A model generated the notes under the pieces. That model was not told the origin of the DNA, searched no databases, and worked only from the letters and a program-made list of their open reading frames with translations. Made by a program: the position numbers and the translations under genes. A DNA stretch of 64,000 nucleotides, taken from positions 896,880 to 960,879 of the forward strand of contig NZ_LWLE01000001.1 in assembly GCF_001905125.1 (NCBI RefSeq). Reading direction: 5' to 3'. Source of the DNA: Streptomyces sp. TSRI0281. GTDB lineage: Bacteria > Actinomycetota > Actinomycetes > Streptomycetales > Streptomycetaceae. Below are positions 1 to 64,000 of this stretch, in pieces. The stretch's first letter is position 1. Each line of letters opens with the position of its first letter.

Positions 1-44
1 GGAACGTACTGCCCAGGACAGTAACGCCGGTCACACGGAAGTCA

Positions 45-944
45 ATGCTTGTAATGGAAATTCCAGAGAACGAGACCGGAGTGACGCGTCTCCGTGCCGC
101 GATTCGCGACCAATGGGAGGAACTGTCCGCTTCCGAGCGGGCGGTGGCGCAGTATCTGGTCAGCGCACCGGTGGAGCAACTGCTCTTCGCCAGCGCCCAG
201 GAGCTCGGCGCCGCCAGCTCCACCAGCAACGCCACCGTCGTCCGCGCGCTCCAGCGCCTCGGTTACGCCGGTCTGCCCGCGCTCAAGCGGGAGCTGGCCA
301 ACGACTTCACCTCGGCCGTCGCGCCCGAGGTGCGCCTCAAGCAGCGCATCGCGTACGTGGGCCAGGACCTGGACTCCATCTGGGCCGATGTCTTCGACGA
401 GGCCCATGAGCGCATCGACCACGCCCGGCGCCTCACCGAACCGGAGGCCCTGAGGCGTTCGGTGGCCGCGCTCGCCGAGGCGCACGAGGTGTTCTGCTAC
501 GGGATCGCCGCCTCCGAACCGGGCGCCCGTCACCTGGCGCTGGCGCTGGGCCGGATCGGCCGCCGGGCCCGCTTCGTCTCCGAGACGGGCTTCGCCCTCG
601 CGGACCAGCTGCTGGCGCTCGGCCAGGGCGACGCCGTGGTGATCTTCCAGCCGGGCCGCCGGCTGGTGGAGCTGGCCGTCATGATGGACCGCGCCCGCGC
701 GGTCGGCGCCAAGGTCGTCCTGGTGACGGACGAGCTGGGCGAGGCGTACGCGGACCGCGTCGAGGCCGTCCTGACCGCGCCGCACACCCCGACCGGGATC
801 ACGGCGGAGTCGCTGACGGGGCTGCTGGTCGCCGACGCGCTGCTGCTGGCGCTGGCCACCCTGGACGAGACCCGGGCGGTGGAGTCCTCGCACCAGCTGA
901 CGGCGCTGCGGGAGCAGTTGCTGGACCGGAAGCGGCGCGACTGA
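45..944 (+). CDS. MurR/RpiR-family transcriptional regulator
   Basis: Predicted cytoplasmic sugar-phosphate-responsive regulator of 299 aa. An N-terminal RpiR-type helix-turn-helix domain spans about residues 12-88 (SASERAVAQYL, then a recognition region with NATVVRALQRLG). A SIS sugar-isomerase fold follows at about 135-275. This two-domain order and length are normal for the family, which senses phosphosugars through SIS. The gene stands alone, followed by a MerR gene. The start is ambiguous: ATG at 45 or ATG at 54, because the GGAAG at 37-41 is too close to the first and far from the second. An 11-base palindrome (55-65) overlaps the start and may be an autoregulatory site. Family call is secure; the ligand is unknown. 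Confidence 0.85.
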   Translation: MLVMEIPENETGVTRLRAAIRDQWEELSASERAVAQYLVSAPVEQLLFASAQELGAASSTSNATVVRALQRLGYAGLPALKRELANDFTSAVAPEVRLKQRIAYVGQDLDSIWADVFDEAHERIDHARRLTEPEALRRSVAALAEAHEVFCYGIAASEPGARHLALALGRIGRRARFVSETGFALADQLLALGQGDAVVIFQPGRRLVELAVMMDRARAVGAKVVLVTDELGEAYADRVEAVLTAPHTPTGITAESLTGLLVADALLLALATLDETRAVESSHQLTALREQLLDRKRRD

Positions 945-1036
945 ACGCCTTCGCGGACGCCTGAACGCCTTCGCGATGCGGCGGCGCTCGCCCCCGCGGC
1001 GCGCCTGAACGCCCTCGCAGCGCGGCGCGGCGGCGC

Positions 1037-1067
1037 TTGACCTTGACACCGTGTGAAGCTGTGCAGT
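1037..1067 (+). promoter_or_regulatory. MerR-type promoter/operator
   Basis: Near-perfect inverted repeat CTTGACAC (1042-1049), one base, GTGTGAAG (1051-1058); seven of eight arm positions pair. A -35-like TTGACC lies at 1037-1042, with TGCAGT at 1062-1067 as a weak -10 about 19 bases away. A long spacer carrying a dyad is the classical MerR arrangement. It directly precedes the MerR gene, so autoregulation is the natural inference. Confidence 0.6.
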
Positions 1068-1077
1068 GGGAGCCATC

Positions 1078-1905
1078 ATGTTCACCATCGGAGACTTCGC
1101 CCGGTACGGGCGGGTGTCGGCCCGCATGTTGCGTCACTACGACGCCATCGGCCTGCTGCGCCCCGACCGCACCGACCCCGCCACCGGATACCGCTTCTAC
1201 GGCGCCGCCCAGCTCGCCCGCCTCAACCGCGTCATCGCACTCAAGGATCTCGGCTTCACGCTCCAGCAGGTGGGGGCCGTGCTCGACGAGCGGGTGGGGC
1301 CCGAGGAGTTGCGCGGGATGCTGCGGCTGCGGCGGGCGGAACTGGAGGCGGCCAGGTCGGCGGCCCAGGCGAGGCTGGCACAGGTCGAGGCGCGGCTCCG
1401 GTCGATCGAGAGCGAGGGGCACATGCCCACGGACGATGTCGTACTGAAGACCGTTCCCGCGGTACGGGTGGCGGAGCTGACCGGGACCGCGGCGAGTTAC
1501 GGGCCCGAGGACATCACCGAGGTGATCGTTCCGCTGTACGACCGGCTGTTCGGCCTGCTGGACACGGCGGGGCTCTCCCCGTCCGGTCCGGGCATCGCGT
1601 ACTACGAGGACGCCCCGTCCGGCGGCGGCGCGATCGCCGTGCACGCCGGGGTGACGGTCTCCGCCCCTGTGGGCCCGGTCGGGGCCACCGGGATCACGGT
1701 GGTGGAGCTGCCCGCGTTCGAGGCGGCGACGATCGTGCACCGGGGCCCGATGGACACCGTCCTGCCGACGGAACAGACGCTGGCCCGGTGGATCGACGCC
1801 GGTGGCTACCGGTCGGCGGGGTACGCCCGGGAGGTCAACCTGGAGTGCCCGGACGACCGGGAGAAGTGGGTGACGGAACTCCAGGAGCCGGTCACCGGGG
1901 CCTGA
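1078..1905 (+). CDS. MerR-family regulator with GyrI-like effector domain
   Basis: 275 aa. The N-terminal MerR winged helix is at about 1-70 (MFTIGDFARYGRVSARMLRH, a family hallmark). A dimerisation coiled coil covers about 75-113. A GyrI/AraC-effector-type small-molecule domain covers about 120-272. This is the BmrR/TipAL-like layout in which a bound drug or metabolite activates transcription. ATG 1078 was chosen over GTG 1066 because GGGAG at 1068-1072 is correctly spaced and family members begin MFTIG. A dyad upstream suggests autoregulation. A strong bidirectional hairpin separates it from the convergent amidohydrolase. Confidence 0.88.
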   Translation: MFTIGDFARYGRVSARMLRHYDAIGLLRPDRTDPATGYRFYGAAQLARLNRVIALKDLGFTLQQVGAVLDERVGPEELRGMLRLRRAELEAARSAAQARLAQVEARLRSIESEGHMPTDDVVLKTVPAVRVAELTGTAASYGPEDITEVIVPLYDRLFGLLDTAGLSPSGPGIAYYEDAPSGGGAIAVHAGVTVSAPVGPVGATGITVVELPAFEAATIVHRGPMDTVLPTEQTLARWIDAGGYRSAGYAREVNLECPDDREKWVTELQEPVTGA

Positions 1906-1910
1906 CACAC

Positions 1911-1951
1911 GGACCGGGAGTGAGGGGCCGCGTGCCCCTCACCCCCGGTCC
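1911..1951. terminator. Bidirectional hairpin terminator
   Basis: Inverted repeat with 18-base arms (1911-1928 and 1934-1951), 17 of 18 positions paired, and a 5-base loop CGCGT. It sits between the convergent MerR and amidohydrolase genes. There is no T-tract, which is usual for Streptomyces terminators. Confidence 0.75.
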
Positions 1952-1958
1952 GCCCGGT

Positions 1959-3179
1959 TCACTGCCCCGCCCACAGCCCCTCGTCCGTCAGCCCCAGCAG
2001 GTCGATCGCGTTCCGGCGCACGATCCGGTCCACGACCTCCGCGTCCAGGTGCCCCATCTGCTCCTCGCCGACCTCGCGGGAGCGGGGCCAGGTGGAGTCG
2101 GAGTGCGGGTAGTCGGTCTCGTACAGGACGTTTCCGACGCCGATCGCGTCGAGGTTCTTCAGCCCGAAGGCGTCGTCGAAGAAGCAGCCGTACACATGCT
2201 CCGTGAACAGCTCGGACGGCGGCCGGTGGACCTTGTCGGCGACGCCGCCCCAGCCGCGGTTCTCCTCCCAGACCACATCGGCGCGTTCGAGGATGTACGG
2301 AATCCAGCCGATCTGACCCTCCGCGTACATGATCCGCAGATTCGGGAAGCGCTCGAACTTTCCGCTCATCAGCCAGTCGACCATCGAGAAGCAGCAGTTG
2401 GCGAAGGTGATGGTGGAGCCGACGGCGGGCGGGGCGTCGGCCGAGGTGGACGGCATCTTCGAGGAGGAGCCGATGTGCATGGCGATCACCGTCCCCGTCT
2501 CGTCGCAGGCCCGCAGGAACGGATCCCATTCATCCGTATGTATGGACGGGAGCCCGAGATGCGGAGGTATCTCGGAGAATGCCACCGCGCGCACGCCCCG
2601 CGCCGCGTTGCGCCGGACCTCCTGTGCCGCCAGCTCCGCGTCCCAGAGCGGGACGAGGGTGAGCGGGATGAGCCGTCCCCGCGCCTCGGGACCGCACCAC
2701 TCCTCCACCATCCAGTCGTTGTACGCCCGGACTCCGAGCAGGCCCAGCTCGCGGTCCTTCGCTTCGGTGAACGTCTGCCCGCAGAACCGCGGGAAGGTCG
2801 GGAAGCACAGCGCGGACTGGACGTGGTTGACGTCCATGTCGGCGAGCCGGTCGGGCACCGAGTACGAACCCGGACGCATCTGCTCGTAGGTGATGACCTC
2901 CAGCCTGATCTCGTCCCTGTCGTAGCCGACGGCGGTGTCCAGCCGGGTGAGCGGCCGGTGCAGGTCCTCGTACACCCACCAGTCGCCGACCGGCCCTTCG
3001 TCACCCTTCGCCCCCATCACGGGCGCGAACCTGCCGCCCATGAAGGTCATTTCCTTGAGCGGCGCCCGGACGATCCGCGGACCGGTGTCCGCGTACTTGG
3101 ACGGGAGCCGGTCCCGCCAGACATGAGCGGGCTCCACCGTGTGGTCGTCCACCGAGATGATCTTCGGGAAGGTCTCCAT
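1959..3179 (-). CDS. Amidohydrolase (COG2159/ACMSD-like), paralogue A
   Basis: 406 aa metal-dependent hydrolase of the amidohydrolase_2 family. D11 and H13 in SVDDH give the N-terminal metal motif. H235 lies in MHIGSSS, and D356 in ETDYPH is the expected catalytic/metal Asp. The core WWVYEDL, CFPTFPRFCGQTF and RAYNDWMVEEWCG are shared almost word for word with the second amidohydrolase at 47-48 kb. Family members decarboxylate or hydrolyse small ring-derived acids; the substrate here is unknown. ATG 3179 (METFPKI) was preferred to an upstream GTG because it matches the paralogue's start. A CTGACG-N3-CGTCAG palindrome lies 22 bases upstream, linking the gene to the scattered regulon. It is divergent from afsR. 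Confidence 0.85.
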   Translation of the reverse strand: METFPKIISVDDHTVEPAHVWRDRLPSKYADTGPRIVRAPLKEMTFMGGRFAPVMGAKGDEGPVGDWWVYEDLHRPLTRLDTAVGYDRDEIRLEVITYEQMRPGSYSVPDRLADMDVNHVQSALCFPTFPRFCGQTFTEAKDRELGLLGVRAYNDWMVEEWCGPEARGRLIPLTLVPLWDAELAAQEVRRNAARGVRAVAFSEIPPHLGLPSIHTDEWDPFLRACDETGTVIAMHIGSSSKMPSTSADAPPAVGSTITFANCCFSMVDWLMSGKFERFPNLRIMYAEGQIGWIPYILERADVVWEENRGWGGVADKVHRPPSELFTEHVYGCFFDDAFGLKNLDAIGVGNVLYETDYPHSDSTWPRSREVGEEQMGHLDAEVVDRIVRRNAIDLLGLTDEGLWAGQ

Positions 3180-3200
3180 GCGTACCACGGTAGCGTTGAT

Positions 3201-3215
3201 CTGACGAACCGTCAG
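3201..3215. promoter_or_regulatory. Regulon operator A (CTGACGAACCGTCAG)
   Basis: Perfect 6-base arms with a 3-base spacer. It lies 22 bases upstream of amidohydrolase A and 226 bases upstream of afsR on the other strand. It is one of eleven copies in this window of CTGAYG-N3-CGTCAG, consistent with a TetR-family repressor site. Confidence 0.75.
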
Positions 3216-3440
3216 CTATCTGTTCGCGATCGGCACCCGGCTCGGTTCCCGAATCGTTGTCGAGGGCTTGTGCAGAGCGTCACCCACTGCTGACGAGTCG
3301 GCCTAAAACAAGGCAGACTGTTGAGCGCGATACCAGCGGTACGGAGCAATCCGGATGCCCGTCATACATCGGCACACAGGCAGGCATTCCGACACAGGCA
3401 CCAGAGCAGGACCGGCAGGCGAGCAGGACTGGGGGCATCA

Positions 3441-6398
3441 ATGGACCGTCACCACGGGCCACGCGTGCGCGTGCCGGAGCAGCGCGCTCCGGATGAACCG
3501 GCGGCCGGTGCCGCGCTGCGGTTCGCCGTGCTCGGGCCCGTACGCGCCTGGCGCGGTGGCGAGCTGCTGCCCTCCGGTTCACCGCAGCAGCGGGCCCTGC
3601 TGACCGCGCTGCTCCTGCGCGACGGGCGGACGGCCACCGCGGCCGAACTCATCGACGCGATCTGGGGCGAGGAGCCGCCCCAGCAGGCGCTGGCGGCGGT
3701 ACGGACGTACGCCTCCCGGCTGCGCAAGGCGCTCGGCCAGGACACGCTGGTCAGCGAGTCCGGCGGCTATGCGATCCGGACCCGGCGGGAGGCGCTGGAC
3801 GTCAGCCTCGCGCAGGAACTGGCCACCGAGGCGGAGAAGGTCCGCGCGGGCGGCGACCGCTGCCAGGCCCGCACCCTGATCAACAAGGCGCTGAGCCTCT
3901 GGGACGGCGAGGCGCTCGCCTCCGTGCCCGGTCCGTACGCGGAGAACCAGCGCACCCGGCTGGAGGAATGGCGCCTCCAGCTCACCGAGACCCGGCTCGA
4001 CCTGGACCTGGAGGTCGGCTGCCACGCGGAGGCCGTCTCCGAACTGACCGCGCTCACCGCCACGCACCCGCTGCGCGAGCGGCTGCGCGGACTGCTGATG
4101 ATCGCCCTGTACCGCAGCGGCCGCCAGGCCGAGGCCCTCGCGGTGTACACGGACACCCGCCGGCTGCTCGCCGACGAACTGGGTGTCGATCCACGCCCCG
4201 AACTGGCCCAGCTCCAGCGGCGCATCCTCCAGGCCGACGAGGAACTGGCCCGCCCGGCCGACGAACCGGCCCCGGTGTCCGCCACGCTCCGCCCCGCCCA
4301 GCTCCCGGCCACCGTCCCCGACTTCACCGGCCGCACCTCCTTCGTCGCGGAGCTGGGGGCCCGGCTCGCGACCGCCGAGGGCTCGGTCATGGCGGTGTCC
4401 GCGCTGGCCGGTATCGGGGGCGTCGGCAAGACGACCCTCGCCGTCCACGTCGCCCACCAGGCCCGTCCGCACTTCCCGGACGGCCAGCTGTACGTCGACC
4501 TCCAGGGCGCCGGATCCCGCGCGGCGGAACCCGAGACGGTGCTCGGCTCGTTCCTGCGCGCGCTCGGCACCGCCGACTCCGCCATCCCGGACACGCTGGC
4601 CGAACGGGCCGCCCTGTACCGCTCGGCCCTGGACGGCCGGCGCATCCTGGTCCTCCTGGACAACGCCCATGACGCGGCGCAGATCCGCCCTCTGCTCCCC
4701 GGCACGGCGGGCTGCGCGGCGCTGGTCACCAGCCGGGTCCGGATGGTCGACCTGGCCGGTGCGCACCTGGTGGACCTCGATGTGATGTCCCCCGAGGAAG
4801 CCCTCCAGCTCTTCACCCGGATCGTCGGCGAGGAGCGGGTCGGCGCGGAGCGCGAGGCAGCCCTGGACGTGGTGGCCGCCTGCGGCTTCCTGCCCCTGGC
4901 CATCCGCATCGCCGCCTCCCGGCTGGCCGCCCGCCGCACCTGGACCGTCTCCGTGCTCGCCGCCAAGCTCGCCGACGAACGCCGCCGCCTGGACGAACTC
5001 CAGGCGGGCGACCTCGCGGTCAAGGCCACTTTCGAGCTCGGCTACGGCCAGCTGGAGCCCGCCCAGGCCCACGCCTTCCGCCTCCTCGGCCTCGCCGACG
5101 GCCCGGACATCTCGCTGGCCGCCGCCGCCGCCCTGCTGAACCTGGAGCCGCACGCGGCGGAGGACCTGCTGGAGGCGCTGGTCGACACGAGCCTGCTGGA
5201 GTCGGCGGCGCCGGGACGCTACCGCTTCCACGACCTCGTACGCCTCTACGCGCGTGCCTGCGCGGAGCGCGACGAACAGCCGCCGCAGGAGAGGGAGAGG
5301 GCGCTGTCACGGCTGCTGGACTTCTACCTCGCCACGGCGGCCGGGGTGTACGCGCTGGAGCGGCCCGAGGACCGGCTGGTCGACCATCTGGAGCCGACGG
5401 TTCACGCGGGACTCACCTTCGCCGGCCGCCACTCGGCGCTCGACTGGCTCTACGCGGAGGCGACCAATCTGCTCGCCTGTGTGTGCCAGGCGTCCCGCCC
5501 CGCGACACTCCGCCGCGCCGTCGATCTCCTCTACGCCGCCCTCGACCTGGGCGAGTCCGGCGCGAACGCGAAGCAGTACGAGGCGGCAGCGCTGACCGTT
5601 CGCGAGGCGGCCCGCGAGTGCGGCGATCCGCGGGCGGAGGGCCGCGCCGTGATGTCCCTGGCCAACGCGCACCAGCTGGCCGGGCGGTTCGACCACGCGG
5701 ACCGCGAGGCCCAGGAGGCGATGCGGCTCGCGGACGCGGTCCAGGACCTGCTGCCCGCCAGCTGGGCGGCCAACGCCCGGGGGATCATCGCGCTCTACCA
5801 GAACCGGCACGCGGACGGCGAGGAGTTCCTGAGCCAGGCCATCGCGGCGTTCCGCAGCGACGGGAACCGTCCGGGCGAGGCCAGTGCCCTGTGCAACCTG
5901 TCCCGGATACATCTGGCCACCGGCCGGACGAAGAGCGCCATCACGCTGGCCCGGTCGGGCATAGAGATCTACGACTCCCTCGGCCACGCGCTGCGCGGGG
6001 CGAACGGCCGCTACGCCCTGGGGATGGCGCTGACCCAGAGCGGACAGTTCGCCGCGGCGACCGCCCAGCTGACGGAGGCACTGGAGATCTTCCGCGACAG
6101 CCGTCAGCGGCTGTGGGAGGGCATGGCGATGTTCCGGCTGGCGGAGGTGGACATCGCGTCCGGCCGCCCCGCACAGGCCGCCCAGTACTCCGAACTCGCG
6201 CTGACCGTCCTGCGGGGCATCGGTGGCGAATGGCGGCGGGGAAACGTCCTGACCGTCCTCGGGCGCGCACTGTCCGGAATCGGGCAGACCGGCCGCGCCC
6301 AGGTCTGCTGGCACGAGGCGCTCACCATCTACGAGGAGCTCGGTTCGCCGGAGGCCGACGAGGTCCGGTCGCTGCTGGCGCCGGCCTCCGCGTCCTGA
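3441..6398 (+). CDS. afsR: AfsR, SARP-type global regulator with NB-ARC and TPR domains
   Basis: 985 aa cytoplasmic transcription factor, close to the 993 aa of S. coelicolor AfsR. An OmpR-like winged helix lies at about 28-115 (LRFAVLGPVRAW). The bacterial transcriptional activation domain follows at about 120-270. An NTPase domain carries the P-loop GIGGVGKTT at 324-332 and the Walker B-like RILVLLDNA. C-terminal TPR repeats run from about 650 to the end. Known role: phosphorylated by AfsK and other kinases, it activates afsS. ATG 3441 starts MDRHHGPRVRVPEQR, matching known AfsR N-termini. afsS follows immediately with an SARP/PhoP-type site between. The flanking operator A belongs to another regulon and probably serves the divergent amidohydrolase. 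Confidence 0.95.
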   Translation: MDRHHGPRVRVPEQRAPDEPAAGAALRFAVLGPVRAWRGGELLPSGSPQQRALLTALLLRDGRTATAAELIDAIWGEEPPQQALAAVRTYASRLRKALGQDTLVSESGGYAIRTRREALDVSLAQELATEAEKVRAGGDRCQARTLINKALSLWDGEALASVPGPYAENQRTRLEEWRLQLTETRLDLDLEVGCHAEAVSELTALTATHPLRERLRGLLMIALYRSGRQAEALAVYTDTRRLLADELGVDPRPELAQLQRRILQADEELARPADEPAPVSATLRPAQLPATVPDFTGRTSFVAELGARLATAEGSVMAVSALAGIGGVGKTTLAVHVAHQARPHFPDGQLYVDLQGAGSRAAEPETVLGSFLRALGTADSAIPDTLAERAALYRSALDGRRILVLLDNAHDAAQIRPLLPGTAGCAALVTSRVRMVDLAGAHLVDLDVMSPEEALQLFTRIVGEERVGAEREAALDVVAACGFLPLAIRIAASRLAARRTWTVSVLAAKLADERRRLDELQAGDLAVKATFELGYGQLEPAQAHAFRLLGLADGPDISLAAAAALLNLEPHAAEDLLEALVDTSLLESAAPGRYRFHDLVRLYARACAERDEQPPQERERALSRLLDFYLATAAGVYALERPEDRLVDHLEPTVHAGLTFAGRHSALDWLYAEATNLLACVCQASRPATLRRAVDLLYAALDLGESGANAKQYEAAALTVREAARECGDPRAEGRAVMSLANAHQLAGRFDHADREAQEAMRLADAVQDLLPASWAANARGIIALYQNRHADGEEFLSQAIAAFRSDGNRPGEASALCNLSRIHLATGRTKSAITLARSGIEIYDSLGHALRGANGRYALGMALTQSGQFAAATAQLTEALEIFRDSRQRLWEGMAMFRLAEVDIASGRPAQAAQYSELALTVLRGIGGEWRRGNVLTVLGRALSGIGQTGRAQVCWHEALTIYEELGSPEADEVRSLLAPASAS

Positions 6399-6410
6399 CA
6401 AACGCGGGCG

Positions 6411-6442
6411 TTCATCGTTCGTTTATCGCCGCCCGGCATTCT
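6411..6442 (+). promoter_or_regulatory. AfsR/PhoP direct-repeat box and afsS promoter
   Basis: Two heptamers, TTCATCG (6411-6417) and TTTATCG (6422-6428), repeat with an 11-base period just after afsR. CATTCT at 6437-6442 is a plausible -10, eight bases after the second heptamer, the spacing SARPs use. The same sequence reads as two 11-base PHO-box units (GTTCATCGTTC, GTTTATCGCCG). Competition between AfsR and PhoP at the afsS promoter is established in S. coelicolor; here it is inferred. Confidence 0.75.
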
Positions 6443-6514
6443 CGTACCTGTCGATCCGTCGCGTCGGGGGGCAGACGGGGCGACAGTGGCCACCCACTAA
6501 GGTGAGCGGCCCGA

Positions 6515-6560
6515 TGAGGCCCGTCCGGCAGTCCACGGGGGAACAGCCGGACGGGCCTCA
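6515..6560 (+). other. Perfect 15-bp hairpin in the afsS leader
   Basis: TGAGGCCCGTCCGGC (6515-6529) pairs perfectly with 6546-6560 across a 16-base loop. It lies downstream of the AfsR/PhoP box and 27 bases before the afsS ribosome site (AAGGAG, 6588-6593), so it would be transcribed in the afsS leader. It could terminate, attenuate or stabilise the message. There is no T-run and no obvious alternative fold. Confidence 0.8.
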
Positions 6561-6602
6561 CCAACCCATAGCGCACAGCGCGGAGAGAAGGAGTTGACCA
6601 TC

Positions 6603-6767
6603 ATGGCCGACGCCAAGAAGCAGGACCCGATCTTCAAGCCTGCGGACCAGCACGCCACCGGTGAGCCCAAGACGCCGATCACGACGCAGGACCAGCACGC
6701 GACGGGCGAAGAGATCACCACGCTGGACCAGCACGCCACGTCGGAGCCGTTCAAGCCGGCCAAGTAG
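6603..6767 (+). CDS. afsS: AfsS, small sigma-like activator of secondary metabolism
   Basis: 54 aa acidic, repetitive protein beginning MADAKKQDP. It holds three copies of a DQHATGE/SE-type repeat (ADQHATGEP, QDQHATGEE, LDQHATSEP), the hallmark of AfsS, which is 63 aa with three repeats in S. coelicolor. It is the transcriptional target of AfsR and stimulates antibiotic production by an unresolved mechanism. The ribosome site AAGGAG sits nine bases before the ATG. It directly follows afsR as in other Streptomyces, with a long leader carrying a strong hairpin. Confidence 0.93.
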   Translation: MADAKKQDPIFKPADQHATGEPKTPITTQDQHATGEEITTLDQHATSEPFKPAK

Positions 6768-6902
6768 AACTTTCTGCCCACGGGGACGGGGGAGTGGCCG
6801 CGGCGGCGCGGAGGGGGAGCCGTCGCGGCCACTGCATGTCCGCGTACGGGCGGTGTCGGGGCCCGAGCACCCGTTCCGTGGCTCGGACCCGTTCCGTGCG
6901 TG

Positions 6903-7298
6903 CTACAGCCCCCGGACCAGGAACCGCCCCCCGCACAGCTTCCCCATGTCGTCCTCGTCCGAGGTGAACACCACGGTCCGTCCGGGCTGACGCCCCGCGA
7001 TCACGGCGAGCGCCGCGTCGACGGCGTACTCGCGGCCGTGCAGACCGGCCTCCCGCAGCAGCCCGATCGCCTCGTCCGCGACATCCTTGGTGACCGGTTC
7101 GACGACGACGCCGGACATCGCCCACTCCTGGACGGGTCGCCGGATCTTGCTGTGATGCGCCTCGATCAACGTCATCGAGCTGGTGAGCACCCGGATGCCC
7201 CTGCTGTGGGCGTCCTTGAGACGGGCCTTCATCGCGGGGTTTCCGAGCGCCGTCAGGGAAAGGGCCTCACAGTCCAGTACGTAGGAGAGATCCGGCAT
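6903..7298 (-). CDS. PIN-domain ribonuclease toxin (VapC-like)
   Basis: 131 aa PIN-domain protein. Conserved acidic residues are visible: D9 in YVLDCEAL, E46 in LIEAHH, D94 in YAVDAALAV, and the SDEDD cluster at 113-117. These would bind the metal used to cleave RNA. It is the downstream partner of a ribbon-helix-helix protein, with a TGATG stop/start overlap, the usual translational coupling of a type II toxin-antitoxin pair. It lies between afsS and the acyl-CoA ligase. RNA target unknown. Confidence 0.8.
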   Translation of the reverse strand: MPDLSYVLDCEALSLTALGNPAMKARLKDAHSRGIRVLTSSMTLIEAHHSKIRRPVQEWAMSGVVVEPVTKDVADEAIGLLREAGLHGREYAVDAALAVIAGRQPGRTVVFTSDEDDMGKLCGGRFLVRGL

Positions 7299-7576
7299 CA
7301 GGCGGCCTCGTTCCGGTGCGGCTCCGCACCGCCCTCCCGCTCATCGAACAACCGTTCGATCTCGCGGCGCTCGGCCTCGGCCTCGGCCAGATCGACGTCC
7401 GCCACGGGCCCGTACTCGCCTTCCATCCGCTCCACGAGCTCCCCCAGGCGGTCGTGCTCACGCTGGCGCTCCACGGCGCGAGTGACATAGGCGCTGAACG
7501 CGCCGGGGCCCACCTCGCCACGAATCTCCTCCGCGAGCTCCTCCGGGAGAGTAACCGTGTACTTCTTGGTTGCCAT
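7298..7576 (-). CDS. Ribbon-helix-helix antitoxin (VapB/CopG-like)
   Basis: 92 aa. The N-terminus MATKKYTVTLPEELAEEIRG fits a ribbon-helix-helix DNA-binding strand and helix. The acidic, Glu-rich C-terminal half would wrap the toxin. It is coupled to the PIN toxin by a one-base stop/start overlap. ATG 7576 was chosen over an ATG four codons upstream because the beta-strand then begins at the N-terminus, as is usual. Such antitoxins repress their own operon; no clear operator palindrome was found. Confidence 0.75.
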   Translation of the reverse strand: MATKKYTVTLPEELAEEIRGEVGPGAFSAYVTRAVERQREHDRLGELVERMEGEYGPVADVDLAEAEAERREIERLFDEREGGAEPHRNEAA

Positions 7577-7684
7577 ACCATCGACCATGCCGTCCGGCCG
7601 GTGGCCGCGTCACCCGATTCATCCGGGTGACGGAACGGCCGCCGGGCCGTCTCACCGCACAGACAGCGGCGCGGACCGCGAGCC

Positions 7685-9244
7685 CTACTCGCCCCTCCCC
7701 CGCAGCTCTCCCTTCACCACTTTGCCGCCCGCGTTGCGCGGCAGCTCGGTCACGAACTCCACCGACCTGGGCACCTTGAAGTTCGCCATCTCGCGCCGTG
7801 ACCAGGCGATCAGGTCGTCCGCGGTCACCGTCGCCCCCGGCCGCCGTACCGCGTACGCCTTGCCGACCTCGCCCAGCCTCGGGTCCGGGACGCCGATCAC
7901 CGCCACATCGGCCACGTCCGGGTGGAGGCCCAGGAGCTGTTCTATCTCGGCCGGGTAGGCGTTGAAGCCGCCGACGATGAACATGTCCTTGATCCGGTCC
8001 GTGATCCGGAGGTTGCCCGCCTCGTCGAGCACGCCCACGTCGCCGGTGCGCAGCCAGCCGTCCGGGGTGAGCGCGGCGGCCGTGGTGTCCGGGTCCTCGA
8101 AGTAGCCGTGCATCACATGGAAGCCGCGCACCAGGACCTCGCCCGGCTCGCCGGGGCCGGCCAGCACGCGGATCTCCGTACCGGGGATCGCGCGGCCCGA
8201 GGTGGTGGCGATGACGTCCGCCGGGTCGCCCCGGCGGCACATCGTGACGATGCCGCTCGCCTCGGAGAGGCCGTACGCCGTGAGGACCGTGGAGATGTGC
8301 AGTTCGGTGCGCAAGCGTTCCACCAGCTGGAGGGGGACGACGGCCGCACCGGTCACCACCAGGCGCAGGGCGGAGAGGTCGTGCGCCGCGCGGGACGGGT
8401 GGTCCAGCAGGGACTGGTGCAGGGTGGGCGGGCCCGGCAGGACCGAGATGCGTTCGGCGGCGATGTTGGCCAGCACCGTGTCCACGTGGAACACCGGCTG
8501 CGGGACCATGGTCGCGCCCCGCATCAGACAGGCGATGATCCCCGCCTTGTAGCCGAAGGTGTGGAAGAACGGGTTCACGATCAGATAGCGGTCGCCCTCG
8601 CGCAGCCCCGCCAGGTCGCTCCAGATCGCGTAGCACCGCAGGGTCTGGGCGTGTGTGATCACCGCCCCCTTGGGGCTGCCCGTGGTGCCCGAGGTGTAGA
8701 CGATGTCGGAGGGGGCGGAGGGGGAGATCGCGTCGGCGCGGGACCGCACCTCCGCACCGGACACCCCCTCCCCCGCCGCCAGGAAGTCCTTCCATGTGAC
8801 GTAGTCGCGCGGGGCGCTGTCCGCGAGCACCACCACCGTCTCCAGGTGCGGGAGTTCGACGTCCGAGCGGCGCAGCGAGGCCACGTAGGACGTACCGAGG
8901 AACGTGCCCGTGACGAAGAGCAGTTTCGCGCGGCTCCGCCGCAGGATGTACGCCGCCTCCGTGCCCTTGAACCGGGTGTTCAGCGGGACCAGCACCGCTC
9001 CCGCCGTCACCGCCCCCAGCGCGGAGACGATCCAGTCCAGGGTGTTCGGGGCCCAGATCGCGACCCGGTCCCCCGGCTCCACGCCCGAGGCCATGCACGC
9101 GGCGGCGGCCCGCTCGACCCGCTCGCCGAGTCCGGTGTACGAGAGACGGGTGCGGCCCTCGACCACCGCCTCCAGATCGCCGTACCGTTCCGCCGCCGCC
9201 CGTACCAGCTTCGGGATGCTTCCCCACTCCTCGTCGCCGCGCAT
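7685..9244 (-). CDS. Acyl-CoA ligase (AMP-forming, FadD3-like)
   Basis: 519 aa adenylate-forming enzyme converting a carboxylic acid to its CoA thioester. The P-loop motif YTSGTTGSPKG is at 183-193. The AYGLSEASG and GWLRTGDVG motifs and a C-terminal lid ending in PRNAGGKVVKGEL carry the catalytic Lys. Overall it resembles the FadD3/medium-chain type more than fatty acyl-AMP ligases. It is divergent from the lipid-transfer thiolase operon, with a shared regulon operator 34 bases before its start. It probably activates the acid substrate of that pathway, which is unknown. Confidence 0.85.
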   Translation of the reverse strand: MRGDEEWGSIPKLVRAAAERYGDLEAVVEGRTRLSYTGLGERVERAAAACMASGVEPGDRVAIWAPNTLDWIVSALGAVTAGAVLVPLNTRFKGTEAAYILRRSRAKLLFVTGTFLGTSYVASLRRSDVELPHLETVVVLADSAPRDYVTWKDFLAAGEGVSGAEVRSRADAISPSAPSDIVYTSGTTGSPKGAVITHAQTLRCYAIWSDLAGLREGDRYLIVNPFFHTFGYKAGIIACLMRGATMVPQPVFHVDTVLANIAAERISVLPGPPTLHQSLLDHPSRAAHDLSALRLVVTGAAVVPLQLVERLRTELHISTVLTAYGLSEASGIVTMCRRGDPADVIATTSGRAIPGTEIRVLAGPGEPGEVLVRGFHVMHGYFEDPDTTAAALTPDGWLRTGDVGVLDEAGNLRITDRIKDMFIVGGFNAYPAEIEQLLGLHPDVADVAVIGVPDPRLGEVGKAYAVRRPGATVTADDLIAWSRREMANFKVPRSVEFVTELPRNAGGKVVKGELRGRGE

Positions 9245-9277
9245 CGCACGCCCTCCCGCCGAACCGAACCGCAGTAG

Positions 9278-9292
9278 CTGACTATCCGTCAG
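9278..9292. promoter_or_regulatory. Regulon operator B (CTGACTATCCGTCAG)
   Basis: Perfect 5-base arms; the sequence is identical to operator J at 48.37 kb. It lies between the divergent acyl-CoA ligase (34 bases away) and lipid-transfer thiolase (55 bases away), so it could repress both. CAGATT, a -10-like sequence for the thiolase, overlaps its right edge. Confidence 0.75.
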
Positions 9293-9347
9293 ATTAGCTG
9301 TAGCCTCGGGCGCTGTCAGCAGTCAGGACGTTCCGGGAGGTGTACGG

Positions 9348-10496
9348 GTGGCGACGCTCAAAGACGTGACAGCGATAGCCGGCATCGGACAGACGGCCTT
9401 CGCGAAACAACTCCCCGAGTCCGAGAAGACCTTGGCCTGCCGGGCCATCGTCGCGGCCCTCGACGACGCGGGCATCGACGCCTCGGAGGTGGACGCCTTC
9501 GCCTCGTACACGATGGAGGAGACCGACGAGGTCGAGGTCGCCAAGGCCGTCGGGGCCGGCGATGTCACCTTCTTCTCCAAGGTGGGCTACGGGGGCGGGG
9601 GGTCCTGCGCGACCGTCGCGCATCTCGCCGCCGCCGTCGCCACCGGGCAGGCGAGCGTCGGGGTGGCCTGGCGGTCCCGGAAGCGGGGCTCGGGACCGAG
9701 GCCCTGGAAGAACACCGCCGTGCAGCTGCCCACCCCCGCCCAGTGGACCCGGCCGTACGGGCTGCTGCGGCCCGCCGACGAGATCGGCATGCTCGCCCGG
9801 CGGTACATGCACGAGTACGGGGCCACCCGCGACCATCTCTTCAACGTCGCGCTCGCCTGCCGCAACCGGGCCAACCAGAACCCGGACGCGATGATGTACG
9901 AACGCCCGCTGACCCGCGAGATGTATATGACCTCCCGCTGGATCAGCGACCCTCTCTGCCTCTTCGACAACTGCCTGGAGACCGACGGGGCGCTCGCCTG
10001 TGTCATCGTCTCCGCCGAACGCGCCCGCGACTGCCGGCAGAAGCCCGTCCTCATCCACTCCGTCGCCCAGGGCCTGCCCGCCCAGCACCACGGCATGGTC
10101 AACTACTGGAACGACGACCCGCTCACCGGCCCCGCCTGGACGGCGGCGCGACAGCTGTGGAAGCAGGCCGACTTCGGTCCGGACGACGTCGATGTCGCCC
10201 AGATCTACGACGCGTTCACCCCCCTCATCCCGCTCTCCCTGGAGGGCTACGGCTTCTGCGGGCGCGGCGAGGGCGCCGCGTTCACCGAGGGCGGGGCGCT
10301 GGAGAGCGGCGGCCGGCTGCCCGTCAACACCGGGGGCGGCGGGCTCAGCGAGGCGTACGTCCACGGCTTCAACCTCATCACCGAGGGCGTCAAACAGCTG
10401 CGCGGGACCTCCACCGCCCAGGTGCCGGACGCCGCCACCTGCCTGGTCACCGCGGGTGAGGGCGTGCCCACCTCCGCGGTTCTGCTGAGGAGTTGA
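9348..10496 (+). CDS. Thiolase-like lipid-transfer protein (Ltp), first copy
   Basis: 382 aa thiolase-fold protein of the sterol-carrier/lipid-transfer (SCP-x thiolase) class. It has the glycine-rich GGGGSCATVAHLAAAV, the class signature QIYDAFTPLIPLSLEGYGF and GGLSEAYVHG near the C-terminus. Proteins of this class paired with a DUF35 partner act as retro-aldolases in sterol side-chain catabolism (Ltp2 with ChsH2-type DUF35). A DUF35 gene follows one base after its stop, so a complex is likely. The GTG start has GGGAGG correctly placed. First gene of a three-gene operon behind operator B. Confidence 0.85.
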   Translation: MATLKDVTAIAGIGQTAFAKQLPESEKTLACRAIVAALDDAGIDASEVDAFASYTMEETDEVEVAKAVGAGDVTFFSKVGYGGGGSCATVAHLAAAVATGQASVGVAWRSRKRGSGPRPWKNTAVQLPTPAQWTRPYGLLRPADEIGMLARRYMHEYGATRDHLFNVALACRNRANQNPDAMMYERPLTREMYMTSRWISDPLCLFDNCLETDGALACVIVSAERARDCRQKPVLIHSVAQGLPAQHHGMVNYWNDDPLTGPAWTAARQLWKQADFGPDDVDVAQIYDAFTPLIPLSLEGYGFCGRGEGAAFTEGGALESGGRLPVNTGGGGLSEAYVHGFNLITEGVKQLRGTSTAQVPDAATCLVTAGEGVPTSAVLLRS

Positions 10497-10497
10497 G

Positions 10498-10950
10498 ATG
10501 CCGACACCGGATTCCCCCCTTCTGCTGCCCGTCGTCGACGAGGACGGGGCACCGTTCTGGGAGTACGCCGCCGCCGGTGAACTCCGCGTCCAGTCCTGCG
10601 CCGCCCCCGGCTGCGGCGAACTCCGCTTCCCGCCCCGGCCCTGCTGCCCGCACTGCCAGTCCTTCGACAGCGAGTGGCGGGCGATGAGCGGGCGCGGCCG
10701 CATCTGGTCGTTCGTGCTGCCGCATCCGCCCCTGCTGCCCGCGTACGCCGAACAGGCCCCGTACAACGCGGTCGTCGTGGAGCTTTCCGACGCCCCGCAC
10801 ATCCGGCTGGTCGGAAACGTGGTCGCCGGGCCCGACGCGCGACTGGACTCGGTCGATCCGGGGCGGCTGCGGATCGGGGCGGCGGTCCGGGCGGTCTTCT
10901 GCCCGGTCACGCCGGACGTGACCATGGTCCGCTGGCTGCTGGAGCGCTGA
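10498..10950 (+). CDS. DUF35 zinc-ribbon/OB-fold partner protein
   Basis: 150 aa. A zinc ribbon uses C34, C39, C50 and C53 (CAAPGC, then CCPHC), followed by an OB-fold half containing GRIWSFV and YNAVVVEL. DUF35 proteins are obligate partners of thiolase-like aldolases or synthases and bind the acyl-CoA. It follows the lipid-transfer gene with one base between stop and start. The pairing is family knowledge plus adjacency; the reaction is inferred. Confidence 0.85.
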   Translation: MPTPDSPLLLPVVDEDGAPFWEYAAAGELRVQSCAAPGCGELRFPPRPCCPHCQSFDSEWRAMSGRGRIWSFVLPHPPLLPAYAEQAPYNAVVVELSDAPHIRLVGNVVAGPDARLDSVDPGRLRIGAAVRAVFCPVTPDVTMVRWLLER

Positions 10951-10953
10951 GCG

Positions 10954-11742
10954 ATGGCGCTGCGCACCGAGACGGACAAGGGGAGCAAAGTCGCCGTCGT
11001 CACCCTGGACCGGCCCACGAGGCTCAACGCCATCGACCTGGCCACCGCCGGTGAACTGGCCGCCACCTGGAGGGCGTTCCGCTTCGACGAGGAGGTGCGT
11101 GCCGTCGTCGTGACCGGAGCGGGCGGGCGCGCCTTCTGCACCGGGATCGACCGGGGGGCCGAGGTCCCGCAGCCCCCGTCCCCGTACACGATCGACGATC
11201 CGCTGCTGGCGATCGGGCCCAAGGCGAACGACCTGTGGAAGCCGGTGATCGCGGCCGTCGAGGGGATGGCCTGCGGCGGGGCGTTCTATCTGCTGGGCGA
11301 GGCCGAGTTCGTCATCGCGTCCGAGGACGCGACGTTCTTCGACCCGCACACGACGTACGGCATGGTCAGCGCGTACGAGGCGATCTCCATGGCCCAGCGG
11401 ATGCCGTTCGGGGAGGTGGCCCGGATGTCCCTGATGGGCACGGCCGAACGGGTGACGGCCCGCCGGGCGTACGAGACCGGCCTGGTCAGCGAGGTCACCG
11501 CGCCCGGCGGCGCGCTGGCGGCCGCGGTACGTGCGGCCACCACGATCGCCTCGTACCCGACGGCCGCCGTCCAGGGCACCGTACGGGCTGTGTGGTCCGC
11601 GAAGGAGGCGGCCCGCGCCCAGGCCATGGCGCATGCCCCGCATCTCATCGCGCTCGGCAATCTGGCGCCGGAGCGGCAGGCCGAGCTGTTCGAGGGACGG
11701 AGCAGGGGCGGGGACGGGGGCGGGGCTCCCCGGTTGCGGTGA
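10954..11742 (+). CDS. Enoyl-CoA hydratase/isomerase-family protein
   Basis: 262 aa crotonase-fold protein. LDRPTRLNAID gives the CoA-binding start. The oxyanion-hole segments are FCTGIDRG and GMACGGAFYLLG. The usual second catalytic Glu region (FFDPHTTYGMVSAYEA) lacks the canonical E-x7-GLxPD pattern, so it may be an isomerase, hydrolase or other crotonase rather than a classical hydratase. Three bases separate it from the DUF35 gene, making it the last gene of the Ltp-DUF35 operon. Confidence 0.8.
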   Translation: MALRTETDKGSKVAVVTLDRPTRLNAIDLATAGELAATWRAFRFDEEVRAVVVTGAGGRAFCTGIDRGAEVPQPPSPYTIDDPLLAIGPKANDLWKPVIAAVEGMACGGAFYLLGEAEFVIASEDATFFDPHTTYGMVSAYEAISMAQRMPFGEVARMSLMGTAERVTARRAYETGLVSEVTAPGGALAAAVRAATTIASYPTAAVQGTVRAVWSAKEAARAQAMAHAPHLIALGNLAPERQAELFEGRSRGGDGGGAPRLR

Positions 11743-11784
11743 GCCGGTGGCGTTCCGCGGTCGCGGTGAGCCGCCCGCCCGTCG

Positions 11785-12321
11785 TCAGGGGCGCGCCACC
11801 GCCGTGACCTGGCAGCGCTTCACCCTGGACACCTTGCGGGGGCTGTCCATGCGCACGGTCAGGCTCTTGACGTCGCCGTAGCCGAGTGTCGCGGTGGTCT
11901 GCGCGGAGTCGACCTTCCGGCCGACGGCGTCCAGAAAGGTCACATCGATCTCGTACGTCCGATCCGTGCCGGCGACCTTGGACCTGATCTCCACGACGGA
12001 CGAGGTGACGGCCTTGCGCTTGCCCTTGCGGGGCTGGGCGCAGCGGATGACCCGGACGTCCGGGGCGTCGGACGCCGTGGTGCCGGGGGTGGGCGTGCCG
12101 TAGTCGGTTCCGCCGGAGGAGCTGCTCGACGAGCTGTCGTAGTCGTCGTAGTCGTGGTTGCTCTTCTTGGAGCTGGAGCATCCGCCGCCGCCACCCGAGC
12201 TGCTGCTCTTGCCACTGCGGCTCTTGCCGCCCTTGCCCCCACTATGGGAGGTCGAGAATCCGGTGAGCGCGAGCACCACCACGACCAGCACCGCCGCGAA
12301 CTTCATACGCTGCCGCATCAT
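11785..12321 (-). CDS. Secreted serine/glycine-rich hypothetical protein
   Basis: 178 aa, family not recognised. MMRQRMKFAAVLVVVVLALTG is a clear signal peptide. A low-complexity stretch rich in Ser, Gly, Lys and Asp (about 30-75) follows, then a compact beta-rich domain of about 95 residues with two Cys (VIRCAQ and VKRCQV), perhaps a disulfide. GGGGGG eight bases before ATG 12321 supports this start over the longer frame. It is divergent from a membrane protein, with a triple direct repeat between them that may control both. Confidence 0.7.
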   Translation of the reverse strand: MMRQRMKFAAVLVVVVLALTGFSTSHSGGKGGKSRSGKSSSSGGGGGCSSSKKSNHDYDDYDSSSSSSSGGTDYGTPTPGTTASDAPDVRVIRCAQPRKGKRKAVTSSVVEIRSKVAGTDRTYEIDVTFLDAVGRKVDSAQTTATLGYGDVKSLTVRMDSPRKVSRVKRCQVTAVARP

Positions 12322-12399
12322 CGATGCAGCCCCCCTTGAGTTGTCACCGTCTGCTTGCCGGCCGTCTCCGTACCGCCCACAGCATGGCGGCCGAAGACC

Positions 12400-12443
12400 C
12401 ATGACCAAGTCATGACCCTGTCACGGTCCCGTCATGGTCTGTG
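12400..12443. promoter_or_regulatory. Triple 11-bp-period direct repeat, response-regulator-like box
   Basis: GTCAT (12409-12413), GTCAC (12420-12424) and GTCAT (12431-12435) are each separated by six bases, an exact 11-base period. The repeat extends weakly on both sides. This matches the GTnAC-n6-GTnAC format described for AfsQ1 and the general format of OmpR-class response regulators. It lies midway between the divergent secreted and membrane protein genes. Confidence 0.55.
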
Positions 12444-12551
12444 TGGCGGGGGTGACCGGCCGGGCGTAGCGTCGGCCGGGGGTGGGGCGCGGATGCCGTC
12501 GGCACGCGCCGCACGCACCGCACACGCGGCATGTGCCGCAGGAGGCTGATG

Positions 12552-13253
12552 ATGATTCGCAACGTCCTCGGCTCCGTCGTCGCCCTCATCGGAGCGGCGG
12601 GCGCCGTCCAGAGTCCTTTCAGCGAGTGGTACAACAGCCGGCTCGGGCGCGACTACCGCGTCCAGGACCTCTTCGGCGGCATCACCACCACGTCGTCCGG
12701 GGTCATGGTCTCGATCCTGCTGCCGTTCCTGTTCGCCGCGCTGGTGGTGATCGTCGGGGTGATCCTGCGGTCACGGCTGCTGGTGGCGTTCGCGGGCGTG
12801 GTGGTGCTCGGCTTCACCGTGCTGTGGATGGTCCGGCAGGGGCAGGCGGCGGGCGGCCTGACCGTGTCCGGGGACGAGTCGGGCCTCCGGATGGGGGTGG
12901 CGAGCGCTGCGGCGGGCGGGGCGCTGATTCTGCTGGGGGCGCTGCTGATGTCGGGGCGGGTGAAGAAGCCGGCCGGGCGGCATGCGGCCCCCTATCGCGC
13001 GCCCGGGGAGGACCACCCGGACACCTGGCCGCCCACGCAGGAGCCGGGGATGTCCGCGCAGACGACGCCATGGCCGGAACCGGAGGCGGACCCGTACACG
13101 GGCCCGGACCCCGGCGCCCCGCACGACCCGCGCTCCCGGGGCGCGGCTCCGTACGACGACCAGGACCAGGACACGGCGCCGCATCCGGTGTATCCGGAGC
13201 ACGACGAGGGGCATGACGAGGGGCACGACCCCGGCCGCCCGCCGCAGAACTGA
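12552..13253 (+). CDS. Membrane protein with acidic/proline-rich tail
   Basis: 233 aa of unknown function. Predicted membrane segments are at about 2-20, 55-75, 78-98 and 120-140 (GVMVSILLPFLFAALVVIVG; ILLGALLM). A soluble tail of about 90 residues rich in Pro, Asp and His follows, ending in a short EHDEGHDEGHD repeat. AGGAGG at 12540-12545 fits the second ATG (12552) better than 12549. The gene is convergent with afsK across a minisatellite. Confidence 0.7.
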   Translation: MIRNVLGSVVALIGAAGAVQSPFSEWYNSRLGRDYRVQDLFGGITTTSSGVMVSILLPFLFAALVVIVGVILRSRLLVAFAGVVVLGFTVLWMVRQGQAAGGLTVSGDESGLRMGVASAAAGGALILLGALLMSGRVKKPAGRHAAPYRAPGEDHPDTWPPTQEPGMSAQTTPWPEPEADPYTGPDPGAPHDPRSRGAAPYDDQDQDTAPHPVYPEHDEGHDEGHDPGRPPQN

Positions 13254-13269
13254 GACCGCCGCCGCTTCC

Positions 13270-13408
13270 CTGTGCACGGGCCTGGTTCCGTCCCTGCGCA
13301 CGGCCTTGTTCCGTCCCGGCGCACGAGCCTTGTTCTTCTTGCGCGCGGCCTGATTCCGTCCCTGCGCGCGGCCCCTGTTCTTCCTGCGCACGGGGCCCTG
13401 TTCCGCCC

Positions 13409-13429
<21 letters not shown>
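13270..13429. repeat. Degenerate ~23-bp tandem repeat at the 3' end of afsK
   Basis: About seven decayed units on the theme CTGCGCACGGCCTTGTTCC fill the gap between the convergent membrane-protein and afsK genes. They run through the afsK stop codon into its last codons. There is no conserved spacer, so it is not a CRISPR array. No stronger terminator is visible here. Confidence 0.75.
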
Positions 13430-15799
<2,370 letters not shown>

Positions 15800-16000
15800 T
15801 TGCCTGCCACCTCCCCGTACGGACCTCAGGAACAGAAGCCCGCGAATTCCCGCCCTGTGCAGCGTCTCACCACTGGGCACCACCTGGCGGTGCGCACCCC
15901 GATTGTTCCTGGCTCGGGCGCCGGTTGCGAACCCGGGGGCGGATCAGGGTGTCTCATGTCACTTCGCCCGCTATCCGCCCACACCGGCCGCCCGGAACGA

Positions 16001-16810
16001 TTACGGAAGCAGTCCGATCGGCTGGAGTACGGCGAAAGCGGCGCCCTGATCGTCGTGGAGAACGGCCATCCGCCCGTGCGGGATGTCGAACGGCGGCGCG
16101 GAGACCCGGCCGCCCAGACGCACGGCGCTCTCGACAGCCCGGTCGCAGTCGACGACGGCGAAGTAGGTGAGGAAGTGGCTGGGCAGCTCGGCGGGGAAGG
16201 CGTCCGTGATCACGCTGCGCCCGCCGATCGCGGTGTCGGGGCCCGGTTCGGTGCCCGCCGGGGACCACATCCGGAAGGCGACGAGGGACTCGGCGGTTCC
16301 GGAGGCGTCGCTCCCGGACTCTCCCAGGTCGGTGCCCCGGAAGCCGAAGACCTTCTCGTAGAACGGATCGACACGCTCCGGCTGCCGGGTGTAGACCTCG
16401 GTCCAGCAGAAGGCGCCGGGCTCGTTCTGCTTCTCGAAGCCGGCGCGGTCACCCGCCTGCCAGAGCCCGAAGACCGCGCCGCCGGGGTCGGCGGCCTGTG
16501 CCACGAACCCGGCCCGTCCGGCGTGCACCGGCTCGGTGATCACCTGGCCGCCCTCCTCACGGATCGCGGCCACCGTGGCCCTGATGTCGTCGGTGGAGAA
16601 GTAGACACCCCAGGCGGTCGGCATCCGGCCGTCCCGCTTCGCGGCGAGTGCGGCGACGAGCCTGCCGTCACTGAAGGCGTCGGCGAAGGGCATGCCGTCA
16701 CCCGCGCGGAAGGTCCAGCCGAAGAGCCCGCCGTAGAAGCGCTTGCCCGCTTCGAGGTCGGAGAGCTGCACATCCACCCAGCACGGCGCGGAGTGCGCGA
16801 ATACGGCCAT
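16001..16810 (-). CDS. Double VOC-domain protein next to afsK, KbpA candidate
   Basis: 269 aa with two glyoxalase/VOC modules: CWVDVQLSDLEAGKRFYGG and CWTEVYTRQPERVDPFYEKVFG each open a beta-alpha-beta-beta-beta unit. In S. coelicolor the AfsK-binding protein KbpA (252 aa), which inhibits AfsK autophosphorylation, is encoded beside afsK. Position, orientation and size suggest this is its orthologue, but I recall that protein's sequence too poorly to assign the symbol. Enzyme activity is unknown. ATG 16810 has GGAAGG upstream; the longer reading frame has no ribosome site. Confidence 0.8.
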   Translation of the reverse strand: MAVFAHSAPCWVDVQLSDLEAGKRFYGGLFGWTFRAGDGMPFADAFSDGRLVAALAAKRDGRMPTAWGVYFSTDDIRATVAAIREEGGQVITEPVHAGRAGFVAQAADPGGAVFGLWQAGDRAGFEKQNEPGAFCWTEVYTRQPERVDPFYEKVFGFRGTDLGESGSDASGTAESLVAFRMWSPAGTEPGPDTAIGGRSVITDAFPAELPSHFLTYFAVVDCDRAVESAVRLGGRVSAPPFDIPHGRMAVLHDDQGAAFAVLQPIGLLP

Positions 16811-16942
16811 GGGCCCGGGTCCTTCCGTTGCAGTGACGCCCGTCACACTCAACGTAGCCTCGGGCCCCGCACTCCGCGCCCCGGCGCACCCCCGGCCCAT
16901 CCATATAGAACGTTCGCCCGAATCGTGAAGATCCAGCACCCC

Positions 16943-16976
16943 CGTGGACAAAAGTTGTCCACCGAAGTTGTCCACA
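16943..16976. promoter_or_regulatory. Cluster of three DnaA boxes
   Basis: TTGTCCACA (16968-16976) is a perfect Streptomyces DnaA box. TTGTCCACC (16955-16963) and CGTGGACAA (16943-16951, inverted) each match eight of nine. The first two form the palindrome GTGGACAA-AAG-TTGTCCAC. The cluster sits in the 322-base gap between the VOC gene and the TetR gene, about 157 bases before the TetR start. Nothing else was recognised in this gap apart from the operator-like site at the TetR start. Confidence 0.7.
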
Positions 16977-17124
16977 GGCTGTTGATAACACTAATGCCGA
17001 GCGGCCTCCCGGAACGGAAGCGAGCCTCCCGGAACGGGCCCGGATGCCTCCGTACACCCCTCCGGTCCTGCGGCGTTCCCCATTTGCAGTCGGCCGAATC
17101 GCGCTCCGATCACCCGTCGGTAAG

Positions 17125-17139
17125 CTGACGGCATGACAG
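17125..17139. promoter_or_regulatory. Weak regulon-operator match overlapping the TetR start
   Basis: CTGACGGCATGACAG matches the regulon palindrome at 10 of its 12 conserved positions: the left arm is perfect and the right arm has two mismatches. It covers the ATG of the TetR gene. A TAAGCT -10-like element precedes it, suggesting a nearly leaderless message. It could be an autoregulatory site; chance matches of this quality are expected a few times per 64 kb, so position is the main support. Confidence 0.4.
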
Positions 17140-17780
17140 GACAAGTACGCACCGTCGACGGCCGCGTGGCCGGACGACGCGGCCAGGCGACGCGGCAGAA
17201 GCTGCTCGACTGCCTCAGCGAGATGCTCAGTTCCTCGCCGTACCGGGACGTCAAAGTCATCGACGTCGCCCGGAAGGCCGGGACTTCACCCGCGACTTTC
17301 TACCAGTACTTCCCCGACGTCGAGGGCGCTGTCCTCGAAATCGCCGAGGAAATGGCCAAGGAGGGCGCCGGGCTGACCGCACTGGTCGCGGGCCGCTCCT
17401 GGGTCGGCAAGGCCGGCTGGCAGACCTCCGAGGAACTGGTCGAGGGCTTCCTCGACTTCTGGCGTCACCACGACGCGATCCTCCGCGTGGTCGACCTCGG
17501 CGCGGCCGAGGGCGACAAGCGGTTCTACAAGATCCGCATGAAGATCCTGAACTCGGTCACCAACTCCCTTACCGAAGCGGTCAAGGAGCTCCAGGCCAAG
17601 GGCAAGGTCGACAAGGACGTCAGCCCCGCGGCGATGGCGGGCGCCCTGGTCGCGATGCTGGCCGCGGTCGCCTCGCACCAGAAGGGCTTCACCACCTGGG
17701 GCGTGAAGCAGGCCGAACTCAAGCCGAACCTCGCCCTGTTGGTCCACCTGGGCATCACCGGCAAGAAGCCGACGAAGTAA
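17133..17780 (+). CDS. TetR-family repressor, candidate controller of the regulon
   Basis: 215 aa. The TetR helix-turn-helix occupies about 20-65, with recognition helix region DVARKAGTSPATFYQYFPDVE. The remainder is an all-helical ligand/dimer domain (WRHHDAILRVVDLGAAEGDKRF, then KVDKDVSPAAMAGALVAML). TetR proteins with FYQYF-type helices and acyl-CoA pathway neighbours usually release DNA on binding a CoA thioester. A weak operator-like palindrome overlaps the start codon. It lies between the afsK locus and the acyl-CoA dehydrogenase operon and is the only TetR gene in the window. The role as regulon repressor is inference. Confidence 0.88.
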   Translation: MTGQVRTVDGRVAGRRGQATRQKLLDCLSEMLSSSPYRDVKVIDVARKAGTSPATFYQYFPDVEGAVLEIAEEMAKEGAGLTALVAGRSWVGKAGWQTSEELVEGFLDFWRHHDAILRVVDLGAAEGDKRFYKIRMKILNSVTNSLTEAVKELQAKGKVDKDVSPAAMAGALVAMLAAVASHQKGFTTWGVKQAELKPNLALLVHLGITGKKPTK

Positions 17781-17858
17781 GCACCGGCACGGGCTCCGGA
17801 CGCCCCGGCACACGCCGGGCACGTACGGCGGCCCCGGGCGCCCCCAGGTCCTGTCTCA

Positions 17859-17892
17859 CCGACGGCGGATCACGCAGGTGATCCGCCGTCGG
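17859..17892 (+). terminator. Strong hairpin terminator after the TetR gene
   Basis: Perfect 15-base arms (17859-17873 and 17878-17892) with tetraloop GCAG, 79 bases after the TetR stop. No T-tract. Together with the tandem repeat beyond it, this is what the 338-base gap before the nitroreductase contains. Confidence 0.8.
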
Positions 17893-18007
17893 CGTCCCCG
17901 GCCCCGGACGTGGGCGCGGACGTGGGCGCGGGCGCGGCCCGGAACTGCGACTTCCACGGCCTCACGGCGCCCCGGCTCCGGAACGCCGCCCTCCGCGCGA
18001 TTCACGG

Positions 18008-18122
18008 CGCCCGGCCTCACCGAACTCCCGGCGTCAGCGCACGCCCGGTCTCACCGAAGCCCCGGCGTCACCGCACACCCGGCCTCACCGAAGCCCCGGC
18101 CTCACCGCACACCCGGCCTCAC
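18008..18122. repeat. 34-bp tandem repeat, 3.4 copies, ending in a stop codon
   Basis: Units 18008-18041, 18042-18075 and 18076-18109 plus a 13-base partial are 85-95% alike (theme CACCCGGCCTCACCGAAGCC). Units abut directly without spacers. The final partial unit contains the stop codon of the nitroreductase gene on the other strand. Confidence 0.8.
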
Positions 18123-18607
18123 GACCCCTCCCGCAACTCCACCCGGAAGAGCCGGATCTCCCGTTCCACCCGCGCCTGATACGTCGCGTAGGGCGGCCAG
18201 AACGCCAGCGCGACCTGCCACACCTTCGCCCGCTCCTCGCCCTGGAGCAGCGTGGCGCGCACCGGGATGTCCCGCCCCTTCCAGTTGACGACGGCCGCGT
18301 CCGGACGGGCCAGCAGATTCGCGGTCCAGGCCGGATGCCCCGTACGGCCGAAGTTGCTGCCGACCAGAATCCAGCTGCCGTCCGCCCCGCCCTCCGGCAT
18401 ACAGGCCAGCGGGGTGGTTCTGGGCTGCCCGCTCCGCGCCCCCGGCACCGTGAGGATCAGCCCCGGCAGCATCCGGGCGCTCAGGAGCACCTTGCCCCGG
18501 GTGAGCCGGTGCACGGCGCGGTCCATGGCGGGGACGACGTGCGGGGCGATCCGCGCGAAGGTGCGGGTCGAGGAGACCTTCTGCATCAGCCGGACACCGC
18601 GGGCCAT
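18119..18607 (-). CDS. Deazaflavin (F420)-dependent nitroreductase-family oxidoreductase
   Basis: 162 aa, split beta-barrel of the DUF385/Ddn-like family. GLILTVPGARSGQPRTTPLACM is the conserved entry strand and loop, followed by WILVGSNFGRTGHPAWTANLLARPDAAV with the cofactor-contacting SNxG and HPxW residues. The enzyme would use reduced F420 (or flavin) to reduce an unsaturated or nitro substrate. It is translationally coupled (TGATG overlap) downstream of the acyl-CoA dehydrogenase, so probably in the same catabolic operon. Confidence 0.85.
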   Translation of the reverse strand: MARGVRLMQKVSSTRTFARIAPHVVPAMDRAVHRLTRGKVLLSARMLPGLILTVPGARSGQPRTTPLACMPEGGADGSWILVGSNFGRTGHPAWTANLLARPDAAVVNWKGRDIPVRATLLQGEERAKVWQVALAFWPPYATYQARVEREIRLFRVELREGS

Positions 18608-19857
18608 CAGACCGCCACCCGCTGTCCCGCGGTCCGGGGTGCGAACAGTCCCGCCTGGCCCGCCGCGTGGTCGCGCAGCCGGTGGACGGGGCCGAAGAGC
18701 AGTTCGTCGGCCGCCGCCCGCTTGAAGTAGAGGTGCGCCTCGTGTTCCCAGGTGAAGCCGATGCCGCCGTGCAGCTGGACGGCCTCCGCCGTGGTGACGC
18801 GCAGCGCCTCCAGCGCCTGGGCGAGCGCGAGCCCGCCCGCCGCCGGGTCCCAGGCCGCGTAGTACGCCGCGGAGCGGGCCGCCTGCACCCGTACGTACAG
18901 ATCGGCGAGCCGGTGTTTCACCGCCTGGAACGAACCGATGGGCCGGCCGAACTGTTCGCGTTCCTTGACGTAGGCGACGGTCCGGTCCAGCGCGCTCGAC
19001 GCGGCCCCGACCGCCTCGGCCGCCAGTACCGCGGCGACCGCGCGTCCGGTCACGGCCAGCGCACCGGCCGCGTCCACGGTGTCGTCGGCGCCGAGGAGTT
19101 CGGCGCCGGTGTCGCGCAGTTCGACACGGGCGAGCGGCCTGGTCGCGTCCATCGAGGTCTGCCGGGTGCGGACGAGTCCGGCCGCCGTGTCGGCGCGGAC
19201 GAGGAACAGGAGCGTACGGCTGCGCGGGAAGCCTCCGGTGTGGGCGGCGACCACGAGCAGCCCGGCGCTGTGGCCGTCGAGGACCTGGGCGGCCTCCCCG
19301 TACAGCCGCCAGCCTCCGCCCCCGTCACCTCCGTCCCCGTCGTCGCCTCCGCCTCCGTCCCCGCCCACGGCCCCGTCGGCCCGTCTGGCCTGGACGCCAC
19401 CGGCACGGCCGCCGCCCGCCCATTCGCCGCGGGCGTTGTCGCCGGTGAGGCCGAGCGCGGTGGACAGGGAGCCGCCGGGGACGGCGAGGGTGGCGGTCAG
19501 CCCGCCCGCGGCGATGCGGGGCAGCAGGGCCGTGCGCTGGGCCTCGGTGCCGAGTGCGGCGAGCAGGGGTGCGGCGAGCACGGAGGTGGCCAGCAGGGGT
19601 GAGGGCAGCAGGGCGCGGCCGGTCTCCTCGCAGGCGAGGGCCAGTTCGGCGGTCCCGCAGCCGACACCTCCGTACGCCTCGGGCAGCGCGATCCCGGGCA
19701 GCCCGAGCTCCCCCGCGAGCCGGTTCCACAGGGCCTCGTCGTAGCCGAGGGCGGTGTCCACGGCGGCACGGACCTCGGCGGGTCCGCAGCGCTCGGCCAG
19801 CAGTTCGCGCAGGGTGCGGCGGATCTCGTGCTGCTCCGCGGTGAAGGCGGCGTCCAT
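18607..19857 (-). CDS. Acyl-CoA dehydrogenase (non-catalytic-type subunit) with Gly/Asp insert
   Basis: 416 aa flavoprotein-fold dehydrogenase. The helix and loop REQFGRPIGSFQAVKH and the C-terminal LHGGIGFTWEHEAHLYFKRA are characteristic of one subunit type of actinobacterial heteromeric ACADs. The MCAD-type YEGT Glu and the helix-G ERG Glu are both absent, so the catalytic base may come from a partner such as the enzyme at 40.5 kb. An insert rich in Gly and Asp (about 142-184) breaks the central beta-domain and looks like a recent repeat expansion. Operator C lies 39 bases upstream; the nitroreductase follows in the operon. Confidence 0.85.
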   Translation of the reverse strand: MDAAFTAEQHEIRRTLRELLAERCGPAEVRAAVDTALGYDEALWNRLAGELGLPGIALPEAYGGVGCGTAELALACEETGRALLPSPLLATSVLAAPLLAALGTEAQRTALLPRIAAGGLTATLAVPGGSLSTALGLTGDNARGEWAGGGRAGGVQARRADGAVGGDGGGGDDGDGGDGGGGWRLYGEAAQVLDGHSAGLLVVAAHTGGFPRSRTLLFLVRADTAAGLVRTRQTSMDATRPLARVELRDTGAELLGADDTVDAAGALAVTGRAVAAVLAAEAVGAASSALDRTVAYVKEREQFGRPIGSFQAVKHRLADLYVRVQAARSAAYYAAWDPAAGGLALAQALEALRVTTAEAVQLHGGIGFTWEHEAHLYFKRAAADELLFGPVHRLRDHAAGQAGLFAPRTAGQRVAV

Positions 19858-19895
19858 CCTCGGGCTCCTTCCCCTCGGGAGCGGGTGCCCCCGAT

Positions 19896-19910
19896 CTGAC
19901 GATGCGTCAT
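19896..19910. promoter_or_regulatory. Regulon operator C (CTGACGATGCGTCAT)
   Basis: 11 of 12 conserved positions match. It lies 39 bases before the acyl-CoA dehydrogenase start, in a divergent gap that also holds operator D for the thiolase. Confidence 0.68.
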
Positions 19911-20031
19911 GTTAGGCGGGAAGTGGCGAGAAACCCAGACTCCGGCACACCTCCACCGCCCGGGGAGCCACCCCGACTCCCTTTCCGGACACCGGAGAAC
20001 CGGCCTCCGCCCCGGTCACGTCCACTCACAT

Positions 20032-20046
20032 CTGATGTACCGTCAG
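20032..20046. promoter_or_regulatory. Regulon operator D (CTGATGTACCGTCAG)
   Basis: 11 of 12 conserved positions match, extended as TCTGA/TCAGA. It ends only five bases before the second lipid-transfer thiolase ATG and covers CAGATT, a -10-like element, suggesting a leaderless or very short leader message that a bound repressor would block. Confidence 0.7.
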
Positions 20047-20050
20047 ATTC

Positions 20051-21232
20051 ATGCCTTCCTCACCCTCCTCCTCCCCGCGCAAGGTCGCTGTCGTCGGCAT
20101 ATCCCTCGCGGACTGCGGACGCGTCGACGGGCCCACCCCGTACGCCCTGCATGCCCAGGCGGCCCGCCGGGCACTCGCCGACTCGGGCCTGGACCGTTCG
20201 CTCGTCGACGGCTTCGCCTCGGCGGGCCTCGGCACGCTGGCCCCGGTCGAGGTCGCCGAGTATCTGGGCCTCAAACCCACCTGGGTGGACTCCACGGCGG
20301 TCGGCGGCGCGACCTGGGAGGTGATGGCGGCGCACGCGGCGGACGCCATCGCCGCGGGCCGGGCCAACGCCGTGCTCCTGGTGTACGGATCGACGGCCCG
20401 CGCCGACATCAAGGCGGGCCGCCGCACGTCGAACCTGTCGTTCGGGGCGCGCGGCCCCCTCCAGTTCGAGGTGCCGTACGGGCACTCGCTGATCGCCAAG
20501 TACGCGATGGCCGCCCGCCGCCACATGCACGAGTACGGCACGACACTGGAGCAGCTCGCCGAGGTGGCGGTACAGGCGCGGGCGAACGCGGCGGTCAACC
20601 CGGAGGCGATGTTCCGGGACCCGATCACGGTGGACGACGTGCTGTCGGGCCCGATGATCGCGGACCCGTTCACCAAGCTTCACTGCTGTATCCGCAGTGA
20701 CGGCGGCTGCGCGGTGCTGCTGGCGGCGGAGGAGTACGTACCGGACACGGCGAAGGCCCCGGTGTGGATCCTCGGCACCGGCGAGCACGTCTCGCACTCC
20801 GCCATGTCCGAGTGGGAGGACTTCACGGTCTCCCCCGCCGCCGTCTCCGGCCGGCTGGCCTTCGAACGGGCCGGGGTGCGGCCCGCCGACATCGACATCG
20901 CCGAGATCTACGACGCGTTCACCTATATGACGCTGGTGACGCTGGAGGACCTGGGGTTCTGCGCGAAGGGCGAGGGCGGCGCGTTCGTCGAGAAGGGCCG
21001 GACCGGCCTGACGGGCGAGCTGCCGGTGAACACGGACGGCGGTGGCCTCTCCGCCTGCCACCCCGGAATGCGGGGGCTGTTCCTGCTGGTGGAGGCGGTA
21101 CGGCAGCTGCGCGGCGAGGCGGGCGCACGTCAGGTACGGCGCGCGGGCGGACGGCTCCCGGAACTGGCGGTGGCCTCGGGAACGGGCGGCTGGTTCTGCT
21201 CATCGGGCACGGTGGTGCTGGGCCGGGGCTGA
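20051..21232 (+). CDS. Thiolase-like lipid-transfer protein (Ltp), second copy
   Basis: 393 aa, same class as the first Ltp. It has the class signature EIYDAFTYMTLVTLEDLGFCAKGEGG and GGGLSACHPGMRG, but the glycine-rich GGGGSC of the first copy is replaced by VGGATWEVMAAH. No DUF35 gene is adjacent; the orphan DUF35 gene at 25.4 kb, under the same operator, is the obvious partner. Expected role: retro-aldol or thiolytic cleavage of a CoA thioester. GC-rich short repeats (GGGGAC runs, about 21265-21300) follow the stop. Confidence 0.82.
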   Translation: MPSSPSSSPRKVAVVGISLADCGRVDGPTPYALHAQAARRALADSGLDRSLVDGFASAGLGTLAPVEVAEYLGLKPTWVDSTAVGGATWEVMAAHAADAIAAGRANAVLLVYGSTARADIKAGRRTSNLSFGARGPLQFEVPYGHSLIAKYAMAARRHMHEYGTTLEQLAEVAVQARANAAVNPEAMFRDPITVDDVLSGPMIADPFTKLHCCIRSDGGCAVLLAAEEYVPDTAKAPVWILGTGEHVSHSAMSEWEDFTVSPAAVSGRLAFERAGVRPADIDIAEIYDAFTYMTLVTLEDLGFCAKGEGGAFVEKGRTGLTGELPVNTDGGGLSACHPGMRGLFLLVEAVRQLRGEAGARQVRRAGGRLPELAVASGTGGWFCSSGTVVLGRG

Positions 21233-21307
21233 GGGAGGCGCGGGCCCGGCAGGGCCGAGGGGCCCCGGCCGAGGGGGCGGGGACGGGGACGGGGACGGGC
21301 GACTCGC

Positions 21308-21712
21308 TCACACAGCCACGACCGTGAGAGCCCCCTCCAGCCCCTTGAAGTCATCGGCATTGCGGGTGAAGAGCGGCAGCCCTCTGATCGAGGCCACCGA
21401 CGCGATCATCAGGTCCATACGCCGGGGACGGGGATCACGTCCGGCGGCGACGGCAAGGGCAACCAGGCTTCCGTAGCGGGCTGCGGCCTCCCCGTCGAAG
21501 GGCAGCGGATCGAAGTCCGCCACCGCAGCTCCCAGATGCTCCATCCTCACAGCCCTGACCACCGGGTCCTTGGCCATGCTCACACCCTGCTGAAGCTCAG
21601 CCAGAGTCACCGCCGTGAGAAGGGGCAGCGTCGGCAGGACCTCCGGGTTCAGCACGTTGAGGTCGATATACGTACAGGTGTCGAGCACACCCGTGTGATG
21701 CCGTTCAGCCAC
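21308..21712 (-). CDS. PIN-domain toxin (VapC-like), second TA pair
   Basis: 134 aa PIN ribonuclease: D11 in [11 protein letters not shown]39 in LAELQQG, D100 in [10 protein letters not shown] and D120/D121 in TRNADDF form the acidic site. GTG 21712 overlaps the antitoxin end by eight bases, a translationally coupled pair; the longer open frame upstream is antisense to nothing useful and belongs to the antitoxin region. Located between the second Ltp gene and the PdxH-like gene. Confidence 0.85.
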
Positions 21713-21983
21713 GGGGACGCTCCCAGGGGTCGTCGTCGCCCACCCGGTCCTCGGTACCGAAGAACTCGTCGGCCTCACGACGCATCGACGCGGCGTCCAT
21801 CCGCGGCAGCCGCCGATGCCGGGCCACCAGCTCCTCCGCGCTGAGCTGCCGTTTCCGGGCGAGTGGCCGGAGCTCCGCAACCTCTATCCCGTTGCGGGTG
21901 ATGTGGAAGATCTCGCCTCCCTCCACCGCGTCCATGACCGCGGCGGAGTTGTTCCTGAACTCTCGCTGAGTGATGGTCTTCAT
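21705..21983 (-). CDS. Phd/YefM-family antitoxin
   Basis: 92 aa. [40 protein letters not shown] (residues 1-40) is a textbook Phd/YefM fold start, with a disordered acidic C-terminus ending in [10 protein letters not shown]. It neutralises the downstream PIN toxin and likely represses the operon. Confidence 0.88.
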
Positions 21984-22036
21984 GAAGCAAGCGTAGCTCC
22001 ACGTGTCTCACTGTGCTACATGAATGATGTGGCCGC

Positions 22037-22714
22037 ATGACCGACGCGACTCCTGATGCCCAGCGCGCCTTCCGGGACCTTCTGCACGCCCAGCACGTCT
22101 GGGACGTCGACCTCCCCGGCTTCGACCCGGCCACCGCGCCGGACGCCCCCGTACCCCTCTTCCACGCCTGGTTCGCCGAGGCGGTGACCGCCGGGCAGCC
22201 CGAGCCGCACACGATGACGCTGGCCACCGTCGACAGCGCGGACCGCCCCGACGTACGGACGCTGATGCTGCACGACGCGGACGGCCGGGGCTGGCACTTC
22301 GCCACGCACTCCACCAGCGCGAAGGGCCGCCAGCTCGCCGCCCGCCCCTACGCCGCACTCGGTTTCTACTGGCCCACCCAGGGCCGGCAGGTGCGGGTAC
22401 GGGGCCCGGTCACGGCCTGCACACCCGCCGAGAGCCGCGCCGATCTGCACGCCCGGTCCACCGGGGCCCTGGCCTCGGCGCTGACCGGGTCGCAGAGCGC
22501 GGTCCTCGGCTCAGGGGAGGAGCTGACCCGGGCCGCCGACGCGGCGTGGGAGCGGGCGCGGGCGGAGCCGGACGCCGAGGTGGAGACCTGGACGCGCTAT
22601 GTGGTCGAGCCGGAGGAGGTCGAGTTCTTCCAGGGCGACGCGGGGCGACGGCACATCCGGCTCCGCTATCGCCGGGAGGCGGACACCTGGGTGCGGGAAC
22701 TGCTCTGGCCGTAG
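22037..22714 (+). CDS. Pyridoxamine/pyridoxine 5'-phosphate oxidase-like protein (PdxH family)
   Basis: 225 aa FMN split-barrel protein. MTLATVDSADRPDVRTLMLHDAD, HFATHSTSAKGRQLAARPYAALGFYWP and QVRVRGPV follow PdxH's FMN-binding order. The C-terminal dimerisation part RIRLRYRR...WVRELLWP resembles PdxH's R-x-RL-x-P ending but is not exact. It may make pyridoxal phosphate or be a paralogue with another flavin role. Divergent from the Phd/PIN pair. Family sure, substrate moderately sure. Confidence 0.78.
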   Translation: MTDATPDAQRAFRDLLHAQHVWDVDLPGFDPATAPDAPVPLFHAWFAEAVTAGQPEPHTMTLATVDSADRPDVRTLMLHDADGRGWHFATHSTSAKGRQLAARPYAALGFYWPTQGRQVRVRGPVTACTPAESRADLHARSTGALASALTGSQSAVLGSGEELTRAADAAWERARAEPDAEVETWTRYVVEPEEVEFFQGDAGRRHIRLRYRREADTWVRELLWP

Positions 22715-22816
22715 GAGACACGGCGGCGCGTCTCCGTCCGTACAGCAGGCCGGATTTATTCGATTTCAACAAGAAAGGGGCACTATGGGAGACAGGTGAG
22801 CTGTTGGGAGGCATCG

Positions 22817-23728
22817 ATGCCACGAACTCGTTCCCGCTACGCGCCGGACCGCGGTCTGACCGCCCGCATGGTCAGCACCATGTTCTTCATCGGTCTGCTG
22901 TACGTCGTCCTCGTCGGCGTGCTGCTCGCGGTGGCGCGCGGGGCCTGGCCGATCATCCTGATCATCACGGGCGGCCTCTTCATCGCCCAGTTCTGGTTCA
23001 GCGACCGCATCGCGGCGTACGGCATGGGAGCCCGCGAGGTCACGCCCGAGGAGGCCCCCGAGCTGCACGGTGCGATCGACCGGATATGCGCCCTGGCGGA
23101 CATGCGGAAGCCGCGGGTGGCGATCGCGCAGAGCGACGTACCGAACGCCTTCGCCACCGGGCGCAGCGAGAAGACTGCCCTGGTCTGCGCGACCACGGGA
23201 CTGCTGCGCAGACTGGAGCCCGAGGAGCTGGAAGGGGTCCTCGCGCACGAGATGTCGCACGTCGCGCACCGCGATGTCGCCGTCATGACGATCGCGTCGT
23301 TCCTCGGCGTGCTGGCGGGCATCGTCACCCGAGTGGCCCTGTGGGGCGGCTTCGCCCGCAACAGCCGGGGCAACGACCCGGTGGGCATCGCGATCATGCT
23401 GATCCCGCTGGTCAGCGCCGTCGTGTACGCCCTCAGCTTCCTGCTCACCCGGCTGCTCTCCCGCTACCGCGAGCTGTCCGCCGACCGCACGGCCGCGCTG
23501 CTCACCGGACGCCCGTCGTCCCTCGCGTCGGCCCTGACGAAGGTCAGCGGCCAGATGGCCCGCATCCCCACCGAGGACCTGCGGAAGGCGGAGCCGTACA
23601 ACGCCTTCTACTTCGTCCCGGCCTTCGCCTCCAAGGAGAGCCTGAGCCGGCTGCTCTCCTCGCACCCCACCCTCGAACAGCGCCTGGACCAGCTGGCCCG
23701 CATCTCGGCGGACCTGTCCCGCCCGTAG
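22817..23728 (+). CDS. htpX: HtpX-like membrane zinc protease (M48)
   Basis: 303 aa. Two N-terminal membrane segments (about 15-35 and 38-55) precede the catalytic HEMSH at 144-148. Further hydrophobic segments at about 160-180 and 195-215 are followed by the downstream zinc ligand in RELSADRTAALL. HtpX degrades misfolded membrane proteins in membrane stress. GGGAGG at 22804-22809 supports ATG 22817. The PspAB-like gene follows, a pairing seen in many actinobacteria. The 102 bases upstream include an AT-rich stretch (about 22753-22785), probably the promoter. Confidence 0.88.
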   Translation: MPRTRSRYAPDRGLTARMVSTMFFIGLLYVVLVGVLLAVARGAWPIILIITGGLFIAQFWFSDRIAAYGMGAREVTPEEAPELHGAIDRICALADMRKPRVAIAQSDVPNAFATGRSEKTALVCATTGLLRRLEPEELEGVLAHEMSHVAHRDVAVMTIASFLGVLAGIVTRVALWGGFARNSRGNDPVGIAIMLIPLVSAVVYALSFLLTRLLSRYRELSADRTAALLTGRPSSLASALTKVSGQMARIPTEDLRKAEPYNAFYFVPAFASKESLSRLLSSHPTLEQRLDQLARISADLSRP

Positions 23729-23862
23729 GGGCCCCCGCCCGTAGGGGCCCCCGCCCGTACCCGTACGGATCGCCACCCGTACGGATCCCCGCCCCCGTGA
23801 GGCCCCCCGCCCGCTGCCCGTACTGATCCGTCCCCGTAAGGACCCCCGCCCGTAACTCCCGA
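23729..23862. repeat. Degenerate CCCGTAGGGGCCCCCG repeat between htpX and pspAB
   Basis: Short, decayed units of about 16-18 bases on CCCGTAnGGnCCCCCGCC begin at the htpX stop codon and fill the gap. They could form GC-rich structure but no clean hairpin. Confidence 0.65.
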
Positions 23863-23872
23863 AGGAGACTCC

Positions 23873-24457
23873 GTGGGCCTGCTCGACGCGATCCTGGGCC
23901 GGAGCAAACCGGTCCGCCCCGATCTCGACCAGCTCTTCGCCGTCCCCTCGGCCGCGCTCACCCTCCAGGCGGGCGCGGGTTTCACGCCGACCGGCCTCGG
24001 TTCGGTGTGCTTCGCGGGGGTGGAGGGCGGCGGCTTCGCCCGTATCCAGGAGGACGTACGGGAACTGCTGGACGCGGACACGGACCGGGGCGGGGTCCCG
24101 GTGGAGTTCAGCCGGGACTCGTACGGCTACACCTGGCTGCTGGCCCGCCACGCTCCCGAGGACACCGCCGGCCTCGTCAACGATCTGCACGCGGTCAACA
24201 CCCTGCTCCAGGACGGCGGCTTCGGCCCGCAGCTGCTCTGCTCGCTGATCGGCTTCCGGGACGCGGAGGGGCGTTCACTGGCGCTGGTGTACCTGTACAA
24301 GCGCGGCACGTTCTATCCGTTCGCCCCGGTCCCAGGAGGCGCGGAAAAGCGGGACAGCCAGCTGGAGTTGCAGGCCAGGGCCGTACTCGGCGACGACCTG
24401 CGGGTGGAGAAGGACCTCGCCCGCTGGTTCCCTGTCTGGGGCGCGCCGGGGCTGTGA
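23873..24457 (+). CDS. PspA-associated protein PspAB-like
   Basis: 194 aa soluble protein beginning MGLLDAILGRSKPVRPDLDQLFAVPSAALTL (1-31), characteristic of the actinobacterial PspAB family, which accompanies PspA/HtpX envelope-stress genes. No catalytic motif is evident. The GTG start has GAAGGAG ten bases upstream. It lies downstream of htpX, across a repeat-filled gap. Confidence 0.78.
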   Translation: MGLLDAILGRSKPVRPDLDQLFAVPSAALTLQAGAGFTPTGLGSVCFAGVEGGGFARIQEDVRELLDADTDRGGVPVEFSRDSYGYTWLLARHAPEDTAGLVNDLHAVNTLLQDGGFGPQLLCSLIGFRDAEGRSLALVYLYKRGTFYPFAPVPGGAEKRDSQLELQARAVLGDDLRVEKDLARWFPVWGAPGL

Positions 24458-24465
24458 GCGAGACC

Positions 24466-24822
24466 TCAGCGGTCCGTGGCTCGCGGATGCGCCGTGCCGG
24501 CATAGGTGATCCAGCAGGTGTAACGAGCGGTGTCCACCAGGTACCAGATGCGACCGCTTCCGGTTACCTCGATCTGCCATTGCTCGCAGGTGCGTCCGCG
24601 GTGGGTACCGTGCGCCAGGCTCCCTTTCAGCGTGTGGTGCCGGGCTGTCTGGACGGCCGGCCGCGGGTCCGAGCGGATGGCGAGCCAAGCCCGATAGGTG
24701 TTTTCGCGCGCCTGGCGGCCCAGCGACTCCCAGCCTTTGGCCGACGCGGCATCGGCGAACCGGACCTCCCATTGGCCCTCCGGCGCCGGAGGGGCGGCGC
24801 GATCGCCTCGACCGGCGGTCAC
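24466..24822 (-). CDS. RelE/ParE-like toxin, third TA pair
   Basis: 118 aa. WEVRFADAASAKGWESLGRQ and the later WQIEVTGSGRIWYLVD plus CWITYAGTAHPRATD suggest the RelE/ParE fold: N-terminal helices, then a beta-sheet with basic residues. The GTG start overlaps the upstream gene's stop (GTGA), so translation is coupled. Likely an mRNA interferase or gyrase poison; which is not determinable from sequence. Confidence 0.65.
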   Translation of the reverse strand: MTAGRGDRAAPPAPEGQWEVRFADAASAKGWESLGRQARENTYRAWLAIRSDPRPAVQTARHHTLKGSLAHGTHRGRTCEQWQIEVTGSGRIWYLVDTARYTCWITYAGTAHPRATDR

Positions 24823-25298
24823 GCGATGGACCGGGGGTCTGGCACGGGGCCGTAGTCCACGCCGTGATCGGTCGTCAGCGCCGTCAGCAGCTCCGGATCG
24901 GAATGGACCTCCGCCGTGTGCTGCCACGCGGCAAGCATCTGGGCGACGGACGCACTGTTGGAGAGGGAGTCGGCAGCACGCATGGTGTCGACCAGTTCGA
25001 CGGCGAAGGCGTGGACATCCGGCTCCGGCAGGAATCGGATCCACGGGAACGCGTCCGGCAGTACGTCCAGAAGCAGCTCCATGGTGCCGGGGTCGCGCCG
25101 CGCCATCGCCACCAGCATGCGCGTGGCCGCGGATACCACCGTCTGGTCCTGCTCGGCCCTCGCCGCAGTGGTCAGGACCAGGTCCTCCCCATCCCTTCGA
25201 TGCAGCAGAAGGCGGGGGGACTCCTTCAGCCGGGCAAGCGTCTGCTTGTTCTTGTTCACCAGCTCGGAGAAATTCACAGCCGCGTTTTCAGCGCTCAT
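24819..25298 (-). CDS. Phd-like antitoxin with long C-terminal domain, third TA pair
   Basis: 159 aa. VNFSELVNKNKQTLARLKES and LLLHRRDGEDLVLTTAARAE look Phd-like for the first 50 residues. About 100 further residues of predicted helical domain (MLVAMARRDPGTMELLLDVLPDAFPWIRFLP) are unusual for an antitoxin. ATG 25298 is preceded two bases away by an AT-rich palindrome, a probable autorepression site. The toxin follows with overlapping stop/start. Confidence 0.65.
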   Translation of the reverse strand: MSAENAAVNFSELVNKNKQTLARLKESPRLLLHRRDGEDLVLTTAARAEQDQTVVSAATRMLVAMARRDPGTMELLLDVLPDAFPWIRFLPEPDVHAFAVELVDTMRAADSLSNSASVAQMLAAWQHTAEVHSDPELLTALTTDHGVDYGPVPDPRSIA

Positions 25299-25299
25299 G

Positions 25300-25321
25300 A
25301 CTTTCAAATTACTTCGAAAGT
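25300..25321. promoter_or_regulatory. Operator palindrome of the third TA pair
   Basis: ACTTTC (25300-25305) and GAAAGT (25316-25321) form an inverted repeat around AAATTACTTC, in an island far more AT-rich than its surroundings, directly before the antitoxin start. Consistent with autorepression by the antitoxin. Confidence 0.6.
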
Positions 25322-25369
25322 CGGCTGCTCGCCATCCTCCGATCGAGTGGCACCGAGGGCGGCCCCGCG

Positions 25370-25783
25370 TCAGCGCCGGGCCCGGAACACCGGTACGGCC
25401 TCCTCGCCCTCCTCCTGCCGGAAGGTGACCCGTAGCTCCATCCCGATGGCCAGATCCGCCTCCTCGCAGGTCACGATCTCCGTCATCATCCGGGGCCCCT
25501 CGGCCAGGTCGACGACGGCCGCGACATACGGGACGCGGGTGCCGAAGGGCGGCAGGTCGTTGCGGTGGACGACGGACCAGGTGTAGAGCGTGGCCCGGCC
25601 GCTCGCCCGCTCCCAGGCCACGTCCTCGCTCCAGCAGTGCGGGCAGAACTCGCGCGGGTAGTGGTGGGCGCGCCCGCAGGCGCCGCAGCGGCGCAGAAGC
25701 AGCCACCCCTCGGCGGCGGCGTCCCAGTAGGGGCGGGTGAAGGCGTCGGGTTCCGGCAGGTCGTAGCGGGGCGCGGCCGTCAC
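25370..25783 (-). CDS. DUF35 zinc-ribbon/OB-fold protein, second copy
   Basis: 137 aa. Zinc ligands C33, C36, C47 and C50 (CGACGRAH, CPHC) precede the OB-fold (GRATLYTWSVV, YVAAVVDL). It is the expected partner of a lipid-transfer thiolase, probably the second copy at 20-21 kb, which has no adjacent DUF35. The GTG start overlaps the DoxX stop codon (GTGA), so both are cotranslated behind operator E. Confidence 0.85.
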   Translation of the reverse strand: MTAAPRYDLPEPDAFTRPYWDAAAEGWLLLRRCGACGRAHHYPREFCPHCWSEDVAWERASGRATLYTWSVVHRNDLPPFGTRVPYVAAVVDLAEGPRMMTEIVTCEEADLAIGMELRVTFRQEEGEEAVPVFRARR

Positions 25784-26232
25784 AGGAAGAGTCCGATCGC
25801 GGCGTCGAGCGACCACGCCTGCCAGGACATGGCGAACAGGGCGACGAGCGAGATGAGCGCCATCATGGCGTTCTGCCCCTGCTCGGCCCAGTCGTGGATC
25901 ATCAGGACGAGGTAGAGCAGGTTGAGCAGGAGCCCGGCGACGAGGGCGACCGGGGTGAGGAACCCGGTGATCAGCCCGAGTCCCAGGGCGAGTTCGGCGT
26001 ACACGACGAGGTACGCCATCGCCTTGGGCCGGGGCTCGACGATCCGCCGGAAGCCGGCGCGCACCACGGGCCACCGGTGCTTGCCCGCCACGTCGGCCGC
26101 CCAGGCGATGCCCGTACCGCGCTCGAACCAGCCCTTCTTGTCCTTGTGCCGCCAGCTCTCCAGCCACCACAGGCCGAGCCCTATACGGAGAACGGCGAGC
26201 CATTCCGCGCCGCCGAGCCAGATGGTCTGCAT
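25780..26232 (-). CDS. DoxX-family membrane protein
   Basis: 150 aa with four predicted membrane helices (about 8-28, 70-90, 92-112, 122-142), e.g. VVYAELALGLGLITGFLTPV and LVAGLLLNLLYLVLMI. DoxX proteins are small quinone- or redox-linked membrane subunits. ATG 26232 (MQTIWLGGAEW) has GGGAGG upstream. Operator E is 25 bases upstream; DUF35 follows with a four-base overlap. Confidence 0.8.
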   Translation of the reverse strand: MQTIWLGGAEWLAVLRIGLGLWWLESWRHKDKKGWFERGTGIAWAADVAGKHRWPVVRAGFRRIVEPRPKAMAYLVVYAELALGLGLITGFLTPVALVAGLLLNLLYLVLMIHDWAEQGQNAMMALISLVALFAMSWQAWSLDAAIGLFL

Positions 26233-26256
26233 CGGGGTCCCTCCCGGTCGCCGAAT

Positions 26257-26271
26257 CTGACGGTACGTCAG
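26257..26271. promoter_or_regulatory. Regulon operator E (CTGACGGTACGTCAG)
   Basis: Perfect 6-base arms. It lies 25 bases before the DoxX start and 119 bases before the divergent flavin monooxygenase, so it surely could control the first and possibly the second. Confidence 0.75.
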
Positions 26272-26389
26272 TTCACCTGATGGCGACGGCGGTACGCAAG
26301 AGGCGTGCACGGGTCCCCGTGATCAATTCGCAATCGATTTCGGTCTTGACCGAGACCCAACAACAAATCGCGCCATTACGCTCCGAAGC

Positions 26390-27550
26390 ATGTCCGACCG
26401 CGCTCTCCTCTCCGGCCCCTCCACCAGGCCCGTCTACGTCATCGGCGGCGGCCCCGGCGGCCTCGCCGCCGCTGCCGCCCTGCGCGCCCGGGGAGTGCGG
26501 ACGGTGGTGCTGGAGAAGTCGGAGAACGTCGGCGCGTCCTGGCGCCGCCACTACGACCGGCTGCATCTGCACACCACCCGCCGCCGGTCCGCCCTGCCGG
26601 GGCTGGCCATGCCGCGCCGGTTCGGACGGTGGGTGTCCCGGGACGACGTGGTGCGGTACCTGGAGAAGTACGTCGAACACCACGAACTGGAGGTGGTGAC
26701 GGGCGTCGAGGTGTCCCGGATCGACCGGACCGCCGACGGCACCGGCTGGCAGCTCACCGCCACCGGCGGCCGGGTGCTGACCGGCCGGGCGGTCGTCGTC
26801 GCCACCGGCTACAACCACACCCCGCGCACCCCCGACTGGCCGGGCCGCGACACGTTCACCGGGGAGTTGGCGCACGCCTCGGAGTACCGCAACCCGGCCC
26901 CGTACGCGGGCAAGGACGTCCTGGTCGTCGGCATCGGCAACACGGGGGCGGAGATCGCCGTGGACCTGGTGGAGGGGGGCGCTTCCCGGGTACGGATCGC
27001 GGTACGCACCGTTCCGCACATCGTGCGCCGCTCCACCGCGGGCTGGCCCGCGCAGTCGACCGGCATCCTCGTACGCCGCCTGCCGGTCCGGCTCGTCGAC
27101 CGGGCAGGCCGCCTGATGTCCCGGATCGCCGTCCCCGACCTCACCGCCCAGGGGCTGCCGCGCCCGGACACCGGCCTGTACTCGCGGGTCAGGGAAGGGG
27201 CGATCCCGGTCCAGGACGTGGGGCTGATCAACGCGGTGAAGAAGGGCCGGGTGGCCCCGGTGGCGACGGTGGAGTCCTTCGACCAGGACACGGTGATCCT
27301 GACCGACGGCACCCGGATCACCCCGGACGCGGTGATCGCGGCAACCGGCTACCGGCAGGCCCTGGAGGACCTGGTCGGCCACCTGGACGTGCTCGACGCA
27401 CGCGGACGCCCGGTGACCCACGGAGGCCGCGCCCCGAAGCAGGCGCCCGGCCTGTACTTCACCGGATTCACCAACCCGATCAGCGGCATGCTCCGCGAAA
27501 TGGCCCTGGACGCGGAGAAGATCGCCAAAAAGGTGGCCCGAGCGCACTGA
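26390..27550 (+). CDS. Flavin-dependent monooxygenase (YUCCA/FMO-like)
   Basis: 386 aa. The FAD-binding GGGPGG is at 19-24 with the E-rich end of the first Rossmann unit (LEKSENVGASWRRHY). The NADPH-binding GIGNTG is at about 182-187, and the ATGYNHTPRTPDWPG and AATGYR motifs mark a group B monooxygenase. Such enzymes oxygenate soft nucleophiles or perform Baeyer-Villiger reactions. It is divergent from the DoxX-DUF35 operon across operator E. Its own promoter may include TTGACC at 26346-26351. Confidence 0.82.
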   Translation: MSDRALLSGPSTRPVYVIGGGPGGLAAAAALRARGVRTVVLEKSENVGASWRRHYDRLHLHTTRRRSALPGLAMPRRFGRWVSRDDVVRYLEKYVEHHELEVVTGVEVSRIDRTADGTGWQLTATGGRVLTGRAVVVATGYNHTPRTPDWPGRDTFTGELAHASEYRNPAPYAGKDVLVVGIGNTGAEIAVDLVEGGASRVRIAVRTVPHIVRRSTAGWPAQSTGILVRRLPVRLVDRAGRLMSRIAVPDLTAQGLPRPDTGLYSRVREGAIPVQDVGLINAVKKGRVAPVATVESFDQDTVILTDGTRITPDAVIAATGYRQALEDLVGHLDVLDARGRPVTHGGRAPKQAPGLYFTGFTNPISGMLREMALDAEKIAKKVARAH

Positions 27551-27576
27551 GCGGCGGCTTGCCCGTCCCGGACCGG

Positions 27577-28491
27577 CTACGCCCAGGTGCCCTTGGCCGC
27601 GATGCGGCGGGCCCAGGTTTCCAGGTCCGACGGTGCGCGGCCGAGTACCTCCCGTACGCCGTCGGTGACCTCCGCCGAGCGGCCTGCGCGGTGCAGGGCG
27701 AACATGGCGCCCAGCGCGTCGGCGGCGGCCTCGGGCCAGCCCTCGGCGAGCAGTTCCGCGCGGTAGGCGTCGGGGGTCAACTCCTCGTAGCGGATGGTCC
27801 GTCCGGCGGCGCGGGCGATCGTCTGCGTGGCCTCGGCGAAGGTGAGCGCCCGGGGGCCGGTCAGTTCATGGATACGCCCGGCGTGGCCGTCCTGGGTGAG
27901 GACGGCCACCGCCACCTCCGCCACGTCGTCCACGTCGACGAACGGTTCGGGCATCGCGCCGATCGGCAGTCCGAGCCGGCCGGCCCGCAGCGGGGCCAGC
28001 CAGAGGTCCTCGTCGAAGTTCTGGAAGAAGTTGCTGGGCCTGAGGATCGTCCACTCGGCCCCGGACTCGCGTACCGCCGTCTCGCCTGCCGCCATGCCCC
28101 GGCCGAAGCCGCCCACGGCCTCGTCGAAGCCGCCACCGGCCGCGTCGAAGCCGCCCCCGGCCCCGTCAATGCCGTGGCCGGACAGGGCGACGAAGCGGCG
28201 TACGCCCGCGGCCGTCGCCCGGGTGACGAACTCTTGCACCGGGGACGGGTCGTCGGGTGCGACGAGATAGACGGCCGACGCCCCGGACAGTGCGGGCTCC
28301 CAGGTGTCCGGGAGGGTCCAGTCGAACCTCACTTCACCGGAGCGGGAGGCCGCCCGGACCCCGGCCGTCCCGGCGTCGCGCAGGCGCTGGACGACCCGGC
28401 GGCCGGTCTTGCCGGTGGCACCCAGGACGAGGATGTCGGCGGGGGCGGAGGAGGAAGCCAAGGCGGCGCGGGTGCTCGTCTGCGTGGTCAT
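27577..28491 (-). CDS. NmrA-like NAD(P)-binding protein, paralogue 1
   Basis: 304 aa atypical short-chain dehydrogenase. GATGKTGRRV (about 24-33) is the dinucleotide loop and EWTILRPSNFFQNF is the NmrA/NAD(P)H-binding motif; the Tyr-x3-Lys catalytic pair is absent, so redox sensing or isomerisation is possible. A glycine-rich GGGFD repeat (about 115-135) looks like a recent expansion. It is divergent from the AraC regulator, whose other neighbour is a paralogue of this gene. ATG 28491 precedes MTTQTSTR; ribosome site weak. Confidence 0.78.
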   Translation of the reverse strand: MTTQTSTRAALASSSAPADILVLGATGKTGRRVVQRLRDAGTAGVRAASRSGEVRFDWTLPDTWEPALSGASAVYLVAPDDPSPVQEFVTRATAAGVRRFVALSGHGIDGAGGGFDAAGGGFDEAVGGFGRGMAAGETAVRESGAEWTILRPSNFFQNFDEDLWLAPLRAGRLGLPIGAMPEPFVDVDDVAEVAVAVLTQDGHAGRIHELTGPRALTFAEATQTIARAAGRTIRYEELTPDAYRAELLAEGWPEAAADALGAMFALHRAGRSAEVTDGVREVLGRAPSDLETWARRIAAKGTWA

Positions 28492-28593
28492 GGGGCAAGT
28501 CCATCGCGGCGACGGTGCCGCGACCATGGCCGCCCGTCCGTGGCACATAGGCGATCGTCCGGACCGGTGCCGGGGCTGCGTACGGTGGGGAGC

Positions 28594-29544
28594 ATGGACG
28601 TGTTCGATGAGCTGTTGCGGGGTGTACGGGGCAAAGGTGCGGTGTTCGGCCGTTCGGTGTTGTGGCCGCCATGGTCGCTGCGGTTCACGGACGGGGCGTA
28701 TCTGACCCTGTGCGTGCCCCTGCGGGGTGCCGGGTGGATCGTGCCGGAGAGCGGTGCGCCGCAGCGGGTGGGGCTCGGCGAGACCGCGATCGTACGGGGC
28801 CCGGCGCCGTTCGTCTTCACCGACGACCCGGCCACGAGTGCGGGGCCGGGGGCCTCGGTGCGGGAGGTGCGCTGGCGTGAGGACCGGCCGGACGACGCGT
28901 CGGCCCCCGACGACGAACTCACCGGCCCCACCGTCCTGCTGGCCGCCGCCTACGACGTGCACGCGGAGGTTCCGCAGCGGCTGCTGCGGGTCCTGCCCCC
29001 GGTGCTCGTCGTGCCGGACGACCACGACTGCACGGCGATGCGCGACTATCTGGAGGCCCAGATCACCGGGGCACGGCCGGGCCGGCAGATCGTGCTCGAC
29101 CGGCTGCTGGACTGGCTGCTGGTCTGCACGCTGCGGGACTGGTTCGACCGCCCCGAGGCGGATCCGCCCAAGTGGTACCGCGCGCTGGGCGACGAGGTCG
29201 CGGGCCCCGCGCTGCGCGCGATGCACGAGGACCCGGCCCATCCGTGGACGACGGCAGAACTGGCGACCCGGGCCGGGGTGTCGCGGACGACCCTGGCGAA
29301 GCGGTTCACGGAACTGGTCGGGGAGGGGCCGGTGGCGTATCTGACCGAGTGGCGCATGACCCTGGCCTCCGACCTTCTGACCCGCCCCGAGCTGACGGTG
29401 GCGGCCGTGGCCCGGCGGGTGGGGTACGCGGACGCCTTCGGCTTCAGCGCGGCGTTCAAGCGGCTCCGGGGCGAGAGCCCGAGCACATACCGCCGGGAGG
29501 CCGCTTCCCTCGTACCCCCGGAGCTGAAGGCCCCCGCCGGGTGA
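28594..29544 (+). CDS. AraC-family regulator (cupin type)
   Basis: 316 aa. The N-terminal cupin-like sensor covers about 1-190. The C-terminal AraC double helix-turn-helix covers about 205-305: WTTAELATRAGVSRTTLAKRF and VAAVARRVGYADAFGFSAAFKR, ending SPSTYRR. It lies between two NmrA-like paralogues and divergent from the first. Redox or electrophile sensing is common for this AraC/NmrA arrangement, but that is inference. Confidence 0.85.
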   Translation: MDVFDELLRGVRGKGAVFGRSVLWPPWSLRFTDGAYLTLCVPLRGAGWIVPESGAPQRVGLGETAIVRGPAPFVFTDDPATSAGPGASVREVRWREDRPDDASAPDDELTGPTVLLAAAYDVHAEVPQRLLRVLPPVLVVPDDHDCTAMRDYLEAQITGARPGRQIVLDRLLDWLLVCTLRDWFDRPEADPPKWYRALGDEVAGPALRAMHEDPAHPWTTAELATRAGVSRTTLAKRFTELVGEGPVAYLTEWRMTLASDLLTRPELTVAAVARRVGYADAFGFSAAFKRLRGESPSTYRREAASLVPPELKAPAG

Positions 29545-29611
29545 GTGGGTGCCTTCCAGCTCCAGGGTGCCGAGACGGTCGGTGCGGAGCGCGGGGATGC
29601 GGAATCGGTTG

Positions 29612-29672
29612 GCGCTGGGTGCGGGGTGATGGGTGCTGGACGCTGGGTGACGGGCGCTGGGTGATGGGCGCT
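29612..29672. repeat. GCGCTGGGTGATGGG-type short tandem repeat
   Basis: About four decayed 14-20-base units (GCTGGGTGnnGGG) lie in the 211-base gap between the AraC gene and the second NmrA gene, which are convergent. No clear terminator hairpin was seen. Confidence 0.6.
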
Positions 29673-29755
29673 CCGGGGATGTGGGAACGGTTGGTACGGG
29701 ACGGAGCGCGGGGGCACAGGGCCGTTCGCCCCCTGCTCCCGCGCCTCCCCCGCCC

Positions 29756-30604
29756 TCACACCTGCCAGGCGCCCCCCGCAGCCGCGTCCCGCACGAAATC
29801 GGTGAAGTCGCGCGGTGCCCGGCCGAGCGCGCGCCGTACCCCGTCGACGACCGGGGCCTCCATGCTCGTCCGGATCGGCTTCAGCGCGTCGGTCCAGACC
29901 TCCGCCTCCTCGGCCGGGAATCCCTGGGCGACCAGCCCGGCCCGGAATTCGTCCTCCGCCACGGGGACATAGCGGGCCCGCAGCCCCGTCACTCCGGCGA
30001 TCTCCGCGAGTACATCGGCGATCCCCAGCGCCCGGGTGCCGGACAGTTCGTACACCTGGCCCTGATGACCGTCCTCGGTGAGCGCGGCGACGGCCACCGC
30101 CGCGATGTCCTCGGCGTCGACGAACGCGGCGGTGCCGTCCCCGGTGGGCAGGGCGAGCTCGCCGCCCGTCACTCCGTCGTGGAAGATGCCCTCGCTGAAG
30201 TTCTGGGCGAACCAGCCCGGCCGCAGGATCGTCCACTCCACCCCGGAGGCCCGTACGGCGGTCTCCCCCTGCACATGGGGCCCGTCACCGTCGTACGCGG
30301 CACCGAAGTATCCGGGCACGTCCACGCCCCGGGCCGAGAGCAGCACCAGCCGCCGCACCCCGCTCGCCACGGCCCGCTCCACCAGGGCGGGCGTCGGCGA
30401 GGGCGAGATGTCGTACGGAACGATGTAGGCCGCGGTGACCCCGTCGAGGGCCCCTTCCCAGGTGCCCGGGTCCGCCCAGTCGAACGGGATCTCCGAGGAA
30501 CGGGAGGCGACGCGCGTCTCCACGCCCTGCTCCTGGAGCCGGGCCACCACCCGGCGGCCGGTCTTGCCGGTGCCGCCGATTACCAGAACAGTTTCCTTTG
30601 TCAT
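29756..30604 (-). CDS. NmrA-like NAD(P)-binding protein, paralogue 2
   Basis: 282 aa. GGTGKTGRRVVARL near the N-terminus, EWTILRPGWFAQNFSEG in the middle and LGRAPRDFTDFVRD at the end are shared with paralogue 1. ATG 30604 (MTKETVLVIGG) puts the nucleotide loop at the usual place. The regulon's tandem operators lie 165 bases upstream on the other side of the gap and more likely serve the divergent synthetase. Confidence 0.78.
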   Translation of the reverse strand: MTKETVLVIGGTGKTGRRVVARLQEQGVETRVASRSSEIPFDWADPGTWEGALDGVTAAYIVPYDISPSPTPALVERAVASGVRRLVLLSARGVDVPGYFGAAYDGDGPHVQGETAVRASGVEWTILRPGWFAQNFSEGIFHDGVTGGELALPTGDGTAAFVDAEDIAAVAVAALTEDGHQGQVYELSGTRALGIADVLAEIAGVTGLRARYVPVAEDEFRAGLVAQGFPAEEAEVWTDALKPIRTSMEAPVVDGVRRALGRAPRDFTDFVRDAAAGGAWQV

Positions 30605-30768
30605 GCCTGAAGCCTGTCCCGGCGGCGCCCCCGCGGCCATGTTCCAGAATCCGGGATGAATGTCCGGACGTCCGGGCCCCTCGCCGGCCACGGCCACGGC
30701 CACCGGGCGATGCTCCCGACCGGCGGTGCCGCACGCATCCCGTCCCACCCATTCCGTCCCAGCCATTC

Positions 30769-30783
30769 CTGACGGGGCGTCAG
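30769..30783. promoter_or_regulatory. Regulon operator F1 (CTGACGGGGCGTCAG)
   Basis: Perfect 6-base arms. First of a tandem pair whose centres are 24 bases apart, upstream of the NDP-forming synthetase. Confidence 0.75.
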
Positions 30784-30792
30784 TTCAGTAAA

Positions 30793-30807
30793 CTGACAAG
30801 GCGTCAG
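30793..30807. promoter_or_regulatory. Regulon operator F2 (CTGACAAGGCGTCAG)
   Basis: 11 of 12 conserved positions match. Second of the tandem pair, 71 bases before the synthetase ATG. It is the only doubled site in front of a single gene in this window. Confidence 0.72.
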
Positions 30808-30877
30808 CTATGGAACGGGGGCCCGGACGACTCCGCGGGGCCCGGACGGACACCATCGAGCAGAAGTGGGCGGAACG

Positions 30878-33106
30878 ATGCTTGGATCGACTCACGGCAC
30901 CCTCACCACCGACTTCCGCGCCAGAGTGGTGGCCTGCGGCGAGGAGCCGCACGCCGCCGTCGTCAGCATGACGACCGCCGCGGTGGAGGGCGGTCTCGAC
31001 GTCAGCGGGCGCCCGCTGCACGCGGCCGTGCCCGACCTGGACCGGTTCTTCCGGCCACGGTCCGTGGCCGTCATCGGGGCCTCCGACACCGAGGGGCGGC
31101 CGAACACCGGGATCACCCGGCAGCTCATCGCCTGGTCCGAGCGGGTCGGGGCGCGGCTGCACCCGGTGCATCCCACGCGGGACTCCGTGTTCGGGCGGGC
31201 CTGCTCTCCTTCCGTGGCCGACCTGCCGGAACAGGTCGATCTGGCCGTACTGCTGATCGGCGACCCCCTTCCGGTCATCGAGGAACTCGCCGAGGCCAAG
31301 GTGAAGTTCGCCGTGGCCTTCGCCTCCGGGTTCGCCGAGACCGGCGAGGCGGGCGCGGCGGCGCAGGCCAGACTGGCGGCCGCGGTGGAACGGTCCGGGC
31401 TGCGGCTGCTCGGGCCGAACACCAACCTCAACGCCTTCGAGGAGTTCCGGGAGGATCTGGACGGGCCCGCGATCGCTCTCATCACGCAGTCCGGGCACCA
31501 GGGCCGGCCCGTCTACACCCTCCAGGAGCTGGGCATCCGGCTCTCGCACTGGGCGCCCACGGGCAACGAGGCCGATCTGGAGACCTCCGACTTCATCTCG
31601 TACTTCGCCGAGCGCCCCGAGGTCGGGGCCATCGCCTGTTACGTCGAGGGCCTCAAGGACGGCCGCGCGTTCCTCCTCGCCGCGGACCGGGCGGCCCGTG
31701 CCGGGGTCCCCGTCGTGGCGGTCAAGGTGGGGCGTACGGAGACGGGGGCCCGGATGGCCGCGTCGCACACCGGCAAGCTGACCGGCGCCGACCAGGTGGT
31801 GGACGCGGCGATGCGGCAGTTCGGGGTGATCCGGGTGGACGGCCTCGACGAACTCCAGGACACCGCCGCGTTACTGGCCCGCGCCAGGCCGCCGCAGGCC
31901 GACGGGGTCGCGGTGTATTCGATCTCCGGCGGCACGGGCGCGCACTTCTCCGACCTGGCCACCGGGGCGGGGCTCCAGCTGCCCACCCTGTCCGAGGAGA
32001 AACAGCGCGAACTGCACTCCTGGATACCCGGCTATCTCAACGTCGCCAACCCGATCGACAACGGCGGCCACCCCGTCGGCGACTGGCGCGGCCGGAAGAT
32101 CATCGACGCGATCCTCGCGGACCCGTCCGTCGGGGTGCTGATCTGCCCGATCACCGGCCCCTTCCCTCCGATGAGCGACCGGCTCGCCCAGGACCTGGTG
32201 GACGCGGCGGAGACCACGGACAAGCTGGTGTGCGTGATCTGGGGGTCGCCCGTCGGCACCGAGGACGCCTACCGCACGACGCTGCTCGGTTCGTCCCGGG
32301 TCGCCACCTTCCGTACGTTCGGCAACTGCATCACCGCCGTACGGGCCTATCTGGACCACCACCGCTTCGCCTCCGGCTACCGTTCGCCGTTCGACGAGGC
32401 GCCGCGCACCCCGTCGCCCTCGTTCCGCAAGGCGCAGGCACTGATCCGCCCGGGACGCCGGCTGAGCGAGCACGCGGCGAAGCAACTGCTGCGCGCGTAC
32501 GGCATTCGCGTGCCGCGCGAGCAGCTGGTGACCAGCGCGGCGGCGGCCGTCCGGGCGGCGGGGCTGGTCGGCTACCCCGTCGTCATGAAGGCGTCCGGCG
32601 CCCAGCTCGCCCACAAGACCGAGCTGGGGCTGGTGAAGGTGCAGCTCACCTCCGCCAGCCAGGTCCGCGACGCGTACCGCGAGCTCACCGACATCGCGCG
32701 CTTCGAGTCCATCGACCTGGACGGGGTCCTCGTCTGCCAGATGATCGAGCGGGGCGTCGAGATGATGGTCGGCGTCACCCAGGACGCCCTCTTCGGGCCG
32801 ACCGTGACCGTCGGTCTCGGCGGCGTACTGGTCGAGGTCCTGCACGACACGGCGGTCCGCGTGCCGCCGTTCGGCGAGGACCAAGCGCGGGACATGCTCG
32901 GCGAGCTGCGCGGGCGTGCGCTCCTGGAGGGAGTACGCGGCGGGCCGCCGGTCGATGTGGACGCGCTCGTCGAGGTCGTCCTCCGGGTGCAGCGCATGGC
33001 CCTGGAGCTGGGCGACGACCTCACCGAGCTGGACATCAATCCGCTGGTGGTACTGGGGAGGGGGCAGGGCGCGGTAGCCCTGGACGCGCTGGCCATCTGC
33101 AGCTGA
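30878..33106 (+). CDS. NDP-forming acyl-CoA synthetase (acetyl-CoA synthetase alpha-beta fusion)
   Basis: 742 aa. After about 55 poorly conserved residues, a CoA-binding Rossmann domain (RSVAVIGASDTEGRPN) leads into succinyl-CoA-ligase-like domains. The expected phospho-His is in ASHTGKLTG, and an ATP-grasp half covers about 515-742 (YPVVMKASG, AHKTELGLVKV, ELDINPLVV). It would make an acyl-CoA with ATP cleaved to ADP. ATG 30878 was chosen over GTG 30866 in the same frame. Codon 332 (31871-31873) is TTA, so expression should need the bldA tRNA. Two regulon operators precede it. Confidence 0.85.
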   Translation: MLGSTHGTLTTDFRARVVACGEEPHAAVVSMTTAAVEGGLDVSGRPLHAAVPDLDRFFRPRSVAVIGASDTEGRPNTGITRQLIAWSERVGARLHPVHPTRDSVFGRACSPSVADLPEQVDLAVLLIGDPLPVIEELAEAKVKFAVAFASGFAETGEAGAAAQARLAAAVERSGLRLLGPNTNLNAFEEFREDLDGPAIALITQSGHQGRPVYTLQELGIRLSHWAPTGNEADLETSDFISYFAERPEVGAIACYVEGLKDGRAFLLAADRAARAGVPVVAVKVGRTETGARMAASHTGKLTGADQVVDAAMRQFGVIRVDGLDELQDTAALLARARPPQADGVAVYSISGGTGAHFSDLATGAGLQLPTLSEEKQRELHSWIPGYLNVANPIDNGGHPVGDWRGRKIIDAILADPSVGVLICPITGPFPPMSDRLAQDLVDAAETTDKLVCVIWGSPVGTEDAYRTTLLGSSRVATFRTFGNCITAVRAYLDHHRFASGYRSPFDEAPRTPSPSFRKAQALIRPGRRLSEHAAKQLLRAYGIRVPREQLVTSAAAAVRAAGLVGYPVVMKASGAQLAHKTELGLVKVQLTSASQVRDAYRELTDIARFESIDLDGVLVCQMIERGVEMMVGVTQDALFGPTVTVGLGGVLVEVLHDTAVRVPPFGEDQARDMLGELRGRALLEGVRGGPPVDVDALVEVVLRVQRMALELGDDLTELDINPLVVLGRGQGAVALDALAICS

Positions 33107-33242
33107 TCCCCCACACCGGCCCCGGCGCCACCACCCGCCACCGCCGCTCCGGTCCCTGCCTCCGCTCCGGCCGCCTCTGCTCCTGCCCTTGTCCCACCAC
33201 GTGCCGCCCGCACCCCGCCGTCGCCCGCCATGGAGCTGCCTC

Positions 33243-34121
33243 ATGCCGTCCTCCCCCGAAGACACCGCCAGGCCCGACACCCCCGTCGGACCCGTAGAAC
33301 CCGTAGAACCCATCGAATCCGTAGAACCCGTTGAGTCATTGGTACTCCACACCACTGACAACGGCGTCTCGTGGATCACCCTCAACCGGCCCGGCGCCAT
33401 GAACGCCGTCACCTGGGACCAGCGTGAACGCGTCATCGCCCTGCTCGCCGAAGCCTCCGCCGACCCCGCCGTACGGGCCGTCGTCCTCACCGCGACCGGT
33501 AGCGGCTTCTGCGCGGGCGCGGACCTTCGCGGCGCCCCGGCGTCCGGTGGTGAACGCGTTCCCGGAGATGTCGCCCGGACGATCCGGCTCGGCGCCCAGC
33601 GTCTGATCGCCGCCGTCCTGGACTGCGAGAAACCCGTGATCGCCGCCGTCAACGGCACCGCGGCCGGCCTCGGCGCGCACCTCGCGTTCGCCTGCGATCT
33701 GGTCCTGGCCGCCGACTCGGCGAAGTTCATCGAGGTGTTCGTACGGCGCGGTCTCGTCCCGGACGGCGGGGGCGCGTATCTGCTGCCCCGGCTGATCGGA
33801 CCGCAGCGCGCCAAGGAGCTGATGTTCTTCGGCGACGCGCTCCCCGCCGCGGACGCGGAGCGGCTGGGGCTGGTCAACCGCACGGTGCCGGACGCGGAGC
33901 TGGCGAAGACCGCCGGGGAATGGGCGCGGCGGCTGGCCGACGGGCCCACCCGGGCGATCGCGCTGGCCAAGCAGCTGGTGAACGTCTCGCTGGACAGCGA
34001 CCGGGCGACCGCGTTCGCCGCCGAGGCGATGGCCCAGGAGGTCAACATGACGACGCGGGACGCGAACGAGGGGGTCGCGAGCTTCGTGGAGCGGCGCTCA
34101 CCGAAGTACCAGGGGCGGTAA
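33243..34121 (+). CDS. Enoyl-CoA hydratase/isomerase-family protein, second copy
   Basis: 292 aa crotonase. GVSWITLNRPGAMNAV opens the fold; FCAGADLRG and GTAAGLGAHLAFACDLV are the oxyanion segments; FIEVFVRRGLVPDGGGAYLLPRLIG holds the E-x8-PD pattern typical of active hydratases. The N-terminus carries a five-fold three-residue repeat (VEP/IES) encoded by a 9-base tandem repeat at about 33292-33336. It lies 136 bases after the synthetase in the same direction, possibly the same transcript, since no operator or terminator separates them. Confidence 0.85.
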   Translation: MPSSPEDTARPDTPVGPVEPVEPIESVEPVESLVLHTTDNGVSWITLNRPGAMNAVTWDQRERVIALLAEASADPAVRAVVLTATGSGFCAGADLRGAPASGGERVPGDVARTIRLGAQRLIAAVLDCEKPVIAAVNGTAAGLGAHLAFACDLVLAADSAKFIEVFVRRGLVPDGGGAYLLPRLIGPQRAKELMFFGDALPAADAERLGLVNRTVPDAELAKTAGEWARRLADGPTRAIALAKQLVNVSLDSDRATAFAAEAMAQEVNMTTRDANEGVASFVERRSPKYQGR

Positions 34122-34139
34122 GGGTCCAGCCCTTCCGGT

Positions 34140-34154
34140 CTGATGATTCGTCAG
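34140..34154. promoter_or_regulatory. Regulon operator G (CTGATGATTCGTCAG)
   Basis: 11 of 12 conserved positions match. It ends 16 bases before the flavin reductase ATG and directly follows the enoyl-CoA hydratase stop. Confidence 0.7.
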
Positions 34155-34170
34155 CTCTAATGGAGGTGTG

Positions 34171-34788
34171 ATGGGACACGCAGGTATGGCCGCAACCGCC
34201 GTCCGGTACCTCAGGTCCGTCGGTGCCGGAACCACCGCCCCGGCGCCGCTGGACCCGTTGCCGCGGCCCGATCTCCGAGCCGTCCGCGACGACGAGCGAC
34301 TGTCCGTCGACCCGGGCGAATTCCGGCGCGTGCTGGGGCACTTCGCGACGGGCGTCACCGTCGTGACGGCCCAGGACGCGGACGGTCCGACCGGGTTCGC
34401 CTGCCAGTCGTTCGCCTCGCTCTCCCTCGATCCGCCGCTGGTCACCTTCATGGTCGCCCGCACATCGACGACCTGGCCGCGCATCGCGCGCGCCGGAGTC
34501 TTCTGCGTCAACATCCTGGGCGCGGACCAGGGCGCGCTGTGCCGGGGGTTCGCGGTGAGCGGGGCCGACAAGTTCGCGGGAGTGGCGTACGGGAACAGCC
34601 CCGCGACCGGGTCACCGCTCCTGCGCTCCGTACCGGCCTGGGTCGACTGCCGCATCCAGGCCGTCCACACGGGCGGGGACCATCTGATCGTGGTCGGCCG
34701 GGTGGAGGCACTGGGGGCGACGGCGGACGGCGCGGACGCGGATCCGCTGCTGTTCCACCGGGGGGCGTTCGGCCGGTTCAGCGGCTGA
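34171..34788 (+). CDS. Flavin reductase-family protein (HsaB/HpaC-like)
   Basis: 205 aa. After about 45 extra residues, the flavin-reductase split barrel starts at FRRVLGHFATGVTVVTA, followed by GFACQSFASLSLDPPLVTFMVA and FCVNILGADQ. Such proteins supply reduced FMN/FAD to a two-component monooxygenase such as HsaA in sterol ring catabolism; no oxygenase component is in this window. GGAGG at 34162-34166 supports ATG 34171 over GTG 34168. Operator G is directly upstream. Confidence 0.83.
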   Translation: MGHAGMAATAVRYLRSVGAGTTAPAPLDPLPRPDLRAVRDDERLSVDPGEFRRVLGHFATGVTVVTAQDADGPTGFACQSFASLSLDPPLVTFMVARTSTTWPRIARAGVFCVNILGADQGALCRGFAVSGADKFAGVAYGNSPATGSPLLRSVPAWVDCRIQAVHTGGDHLIVVGRVEALGATADGADADPLLFHRGAFGRFSG

Positions 34789-34803
34789 ACCGGCCGAGGG
34801 GCC

Positions 34804-36261
34804 TCACACAGGCGCCGGTGTCTTCCGCCGGATCACCAGCGCCATCAGTGCCGCCGTCGCGCACAGCGCCCCCGACGCGTACCAGACCATGTCGTACGAA
34901 CCGAACACGTCCCGTGCCACACCGCCGAGGAACGCCACCGCCGCCGCGCCGACCTGGTGCGAGGCCAGGACCCAGCCGAAGACGATCGCGCTGTCCTCGC
35001 CGTACTGCTCACGGCACAGCGCCATGGTCGGCGGGACCGTCGCGACCCAGTCCAGGCCGTAGAACACGATGAAGAAGACCATCGGCGGGTGGACCGTCGG
35101 CGCCATCAGCATCGGCAGGAAGAGCAGCGAGACGCCGCGCAGCGCGTAGTAGACGGCGAGCAGGCGGCGGGCGTCGTAGCGGTCGGTGAGCCAGCCGGAG
35201 AAGATCGTGCCGATCACGTCGAAGACCCCGATGACGGCGAGCAGCGAGGCGGCGGCCGTGATCGGCATGCCGTGGTCGTGGGCCGACGGGACGAAGTGGG
35301 TGCGGATCAGGCCGTTGGTCGAGGCCCCGCAGATCGCGAACGTCCCCGCGAGCAGCCAGAACGGGCCCGTCCGCGCCGCGTCGAACAGAATGCGCACCGC
35401 ACGCCCCGCGGCGCCCTTCTCGGGTGCGGGCTTCGCCACGTACTCGCCGCCGTACGGGGCCAGGCCCACGTCGGCCGGGTGGTCGCGCATCAGGAGCCAG
35501 ACGAACGGGACGACGACCAGGGCCGCCAGAGCCACGGTCACCGAGGCCGGGCGCCAGCCGTGGGCGTCGACGATCCAGGCGCAGAGCGGGAGGAACACCA
35601 GCTGGCCGGAGGCACCGGCCGCGGTGAGGACGCCGGTGACCAGGCCGCGCCGGGCGACGAACCAGCGGTTGGTCACGGTGGCGGAGAACGCCATCGCCAT
35701 GGAGCCGGTGCCCAGGCCGACGAGCAGGCCCCAATAGATCATCAACTGCCACGCCGCCGTCATCCAGACACTGGCCAGTGCCCCCACGGCCACCATGCTC
35801 AGCGCGACGACGACGACCCGCCGGATGCCGAACCGGTCCATCAGCGCCGCGGCGAACGGTGCCGTCAGCCCGTACAGCGCCATGTCGATCGAGACGGCCA
35901 GCCCGATCTCCCCGCGCGACCAGCCGAACTCCGTGTGGAGCGGGTCGATGAGCAGGCCGGGAAGCGAGGTGAACGCCGCGCCGCCGATGATCGTCACGAA
36001 AGTGACGGCGGCGATGATCCAGGCCCGGTGGACGCGCGGCTCCGGGCGGCGGCGCCCGGGGTTCCCGGCCGGCCGGGAAGGAGTCCTGGAGCGGCGGTCG
36101 TACGTCCCGGAACGGGGGCCGGGCTTGCCGGCGCGGCGATCGTACGTCCGGGAACGGCGGTCGGACGTCGCGGCCTCGCGGTCCGGCCTCGCGGCGGCGC
36201 CGGGCCGTCGGTCGTCGTCCCTGGCGGCGCCTTCGGTTGTCTGGGTCACGTCATTCAGCAT
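34804..36261 (-). CDS. MFS transporter with Arg-rich N-terminal extension
   Basis: 485 aa. Twelve predicted membrane helices start at about 80 (WIIAAVTFVTIIGGAAFTSL) with the MFS loop DRFGIRRVVV. It resembles oxalate/formate- and monocarboxylate-type MFS proteins. The first 78 residues are hydrophilic and repetitive, with DRRSRTYDRR and TYDRRSRTPSR units, which is abnormal for the family and looks like repeat expansion. It is convergent with the flavin reductase, 15 bases apart, so it could be the importer or exporter for the pathway; no operator is present. Confidence 0.8.
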   Translation of the reverse strand: MLNDVTQTTEGAARDDDRRPGAAARPDREAATSDRRSRTYDRRAGKPGPRSGTYDRRSRTPSRPAGNPGRRRPEPRVHRAWIIAAVTFVTIIGGAAFTSLPGLLIDPLHTEFGWSRGEIGLAVSIDMALYGLTAPFAAALMDRFGIRRVVVVALSMVAVGALASVWMTAAWQLMIYWGLLVGLGTGSMAMAFSATVTNRWFVARRGLVTGVLTAAGASGQLVFLPLCAWIVDAHGWRPASVTVALAALVVVPFVWLLMRDHPADVGLAPYGGEYVAKPAPEKGAAGRAVRILFDAARTGPFWLLAGTFAICGASTNGLIRTHFVPSAHDHGMPITAAASLLAVIGVFDVIGTIFSGWLTDRYDARRLLAVYYALRGVSLLFLPMLMAPTVHPPMVFFIVFYGLDWVATVPPTMALCREQYGEDSAIVFGWVLASHQVGAAAVAFLGGVARDVFGSYDMVWYASGALCATAALMALVIRRKTPAPV

Positions 36262-36382
36262 CCGGCCCGGATCTCGGGCGTACGAGTGGCCGGACGGACA
36301 CGGTTCGCAGGGATCGGGCCACGGGTCGGGGCACCCGTACCTGTCCGGACCTATTCGACCGCCCCTCCCGGACCTCCCGGAC

Positions 36383-36817
36383 CTATTCGGCCGCCCGCTC
36401 GAAGGCCCGGCCGGACCTGCCACGCCGCACCGCCCACGCGTGCGCACCGCAGGCCGCCCCCGCCCCCACCGCGTACCAGAACAGGTCCGGGGCGTTGAAC
36501 GTCGAGCCGAGCACCAGCCGGGCCACCCCGCTGCGCGCCGACAGCTCCGCCGGTACGCCGGTCAGCTGGGCGAACTCCACCGCCCAGCTGAAGGCCAGCG
36601 CCACCCCCGCCACCGGCAGCGGACGCGCCCTCGGGGCGACGATCACCACCAGGACGTGGATCAGCACCGTGTACAGCGCGTCCCCGGCGTACTTGGCGAT
36701 GTCCCCGCCCGCCGCCGACCGGATGCCGAGCCCGGCGGCCACGGTCAGCACCGCGCCGGCCGCCGCCAGCGCCCTCGTACGTGCGGCCGACGCCCGCCCG
36801 GCCACCCGCGCCGTCAT
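36383..36817 (-). CDS. DUF2809 small membrane protein
   Basis: 144 aa with four predicted helices. KYAGDALYTVLIHVLVVIVAP, FSWAVEFAQL and LVLGSTFNAPDLFWYAVGA follow the DUF2809 (VanZ-like) pattern. Function unknown. Its ATG overlaps the stop of the upstream MFS gene (ATGA), so both are cotranslated. The 121 bases to the next gene contain CCCGGACCT repeats (about 36340-36395). Confidence 0.75.
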   Translation of the reverse strand: MTARVAGRASAARTRALAAAGAVLTVAAGLGIRSAAGGDIAKYAGDALYTVLIHVLVVIVAPRARPLPVAGVALAFSWAVEFAQLTGVPAELSARSGVARLVLGSTFNAPDLFWYAVGAGAACGAHAWAVRRGRSGRAFERAAE

Positions 36818-38193
36818 CCGATCCGCTCCAGCCGCCGGATCGGCCGCGCCATCAGCAGCACGCCCACCACCAGCATGTTGATCACCGCACCGGCCAGCAG
36901 CACTTCCGGCGCGCCCACCGCCTCCGCCACCGGTCCGGCCAGCGCGCGGCCCGCCGCCACCATCAGGAGCGAGCCCGCCACGTCGTAGGCGTGCAGACGG
37001 TTCAGGGCCTCCGGCGGGACGTGGGTCTGAACCGTCGTCGACCACATCACCAGCCAGAACGCGAACGCCGCGCCCGCCACGAACTGTCCGGCCCCCAGCG
37101 CGAACACCGGCGTCCCCAGCCCCAGCACCACCAGGTTCACCACCACGGCGGACAGCGCGAGGGTCCCCGCCGCGAGCGGTCTGCGCGGGCGCAGCCGCAG
37201 GGCGAGCAGCCCACCGGCCACACTGCCCGCGCCGTTCACCGCCATCATCGCGCCGTACGTCCCCGAGCCGTGCTCCTCGGTGACCAGGACGGCGGTGAGC
37301 GGGAGCATCGGGCCGAGCACCATGAAGCCGTACACCGTCCAGATCGCGATCACGCCCCACAGCCAGGAGCGGGCCCGGAACTCCCGCCAGCCGTCGACGA
37401 GTTCCGCGACGAACGTGCCGCGCACCGCGTCGTCGGCCGGGGCGGGCGCGAGCCGCATCAGGAAGAGGCAGATCCCGGAGACGGCGAAGGTCGCCGCGTT
37501 CGCCAGGTACACGGCCCCGGCGCTGGCCAGCCCGACGAGTACGCCCGCGAAGGCCGGACCCGCCATGGTCATCAGCGCCTCGGAGACCCGGAGGACCGCG
37601 TTGGCCCGCTGGACGTCGGAGGAGACCCGGGGCACGGTCGAGGCGACGCCCGGCTGGAACAGCGCGGCGCCGACCCCGGCGACGGAACTCAGTACGTAGA
37701 CCGACCACAGCGGCGGGTTGCCCGTCGCGAAGGCCACCGCGAGCACCGCCGCACCGGTCAGCCGGAGCGCATCGGCGATGATCATCATGCGGCGCGGGGT
37801 GAAGCGGTCCGCCAGCACCCCGCCGAACAGCACGAAGAACGCCAGCGGCCCCATCCAGGCGGCCAGCGCGAACCCGACGGACGACGTGGGGCGGCCCGCG
37901 CCGAGCAGACCCGCGGTGAGTGCCACGGGGATCATCCCGTCCCCGAAGAGCGCGACGGTACGGGCGACGAAGAAGTACCGGAAGTTACGGTTCCAGAGCT
38001 CGCCGGGACCCGAGCCGAGCCCAGCGCCGAGCCCGGAGCCAAGCCCGGAGGGACCCACGCCGGAACCCGCGCAGGGACCCGCGCCGGGACCCGCGCCGGC
38101 CGTCACTCCCCGTAGCGGGAACGGCGTGGGCGGGGGCGGAACCATGTCGTCCGGTGCCTCGGGAATGGGCGCGGTTTCTGTGGGCTTCTCCAT
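36814..38193 (-). CDS. MFS transporter (EntS/MFS_3-like)
   Basis: 459 aa with about 11-12 membrane helices starting at FRYFFVARTVALFGDGM (about 70). The ADRFTPRRMMIIAD loop and RANAVLRVSEALMTMAGPAFAGV fit the drug- and siderophore-efflux MFS_3 group. The first 65 residues include a Gly/Ser/Pro repeat (GAGPGAG, GSGLGAG) derived from a short DNA repeat. The DUF2809 gene is coupled downstream. A DasR-like palindrome lies 26 bases before its start, shared with the divergent GlxA-type regulator. Confidence 0.82.
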   Translation of the reverse strand: MEKPTETAPIPEAPDDMVPPPPTPFPLRGVTAGAGPGAGPCAGSGVGPSGLGSGLGAGLGSGPGELWNRNFRYFFVARTVALFGDGMIPVALTAGLLGAGRPTSSVGFALAAWMGPLAFFVLFGGVLADRFTPRRMMIIADALRLTGAAVLAVAFATGNPPLWSVYVLSSVAGVGAALFQPGVASTVPRVSSDVQRANAVLRVSEALMTMAGPAFAGVLVGLASAGAVYLANAATFAVSGICLFLMRLAPAPADDAVRGTFVAELVDGWREFRARSWLWGVIAIWTVYGFMVLGPMLPLTAVLVTEEHGSGTYGAMMAVNGAGSVAGGLLALRLRPRRPLAAGTLALSAVVVNLVVLGLGTPVFALGAGQFVAGAAFAFWLVMWSTTVQTHVPPEALNRLHAYDVAGSLLMVAAGRALAGPVAEAVGAPEVLLAGAVINMLVVGVLLMARPIRRLERIG

Positions 38194-38218
38194 CACAGCA
38201 GTGACATGTATCAGCTTT

Positions 38219-38230
38219 TGGTCTATACCA
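38219..38230. promoter_or_regulatory. DasR/GntR-like palindrome (TGGTCTATACCA)
   Basis: TGGT and ACCA arms around CTAT. The core matches the DasR responsive element (TGGTCTAGACCA) at all but one position; the outer bases of the 16-base consensus do not match. It lies between the divergent MFS and GlxA-type genes. DasR is the Streptomyces N-acetylglucosamine regulator; another GntR/HutC protein could be the binder. Confidence 0.5.
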
Positions 38231-38255
38231 GCTAGTGAGTTGTAGGAGGTCCGTC

Positions 38256-39248
38256 ATGCCGCACCGTGTCGTCGTCCTGGCCCTCGATGGGCTGCTCCCC
38301 TTCGAACTGGGCATCGCCCAGAGGATCTTCGGCCGGTCGCTCGGCGCGGAGCCCCGCAACAAGGGCAAAAAGCTGTACGAGGTCGTGACCTGCTCCGTCC
38401 GCCCGCCGGGCCCGGTCCACACCGACGCGGACTTCACGATCACCGTCGAGCACGGGCCGGAGGCGCTCGCCACCGCCGACACCGTCGTCGTCCCCGCCTC
38501 CTACGAGCTGGGCCCCGTCCACACCGAGGGCAGGCTCACCGAGGAGCTGGCCGCCGCGTTCGCGCTCGTCCGGCCGGGCACCCGGATGGTCTCCATCTGC
38601 ACCGGCAGTTACGTCCTCGCCGCCGCCGGGTATCTGGACGGGCGGCCCGCGACCACGCACTGGTCCTCCGCCGAACACTTCCAGCGGCTCTTCCCGAACG
38701 TCCGCGTCGACCCGGACGTCCTGTTCATCGACGACGGCGACGTCCTCACCTCCGCCGGGGTCGCCGCGGGGATCGACCTCTGCCTGCACATCGTGCGCCG
38801 CGACCACGGTGCCGCCGTCGCCAACGAGATCGCCCGCCGCACCGTCGTACCCCCGCACCGGGACGGGGGGCAGGCCCAGTACATCCACCGGCCCGTCCCC
38901 GAACCGCAGTTCGCGACCACCACCGGCGCCCGCGCCTGGGCGCTGGGGCGTCTGGACCGGCCGATCCTGCTGCGCGACATGGCGCGGCAGGAGGCGATGA
39001 GCGTACGGACGTTCACCCGCCGCTTCCGCGAGGAGGTCGGCGTCAGCCCCGGCCAGTGGCTGGCCCAGCAGCGGGTGGAGCGGGCCCGGCAGTTGCTGGA
39101 GTCCACGGACCTGTCGATCGACCAGGTGGCGCGGGACGCGGGTTTCGGCACGGCCACCTCGCTGCGCCAGCACCTCCAGGCGGCGTTGGGCGTGCCACCG
39201 ACCGTGTACCGCCGCACCTTCCGCACGACGGCGGACCAGGGCCACTGA
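38256..39248 (+). CDS. GlxA-type AraC-family regulator (DJ-1/PfpI N-domain)
   Basis: 330 aa. A class I amidotransferase-like N-domain covers about 1-180 (VVVLALDGLLPFELGI; nucleophile-like Cys in MVSICTGSYVLAAAG). The AraC helix-turn-helix pair covers about 225-320 (LLRDMARQEAMSVRTFTRRF; IDQVARDAGFGTATSLRQH). This is the GlxA/FtrA architecture. GGAGG at 38245-38249 fixes ATG 38256. It probably controls the divergent MFS gene. Confidence 0.87.
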   Translation: MPHRVVVLALDGLLPFELGIAQRIFGRSLGAEPRNKGKKLYEVVTCSVRPPGPVHTDADFTITVEHGPEALATADTVVVPASYELGPVHTEGRLTEELAAAFALVRPGTRMVSICTGSYVLAAAGYLDGRPATTHWSSAEHFQRLFPNVRVDPDVLFIDDGDVLTSAGVAAGIDLCLHIVRRDHGAAVANEIARRTVVPPHRDGGQAQYIHRPVPEPQFATTTGARAWALGRLDRPILLRDMARQEAMSVRTFTRRFREEVGVSPGQWLAQQRVERARQLLESTDLSIDQVARDAGFGTATSLRQHLQAALGVPPTVYRRTFRTTADQGH

Positions 39249-39263
39249 CCCACAACGGCGCGG

Positions 39264-39349
39264 GCGCCGCTCACTCCGGCGCAAGCTCACCCCGGCGCCG
39301 CCCAGCCCGGCGCCGCCCAGCCCGGCGCCGCTCACCCCGGCGCCCGCTG
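39264..39349. repeat. 15-bp tandem repeat (GCGCCGCCCAGCCCG)
   Basis: About 5.7 units start 15 bases after the GlxA-type stop codon, in the 189-base gap before the convergent alcohol dehydrogenase. No spacers. The rest of the gap holds CACGGACGCG-like half repeats; no protein or RNA is evident. Confidence 0.75.
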
Positions 39350-39437
39350 GACGCGCTCCCCCGGCGCCACGGACGCGCCACGGAAGCGACGCGGGCGCAC
39401 CACGGACGCGACCGCGGGCGCGTCGCACCGCGTGGCC

Positions 39438-40487
39438 TCAGAACACCAGCACCCCCCGCGCCACCCGCCCGTGGTGCGCGTCGTCCGCCGCCTTGTCGAA
39501 GTCCTCCACCGGGTAGGTCCTGGTCACCAGCTCGTCCAGGAGCAGCCGCCCCTCGCGGTACAGGTCGGCGTAGAGCGCGATGTCGCGCTGCGGGCGCGAC
39601 GATCCGTACCGGCAGCCCAGGATCGACTTGTCCAGATACATCGACGAGACCAGGAACGACGCCTCGGCCGTCGCCGCCGGAACCCCGAGCAGGATCGCCT
39701 GGCCGTGCCGGTCCAGCAGGTCGATCGCCTGCCGGATCAGTTCCGTGCGGCCCACGCACTCGAAGGCGTGGTCGGCGCCGGTCGGCAGGATCTCACGCAC
39801 GCCCTCGGCCGAGGTCAGGAAGTGCGTGGCGCCGAACTGCCGGGCCACCGCCTCCTTCGCCGGGTTCGCGTCGACGGCCACGATGGTCAGGGCGCCCGCG
39901 ATCCGCGCCCCCTGGATCACGTTGAGACCGATGCCTCCGGTGCCGATGACGACGACCGTCTCGCCGCGGTCGACCCGCGCCCGGTTGAGTACGGCGCCGA
40001 CTCCCGTGAGGACCCCGCAGCCGATCAGCGCCGCCGAGGTCAGCGGGATCTCGGCGGGGATCTTCACCGCCTGTACGGCCTTGACCAGGGTGCGTTCGGC
40101 GAACGCGGAGTTGGAGGCGAACTGGAACAGCGGCTTCCCGCGCCGCGTGAAGGGCCGCCCCGGCCTGCCGATCGCCTTGCGGCACATCGTGGGCCGGCCC
40201 CGGTCGCACTGGGCGCAGGCCCCGCAGTTCGCCAGCGTCGACAGCGCCACATGGTCCCCCGGCGCCACATGCGTGACACCCGCGCCGACGGCCTCCACCA
40301 CCCCGGCACCCTCGTGGCCGAGAACCACCGGCGCGGGGAAGGGGATCGTGCCGTCGATCACCGACAGATCGCTGTGGCACAGGCCCGCCGCGGCCACCGC
40401 GACCAGCACCTCACCGGGCGCCGGATCGCGTATCTCCAGGTCGTCGATGACCTCGGTCCGCTTGCCGTCGAAGACGACGCCTCTCAT
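39438..40487 (-). CDS. Zinc-dependent alcohol dehydrogenase (class III-like)
   Basis: 349 aa medium-chain dehydrogenase. Catalytic zinc ligands are C37 and H58-E59. Structural zinc cysteines are C88, C91, C94 and C102. The NAD-binding GTGGIGLNVIQGA lies near the middle. It would oxidise a hydroxyl of a CoA thioester or alcohol intermediate. The start overlaps the acyl-CoA dehydrogenase stop (ATGA), so it is the third gene of the SDR-ACAD-ADH operon under operator H. Confidence 0.88.
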   Translation of the reverse strand: MRGVVFDGKRTEVIDDLEIRDPAPGEVLVAVAAAGLCHSDLSVIDGTIPFPAPVVLGHEGAGVVEAVGAGVTHVAPGDHVALSTLANCGACAQCDRGRPTMCRKAIGRPGRPFTRRGKPLFQFASNSAFAERTLVKAVQAVKIPAEIPLTSAALIGCGVLTGVGAVLNRARVDRGETVVVIGTGGIGLNVIQGARIAGALTIVAVDANPAKEAVARQFGATHFLTSAEGVREILPTGADHAFECVGRTELIRQAIDLLDRHGQAILLGVPAATAEASFLVSSMYLDKSILGCRYGSSRPQRDIALYADLYREGRLLLDELVTRTYPVEDFDKAADDAHHGRVARGVLVF

Positions 40488-41626
40488 CTCGGCTCCCTCG
40501 GTAGGCCGAGCACCCGCTCGGCGATGATGTTCCGCTGGATCTCGTCCGAGCCGCCGTAGATGGTGTCGGACCTGGTGAAGAGGAACAGGCGCTGTGCCTC
40601 GTCGAGTTCGTACGGGCTCCGCTCGGACCATGCGGCCGGCCCGACGGCCCCCGCCGGACCCTTGATCCGTACGGCCAGCTCGCCGAGCCGCTGGTGCCAG
40701 CCGCCCCACAGGAGCTTGGCCACGCTGGGGGCGCCGGGGTCGCCCGTCGTACCGAGGGTGCGCAGCGCGTTCCAGCGCATGGTCCGCAGCTCCGCCCACT
40801 GCCGCACCAGCCGCTCCCGCACGACCGGGTCGGTGACGGCGCCGCTGTCGACGGCGGCGCGCACCACCCGCTCCAGTTCGGCGGCGAACCCGATCTGCTG
40901 GACGAGCGTGGACACCCCGCGCTCCAGGGCCAGCAGCCCCATGGCGACGGTCCAGCCGTTGCCCTCGCCGCCCACCACCTCCTCGGCGCGCGCCCCGTCG
41001 AAGAAGACCTCGTTGAACTCGCTGGTCCCCGACATCTGGCGGATCGGCCGCACCTCGACGCGGCCCGGCTGATCCATCTCGACCAGCAGGAACGACAGCC
41101 CGTGGTGGCGGGACGATCCGGGCTCGGTGCGGGCCAGCACGAAGCACCAGTCGGCGTCCCGCGCGAGTGACGTCCAGATCTTCTGCCCGGTCACGGCATA
41201 GCCGCCCGCCCCCTCCCGTACGGCGGCCGTGCGCACCGAGGCGAGGTCGGAACCGGCGCCCGGTTCGCTGTACCCCTGGCACCACAGCGTCTCGCCGCGT
41301 GCGACGCCGGGCAGGAAGCGCCGCCGCTGCTCCTCGGTGCCGTACGCGATCAGGGTCGGGGCGAGGAGGTTCTCGCCGATATGGCCGACGCGGGCGGGGG
41401 CGGCGGACGCGGCGTACTCCTCGGCCCAGAGCACCTGCTGGGCCGGGCTCGCGCTCCGGTTGCCGTAGCCGGGGGCCGGGGTCTCCCAGCCGAGGCCGAT
41501 CCAGCCGTCGCGGCCGAGGGTGCGTTCCCAGGCGCGGGGGGTGGTGGCGGTGGGGAGGTTGGCCTCCAGCCAGCCGCGGGCCTGTGCGCGGAACGCCTCG
41601 TCCTCGGGCCCGAAACGGAAGTCCAT
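40484..41626 (-). CDS. Acyl-CoA dehydrogenase (catalytic-type subunit)
   Basis: 380 aa. The FAD/substrate motif WCQGYSEPGAGSDLASVRT, the TGQKIWTS strand and C-terminal IYGGSDEIQRNIIAERVLGLP are present. The MCAD-position Glu (YEGT) is Gly here, but ALERG in helix G supplies the Glu used in isovaleryl- and mycobacterial FadE-type enzymes. I infer it is the active half of a heteromer whose other half may be the 18.6-kb enzyme. It is the second gene of the operon, separated from the SDR by a 69-base-unit repeat. Confidence 0.87.
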   Translation of the reverse strand: MDFRFGPEDEAFRAQARGWLEANLPTATTPRAWERTLGRDGWIGLGWETPAPGYGNRSASPAQQVLWAEEYAASAAPARVGHIGENLLAPTLIAYGTEEQRRRFLPGVARGETLWCQGYSEPGAGSDLASVRTAAVREGAGGYAVTGQKIWTSLARDADWCFVLARTEPGSSRHHGLSFLLVEMDQPGRVEVRPIRQMSGTSEFNEVFFDGARAEEVVGGEGNGWTVAMGLLALERGVSTLVQQIGFAAELERVVRAAVDSGAVTDPVVRERLVRQWAELRTMRWNALRTLGTTGDPGAPSVAKLLWGGWHQRLGELAVRIKGPAGAVGPAAWSERSPYELDEAQRLFLFTRSDTIYGGSDEIQRNIIAERVLGLPREPR

Positions 41627-41657
41627 GCGTGCCTCCTGCTTCTCTCCTGGGGCTCCG

Positions 41658-41795
41658 CCCCACGGGCGGATCGGGCGTCGGGCCGGGTGCGGCCCCTGGA
41701 GCGGTCAGGCGTCGGGCCGGGTACGGCCCCACGGGCGGGTCGGGCGTCGGACCGGGTGCGGCCCCTGGTGCGGTCAGGCGTTGGGCCGGGTGCCC
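41658..41795. repeat. 69-bp tandem duplication between SDR and ACAD genes
   Basis: Two copies (41658-41726 and 41727-41795), each made of two related 33-36-base halves sharing GCGTCGGGCCGGGT. It lies inside the operon and includes the SDR stop codon, so the last SDR residues (GTRPNA) are repeat-encoded. Confidence 0.8.
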
Positions 41796-42688
41796 GCCCT
41801 GGCCGCCGCCGCCATCTCCTCCAGCCGCGCCAGCATCGGCATCGGGTCCACCCCCACCGTCCCCGGCAGGAAGTCGGCGATCTTCTCGGGGGTCCAGGCC
41901 CCGTCCGCGTACCCCGCGCGCAGCTCCCTCGGCTGGGCCCAGACCGCGATCTTCGGGCCCGCGATCGTGTACACCTGACCGGTGATCCGTTCGGCGCGGG
42001 CCCGTTCGCTCAGCAGGTACACGACGAGCGCCGCCACGTCCTCCGGCTCCCCGATCTCCGCCAGTTCCATCGGCACGTTGGCGGACATCCGGGTTCGGGC
42101 CACCGGGGCGACGGCGTTCGCCGTGACGCCGTACTTGTGCAGGCCGAGCGCCGCGCTGCGGACGAGCGAGATGATCCCGCCCTTGGCGGCGCTGTAGTTG
42201 GCCTGGGCCACGCTGCCCTGGTGGTTGCCGCTGGTGAAGCCGATCAGCGTGCCGCCGCCCTCCTGCTTGCGCATCACCGCGGACGCGGCGCGGAACACCG
42301 TGAAGGTGCCCTTGAGATGGGTGGCGAGAACCGGGTCCCACTCCTCCTCGGACATGTTGAACAGCATCCGCTCGCGCAGGATCCCGGCGACGCACACGAC
42401 TCCGTCGATCCGCCCGAACCGGTCGAGCGCCGTGTCCACGATCCGCTGCCCGCCCGCCATCGTGGAGATGTCGTCGGCGACCGCGACCGCCTCCCCGCCC
42501 GCCGCCTCGATCTCCTTGACGACGGACCGCGCGACGTCGCTGCTCGGCTCGCCGCCCTCGATGGAGACGCCGTAGTCGTTGACGACGACCCGCGCCCCCT
42601 CGGCGGCGGCGGCGCGTGCGACCGCCCGCCCGATGCCCCGGCCGGCCCCCGTGACGGCGACCACCTTGCCTGCCAAGAAGTTCCCCAT
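41774..42688 (-). CDS. Short-chain dehydrogenase (MFE-2/FabG-like)
   Basis: 304 aa. The nucleotide loop TGAGRGIG is at 13-20; N-A-G-like CVAGIL, and the catalytic Y165/K169 pair (YSAAK) is intact. The NDYG segment and length resemble the dehydrogenase part of peroxisomal-type multifunctional enzyme 2, which oxidises 3-hydroxyacyl-CoA. First gene of the SDR-ACAD-ADH operon, with operator H 23 bases upstream. Confidence 0.87.
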   Translation of the reverse strand: MGNFLAGKVVAVTGAGRGIGRAVARAAAAEGARVVVNDYGVSIEGGEPSSDVARSVVKEIEAAGGEAVAVADDISTMAGGQRIVDTALDRFGRIDGVVCVAGILRERMLFNMSEEEWDPVLATHLKGTFTVFRAASAVMRKQEGGGTLIGFTSGNHQGSVAQANYSAAKGGIISLVRSAALGLHKYGVTANAVAPVARTRMSANVPMELAEIGEPEDVAALVVYLLSERARAERITGQVYTIAGPKIAVWAQPRELRAGYADGAWTPEKIADFLPGTVGVDPMPMLARLEEMAAAARAGTRPNA

Positions 42689-42710
42689 GCCCGGCCCCTT
42701 CCCGCGGTTT

Positions 42711-42725
42711 CTGACGGACCGTTAG
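42711..42725. promoter_or_regulatory. Regulon operator H (CTGACGGACCGTTAG)
   Basis: 11 of 12 conserved positions match. It lies between the divergent SDR (23 bases) and cyclase (48 bases) genes. Its right edge forms TAGATT (42723-42728), an excellent -10 for the cyclase gene, so binding would block polymerase. Confidence 0.72.
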
Positions 42726-42772
42726 ATTTTATGGGTAGTCGGATGCTCCGGCACAAGACCCAGGAGGCCCCC

Positions 42773-43699
42773 ATGTCCCTGCCGGCCGAGTTCCACGAGA
42801 TCGCCAAGCGCGTCAACAACTGGGGCCGCTGGGGCGCGGACGACGAAACCGGCACGCTCAACCTGATCACCGACACGGTCGTACGGGAGGCCGCCGCCAC
42901 CGTCCGCACCGGCCGCCGGATACCGCTCGCGCTGCCGCTCCAGCAGGACGGCGTACAGAGCGGGCTGATCCCGGGACGGGTCAATCCCCTCCACACCATG
43001 GTCCAGATCAACCAGGAACTCTTCGGCCCCGGCACGGTCGCCACCAGCGACGACGCCGTCACGATGGGACTCCAGGCGGCCACCCACTGGGACGCGCTCA
43101 CCCATGCCTCGCACAGCGGGAAGATCTACAACGGCCGCCCCGCCGCCACCGTCACCGCCCACGGCGGCGCGGAGTTCAGCTCGATCGCCGCCGTGCCGCA
43201 CCTCGTCTCGCGCGGGGTCCTGCTGGACGTGGCCCGCGCCCGGGGCGTCGACCGGCTGCCGGGCGACCACGCCGTCACCCCGGAGGACCTGGACGCGGCG
43301 GAGGATTTCGCGGGCCTGCGGGTCCGGGCCGGAGACATCGTGCTCGTACGGACCGGGCAGGTGCAGATCTGTCTGGCGGGCGACAAGCACGGCTACGGCT
43401 ATCCGTCACCCGGCCTCTCGGTGCGGACACCCGAGTGGTTCCACGCACGCGACGTGGCCGCGGTCGCCAACGACACCCTCACGTTCGAGATCTTCCCGCC
43501 GGAGATCGAGGACCTGTGGCTGCCGGTGCACGCGCTCCATCTGGTCGAGATGGGCATGCTCCAGGGCCAGAACTGGAACCTCGAAGGTCTCTCCACCGCC
43601 TGTGCGGAGGAGCGGCGCCACGCCTTCCTGCTCTCGGCGATGCCGGAGCCCTTCGTCGGGGCCACCGGCACCCCGGTCGCCCCGGTCGCCATCCTGTGA
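42773..43699 (+). CDS. Cyclase-family hydrolase (kynurenine formamidase-like)
   Basis: 308 aa. The metal motif reads ATHWDALTHASH, the equivalent of HxGTHxDxPxH. Later LVRTGQ and HALHLVEMGM...NWNLEGLS are family features. Members hydrolyse amides, lactones or strained C-C/C-N bonds, so it might open a ring intermediate. AGGAGG at 42762-42767 sets ATG 42773. It is the only non-CoA hydrolase of the regulon apart from the amidohydrolases. Confidence 0.83.
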   Translation: MSLPAEFHEIAKRVNNWGRWGADDETGTLNLITDTVVREAAATVRTGRRIPLALPLQQDGVQSGLIPGRVNPLHTMVQINQELFGPGTVATSDDAVTMGLQAATHWDALTHASHSGKIYNGRPAATVTAHGGAEFSSIAAVPHLVSRGVLLDVARARGVDRLPGDHAVTPEDLDAAEDFAGLRVRAGDIVLVRTGQVQICLAGDKHGYGYPSPGLSVRTPEWFHARDVAAVANDTLTFEIFPPEIEDLWLPVHALHLVEMGMLQGQNWNLEGLSTACAEERRHAFLLSAMPEPFVGATGTPVAPVAIL

Positions 43700-43816
43700 C
43701 GGCCGGAGCCCCGGTAGCGGCCGGATCCCCCGTGACGGCCGGAGCCCGTGGCGCCCGATGCCTCGCGGTGGCGCCTTTCGGTACCGCCGGTGCCGCCCGT
43801 GCCGCCGACGCCCGTT

Positions 43817-44443
43817 TTACAGGAAGGGGGTGAAGACCCTGCGGGACGGTTCGCGCGCCCCGGCACCCTGGGCGCCCACGCTCTGTGCGCCGACACCCTT
43901 CGCTCCGACACCCTTCGCTCCGACACCCTGCGTGCCGACGCCCTGCGCCCCGATGCCCCCGGAGGTGACCCCGGCCCCGGAATCCGCGACGGCCCCCGGC
44001 CCGGACAGATCCTGGAGCACCGGGACCAGCACCGGGCCGCCCCGGTCGACCTCGCACCAGATCCGCTTCCCCGCGCCCTCGGGCTGCCAGCCCCAGCGGT
44101 CCGCGAGGCCGTCCACCAGCTCCAGACCGCGGCCGTTGGTGTCGTCACCCTCGGCATGACGCTGGAGGGGCGGGCGGGCGCTGGCGTCGGCGACCTCGAC
44201 GCGTACGGTCCCGGCGGCGCAGGTGCCCCCGGTCGAGCCGAAGAGCACCCTCAGCACGGCCGGACAGCCGGTGTGGACGACCGCGTTGGTGACCAGCTCC
44301 GAGATGAGCAGGATGAGCGTCTCGGCAAGCGGCTCGTCGTCCCCCATCCCGGACCCGACCAGGCGCGAACGCGCCCATCTGCGGGCCCGCCCCACCTCCG
44401 CGGGATCCGGCCCGACCTCCAGCTGAACCTGAAGCACCTGCAC
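43817..44443 (-). CDS. ATP-binding anti-sigma-type protein with pentapeptide-repeat tail
   Basis: 208 aa. A GHKL/HATPase domain covers about 1-135 (N-box SELVTNAVVH, G-box-like NGRGLELVDGLADRWGW), the small RsbW-like class that is abundant in Streptomyces. The last 60 residues form an Ala/Gly/Val pentapeptide repeat (GVGAK, GVGAQ), seven or so copies encoded by a 15-base tandem repeat at 43866-43959. The repeat tail is absent from normal family members. Targets unknown. Confidence 0.8.
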   Translation of the reverse strand: MQVLQVQLEVGPDPAEVGRARRWARSRLVGSGMGDDEPLAETLILLISELVTNAVVHTGCPAVLRVLFGSTGGTCAAGTVRVEVADASARPPLQRHAEGDDTNGRGLELVDGLADRWGWQPEGAGKRIWCEVDRGGPVLVPVLQDLSGPGAVADSGAGVTSGGIGAQGVGTQGVGAKGVGAKGVGAQSVGAQGAGAREPSRRVFTPFL

Positions 44444-44889
44444 CGCTCACACCATCCGAACCGGCGGACACATCGCCTCGCGCCTCCTCAGGGTCACGGA
44501 ACGTGATTCCCTCGGGATACAGCATGGTTGACGTACAGTCACCGCAACAAGCGCTTCGGGCATATTCCAGCGCGAAGGAGTACGCGTGGTGCATACTGTG
44601 CGACGCACGTTGCGGGGAGTCGAACAGGAGCGCGCCGACGCCTCGGGAATCGCTTCCCGGACAGGCCCCGCCGATCTCCTTGAGGTATGCGCGGGGCATC
44701 TCTCCCGGTCCGGAGCAGCCGCACAGGCCGCACCCGGATCGCCCGGTTCCAGAACCACTCGCATCCCACGGAGAGTACCCGAGCCCGGCGCCGACTCCGG
44801 CCGGTGACGAATCACGCAACGGACACAACCCGGTCTCGGCACGGTCCGGCTGCGCTGAGTCACACCCCACCCACAAGCTCGGCTGCCCT
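44444..44889. other. 446-base gap with promoter-like sequence and one possible small gene
   Basis: The AT-richer part (44520-44590) contains TTGACG (44528-44533) and CATATT (44556-44561), spaced too widely for a standard promoter, and GAAGGAG before a possible GTG start at 44586. The remainder up to the acyl-CoA dehydrogenase stop shows no conserved protein, RNA or clean terminator. Confidence 0.5.
44586..44807 (+). CDS. Possible small basic protein, unknown
   Basis: 73 aa from GTG: MVHTVRRTLRGVEQERADAS then a low-complexity Ala/Gly/Arg tail. GAAGGAG six bases before the GTG is a good ribosome site and the upstream region is AT-rich. Codon third-position bias is weaker than in neighbours, and I recognise no family. 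It may be noncoding. Confidence 0.3.
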   Translation: MVHTVRRTLRGVEQERADASGIASRTGPADLLEVCAGHLSRSGAAAQAAPGSPGSRTTRIPRRVPEPGADSGR

Positions 44890-45873
44890 CTACACATGTA
44901 TCGCCGGGTCCCGGTCCCGCTGCCCGCCGCCGCCCAGATCGGCCGCCAGAATCTCCTCCGAGGCCGCCGCCGTGAGCCACCGTGCCGAACGCACCCAGGC
45001 CCGTTTCAGGTGGAGGTGAACATCTGCTTCCCAGGTGAAGCCCATACCGCCGTGTATCTGGAGACAGTCCCGCGCATTGCCGACGGCGGCCTCGTCGGCG
45101 AGCAGTTTGGCGCCCGCGATCTCCGCGGGGTCGCCCGTCACAGCCGCCGCGTACACGGCGCAACGCGCCGGTTCGAGCCGGGCCACCATCTCGGCGCAAA
45201 GATGTTTGACCGCCTGGAACGACCCGATCGGGGTACCGAACTGCTCACGCCCACGGGCGTGTTGGACGGCCATTTCCAGGGTGCGGGCGGCACTTCCGAG
45301 CTGTTCGGCGGCGGTCAGCACCGCTCCCTCGCCACGCAGCCGCGCCGCGTCGCCGGGCAGCGGCTCCCCCTGTCCGGCCAGGTCCGTCAACCGGTGGAGC
45401 GGGGTGAACGGATCGAGCGAACGTACGGGGCGGGCCCCGCGCACCACGGCGCGCAACGGCTCCCCGGTCAGCACCCGCACGCCCTCCCCCAGGACGAGCA
45501 CCGCGTCGGCGTCCGCCAGGTCCGCCACCGGACCGTCGCCGTCCGCCGCGGTCACCGCGGTCCGCCCCTCCGCGGCCCCCTCCACCGCACCGGCGGCGAG
45601 GTGGGTGGCCACCAGCGGTCCGGGCAGCAGCACCCGCCCCGCTTCCTCGAAGAGCAGCACGGCCTCGGGCAGCCCGAGGCCCACCCCGCCGCTGTCCTCC
45701 GGCAGCCGCAGCGCGAAGAACCCGGCCGCGCCGAGCTCCCCCCACAGGCCCCGGCCGGGGCCCTCGCCCCGGTCCAGGGCGGCCCGCATCCGGTCCCTGC
45801 CGAAGCGCCCTGCGAGCAGGTCGCGCACCCCTGCCCGCAGCGCCCGCTGATCCTCCGAGAGCTGGAAGTCCAC
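44890..45873 (-). CDS. Acyl-CoA dehydrogenase (short, non-catalytic-type subunit)
   Basis: 327 aa, short for the family. REQFGTPIGSFQAVKH and QIHGGMGFTWEADVHLHLKRAW match the 18.6-kb enzyme and mark the non-ERG subunit of heteromeric ACADs. The central beta-domain is shortened. GTG 45873 (VDFQLSEDQRAL) starts eight bases after the previous ACAD stop, so the two subunits are cotranscribed with amidohydrolase B. Confidence 0.85.
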   Translation of the reverse strand: MDFQLSEDQRALRAGVRDLLAGRFGRDRMRAALDRGEGPGRGLWGELGAAGFFALRLPEDSGGVGLGLPEAVLLFEEAGRVLLPGPLVATHLAAGAVEGAAEGRTAVTAADGDGPVADLADADAVLVLGEGVRVLTGEPLRAVVRGARPVRSLDPFTPLHRLTDLAGQGEPLPGDAARLRGEGAVLTAAEQLGSAARTLEMAVQHARGREQFGTPIGSFQAVKHLCAEMVARLEPARCAVYAAAVTGDPAEIAGAKLLADEAAVGNARDCLQIHGGMGFTWEADVHLHLKRAWVRSARWLTAAASEEILAADLGGGGQRDRDPAIHV

Positions 45874-45880
45874 AGTCCGC

Positions 45881-47035
45881 TCAGCGCCCCTTCGGCAGGC
45901 CGAGCATCCGCTCGGCGACGATGTTCCGCTGGATCTGCGAGGTGCCCGCGGCGATCGTGTACGAGAGGGAGGACAGCCGGTCCAGGACCCACTCCCGGTC
46001 CAGATCGAGGCTGTCCGCGCCGAGCACCTCGGCCGCCGCCGCGTACAGCTCCTGGCGGGCCTGCGAGTAGCGCAGCTTGAAGACCGACCCGCCGGTGCCG
46101 GGGACGCCGCCGCTGCGCTGGGCCTCGCTGACGTTCCACTGGGTGAGCCGCCACAGCGCCCGGAATTCCGCGTTCAGCCTGCCGAGCCGGCGGCGCAGCA
46201 CCGGGTCGTCCCAGCGGCCGTTCGCCCGTGCGGCCGCCGCCAGTTCACCGAGGGTGCGACGGCAGGCGACGACCTCGCCGACGAAGGCCGTACCGCGTTC
46301 GAAGGAGAGGGTGACCATGGTGACCCGCCAGCCGTCGTTCTCCGCGCCGACGCGGTGGGAGACCGGCACCCGGACCTCGTCGAGGAACATCTCGGCGAAC
46401 TCCGTGGATCCGGCGAGGGTGCGCAGCGGGCGGACGGTGACCCCGGGTGCGTCCATCGGCAGGGCGAGCCAGCTGATGCCGCGGTGTTTCGGCGCCTCCG
46501 GGTCCGTACGCACGAGCAGTTCGCACCAGTCGGCGACCTCGGCGTGCGAGGTCCAGATCTTCTGTCCGCTCACCACGTAGTGGTCGCCGTCCCGTACGGC
46601 CCGGGTGCGCAGCGCGGCCAGGTCGGAGCCCGCGTCCGGTTCGCTGAACCCCTGGCACCAGATCTCGTCGCCGCGCAGGACGGGCGGCAGCCAGCGGGCC
46701 CGCTGACCGGCCGTGCCCTCGGCGGCGATGGTGGGCCCGGCGTGCAGCAGCCCGACGAAGTTGGCGCCGACGTACGGGGCACCGGCCCGCTCGGTCTCCT
46801 CCAGGTAGATCAGGTGCTGGGTGGGGGTGGCGCCCCGGCCGCCCGCGTCGAGCGGCCAGTGCAGACCGGCGTACCCGGCGTCGTGGAGCATCCGCTGCCA
46901 GGCGGTGTCGTACGCGCGGCGGGCGGGCCAGTCGTCGGGCGGGGGCTTCGCGGGCAGCCCGGGGAGCACCGAGGCGAGCCACTTCCGCAGCCGCGCCCGG
47001 AACTCCTCCTCTTCCTCCGTGTACGTGAGATCCAC
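45881..47035 (-). CDS. Acyl-CoA dehydrogenase (catalytic-type subunit)
   Basis: 384 aa. WCQGFSEPDAGSDLAALRT, VSGQKIWTSHAE and SQIQRNIVAERMLGLP are typical. The MCAD-position Glu is replaced (TIAAGTSQIQ) while SFERG in helix G keeps the alternative catalytic Glu. Its neighbour supplies the complementary subunit, resembling the heterotetrameric FadE/ChsE pairs of sterol side-chain degradation. GTG 47035 (VDLTYTEEEEEF) follows amidohydrolase B by 11 bases. Confidence 0.87.
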   Translation of the reverse strand: MDLTYTEEEEEFRARLRKWLASVLPGLPAKPPPDDWPARRAYDTAWQRMLHDAGYAGLHWPLDAGGRGATPTQHLIYLEETERAGAPYVGANFVGLLHAGPTIAAEGTAGQRARWLPPVLRGDEIWCQGFSEPDAGSDLAALRTRAVRDGDHYVVSGQKIWTSHAEVADWCELLVRTDPEAPKHRGISWLALPMDAPGVTVRPLRTLAGSTEFAEMFLDEVRVPVSHRVGAENDGWRVTMVTLSFERGTAFVGEVVACRRTLGELAAAARANGRWDDPVLRRRLGRLNAEFRALWRLTQWNVSEAQRSGGVPGTGGSVFKLRYSQARQELYAAAAEVLGADSLDLDREWVLDRLSSLSYTIAAGTSQIQRNIVAERMLGLPKGR

Positions 47036-47046
47036 GGCGCGGCCGC

Positions 47047-48252
47047 CTACGCGACCCGGTCCCGGTCGAGATCCAGACCGAGCATCCGGATCGCGTTTCC
47101 GCGCATCAGTTTGTAGACGGTCTCCTCGTCCAGTCCCTTGACGTGGTCGAGGGCGACCTCCTTGGTGTGGGGGAAGGTCGAGTCGACGTGCGGGTAGTCG
47201 GTCTCGAAGGTGGCGTTGTCGCGGCCGACGACGTCGAGGGACGCGATCCCGTGCTTGTCGCGGAAGAAGCAGCAGAAGATCTGCCGGTAGTAGTACGTGG
47301 ACGGCGGCTCGGGGATCAGGTCGCGCACCCCGCCCCAGGCGCGGTGCTCCTGCCACACGTCGTCGGCGCGCTCCAGCGCGTACGGGATCCAGCCCATCTG
47401 GCCCTCGCTGTAGGCCAGCTTGAGGCGCGGGTGCTTCACCAGGACCCCGCTGAACAGGAAGTCCATCATCGAGGCCATGGCGTTGTTGAAGGAGAGCGAC
47501 GCCTGGACGGCGGGCGGGGCGTCGGGGGAGGCCGCGGGCATCTGCGAGCTGGACCCGATGTGCATGTTCACGACCGTTCCGGTCTCCTGGCAGACCGCGA
47601 AGAACGGGTCCCAGTACCCGGTGTGGATCGACGGCAGACCGAGGTGGGTGGGGATCTCGGAGAAGGTCACCGCCCGCACCCCCCTGGCGGCGTTGCGCCT
47701 GATCTCCGCGACGGCCAGGTCGATGTCCCAGAGCGGGATGATGCAGAGGGGGATCAGCCGGCCGCCGCTGTCGCCGCACCACTCCTCGACCATCCAGTCG
47801 TTGTAGGCGCGCACACAGGCGAGGGCGACCTCCTTGTCGTGGGCCTCGGCGAAGGTCTGGCCGCAGAAGCGCGGGAAGGTGGGGAAGCAGAGGGACGCCT
47901 CGACGTGGTTGAGGTCCATGTCCTTGAGGCGTTCGGCCGGGTCCCAGCAGCCGGGCCGCATCTCCGAGCGGGTGATGCCCTCCAGGGTCATGTCGTCGCG
48001 GTCGAAGCCGACGGCGGCGATGTTGCGCTTGTACGGGAACTTCAGGTCCTCGTAGATCCACCAGTCGGTGGGCGGTCCGTCGGGGTCCATCGTGATGACG
48101 TACTTGCCTCCCGTGTACGCCAGCTCGCCGATGCCCGCCGTGAGCGGCTGCGGGCCGCGCTCGCGGTACTTGGCGGGCAGCCAGGTGGAGAAGAGGTGCG
48201 GTGGCTCGATCACATGGTCGTCGACGCTGACGATCCGAGGCAGTTCCGTCAT
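47047..48252 (-). CDS. Amidohydrolase (COG2159/ACMSD-like), paralogue B
   Basis: 401 aa. D11/H13 in SVDDH, NMHIGSSSQ with the metal His, and ETDYPHVDS with the catalytic Asp. It shares WWIYEDL, CFPTFPRFCGQTF and RAYNDWMVEEWCG with paralogue A near afsR, so the two arose by duplication. First gene of the operon with two acyl-CoA dehydrogenases. Operator I lies 31 bases upstream. Confidence 0.87.
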   Translation of the reverse strand: MTELPRIVSVDDHVIEPPHLFSTWLPAKYRERGPQPLTAGIGELAYTGGKYVITMDPDGPPTDWWIYEDLKFPYKRNIAAVGFDRDDMTLEGITRSEMRPGCWDPAERLKDMDLNHVEASLCFPTFPRFCGQTFAEAHDKEVALACVRAYNDWMVEEWCGDSGGRLIPLCIIPLWDIDLAVAEIRRNAARGVRAVTFSEIPTHLGLPSIHTGYWDPFFAVCQETGTVVNMHIGSSSQMPAASPDAPPAVQASLSFNNAMASMMDFLFSGVLVKHPRLKLAYSEGQMGWIPYALERADDVWQEHRAWGGVRDLIPEPPSTYYYRQIFCCFFRDKHGIASLDVVGRDNATFETDYPHVDSTFPHTKEVALDHVKGLDEETVYKLMRGNAIRMLGLDLDRDRVA

Positions 48253-48282
48253 GGTGTCCCCTTCGGCGCGCTCGGCCAATAT

Positions 48283-48297
48283 CTGATGACCCGTCAG
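48283..48297. promoter_or_regulatory. Regulon operator I (CTGATGACCCGTCAG)
   Basis: 11 of 12 conserved positions match, extended by TCTGA/TCAGAT. On the minus strand it overlaps CAGATA, a -10-like sequence of amidohydrolase B. Confidence 0.7.
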
Positions 48298-48371
48298 ATT
48301 TACTTCGGCACCCAGGCTAGCCCCGCACCCCTGGACCGACAAGGCGCAGCGCTCTACGCTCTCCGCACTAT

Positions 48372-48386
48372 CTGACTATCCGTCAG
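48372..48386. promoter_or_regulatory. Regulon operator J (CTGACTATCCGTCAG)
   Basis: Perfect 5-base arms, identical to operator B. It ends 16 bases before the acyl-CoA ligase GTG and is 89 bases from operator I, so the divergent operons each have their own site. Confidence 0.75.
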
Positions 48387-48402
48387 TTCAGAGGGGATCA
48401 CC

Positions 48403-50007
48403 GTGGGAGCCGTGAACGACGGGAACACCGGAAACGCACCGGCGGGGGACGCGTCCGTGACGGACATCGCGCACGGCCTGGGCGCCTCCCGCACCTTCTG
48501 GGAGCTGATCGAACGCCGGGCCGCCCTGACCCCGGACCGTCCCGTACTCCTCCAGGGCGACCGCGGCCTCACCTTCGGCGAGCTGCGGAACCGCGCCGAA
48601 CGGGTCGCCGCCGGATTGTACGAACTGGGGGTGCGCTCCGGCAGTGTGGTCGCCTGGCAGCTGCCGACCCGGCTGGAGACCGCCCTGCTGTCCTTCGCGC
48701 TGACCCGGCTCGGGGCGGTGCAGACGCCGGTCATCCCGTTCTACCGGGACCGCGAGGTGGGGTTCGCGCTGCGCGAGTCACAGGCCGGCTTCCTCGCCGT
48801 ACCGGGCGTGTGGCGCGGCTTCGACCACACGGCGATGGCGCACCGCCTCGCCGGGGAACTGAAGCGCCCGCCGCTGGTCTTCGAGGCGTACGAGACGCTC
48901 CCGGACGCCGATCCGGCGCTGCTGCCGCCCCCTCCCGGGCCCGCCGACGGGACCGCGGTGCGCTGGATCTACTGGACCTCGGGCACCACGTCCGACCCGA
49001 AGGGCGTGCTGCACACCGACCGCAGCCTGATCGCGGCCGGCTCCTGTCTGGCCCACGCCCTGCGCCTGTCGGCGGACGACGTGGGCTCGATGGCGTTCCC
49101 GTTCGCCCATGTCGCCGGGCCCGACTACACCGTGATGCTGCTGCTGTACGGCTTCCCCGCGGTGATGTTCGAGCACTTCGCGCTGCCGGACGCGCTGGCG
49201 GAGTACCGGCACCACGGGGTGACGGTGGCGGGCGGATCGACCGCGTTCTACTCGATGTTCCTGGCCGAACAGCGCAAGGACCCGGACCGGAAGCTGATCC
49301 CCACCCTGCGGCTGCTCGCGGGCGGCGGGGCACCGAAACCCCCGGAGATCCACCGTGCGGTCGTCCACGAGATGGGCGTCGTGCTGACCCACGGCTACGG
49401 GATGACCGAGGTCCCGATGATCACCATGGGCGCCCCGGACGACACGGCGGAGCACCTCGCTCTGACGGAGGGCCGCCCCCCGGCGGGCATGGAGATCCGG
49501 ATCACCGACGAGCGGGGAACGCCGCTCCCGTACGGCGCGGAGGGCGAGGTACGGCTGCGCGGCGAAGCGGTCTGCCAGGGCTATCTGAACCCGGACGCCT
49601 CGGCCCCGGTCTTCGACGACGAGAACTTCCTGATCACCGGAGACGTCGGCCGGCTCCAGGAGAGCGGCCACCTCACCCTGACCGGCCGCCTCAAGGACAT
49701 CATCATCCGCAAGGGCGAGAACATCTCCGCCAAGGAGATCGAGGACCTGCTCCACCGCCACCCCGGCGTGGCCGACGCGGCGGTGATAGGTCTGCCGGAC
49801 CCGGAGCGCGGGGAGCGGGTCTGCGCGGTGGTCGAACAGCCCACCGGGGCACCGGTCCTGACCCTGGCGGAGATCGCCGGACACCTGCGCACCGAGGGCC
49901 TCTCGGTGCACAAGGTGCCGGAACAGTTGGAAGTGGTGGACGCCCTGCCGCGCAACGAGACGCTGCGCAAGGTGCTCAAGTACAAGCTGCGGGAGCGGTT
50001 CGCCTGA
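48403..50007 (+). CDS. Acyl-CoA ligase (AMP-forming), second copy
   Basis: 534 aa adenylate-forming ligase. P-loop WTSGTTSDPKG is at 191-201, HGYGMTEVPM and ITGDVG follow, and the C-terminal lid holds GRLKDIIIRKGENIS with the final catalytic Lys region LRKVLKYKLRE. It is close to cyclohexanecarboxylate/long-chain ligases and differs clearly from the 7.7-kb enzyme. GAGGGG nine bases before the GTG is the ribosome site. Divergent from amidohydrolase B. Confidence 0.87.
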   Translation: MGAVNDGNTGNAPAGDASVTDIAHGLGASRTFWELIERRAALTPDRPVLLQGDRGLTFGELRNRAERVAAGLYELGVRSGSVVAWQLPTRLETALLSFALTRLGAVQTPVIPFYRDREVGFALRESQAGFLAVPGVWRGFDHTAMAHRLAGELKRPPLVFEAYETLPDADPALLPPPPGPADGTAVRWIYWTSGTTSDPKGVLHTDRSLIAAGSCLAHALRLSADDVGSMAFPFAHVAGPDYTVMLLLYGFPAVMFEHFALPDALAEYRHHGVTVAGGSTAFYSMFLAEQRKDPDRKLIPTLRLLAGGGAPKPPEIHRAVVHEMGVVLTHGYGMTEVPMITMGAPDDTAEHLALTEGRPPAGMEIRITDERGTPLPYGAEGEVRLRGEAVCQGYLNPDASAPVFDDENFLITGDVGRLQESGHLTLTGRLKDIIIRKGENISAKEIEDLLHRHPGVADAAVIGLPDPERGERVCAVVEQPTGAPVLTLAEIAGHLRTEGLSVHKVPEQLEVVDALPRNETLRKVLKYKLRERFA

Positions 50008-50048
50008 TCCGTGCGGGACCGCACGGGCCGCCCGCGGGCGAACGCCCG

Positions 50049-50429
50049 CTACAGGGCTTCCAGTTCGGCCTGGAGGACCGGGTCGTCCAGGCCCGGCAGG
50101 GTGTAGCCCACCGGCTCCTGCCACGCGACCGCGCCGTCGTCGATCGCCACATGCCACTCGGCGTCGGGCACGGCCCGGCGCAGCTCGGTCATGGAGCCCA
50201 GCAGATGGCGGAGCTGCGGGAAGGTGCGGGCGGGTTCGAAGGAGAGCTTGGTGGATCCGGCCAGGACCTCCTCGGGCTCGTCCCCGCACGTGTCGTACAG
50301 GTGGAGTCCTTCCTCGTCGTCGTAGGGATACGTGGCTTCGCGCACGGTCACGACCCGCTGGACGGCAGCGGTCTCGGCCGGGCTCAGGGGCGTGTCGCGG
50401 CGGGCCGAGTAGTAGAGGGAGACGCTCAT
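50049..50429 (-). CDS. Hypothetical protein (Streptomyces-conserved type)
   Basis: 126 aa, no recognised domain. MSVSLYYSARRDTPLSPAE and TYPYDDEEGLHLYDT look like a compact alpha/beta protein; the end PVLQAELEAL is acidic. ATG 50429 is chosen because upstream residues in this frame are low complexity. Convergent with the acyl-CoA ligase; two short GC hairpins (50011-50024 and 50034-50049) lie between and may terminate transcription. Confidence 0.65.
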   Translation of the reverse strand: MSVSLYYSARRDTPLSPAETAAVQRVVTVREATYPYDDEEGLHLYDTCGDEPEEVLAGSTKLSFEPARTFPQLRHLLGSMTELRRAVPDAEWHVAIDDGAVAWQEPVGYTLPGLDDPVLQAELEAL

Positions 50430-50579
50430 GGGTGGAGCGTAGAACGGGGCACTGACAACGCCCCGGGTCCGGGCGCACGGAGGCGGGGCACGGACGGCGG
50501 CTCGGCACGTCCGCACCCCGCCCCCGGCCGGGAAACCGGAAAGCCGGGAAACCAGGAAGGAGAGGGGAAGGGGAAGGGT

Positions 50580-51101
50580 TTACGCGTCCGGCTCGATCAC
50601 CGTGAAGTAGCTGGCGAACGCGGCCACCGCGTCGCTCTCGGCGACCCGGCCGTCCCGGTCGGCGTCCAGGCTCTGGGCGGCGACGCTCGCGATCTCGCCA
50701 CTGGCGCCGAGGACTCTCAGCGCCCGCTCCACGGCCGCCACCGAGGCTGCCCCGCCGTTCTCGCCGTCCGCGACGGCGATGGCCGCCCGCAGGAAGGGGC
50801 GGGCGATCTCCGCGAAGCGCTCGGGGTTGTCGCGCAGCCGTTTCACGGCTCCGCCCACGAACTCCTCACGGGTGACCCGCTGGTCCCCGTCCACATCGGC
50901 GATCCCCGCCATGCCCTGCCAGAACGCCTCGGCCCCGGTGTAGAGCGCCTGGCCCTTGTCGCAGCGGGCCGTCGTACCGAACTCGGCGAGCAGACGGGCC
51001 GCGGCTGCGTTGAAATCGGCGCGATCGATGTATCCGTTGCCGTCCTGGTCGAAGGCGGCGAACCGGTGCGCGATCTTGCGCTCGTACTCTGCGCTGTCCA
51101 T
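50580..51101 (-). CDS. EF-hand calcium-binding protein (calerythrin-like)
   Basis: 173 aa. EF-hand loops: D18-D29 (DQDGNGYIDRAD), D69-E80 (DVDGDQRVTREE) and D146-D157 (DADRDGRVAESD); a fourth at about 111-122 (ADGENGGAASVA) is degenerate. Four-hand layout with one dead loop is typical of calerythrin and sarcoplasmic-type proteins. It likely buffers or senses calcium in the cytoplasm. Neighbour of the STAS and sigma genes. Confidence 0.88.
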   Translation of the reverse strand: MDSAEYERKIAHRFAAFDQDGNGYIDRADFNAAAARLLAEFGTTARCDKGQALYTGAEAFWQGMAGIADVDGDQRVTREEFVGGAVKRLRDNPERFAEIARPFLRAAIAVADGENGGAASVAAVERALRVLGASGEIASVAAQSLDADRDGRVAESDAVAAFASYFTVIEPDA

Positions 51102-51182
51102 GCGGGGAGCGTACGACGCCCGGAGCCCTCACGTGTCACTAACGCACGCCACCCATGTGACAACCTGGTATTAACCAGGGCT

Positions 51183-51557
51183 TCAGGCGGAGAGCGGCTG
51201 GGCTTCCTCGTCGACGGCCGCCGCCGCGTCGGAGAAAACCGCGAAGAGCCGGCGCACCCCGAGCGCGGCGAGCACCCGGTTGACGTGGGAGCCGTCCTCG
51301 GCCCCCCGGGCCGGGAGAATCAGCCGCAGCCGGCCGCCGCAGGACTTCATCAGACGGCGCGAGGCGATCAGCACGCCGACACCGCTGGAATCGCAGAAGA
51401 AGACGTCCGACAGGTCGAGCACCACGTCGTGGCGGCCCTCGGCGACCGCGTCGTGCACGGACTGACGGACGACGGGTGAGGTCACCAAATCCAGTTCACC
51501 CCGGATCCTCAGCACGGTCCACGCGCCCTGTTCGGTCTCGTCCACCTTCAGTGTCAC
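51183..51557 (-). CDS. STAS-domain anti-sigma factor antagonist
   Basis: 124 aa. VTLKVDETEQGAWTVLRIRGELDLVTSP is the STAS opening; VVLDLSDVFFCDSSGVGVLIASRR carries the phosphorylatable Ser region (DSSG). It would bind an RsbW-like kinase when dephosphorylated. GTG 51557 fits GAGAGG upstream. It is divergent from the sigma factor gene. Confidence 0.87.
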   Translation of the reverse strand: MTLKVDETEQGAWTVLRIRGELDLVTSPVVRQSVHDAVAEGRHDVVLDLSDVFFCDSSGVGVLIASRRLMKSCGGRLRLILPARGAEDGSHVNRVLAALGVRRLFAVFSDAAAAVDEEAQPLSA

Positions 51558-51896
51558 GCGACTGGACCTCTCGTTCCGGGGGGCTCCCGACGATGCGGAA
51601 GTTTCCGTTCCTCCTCGCGGCTGCCCCACCGCTCATCCATGAAACACCGACCCACTCAAAAAGGAACAGAGGGTTTCCTGCGGAAATGATCACTTCGGGT
51701 CTGTTTCTCCTGCCGAGAGCACGGGCGGGTGACACATTCCCTACCATCCCTGGCCCTTCACCGTGCGGAGTTGAGGGAAACGTGCGTGATTGAGCGGTGC
51801 CGCCGACTACATTCGGAGTGACGAGCGGCACAGGACAGGGCAGATCGGGACAGAGCAGGGCACGGAGCAGGGCACAGGGCTGGGGCTGGGGGTTTC
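51558..51896. other. 339-base divergent promoter region with short CAGGGCAC repeats
   Basis: It separates the STAS gene from the sigma gene. An AT-rich stretch (51630-51700) is the likely promoter zone for the STAS gene. GGGAAAC at 51775-51781 resembles an ECF -35, but no matching -10 is visible. Decayed 10-11-base units (GACAGGGCAG, GAGCAGGGCA) fill 51832-51890 before the sigma gene. Confidence 0.5.
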
Positions 51897-52490
51897 ATGG
51901 CGAAGGACGCACCTCCCCGCTGGGACCGCAGGATGCAGCAACGGCTGGCACGCGGCGAGGCGGCGGCGCTCGGCGAGCTCTACGACCGGTTCGCCGCGCT
52001 GGTCCACAGCCAGGCGAACCGGATGCTCGACGACGAGGACGCCGCCGACCTGGTGACCCGCGAGGTCTTCGGCCAGGTCTGGGAGAACCCCGACGCGTAC
52101 GACCCCCAGCAGGGCTCGATGCGGTCCTGGGTGGCCCGGCTCACCCACCGCCAGTCCGTGAAGCGGCTGCGCACGACGGCAGCCTCCTCCTACGAGGAGG
52201 AGCACGGGCACGGCGCCGTCCTCGACCCGGAGAAGCTGGAGCGGCGCGTGCGCAGGGCCACCGCCGCGGCCCGCGCCGACTACATCGTCGCCTCCATGCC
52301 CGCACCCCTGCGCGCCGCGCTGGAACTCGCGTACATCCAGCGCCGGGACTACCGGCAGACCGCGGCCGACCTCGGAGTGACCGAGGACGAGGCCAGGCGA
52401 CGGCTCCGGCTGGGACTCCAACTGCTGTCCACCGCGAACGCCCGGCCACTGGAAGGGTCCTCGCCACCCGGTTACGGTCGGACACGGTGA
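51897..52490 (+). CDS. ECF-type RNA polymerase sigma factor
   Basis: 197 aa. Region 2 at about 20-88 (LGELYDRFAALVHSQANRML; VFGQVWENPDAYDP) and region 4 at about 128-178 (ASMPAPLRAALELAYIQRRDYRQTAADLGV), typical ECF layout. Its stop overlaps the next GTG (GTGA), coupling it to the anti-sigma protein. The upstream region is GC-rich with short CAGGGCAC repeats; no clear promoter was identified. Confidence 0.85.
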   Translation: MAKDAPPRWDRRMQQRLARGEAAALGELYDRFAALVHSQANRMLDDEDAADLVTREVFGQVWENPDAYDPQQGSMRSWVARLTHRQSVKRLRTTAASSYEEEHGHGAVLDPEKLERRVRRATAAARADYIVASMPAPLRAALELAYIQRRDYRQTAADLGVTEDEARRRLRLGLQLLSTANARPLEGSSPPGYGRTR

Positions 52491-53947
52491 CCGGCGAGGA
52501 CGACGACGGCCGCGAGAGCCGGGGGCGCGACGACGAGGTACGGGGCGCGCCGCGCATACCGGCACCCCGTGGCGCCGCGGACGACCTCGACGACCTGGAC
52601 CTCGCCGCCGTCATGCGCAGGGCCTCCCTCCAGGACGTACGGCGCGAGCCCCCGGCGGAGGAACCCGCGCCCGAGGCGCCCACGCCGCAGGCGCCCCCAG
52701 CCGTCGAACGCGCGCCCGAGGCGCCCCCGGCCGCGGCATCGGCGCCGGTCTCCCCCGCGCCGGACGAGCACCCACCCGAGGCGCCCTCGGCCGAAGCGCC
52801 CGCCGCCCCTACGGAACCGGAGCCCGAGGTGATGTCGGCCGCGCCGGTCCTCTCCCACCAGGTCCTCAAATCCCTCCTCGGTGCCTGGGCCCTCTCGGCC
52901 TGCTCGGCCGGGGAGACCGCGGCCGTAGAGGATCACCTCACCGAGTGCGCCATCTGCGCGGACGAGGCCCTGCGGCTGCGCGACGCGGTGGGGCTGCTGC
53001 ACACCGACCGCTCCCTGGACCTCGACCCGACGCTGCGTTCCCGGGTGATCGACGGCTGCCTGGGGCGTCGTCCGGCCGAGATCCCCGTACCCGGCTGGGC
53101 CGCACCGTACGACGCCGAGACCGCGCGGCTCGATGCCCTGCTCCGGGACATCGGCGACGCGGAATGGCACGCCCCGGTGCGGCTGAAGTGGTTCGAGAGC
53201 GAGCGCGCGGTCCACCGCAGAACGACGGTCGCCGGGGTGATCGGCCATCTCACGGCAGTCGACGGGCTGGTCTCCGCGGCCCTCGGCCTCGACGACCCGG
53301 TCGGGACCGGCGATGTGCCGCTCTCCCCCACCGAGCGCACCGAAACGTACTGGTCGGCCGCGCGCCTGCCACCCACCCGGACCGTCCGTGAACCCTGGCG
53401 CGACCAGACCCACGAGCTGATCCGCACGGTGTCCTTCGCCGGCCGCGACATCGCGGACCACTCCGTCTCCTACGGGGACTTCGCCCTCCCGCTCCGGGAC
53501 TCGCTGCTGGACCGGGCGTTCGAGTGCTGGATGCACGGCGGGGACATCGCCGACGCCGTGGACTACCCGTACGGGGCACCGTCCGCCCCGCATCTCCACC
53601 GGATAATCGACCTGGCGGCCCGGCTGCTCCCGGCCGCCCTCGCCGGTCGCCGTCGTACGGGTCTGGCCGCACCGGCCAAGGAACTGGTCATGGCCGGTTC
53701 ACCGGGCCGCTCGCTCCATCTGGAGGTCGAGGGGCACGGCGGCGGCAACTGGTACATCGCGCTGGACTCCCCGGCCGCCGTCGGCTCCCCCGATCACGCG
53801 GTGGCACAGGTCGCGCTCGACGGGGTGGAGTTCTGCCGGCTGGTCGCGGGCCACATCTCGCCGGTGGACGCGGCGGCGGGCCAGGAGGGCGACCGCGAGG
53901 CGATCCGCGACGTGCTGTTCGCGGCGGCCTCGCTCAGCCGCCTGTAG
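52487..53947 (+). CDS. Zinc-finger anti-sigma factor fused to mycothiol-binding (MDMPI) domain
   Basis: 486 aa. A Pro/Ala/Glu-rich linker covers about 52-115. The zinc-finger anti-sigma motif H150-x3-C154-x2-C157 sits in AVEDHLTECAICADEA. A mycothiol maleylpyruvate isomerase-like/DinB fold covers about 200-480 (ESERAVHRRTTVAGVIGHLTAVD; FECWMHGGDIADAV). This suggests a redox- or mycothiol-sensing anti-sigma factor. No membrane helix is evident. Coupled to the sigma gene. Confidence 0.85.
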   Translation: MTGEDDDGRESRGRDDEVRGAPRIPAPRGAADDLDDLDLAAVMRRASLQDVRREPPAEEPAPEAPTPQAPPAVERAPEAPPAAASAPVSPAPDEHPPEAPSAEAPAAPTEPEPEVMSAAPVLSHQVLKSLLGAWALSACSAGETAAVEDHLTECAICADEALRLRDAVGLLHTDRSLDLDPTLRSRVIDGCLGRRPAEIPVPGWAAPYDAETARLDALLRDIGDAEWHAPVRLKWFESERAVHRRTTVAGVIGHLTAVDGLVSAALGLDDPVGTGDVPLSPTERTETYWSAARLPPTRTVREPWRDQTHELIRTVSFAGRDIADHSVSYGDFALPLRDSLLDRAFECWMHGGDIADAVDYPYGAPSAPHLHRIIDLAARLLPAALAGRRRTGLAAPAKELVMAGSPGRSLHLEVEGHGGGNWYIALDSPAAVGSPDHAVAQVALDGVEFCRLVAGHISPVDAAAGQEGDREAIRDVLFAAASLSRL

Positions 53948-54037
53948 ACAGCCCTTGGCGCCCGACCGGCAGGTGCGACCGGCCGGCAGGTGCGACCGGC
54001 CCGACCGGTCGAGCTGTTCGAGCCGGTCGCGGTCCCG

Positions 54038-54931
54038 CTACGCGAAGATCACCGTACGGCGGCCGTTGAGCAGAATCCGCCGCTCCGCGTGCCACTTCAC
54101 CGCGCGCGCGAGCGCCTGGCACTCCACGTCGCGGCCGATCGCCACGAGCTGGTCCGGCGTCACGTCGTGGCCGACCCGCTCGACCTCCTGCTCGATGATC
54201 GGGCCCTCGTCGAGGTCAGCGGTCACATAGTGCGCGGTCGCGCCGATCAGCTTCACACCGCGCGCATGGGCCTGGTGGTACGGCTTCGCGCCCTTGAAGC
54301 TCGGCAGGAACGAGTGGTGGATGTTGATGATCCGGCCGCTCAGCCGCTTGCAGAGGTCGTCCGAGAGGACCTGCATGTACCGGGCCAGGACGACCAGTTC
54401 GACGTCCTCCTCGCGCACCAGCTCCAGCAGCCGCGCCTCGGCGTCCGCCTTGTTCTCCTTGGTCACCGGAAGGTGCCGGAAGGGGATGCCGTACGAGGCG
54501 ACGAGCTCGGCGAACTCCGTGTGATTGGAGACGACGGCCGCGATCTCGACCGGCAGCGCGCCGATCCGGGAGCGGAACAGCAGGTCGTTCAGGCAGTGCC
54601 CGAACCTGCTGACCATCAGCACGATCCGCATCCGGTCCGAGGACCGGTGGATCTGCCAGTCCATCCGGAAGGAGTCCCCGATGGCCGCGAAGCTGGCCCG
54701 CAGCTTGTCCACCGTCACCGGGGAGTCCGCCGAGAAGTGGACGCGCATGAAGAACAGACCCGTGTCGTGGTCGCCGAACTGCTGACTGTCCTCGATGTTG
54801 CACCCGGTCATGAAGAGATAGCTCGACACGGCGTGCACGATGCCCTGTTTGTCGGGGCACGAAAGGGTGAGGACGTACTGCTCGGATACGGCGTCCGAGG
54901 CGGCGGGAGAGGCGGGCTGCGGCGCGGTCAT
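54038..54931 (-). CDS. purU: Formyltetrahydrofolate deformylase
   Basis: 297 aa. An ACT domain at about 18-95 (YVLTLSCPDKQGIVHAVSS) precedes the formyltransferase-like domain with catalytic N203 and H205 (INIHHSFLPSF) and D241 (DEGPI). It releases formate from 10-formyltetrahydrofolate for purine and one-carbon balance. ATG 54931 (MTAPQPAS) is typical. Short CGACCGG repeats lie between it and the convergent anti-sigma gene. Confidence 0.93.
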   Translation of the reverse strand: MTAPQPASPAASDAVSEQYVLTLSCPDKQGIVHAVSSYLFMTGCNIEDSQQFGDHDTGLFFMRVHFSADSPVTVDKLRASFAAIGDSFRMDWQIHRSSDRMRIVLMVSRFGHCLNDLLFRSRIGALPVEIAAVVSNHTEFAELVASYGIPFRHLPVTKENKADAEARLLELVREEDVELVVLARYMQVLSDDLCKRLSGRIINIHHSFLPSFKGAKPYHQAHARGVKLIGATAHYVTADLDEGPIIEQEVERVGHDVTPDQLVAIGRDVECQALARAVKWHAERRILLNGRRTVIFA

Positions 54932-54959
54932 CCCCGTAGGGTGCCACACCCGCCCGGTC

Positions 54960-55406
54960 TCAGGCGGCCCTGGTCATGATGCGGATGACGTCCAGGGAAC
55001 GGGGCGGGATGTCCGGATCCTCGGCGTCGTTCGTGGCGAGCATCACATGCGCCTCGCGGGCCGCCCGGACGGCCTCCGGCCATCCGTGATGTTCCAGATA
55101 GGCGGATACGGGGGCGTCCGCGCCGACCTGGTGCATGATGCGCAGCACCCGCAGCGCGGCGACATCGACGGCGGCGGCCTCACCGGAGTCCCGGAAGATC
55201 GTCCCGACGTATTTCTCGGCGGACCAGTTGTCGAGCCAGGTGTCCTCGACCAGGCGGTACACGGCGTCGGTGACGTCCCCGTACCCTTCCCGGCCGGCCA
55301 GCCAGCACTCGTGGTGGAAGGTGGGGTCGGAGAGCATGTGCAGCGCCGAGCGCACGTTGGTGCGCCAGCGCCACCACGGCATGTCATTGAGCGGCATGCC
55401 GCCCAT
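54960..55406 (-). CDS. SCO4402-family hypothetical protein
   Basis: 148 aa, no known domain. WWRWRTNVRSALHMLSDPTFHHECWL and VEDTWLDNWSAEKYVGTIF are distinctive conserved blocks that I associate with the actinobacterial SCO4402 family. Function unknown. ATG 55406 (MGGMPLNDM) is chosen over the upstream GTG 55457, whose residues are low complexity; neither has a strong ribosome site. Confidence 0.7.
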   Translation of the reverse strand: MGGMPLNDMPWWRWRTNVRSALHMLSDPTFHHECWLAGREGYGDVTDAVYRLVEDTWLDNWSAEKYVGTIFRDSGEAAAVDVAALRVLRIMHQVGADAPVSAYLEHHGWPEAVRAAREAHVMLATNDAEDPDIPPRSLDVIRIMTRAA

Positions 55407-55568
55407 GGTGGAGGAGCGACGGCCGCGACGGGAAGTGTTCTCCGAACCTTGCTGCACGGTTGTCGATCGTACGTTCCCTTTTCCCGTGTGCGTACGGGCC
55501 CCCGCAATTCACCTCGATGTCACCGAGCGTTGAACGGAGCACTCTGCGGCGTTACCCGAGGGGCGGAA

Positions 55569-56858
55569 ATGTACAGACCTATGACCGGACGGCGACGCCC
55601 CACCTCCCCCCGCCCCTACAGGTTCCTCACATGTACGGCGGCGGCCGGGGCAGTCCTGATATCCGGCTGCGGTGTGCTCCCTGGGGCCTCGGGGGGCTCC
55701 AGGGGGCCCGTCACCGTGATGACGTGGGCGCCCGACCGTTCGGAGGACGCCGACGCGGTGAACATGTCGGGGATGCCGGCGATGGCGAAGACGTACGCCC
55801 GCTGGGTCAACGAGCGGGGCGGCATGGGCGGGCACGAGCTGCGCGTGATCGTCTGCAACGAGGGCGACACCTCCGTCGGCGCGGAGAAGTGCGCCCGGGA
55901 CGCGGTCCGGCGGAAGGTGACCGCGGTCGTCGGGTCCTACAGCCGGCACGGACGGTCCTTCATGGCCCCGCTGGAGGCCGCCGGAATTCCGTACATCGGT
56001 GGGTACGGGGCCTCCGACGAGGAGTTCACCAGCTATGTCTCCTACCCGGTCAACGGCGGCCAGTCGGCGCTCCTGGCGGGCAACGGCAAGCAGCTGGCGG
56101 CCGGTTGCGACCAGGTGTCGCTGGTGCGGCCCGACTCGATCGCCGGCGACGGTATGCCCTCGCTCCTCAACACCAGCCTCCTGGCGGCCGACCGGCCCGA
56201 GGCCGTCGACATCCTGGCCCCGGAAACCGCCACGTCGTACGCCGACCAGGCGACGAAGGCGCTGGAGCAGGCGGGCGACGGCTGTGTGACGGCGGTGCTC
56301 GGCGAACGCACGGAGACCTTCTTCGACTCCTTCCGCCGGCTCGAACCGGAAGGCGGCGGAGTGCGGATCTCCTCCGTGCTCGGCAGCGTCGGCCAGCCGC
56401 TCATCGACCGCACGGGCGGCCGGAACAGCCCGTTCGAAGGGGCCTACGTCACCGGCTGGTACCCGGATTCGGGCGACGCGCGCTGGGACGGGATGCGCGA
56501 GGTGATCCGGAAGCACGCGTTCGGCGACAACCGCGTCGACCCGGAGGACACGGGCGTGCAGACCACCTGGATCGCGTACACGGCGCTGAAGGCCGTCGTC
56601 GAGTCGCTCGGCGACTCCACGGTCACCTCCGGCCGGGTCACCGCCGCCCTCAACCACGGTGTGCGGGTCGACACCGGCGGACTGACCCCGGTCCTGCGCT
56701 GGCGCTACAAGGACATGGTCGGCTCATCCGCGTATCCGCGCATCGTCAACGGGAAGGTGACGTTCCAGGTGGTCCGTGAAGGCCGTCTCGTCGCCGACAG
56801 GAAGGGCTTCGTGGATGTCACGGAGACCCTGTCCGACGCCCCGAACACCGTGGGCTGA
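55569..56858 (+). CDS. Periplasmic substrate-binding lipoprotein (branched-chain amino acid type)
   Basis: 429 aa. Lipoprotein signal with lipobox LISGC at about 30-34 after a basic N-terminus. The LivJ-like Periplas_BP_6 fold follows (VMTWAPDRSEDADAVN; AVVGSYSRHGRSFMAPLEAAGIPYIGG; CVTAVLGERTETFFDSF). No permease or ATPase gene is adjacent, so it may act alone as a sensor or pair with distant subunits. ATG 55569 or 55581 is possible. Terminated by a long hairpin. Confidence 0.83.
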   Translation: MYRPMTGRRRPTSPRPYRFLTCTAAAGAVLISGCGVLPGASGGSRGPVTVMTWAPDRSEDADAVNMSGMPAMAKTYARWVNERGGMGGHELRVIVCNEGDTSVGAEKCARDAVRRKVTAVVGSYSRHGRSFMAPLEAAGIPYIGGYGASDEEFTSYVSYPVNGGQSALLAGNGKQLAAGCDQVSLVRPDSIAGDGMPSLLNTSLLAADRPEAVDILAPETATSYADQATKALEQAGDGCVTAVLGERTETFFDSFRRLEPEGGGVRISSVLGSVGQPLIDRTGGRNSPFEGAYVTGWYPDSGDARWDGMREVIRKHAFGDNRVDPEDTGVQTTWIAYTALKAVVESLGDSTVTSGRVTAALNHGVRVDTGGLTPVLRWRYKDMVGSSAYPRIVNGKVTFQVVREGRLVADRKGFVDVTETLSDAPNTVG

Positions 56859-56902
56859 GCCGCCGGTCGGCTCTCCGGCGGACCTTCAGCGGCTCTTCGT
56901 GC

Positions 56903-56974
56903 CTCCTGCGGGCCTTCGGCTCCCCGACAGCCGGTCGGCTCTCCGGCTGCCGGAGAGCCGAAGGCCCGCAGGAG
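56903..56974. terminator. 20-bp-stem bidirectional terminator with inner hairpin
   Basis: Perfect 20-base arms (56903-56922 and 56955-56974) flank a 32-base loop that itself holds an AGCCGG/CCGGCT stem. It sits between the convergent substrate-binding lipoprotein and glutamine-rich protein genes. Confidence 0.85.
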
Positions 56975-56986
56975 AGCCGCCGCAGC

Positions 56987-58669
56987 TCAGAGCTGGGTCG
57001 GGGCGTGCTTGGTCAGGCCGTACTTCTCGGCGATGGCGTTCCACAGCGGCGACGCCTTGGCCTTGGCCTTGCTCGCGTCACCGCTGCGCATGGTGGCCTG
57101 CACCGTCTCGTTGGTCGACCTGGCCTTGCCGCCCTTGCACACCTTCTTGTTGTTCTTGGCCTGCCCGGCCCACGCGGCGTAATGGTCGTCGGCCGACGCG
57201 GACGCCTCCCACGCCTTGGTCAGCGAGGCGGTCAGCGCGGCATGGTCGGGCAGCTTGTCCACCGTGAGCCCCTGGAGCCTGGTCACCAGATCACGTCGCT
57301 GCTGGGCCGCGCCCTTCAGATCGGTGGCCGCCTGGTCCAGCGCCTGGCAGGACTTGATCTTCTCCACGGCGCCGATCACCGCGGAACGGCTGTTGTTGCT
57401 GTCGGCCAGCAGCTTGTCGAGCGCCTGGGCCTGCGGCTCGGCGGGGTCGGCCGCCTGGGTGCCGGTCTTCTCGGCCGAGGGACTCTGCGCGGACACCGGC
57501 TGCTTGTCGTCCTTCTTGTCGTCGTCGCCACCGCTCATCAGCGCGCCCGCGCCGAGCCCGATGACGGCGCAGCCGGCGACGACCGCGGCGATCAGCGCGA
57601 CGTGCGGGCGCCGCTTGCGCGGCGCGGGGCCGCCGTCCTGATGCTGCTGCGGCGGCTCCTGCGGCCCGCCCGCCCCCGGGAAGGCCTGAGGTCCCGGCCG
57701 GTACGCCTGCGGGGCCTGCGGCGGCAACTGCCCGCTCGGCGGCCCCTGCTGCTGCGCCTGGTACTGCTGCTGCGGATCCGGCTGCTGCCCCTGCTGCTGC
57801 GCGGGGTCGAAGTGCGGCATCTGCTGCGTGGCACCCGCGGGCGCCTCGTTGCGGAACAGGTTGTCGAACTCCGCGGGCGGCTGCCGGTCCCCCGGCGCCC
57901 CCGGCCTGATCCCGTACGGGGCACCCCCGGGCACCGGCGGTATGTACTGCGTCGCGTCCGCGTCCGCCGCCTGCGGGGCGGGGCCGGACTGCGGCACCTG
58001 CCCCATGTACGCCGTGGACTCGGCGGACCGCTCGGGCGGCAGCCCACCGGCACCGGGCCCACCCGGAACCGGTCCGGGCCCACCGGGAACGGGCGCGATG
58101 AACTGCGTGGCGTCCGCGTCCCCGCCGGGCGCGCCGGCAACGGCGCCCGGTCCCGCCTCGGGCGGCAGCGGCTGCGCGTACGGCTGGGGCCGCCCCTGCT
58201 GCGGAGGCTGCTGATACGCGCCCGGCTGCTGCTGCGGCGCCTGCTGGTACGCACCGGGCTGCTGGGGCTGCTGGTACGCACCCGGCTGCTGCGGTTGCTG
58301 ATACGACCCGGGCTGCTGCGGCTGCTGATACGGGTCGGGCTGCTGGGGCTGCTGGTACGCACCCGGCTGCTGAGGCTGCTGGTACGGCCCCGGCTGCGCG
58401 GGCGGCAACTGCTGCGCCTGCGGATATCCCTGCCCGCCCGGCCCCTGCTGCCCCGGTGCCTGGGCGTCCGGGTGCGGTGGCTGAGCAGTCTGCGGCCCCC
58501 AGGGCTGCCCCCATGGCTGCCCGCCCGCCGGCACGGCCTGCTCGGCCGGGCCGCCCGCGTCGCCCCCAGGGATCCACGGGGCACCACCGTCTGCGGGCAG
58601 CACGACCCCTTCGTGCGCGGGCCGTACAGCAGGGAGCTGCCGCTCGTCACCCTGTCCGCTCTGCGTCAC
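56987..58669 (-). CDS. Gln/Pro-rich repeat membrane-anchored protein
   Basis: 560 aa, no enzyme domain recognised. Residues about 85-165 are tandem 8-9-residue PQQPGAYQQ-type repeats. Two ADATQ(F/Y)I-PPVPGG sequences follow. A single membrane helix lies at about 357-377 (HVALIAAVVAGCAVIGLGAGALM) after an RKRRP stop. The extracellular part is helical with two Cys (KSCQAL, KKVCKGG). This looks like a Streptomyces membrane-anchored scaffold or stress protein. GTG with TAGGAG upstream. Confidence 0.75.
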   Translation of the reverse strand: MTQSGQGDERQLPAVRPAHEGVVLPADGGAPWIPGGDAGGPAEQAVPAGGQPWGQPWGPQTAQPPHPDAQAPGQQGPGGQGYPQAQQLPPAQPGPYQQPQQPGAYQQPQQPDPYQQPQQPGSYQQPQQPGAYQQPQQPGAYQQAPQQQPGAYQQPPQQGRPQPYAQPLPPEAGPGAVAGAPGGDADATQFIAPVPGGPGPVPGGPGAGGLPPERSAESTAYMGQVPQSGPAPQAADADATQYIPPVPGGAPYGIRPGAPGDRQPPAEFDNLFRNEAPAGATQQMPHFDPAQQQGQQPDPQQQYQAQQQGPPSGQLPPQAPQAYRPGPQAFPGAGGPQEPPQQHQDGGPAPRKRRPHVALIAAVVAGCAVIGLGAGALMSGGDDDKKDDKQPVSAQSPSAEKTGTQAADPAEPQAQALDKLLADSNNSRSAVIGAVEKIKSCQALDQAATDLKGAAQQRRDLVTRLQGLTVDKLPDHAALTASLTKAWEASASADDHYAAWAGQAKNNKKVCKGGKARSTNETVQATMRSGDASKAKAKASPLWNAIAEKYGLTKHAPTQL

Positions 58670-58822
58670 CGGGACTCCTACGTGTAAACCTACGGAATCG
58701 TCGGCTCACGCTATCGGGTGGTCGCCCGCCTCCGCCAAGCGCGTGATGCCACTCACCACCCCTTCACACGCCGGGTAACACCGAGCGCTCTTAAGACGCT
58801 GTTAAGGGGCGACTTCCCGATT

Positions 58823-58902
58823 CCGCGGTTCGGACCGCGGTGCCGCCGCGGATCGGCCGCGGTTCGGACTGCGGTGCCGCCGCGGTTCGGGCCGCGGTTC
58901 GG
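58823..58902. repeat. 34-bp tandem repeat (CCGCGGTTCGG...)
   Basis: Two full units (58823-58856, 58857-58890) and an 11-base partial, close to the 3' end of the TPR regulator gene. The rest of this 253-base gap (58670-58822) holds the upstream region of the glutamine-rich protein and TTAAGACGCTGTTAAGG; no gene is visible. Confidence 0.75.
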
Positions 58903-58922
58903 GCCGCCCCCGTGACCTCTTC

Positions 58923-60305
58923 TCAGGCCGCCTGAAGCTCCAGTCGCGCGCCGAACTCCCGTACCGCCGCCTCGTCCCCGTACGGCAGGAGCCGCTGCTG
59001 GAGGTCATCGAGATATTCCGCACCCCGGCTGGAGCGCACCGTTCCCAGCAGCTCCATCGCCCGCATCCCCGTGTGGCAGGCCCGCTCCACCTCGCGCTGC
59101 TGCACCTGAGCCGTGGCCAGGAGCACCAGCCCGATGCCGCGACGCCGCGTCCGGGACTCCGGCAGGGCGGCCAGGGCCTCCTTCGCCCGGCGCGCGGCGG
59201 GTTCCGCCTGCCCCAGGTCGCGGTGGCAGTGCGCCAGCTCGTCCGCGAGATACCCCGCGTCGAAGTGGGCGATCCAGTCCGGGTCGTCACCGGTGTCCGG
59301 GTCGGCGTGCTCCATGGCCGCCAACGCCCGGCCCGCCACCGCCTGGCAGGTGCGGGCGTCGCCCAGCAGCGCGTGTCCGCGGGCCTCCGCCGCGTGGAAC
59401 ATCGCTTCCGCCCTCGGCGTCACCCGTCCGCGCGCCCCCTCCTGCGCGGCCCGTGCCAACTGGGCGATCTCCCTGGGGTTGCCGAGCTGCGCGGCGAGGT
59501 GGCTCATCGACGCGGCCAGCACATAGCCGCCGTACGCCCGGTCCCCCGCGGCCTGGGCCAGGCGCAGCGCCTGGATGTAGTACCGCTGGGCGAGGCCCGG
59601 CTGGCCGGTGTCGATCGCCATGTAGCCGCCGAGCTCGGTGAGCCGTGCGACCGCGCCGAACAGCTCCCGGCCGACCGCCTCGCGATACGCCCCCGAAAGC
59701 AGCCCGGAGACCACGCTGTTGAGGTAGTGGACCAGCACCGGACGCACATGTCCGCTGCCGAAACGGTGGTCGAGGTCGACGAGCGCGGCCGTCATCGCCC
59801 GTACCGCCTCCACGTCCGACATGCCGACGCGCGCCCCGGCCGTCCGGGCGACCTGCGGGTCGGCGCCCGTGATCAGCCAGTCCCTGCTGGGTTCCACGAG
59901 GGCGGAGGCGGCCACCGTCGAACCGGTCAGCAGATCGCGGCGGCCCACATCGCTGCGCCACAGCTCGCAGACCTGCTCGATCGCGCCCATCACCGTCGGC
60001 GCGAACTGGAGGCCGACGCCGGAGGCCAGATTCTTGCCGTTGGCCATGCCGATCTCGTCGATCGTGACCGTACGGCCGAGCTTGCGTCCGAGCGCCTCGG
60101 CGATGATTCCCGGTGCCCTGCCGCGTGGTTGCTGACCGCGCAGCCACCGGGCCACGGACGTCTTGTCGTAACGGAGATCGAGTCCGCGTTCGGCGCCGAC
60201 CATGTTGACGCGTCGTGCGAGACCCGCGTTGGAGCAAGCCGCTTCCTGAATGAGTGTCTGAAGCCGTTCGTTCGGCTGGCGGGCTACGAGTGGCCTGGCT
60301 GCCAT
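58923..60305 (-). CDS. NsdA-like TPR regulatory protein
   Basis: 460 aa. An N-terminal XRE-like DNA-binding or protein-interaction region covers about 10-75 (LARRVNMVGAERGLDLRYDKTSVARWLRG). A long array of TPR-like helices covers about 160-450 (GLAQRYYIQALRLAQAAGDRAYGG; LGQAEPAARRAKEALAAL). This is the NsdA-type family, negative regulators of sporulation and antibiotics in S. coelicolor. Which paralogue this is cannot be told. ATG 60305 has AAGGGGG upstream. Confidence 0.82.
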   Translation of the reverse strand: MAARPLVARQPNERLQTLIQEAACSNAGLARRVNMVGAERGLDLRYDKTSVARWLRGQQPRGRAPGIIAEALGRKLGRTVTIDEIGMANGKNLASGVGLQFAPTVMGAIEQVCELWRSDVGRRDLLTGSTVAASALVEPSRDWLITGADPQVARTAGARVGMSDVEAVRAMTAALVDLDHRFGSGHVRPVLVHYLNSVVSGLLSGAYREAVGRELFGAVARLTELGGYMAIDTGQPGLAQRYYIQALRLAQAAGDRAYGGYVLAASMSHLAAQLGNPREIAQLARAAQEGARGRVTPRAEAMFHAAEARGHALLGDARTCQAVAGRALAAMEHADPDTGDDPDWIAHFDAGYLADELAHCHRDLGQAEPAARRAKEALAALPESRTRRRGIGLVLLATAQVQQREVERACHTGMRAMELLGTVRSSRGAEYLDDLQQRLLPYGDEAAVREFGARLELQAA

Positions 60306-60605
60306 GTTTCCCCCTTGATGGACAGAGATGGATTCGCGTGATGCGCGGAGACAGAGATGGATGGATACGCGGTGATCGATGAACGGATCACTGCCCGGCG
60401 GATACACAAGAAATGCGCATATTCCAACGGCATTCGGTACGAGCACGGCGAGTTGCTCAGTTCTGCATGGGGCTACCCACACACTGACGCACCGCCGCAC
60501 GCGCGCCCCCGCCCATGCATCCATGCGCCCCGTACGGGGGACCGATGCGCCGTGACGCGTACGCCACGCCCGTAACCCCAGGTGGCGGCGGGAGTTGTGC
60601 TCTGC
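60306..60605. other. 300-base divergent control region with direct repeat and palindrome
   Basis: It lies between the NsdA-like and primase-like genes. GACAGAGATGGAT repeats exactly at 60321-60333 and 60350-60362. GTGATC (60372-60377) and GATCAC (60386-60391) form a 6-base-arm palindrome. An AT-rich stretch (60395-60440) follows. Both promoters are probably here. Confidence 0.55.
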
Positions 60606-61283
60606 GTGGAAGAGACCATCGGAGTCACGAAGCAGGCGCACGTCCCCCAACAGCGAGGCGAGCAACTGCTCGACGCCGCCGTGCGGTACACGGAAGAGCG
60701 CCACTGGGACGTGTTCCCCGGCACCTGGCTGGAGGCGGTGGGCGGCCGGGAGCGCTGCTCCTGCGAGGACGACGGCTGTGCCGCCCCCGGAGCGCACGCT
60801 CCCCGGCCCGACTGGGCGGGCCAGGCGACCGGCAGCGCCGCCGCCGCCCGCCGGATGTGGTCCAAGCACCCCAGGGCCTCGGTCCTGCTGCCGACCGGAC
60901 GGACCTTCGACGCGATCGACGTTCCCGAGTCCGCGGGCTTCCTGGCGCTGGCCCGGATGGAGCGGATGGGTCTGACGCTCGGCCCGGTCACCTGCACCCC
61001 CGACCGCCGGATGCTGTTCTTCGTCCTGCCCGGCGCCGCGGTCAAGGTCGCCGAGCTGGTACGGACCCTGGGCTGGAACGCCGGGGCGATCGACCTGGTG
61101 GGCCACGGCGACGGCCACTACGTGGCGGGGCCGCCGACCCGGGTCGGGGGACGCGGCGCCGTGCAGTGGGCGCGCCGCCCCACCCACGCCAACCGGTGGC
61201 TGCCGGATGCCGAGGAGCTGATCAGCCCGCTCGCCTACGCCTGCGCGCGCGAGGCGGCGGACGCTCGGGCACGCCTTTCGTAG
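60606..61283 (+). CDS. Bifunctional primase/polymerase (prim-pol) N-domain-like protein
   Basis: 225 aa. WDVFPGTWLEAV, the Cys/His cluster CSCEDDGCAAPGAH and RASVLLPTGRTFDAIDVP match the prim-pol domain common as small Streptomyces proteins. The helicase half of true replicases is missing, so its role is uncertain. GTG 60606 (VEETIGV) is chosen over 60582 and 60597 because the protein family usually begins near EETIG; GGGAG at 60590-60594 is 11 bases upstream. Confidence 0.75.
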   Translation: MEETIGVTKQAHVPQQRGEQLLDAAVRYTEERHWDVFPGTWLEAVGGRERCSCEDDGCAAPGAHAPRPDWAGQATGSAAAARRMWSKHPRASVLLPTGRTFDAIDVPESAGFLALARMERMGLTLGPVTCTPDRRMLFFVLPGAAVKVAELVRTLGWNAGAIDLVGHGDGHYVAGPPTRVGGRGAVQWARRPTHANRWLPDAEELISPLAYACAREAADARARLS

Positions 61284-61321
61284 GGTGGTCCCCACAGATG
61301 GGGATATCGAAAGGCTGTGCC

Positions 61322-62194
61322 ATGCCGGACCGGGCAGATGCACGAGACGTAGCGGATACGCAGAACGCACAGGGTGCGGGGAGCACCCGGGGCGCGCAGG
61401 AGGACCGGGCGGGCGGGGCAGTGATCGCGCCGCCCGCCGTTCGTGTGGACGGCCTGTGGAAGCGGTTCGGGGATCAGATCGCGGTGGCCGGGATCGATCT
61501 GGAGCTGCCCGCAGGCAAGTTCATCGGCCTGGTGGGGCCCAACGGGGCGGGGAAGACCACCACGCTGTCGATGGTGACGGGGCTGCTCCGGCCCGACATG
61601 GGAAAGGTCGAGGTCGCCGGGCACGACGTGTGGACGGACCCGGTCCAGGTGAAGTCCCGGATCGGGGTGCTGCCGGAGGGGCTGCGGCTCTTCGAACGGC
61701 TGTCGGGGCGTGAACTCCTCGCGTACACCGGCCGGTTGCGCGGGCTGCCGGGGGACGAGGTCGACAAGCGGGCCACCCAGCTGCTGGACGTACTCGATCT
61801 CGCGGGCTCGCAGCACAAGCTGGTCGTGGACTACTCGACCGGTATGAGGAAGAAGATCGGTCTGGCCGCGGCCCTGCTGCACAACCCCGAGGTGCTCTTC
61901 CTCGACGAGCCCTTCGAGGGCGTCGACCCGGTGTCGGCGCAGACCATTCGCGGGGTTCTGGAGCGGTACACCCGGTCCGGGGCGACCGTCGTCTTCTCCA
62001 GCCATGTGATGGAGCTGGTCGAGTCGCTGTGCGACTGGGTGGCCGTCATGGCCGCGGGCCGGATCAAGGCGCAGGGCACGCTCGCGGAAGTGCGCGGCGA
62101 TGCCCCCTCGTTGCAGAGCGCCTTCCTGGAGCTGGTCGGCGCGGGCGGCCGGGACACCGGGGACTCCCTGGACTGGCTGGGCGGCACCCGATGA
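61322..62194 (+). CDS. ABC transporter ATP-binding protein
   Basis: 290 aa. Walker A GPNGAGKTT is at 72-80, signature YSTGMRKKI near 180, Walker B VLFLDEP and the switch His in SSHVMELV. The first 35 residues are an acidic hydrophilic extension. The subgroup is the two-gene ABC-2/drug and bacteriocin exporter type. The stop overlaps the permease start (ATGA). Confidence 0.9.
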   Translation: MPDRADARDVADTQNAQGAGSTRGAQEDRAGGAVIAPPAVRVDGLWKRFGDQIAVAGIDLELPAGKFIGLVGPNGAGKTTTLSMVTGLLRPDMGKVEVAGHDVWTDPVQVKSRIGVLPEGLRLFERLSGRELLAYTGRLRGLPGDEVDKRATQLLDVLDLAGSQHKLVVDYSTGMRKKIGLAAALLHNPEVLFLDEPFEGVDPVSAQTIRGVLERYTRSGATVVFSSHVMELVESLCDWVAVMAAGRIKAQGTLAEVRGDAPSLQSAFLELVGAGGRDTGDSLDWLGGTR

Positions 62195-63834
62195 GCGTGC
62201 TCGACGTCCCCGAGGGGACCACGGCCCCGGCCGCCCGGAGCGAGGGCATCGTCTCCGTCTTCGTACGGCTCAAGCTGACGCTCCTGCGCAACGGGCTGCG
62301 GCAGTCCTCCGGGCGGCGGGCCGTGTTCATCACGTCCCTGGTGTTCACGCTGCTGATCGCCGCCGGTCAGGTGCTCGGGCTGATCCTGATGCGCGGGCAC
62401 GCCGACGCGGGCACCCTCGTCGTGCTGCTCACGGCGGTGGTGGCGGCCGGCTGGGCCGTGCTGCCGCTGTTCTTCCCCAGCGGCGACGAGACCCTCGATC
62501 CGAGCCGGCTGGTGATGCTGCCACTGCGTCCCCGCCCGCTGGTCCGGGCGCTGCTGGTGGCCTCCCTGGTGGGCATCGGCCCGCTGTTCACGCTCTGCCT
62601 CGCCCTGGGTTCGGTGCTGGCCCTGGCGCACGGGGCCGCGGGCGTGGTGTTCGGGGTGATCGCGGTCCCGCTGACGCTGCTGATCTGTGTGGCGCTGGCC
62701 CGCTCCGTCGCCACCGCCAACATCCGGCTGCTGACCTCGCGCAAGGGCCGCGATCTGGCGGTACTGAGCGGTCTGGTGATCGCGGTCGGCATCCAGTTCG
62801 TCAACTTCGGCGCGCAGCGGCTCGGCCGGGCGGGCGGGCTCGGCGCGCTGGAGCCGGTGGCGGACGTGGTGCGCTGGCTGCCGGGGGCCTCGGCCATAGG
62901 GGCGGTGGACGCCGCCTCGGACGGTTCGTACGGGCGGGCCCTCGTGCAGCTGCTGATCTCGGTCGCGGCGCTGGTGGCGCTGCTGTGGCTGTGGCAGCGG
63001 AGCCTGGTGAAGCTGATGACCTCGCCGGACGGTTCGACGCTGGCCGCGTCCGCGCCCGCCCGCAAGGAGTCCGCCCCGGGCCGCTCGGGGCTCGCCGCGC
63101 TGCTGCCGGAGGGCCGTACGGCCACGGTGATGCAGCGCAGCCTGCGGTACGTGGCACGGGACCCGAAGACCAAGGCGGCCTGGGTGACGGCGCTGGCGAT
63201 CGGGCTGATCGTGCCGGTGCTCAACGCGGTGCAGGGCGCCGGCTCGGTCTACTTCGCGTGCTTCGCCGCCGGGATGCTCGGGATGCAGATGTACAACCAG
63301 TTCGGCCAGGACACCTCCGCCTTCTGGATGGTGGCGCTGACGATCTCCTCGACCCGGGACGCGTACCTCGAACTGCGGGCGCGGGCACTGGCGTTGCTGA
63401 TCGTCACCTTGCCGTACACGATTCTGGTGACCTTGGTGACGGCCGCGGTCATCGGCGACTGGAGGGCGATGCCGGGGGCGATGGGGCTGTCGTTCGCGCT
63501 GCTGGGCGCGATGCTGGCGACCGGCGCGGTGGCCTCCGCCGCGTTCCCGTACTCGATCCCGCAGGACGGCGCGTTCAAGAACGTGGTGCCGGGGCAGGGC
63601 GGGCTCGCCTGGATCTCGATCCTGGGCGGGATGGTCGCCTCGGCGCTGCTGGCGGCGCCCGTGATCGCGCTGACGATCTGGCTGCATGTGTCGGACCAGC
63701 AGGACACGTTGTGGCTGCTGGTGCCGGTGGGGGCCGTATACGGGGCGTTCATCGGCTGGACGGGGCTGCGGGTGGCGGCTCCGCGCACGGCGAACCGGCT
63801 GCCGGAGATCCTGACCGCGGTCAGCAAGGGCTGA
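62191..63834 (+). CDS. ABC transporter permease (ABC-2-like)
   Basis: 547 aa with about 12-14 hydrophobic segments in two halves (AVFITSLVFTLLIAAGQVLGLIL; ALLVASLVGIGPLFTLCLALG; VTALAIGLIVPVLNAV; ISILGGMVASALLAAPVIALTIW). Coupled to the ATPase gene; probably an exporter, substrate unknown. Followed by GGGGCGGGTGGCC repeats up to the next stop codon. Confidence 0.85.
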   Translation: MSVLDVPEGTTAPAARSEGIVSVFVRLKLTLLRNGLRQSSGRRAVFITSLVFTLLIAAGQVLGLILMRGHADAGTLVVLLTAVVAAGWAVLPLFFPSGDETLDPSRLVMLPLRPRPLVRALLVASLVGIGPLFTLCLALGSVLALAHGAAGVVFGVIAVPLTLLICVALARSVATANIRLLTSRKGRDLAVLSGLVIAVGIQFVNFGAQRLGRAGGLGALEPVADVVRWLPGASAIGAVDAASDGSYGRALVQLLISVAALVALLWLWQRSLVKLMTSPDGSTLAASAPARKESAPGRSGLAALLPEGRTATVMQRSLRYVARDPKTKAAWVTALAIGLIVPVLNAVQGAGSVYFACFAAGMLGMQMYNQFGQDTSAFWMVALTISSTRDAYLELRARALALLIVTLPYTILVTLVTAAVIGDWRAMPGAMGLSFALLGAMLATGAVASAAFPYSIPQDGAFKNVVPGQGGLAWISILGGMVASALLAAPVIALTIWLHVSDQQDTLWLLVPVGAVYGAFIGWTGLRVAAPRTANRLPEILTAVSKG

Positions 63835-63937
63835 CCGACAGGCAGCGGCGGGCGGATGGCTCGGAGCTGGCGGCGGCGGGGCGGGTGGCCCGGTGCGGGG
63901 GCGGGGGGCCCGGGGCCGGGGCGGGTGGCCGCGGGCT

Positions 63938-64000
63938 TTACGGGGTGACCGGCTCCCGGTCCTCGTGGGAGTCCTCCGCCAATTGCTCCAGGAACGGCTC
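63938..64000 (-). CDS. Partial gene, C-terminal 20 residues only
   Basis: Cut by the window edge. The end reads EPFLEQLAEDSHEDREPVTP and stop. The acidic tail and the third-position GC bias look real; the family cannot be recognised from this fragment. Confidence 0.5.
   Translation of the reverse strand, partial: EPFLEQLAEDSHEDREPVTP

What the first reader, a model, noticed from the sequence alone, without database searches (positions are those of the whole stretch)
3201..48386. Scattered CoA-catabolism regulon marked by eleven CTGAYG-N3-CGTCAG operators
Seen: the 15-base palindrome occurs at 3201, 9278, 19896, 20032, 26257, 30769, 30793, 34140, 42711, 48283 and 48372, each matching at least 11 of the 12 conserved positions (some right arms CAT or TTAG). 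All lie in promoter gaps, 5-71 bases before a start codon, and almost all drive genes for CoA-thioester catabolism: two amidohydrolases, two acyl-CoA ligases, two lipid-transfer thiolases, DUF35 proteins, four acyl-CoA dehydrogenases, SDR, zinc ADH, cyclase, NDP-forming synthetase, flavin reductase. Unrelated genes in the window (afsR, afsK, htpX, purU, sigma, ABC) have none at their own starts. Inference: about twelve transcription units form one TetR-type regulon broken up along 45 kb. I do not recognise the site as that of KstR, KstR2 or another described regulator.
Basis: partly seen in the sequence, partly recalled or inferred. Interest (0 to 1): 0.93.

Follow-up and report, generated by a model that had tools for sequence, protein, structure and literature searches.

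The report
A TetR switch for steroid-type catabolism
In this Streptomyces-type genome, eleven copies of a palindromic DNA site stand in front of scattered gene groups whose proteins resemble enzymes that break down steroid-like molecules, and an orphan repressor protein encoded among them, whose relatives across the phylum tend to accompany the same site, is likely the single switch that controls them all.

Summary
All 11 sites exist as stated, are intergenic, and far exceed chance (shuffles: mean 0.94, maximum 4). They are conserved: around the TetR in 20 genomes of the genus, 168 of 171 orthologous first genes keep a site with at most one mismatch upstream, against 0 of 192 other genes. The operator is longer than reported: A-n-CTGACG-n3-CGTCAG-n-T.

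The likely regulator is the TetR at 17133-17780 (TetR_C_38; in the position of SCO4421 beside afsK; function unknown). Outside its own family its homologue and the site co-occur in Actinomycetota, and 11 of 24 homologue loci carry a site just upstream.

Targets match steroid-type side-chain enzymes (Ltp2-ChsH2, FadE, FadD3). Elsewhere in the genome an exact site lies between cyp125 and a steroid thiolase gene. The regulator is not KstR2: this genome has a KstR2 homologue near an ipd operon lacking the site. In G280 and family f81, though, a site does lie beside the ipd genes.

Binding, direction of control and ligand are untested. Two genomes with 169 and 276 sites have most sampled sites away from promoters, which I cannot explain.

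The parts
3201..3215 (.). operator CTGACGAACCGTCAG; amidohydrolase (-) and afsR (+) diverge around it
   Evidence: site kept in 13 of 13 amidohydrolase and 10 of 14 afsR orthologues
1959..3179 (-). Amidohydro_2 protein, unit 1
9278..9292 (.). operator CTGACTATCCGTCAG between divergent units 2 and 3; the mismatch itself recurs in several relatives
   Evidence: 17 of 19 and 19 of 19
7685..9244 (-). FadD3-family acyl-CoA ligase (unit 2)
   Evidence: NF005801 825 bits, cut-off 657
9348..11742 (+). Ltp-type thiolase, DUF35/ChsH2 and enoyl-CoA hydratase (unit 3)
17133..17780 (+). TetR regulator P0001 (TetR_C_38), proposed repressor
17125..17139 (.). degenerate operator CTGACGGCATGACAG (10 of 12 positions) overlapping the tetR start codon
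   Evidence: CTGACG and ATGACAG kept in 35 of 35 family loci checked; function inferred
19896..19910 (.). operator CTGACGATGCGTCAT before unit 4
   Evidence: 18 of 18
18119..19857 (-). acyl-CoA dehydrogenase and F420H2_quin_red protein (unit 4)
20032..20046 (.). operator CTGATGTACCGTCAG before unit 5
   Evidence: 19 of 19
20051..21232 (+). Ltp2-type thiolase/aldolase (unit 5)
   Evidence: 4u4e 3.7e-98, 6ok1 1.4e-46
26257..26271 (.). operator CTGACGGTACGTCAG between units 6 and 7
   Evidence: 14 of 14 for 25780-26232; 5 of 16 within 200 bases for 26390
25370..26232 (-). 150-aa protein without Pfam match, then ChsH2/DUF35 protein (unit 6)
26390..27550 (+). FMO-like flavoprotein (unit 7), 118 bases from the site
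30769..30783 (.). operator CTGACGGGGCGTCAG, first of a tandem pair
30793..30807 (.). operator CTGACAAGGCGTCAG, second of a tandem pair
   Evidence: 18 of 18 for 30866
29756..30766 (-). NmrA/NAD-binding protein (unit 8)
30866..33106 (+). NDP-forming acyl-CoA synthetase (unit 9)
34140..34154 (.). operator CTGATGATTCGTCAG before unit 10
   Evidence: 15 of 16
34168..34788 (+). flavin reductase (unit 10)
42711..42725 (.). operator CTGACGGACCGTTAG between divergent units 11 and 12; the mismatch recurs in relatives
   Evidence: 10 of 10 and 10 of 10
39438..42688 (-). SDR, acyl-CoA dehydrogenase and zinc ADH (unit 11)
42743..43699 (+). putative cyclase (unit 12)
48283..48297 (.). operator CTGATGACCCGTCAG before unit 13
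   Evidence: 13 of 13, partly the same genes as for 1959-3179
44890..48252 (-). DitZ-like amidohydrolase and two acyl-CoA dehydrogenases (unit 13)
48372..48386 (.). operator CTGACTATCCGTCAG before unit 14
   Evidence: 2 of 2
48403..50007 (+). acyl-CoA ligase (unit 14)

Best explanation
Eleven palindromic sites stand in the promoter gaps of about fourteen transcription units for acyl-CoA catabolism, and the TetR protein encoded at 17133-17780 is likely the repressor that binds them and would release them when a bulky cyclic CoA thioester accumulates. A TetR dimer would sit on the 19-base palindrome A-n-CTGACG-n3-CGTCAG-n-T, mostly 2 to 58 bases before the start codons, and block transcription. 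An intermediate of the pathway, probably a steroid- or terpenoid-derived acyl-CoA, would fill the ligand pocket and lift repression of all units together, including units elsewhere in the genome such as cyp125 with a steroid thiolase and clusters of LLM oxidoreductases and SDRs. Shown here: the sites, their conservation, the gene families, and the co-occurrence of site and TetR. Inferred: the unit borders, binding, repression rather than activation, and the ligand class.
For: Sites: 11 against a shuffle mean of 0.94, 11 of 11 intergenic. Conservation: 168 of 171 orthologous first genes keep a site, 0 of 192 other genes (sums). Flanking A/T at -2/+2: 19 of 22 in the window, 4 of 34 around sites of site-poor genomes, base rate 13.7%. 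Regulator: TetR_C_38 occurs once in this genome. Outside the own family, in the class sample 16 of 21 genomes with a strong TetR homologue (E up to 1e-20) have 5 or more exact sites against 8 of 160 without (p 4e-13); 11 of 16 against 8 of 160 when family f80 is left out (p 3e-9). Outside the class: 7 of 10 against 3 of 260 (p 7e-10). 11 of 24 distant TetR loci have a site within 110 bases upstream of the TetR gene; of the 40 non-Streptomyces loci among 80 from the named-organism search, 8 have one within 200 bases, about 1.1 expected. In two Actinomadura records the TetR is followed by sites, an NDP-forming synthetase, sites and an amidohydrolase. The stretch T51, S52, A54-F60 around the helix at 53-59 is invariant in 25 sequences. 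Targets: Ltp2 and ChsH2 of 6ok1, FadE type, CYP125, steroid 3-ketoacyl-CoA thiolase equivalog 688 bits. In 16 genomes of the own genus, the 11 with IpdA have 19-29 exact sites and the 5 without have 3-18.
Against: No binding or expression data. The TetR is present in 150 of 150 genomes of the own family, including nine with 1-6 exact sites, of which the 17 I looked at (of 34) seem to be background. None of 20 Streptomyces TetR promoters has a site with at most one mismatch, only the 10-of-12 degenerate one. Exceptions to co-occurrence: five genomes have the TetR and 0-4 sites (G455 none), eight have 5-11 sites without a strong homologue. Thirteen of 24 distant TetR loci have no site close upstream. 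Of 30 IpdA loci only 8 have a nearby site; those of four other TetR-bearing genomes (G483, G519, G527, G543) and of this genome have none. Around own-genome sites outside the window flanking A/T is only 11 of 30. In G134 (169 sites) and G507 (276 sites) most sampled sites are not at promoters, so raw counts are not pure operator counts.
Confidence: 0.75

Rival explanations
1. The regulon is real but another TetR-type or different protein of the genome binds the sites; the TetR at 17.1 kb is only a conserved neighbour.
For: The TetR is kept in small-genome Streptomyces that have almost no sites, and its own promoter in the genus lacks a good site.
Against: Site-TetR co-occurrence in two samples outside the family, sites directly upstream of many distant TetR homologues, and TetR lying inside site-bearing gene clusters in G280, G495 and Actinomadura. 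G113, with 1 exact site, still keeps the TetR near the FMO-like gene with a one-mismatch site.
Confidence: 0.14
2. The TetR activates, or acts in both directions, rather than simply repressing; it would link acyl-CoA turnover to afsR and sporulation.
For: One site sits in the afsR upstream region of this genome and of 10 of 14 relatives; SCO4421 shows lower expression in a whiA mutant and is active in spores (PMC3878966 passages).
Against: Sites lie mostly 2-58 bases before start codons, where a bound dimer would block polymerase; most TetR proteins repress (general knowledge).
Confidence: 0.1
3. The palindrome is not an operator but a hairpin, terminator or repeat element that happens to lie between genes.
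For: In G134 and G507 many sampled copies lie inside genes or away from starts.
Against: In the window and relatives the copies sit before first genes, the three-base centre varies while the arms are kept, and operon-internal genes have almost none.
Confidence: 0.03

Closest known systems
KstR regulon (steroid side chain and A/B rings, TetR repressor, mycobacteria/Rhodococcus)
   Same: Works alike: one TetR, many scattered operators; targets include cyp125, steroid thiolase, Ltp2-ChsH2-type and FadE-type genes.
   Different: The regulator belongs to another subfamily (TetR_C_38). The KstR match is only E 0.09 over residues 17-73. The KstR operator is known to me from memory only and does not resemble this site.
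KstR2 regulon (HIP, C/D rings)
   Same: In G280 and family f81 the ipd/echA20 genes lie beside this site, with a P0001-type TetR close by.
   Different: This genome has a separate KstR2 homologue (4w97, E 6e-56, TetR_C_24) near ipdC-ipdB-ipdA-echA20, and no such site there.
EthR (M. tuberculosis)
   Different: 17-20% identity; sequence match limited to about residues 15-86; EthR's operator is of another kind (recalled).
SCO4421 of S. coelicolor
   Same: TetR gene close to afsK, as here; probably the orthologue, by position only.
   Different: Known from the one paper found only as a developmentally regulated, spore-expressed TetR without mutant phenotype (PMC3878966 passages); those passages report no operator or regulon.

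Membership tests
TetR/AcrR family regulator | TetR_N helix-turn-helix domain and all-helical ligand domain | tested here: met
TetR/AcrR family regulator | dimer binding to a palindromic operator, relieved by a ligand | not testable with these tools
   palindrome present; binding and ligand not assayed
KstR2 regulon | regulator is KstR2 (TetR_C_24) | tested here: not met
   P0001 is TetR_C_38; a KstR2 homologue was found elsewhere in the genome; no entry named KstR2 among the 52 PDB matches of P0001 up to E 0.1
KstR2 regulon | ipdABC and echA20 under the operator | tested here: not met
   own genome: no site with at most one mismatch in L215/L312. Elsewhere: exact site beside the echA20-like gene start in G280, G447, G525, G533; 8 of 30 IpdA loci with a site in the 3.7 kb fetched, 7 of 7 in f81
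KstR regulon | side-chain genes cyp125 and fadA5 under the operator | tested here: met
   exact site between the CYP125-type P450 and the steroid thiolase gene; that it acts on both is inferred
KstR regulon | regulator is a KstR orthologue | tested here: inconclusive
   5cw8 KstR matches P0001 only at E 0.09; no phylogeny built; whether this genome also has KstR was not searched

The most novel reading that the evidence does not exclude
One TetR-operator pair, older than the split of the classes of Actinomycetota, is the master switch for steroid- and terpenoid-type CoA catabolism outside the mycobacterial group, doing there the work of KstR and, in some lineages, of KstR2 as well; in Streptomyces it is wired to sporulation through WhiA and to antibiotic control through the shared afsR promoter.
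Probability: 0.38. Interest if true: 0.78.

Novelty: new member of a known kind. Interest (0 to 1): 0.62.

Why it matters
It gives a testable function and operator to a conserved but orphan Streptomyces regulator: 150 of 150 sampled family genomes carry it, yet the one paper found on its S. coelicolor counterpart saw no deletion phenotype. It groups a large set of unassigned enzymes (amidohydrolases, LLM oxidoreductases, SDRs, acyl-CoA dehydrogenase pairs) as one pathway family, and suggests how steroid-type catabolism is controlled where KstR and KstR2 do not reach. The operator can be used to find further pathway genes in other Actinomycetota.

Tried and rejected
Presence or absence of the TetR within the own family does not discriminate, because all 150 sampled genomes have it. 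Nine site-poor genomes were inspected for a core target: 17 of their 34 exact sites were fetched and looked like background. Two high-count genomes were sampled expecting a giant regulon. In G134, 18 of 45 exact sites lie near a start (random positions 75 of 400); in G507, 3 of 22 (random 73 of 400). So high counts are not read as regulon size. Many G134 in-gene copies lie in one codon phase, several in large, apparently modular synthase genes.

The reversed-pattern control is not codon-matched, so I rely on conservation and flanks rather than on raw counts. KstR2 as regulator was rejected. PDB search with the 150-aa protein 25780-26232 gave nothing. No NCBIfam match for P0001 at E 1e-10.

In the conservation sum four rows were left out as ambiguous: afsR 3441 (10 of 14), DUF35 25370, operon-internal (3 of 18), FMO 26390 (5 of 16), NmrA 29756 (1 of 1); four other genes had no orthologue. 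The 192 include operon-internal genes and the TetR itself (0 of 20). Divergent promoters are counted for both genes and the two amidohydrolases partly share orthologues, so the 171 cells are not independent. One of the 20 genomes is site-poor G113.

Literature, as listings of the held library: SCO4421 (1 paper), motif letters with TetR and regulon (20 of 973 shown), TetR_C_38/PF19352 (none), KstR2 with Streptomyces (20 of 186 shown), Acidimicrobi- with steroid terms (20 of 27 shown), gene content. None of the titles and abstracts shown reports this operator; this is weak evidence of absence. SAV3818, a TetR said to stimulate antibiotic production, was seen only in citing passages; that it may be the orthologue is recalled and untested.
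Full report
Observation. CTGAYGNNNCRTCAG with at most one mismatch occurs 11 times in the window; 100 dinucleotide shuffles gave a mean of 0.94 and a maximum of 4. With two mismatches the window is closer to chance (21 against 13.5), so the tight form carries the signal. All 11 are intergenic and the nearest start codon is 2 to 38 bases away. In the whole 9.6 Mb genome there are 21 exact sites, 6 of them in this window, against 1 for the reversed control.

Conservation. I fetched 40 kb around the TetR from 20 genomes of the genus and looked for sites within 200 bases upstream of orthologues of the window genes. First genes of site-bearing units kept a site in 168 of 171 cases. Other genes, among them the afsK-like kinase (17), PNPOx (19), an AraC-type regulator (12), the TetR (20) and operon-internal genes, kept one in 0 of 192 (sums). 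Four ambiguous rows were left out and are listed under Tried and rejected. Even sites with a fixed mismatch, such as CTGACTATCCGTCAG and CTGACGGACCGTTAG, recur in relatives. 160 intergenic sites from 19 genomes show an extended operator with A two bases before and T two bases after the arms (78%). At this position the window has 19 of 22, four distant genomes 30 of 42 intergenic flanks, own-genome sites outside the window 11 of 30, and sites of site-poor genomes 4 of 34, the base rate being 13.7%.

Regulator. The TetR at 17133-17780 carries TetR_C_38, is the only such protein found in the genome, and lies between site-bearing units. Within the own family it is present in 150 of 150 sampled genomes, so there it cannot be tested by presence. 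Outside the family it can. In 181 other genomes of the class, 16 of 21 with a strong homologue have at least five exact sites, against 8 of 160 without (p 4e-13). Without family f80 it is 11 of 16 against 8 of 160. In 270 genomes outside the class it is 7 of 10 against 3 of 260. In family f81 genomes with the TetR have 6-15 sites and four without have 0-2; one incomplete genome, G559, has 11 sites and no strong homologue. Of 24 distant TetR loci, 11 have a site within 110 bases upstream of the TetR gene; one of the 11 is in site-rich G507. Of the 40 non-Streptomyces loci among the 80 from the named-organism search, 8 have one within 200 bases, where about 1.1 is expected. In two Actinomadura records the TetR is followed by sites, an NDP-forming acyl-CoA synthetase, more sites and an amidohydrolase, gene kinds that the window also has. 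In Aquihabitans sp. G128 sites precede amidohydrolase genes, and a one-mismatch site precedes the TetR. In the own family the TetR start codon lies inside a degenerate operator, CTGACGGCATGACAG, whose arms are kept in 35 of 35 loci checked; that this is autoregulation is an inference.

Pathway. PDB matches by sequence: the thiolase 20051-21232 and the DUF35 protein 25370-25783 match the two chains of Ltp2-ChsH2, 6ok1. The dehydrogenase 45881-47035 matches Tcur3483 (6wy9) and 4x28, which I recall as the FadE26/27 type. The amidohydrolase 47047-48252 matches DitZ and PtmU3; I recall these as belonging to diterpenoid pathways. The ligase 7685-9244 passes the NCBIfam FadD3 model. Elsewhere in the genome an exact site separates a CYP125-type P450 from a steroid 3-ketoacyl-CoA thiolase (688 bits, cut-off 515); further sites precede LLM luciferase-like oxidoreductases and SDRs. 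Of the 15 exact sites outside the window, 7 are of this sort and 8 are not. Among 16 genomes of the genus, the 11 with an IpdA homologue have 19-29 sites and the 5 without have 3-18. I therefore read the substrate class as steroid- or terpenoid-like CoA thioesters. A comparative study found the cholesterol pathway in only 1 of more than 50 Streptomyces (PMC4810484, passages), so cholesterol itself need not be the substrate.

Relation to KstR and KstR2. The genome also has ipdC-ipdB-ipdA-echA20 (L312), with a KstR2 homologue nearby (4w97, E 6e-56), and no site there. The new TetR is thus not KstR2 and covers other genes. In G280 (outside the class) the IpdA-type protein (6co6, E 2e-67), IpdB- and IpdC-like proteins, an EchA20-like hydratase and the P0001-type TetR all lie within site-bearing DNA; the names IpdB, IpdC and EchA20 rest on gene order and likeness, not on a family match. 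In family f81, 7 of 7 IpdA loci hold a site, 4 of them with one mismatch; of all 30 IpdA loci 8 do, and TetR-bearing G483, G519, G527 and G543 are among the 22 that do not. Among 40 named loci none has an IpdA- or EchA20-like gene within the stretch held. So the same TetR-operator pair appears to cover different parts of the pathway in different lineages, but how widely it covers ipd genes is open.

What does not fit. G134 and G507 carry 169 and 276 exact sites; of those sampled most are not at promoters, and flanking A/T is 24 of 90 and 22 of 44. I have no explanation. Site-poor Streptomyces keep the TetR. G113 retains it near the FMO-like gene with a one-mismatch site, which suggests, but does not show, a shrunken regulon.

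Known work. SCO4421, close to afsK, has lower expression in a whiA mutant, is active in spores and has no deletion phenotype (PMC3878966, passages). Identity with P0001 rests on position: the window has a Pkinase-PQQ protein at 13409-15799 and an AfsR-type protein at 3441-6398. The predicted fold is closest to EthR.

Noticed in passing
G507 (family f80) and G134: 276 and 169 exact copies of the palindrome; of 22 and 45 sampled, most lie inside genes or away from starts. Five f80 genomes have 171-276 with control 0-1. Possibly a chromosome-wide binding site or other element.
   Followed up: partly
window 3201-3441: The afsR upstream region shares an operator with the divergent amidohydrolase gene; 10 of 14 relatives show it within 200 bases of afsR, a possible link to antibiotic control.
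   Followed up: partly
window 17125-17139: The tetR start codon lies inside a degenerate operator, and about 50 bases upstream are nearly identical in most of 32 family loci shown: possibly a leaderless promoter with autoregulation.
   Followed up: partly
L312 10573-18669 and L215 (own genome contig C33): A KstR2 homologue near ipdC-ipdB-ipdA-echA20, with another palindrome-like stretch (ACCAAACATTTGTTAGGT) before echA20.
   Followed up: partly
L093 (G198): TetR homologue with one in-frame stop in a genome with a single exact site: regulator and regulon may be lost together.
   Followed up: no
window 1959-3179 and 47047-48252: Amidohydrolases of PF04909; the second matches PtmU3 and DitZ. PF04909 includes dinuclear monooxygenases (PMC10811679 passages), so these may be oxygenases rather than hydrolases.
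   Followed up: no
window 25780-26232: Well conserved 150-aa protein directly behind an operator with no Pfam, NCBIfam or PDB match at the thresholds used.
   Followed up: no
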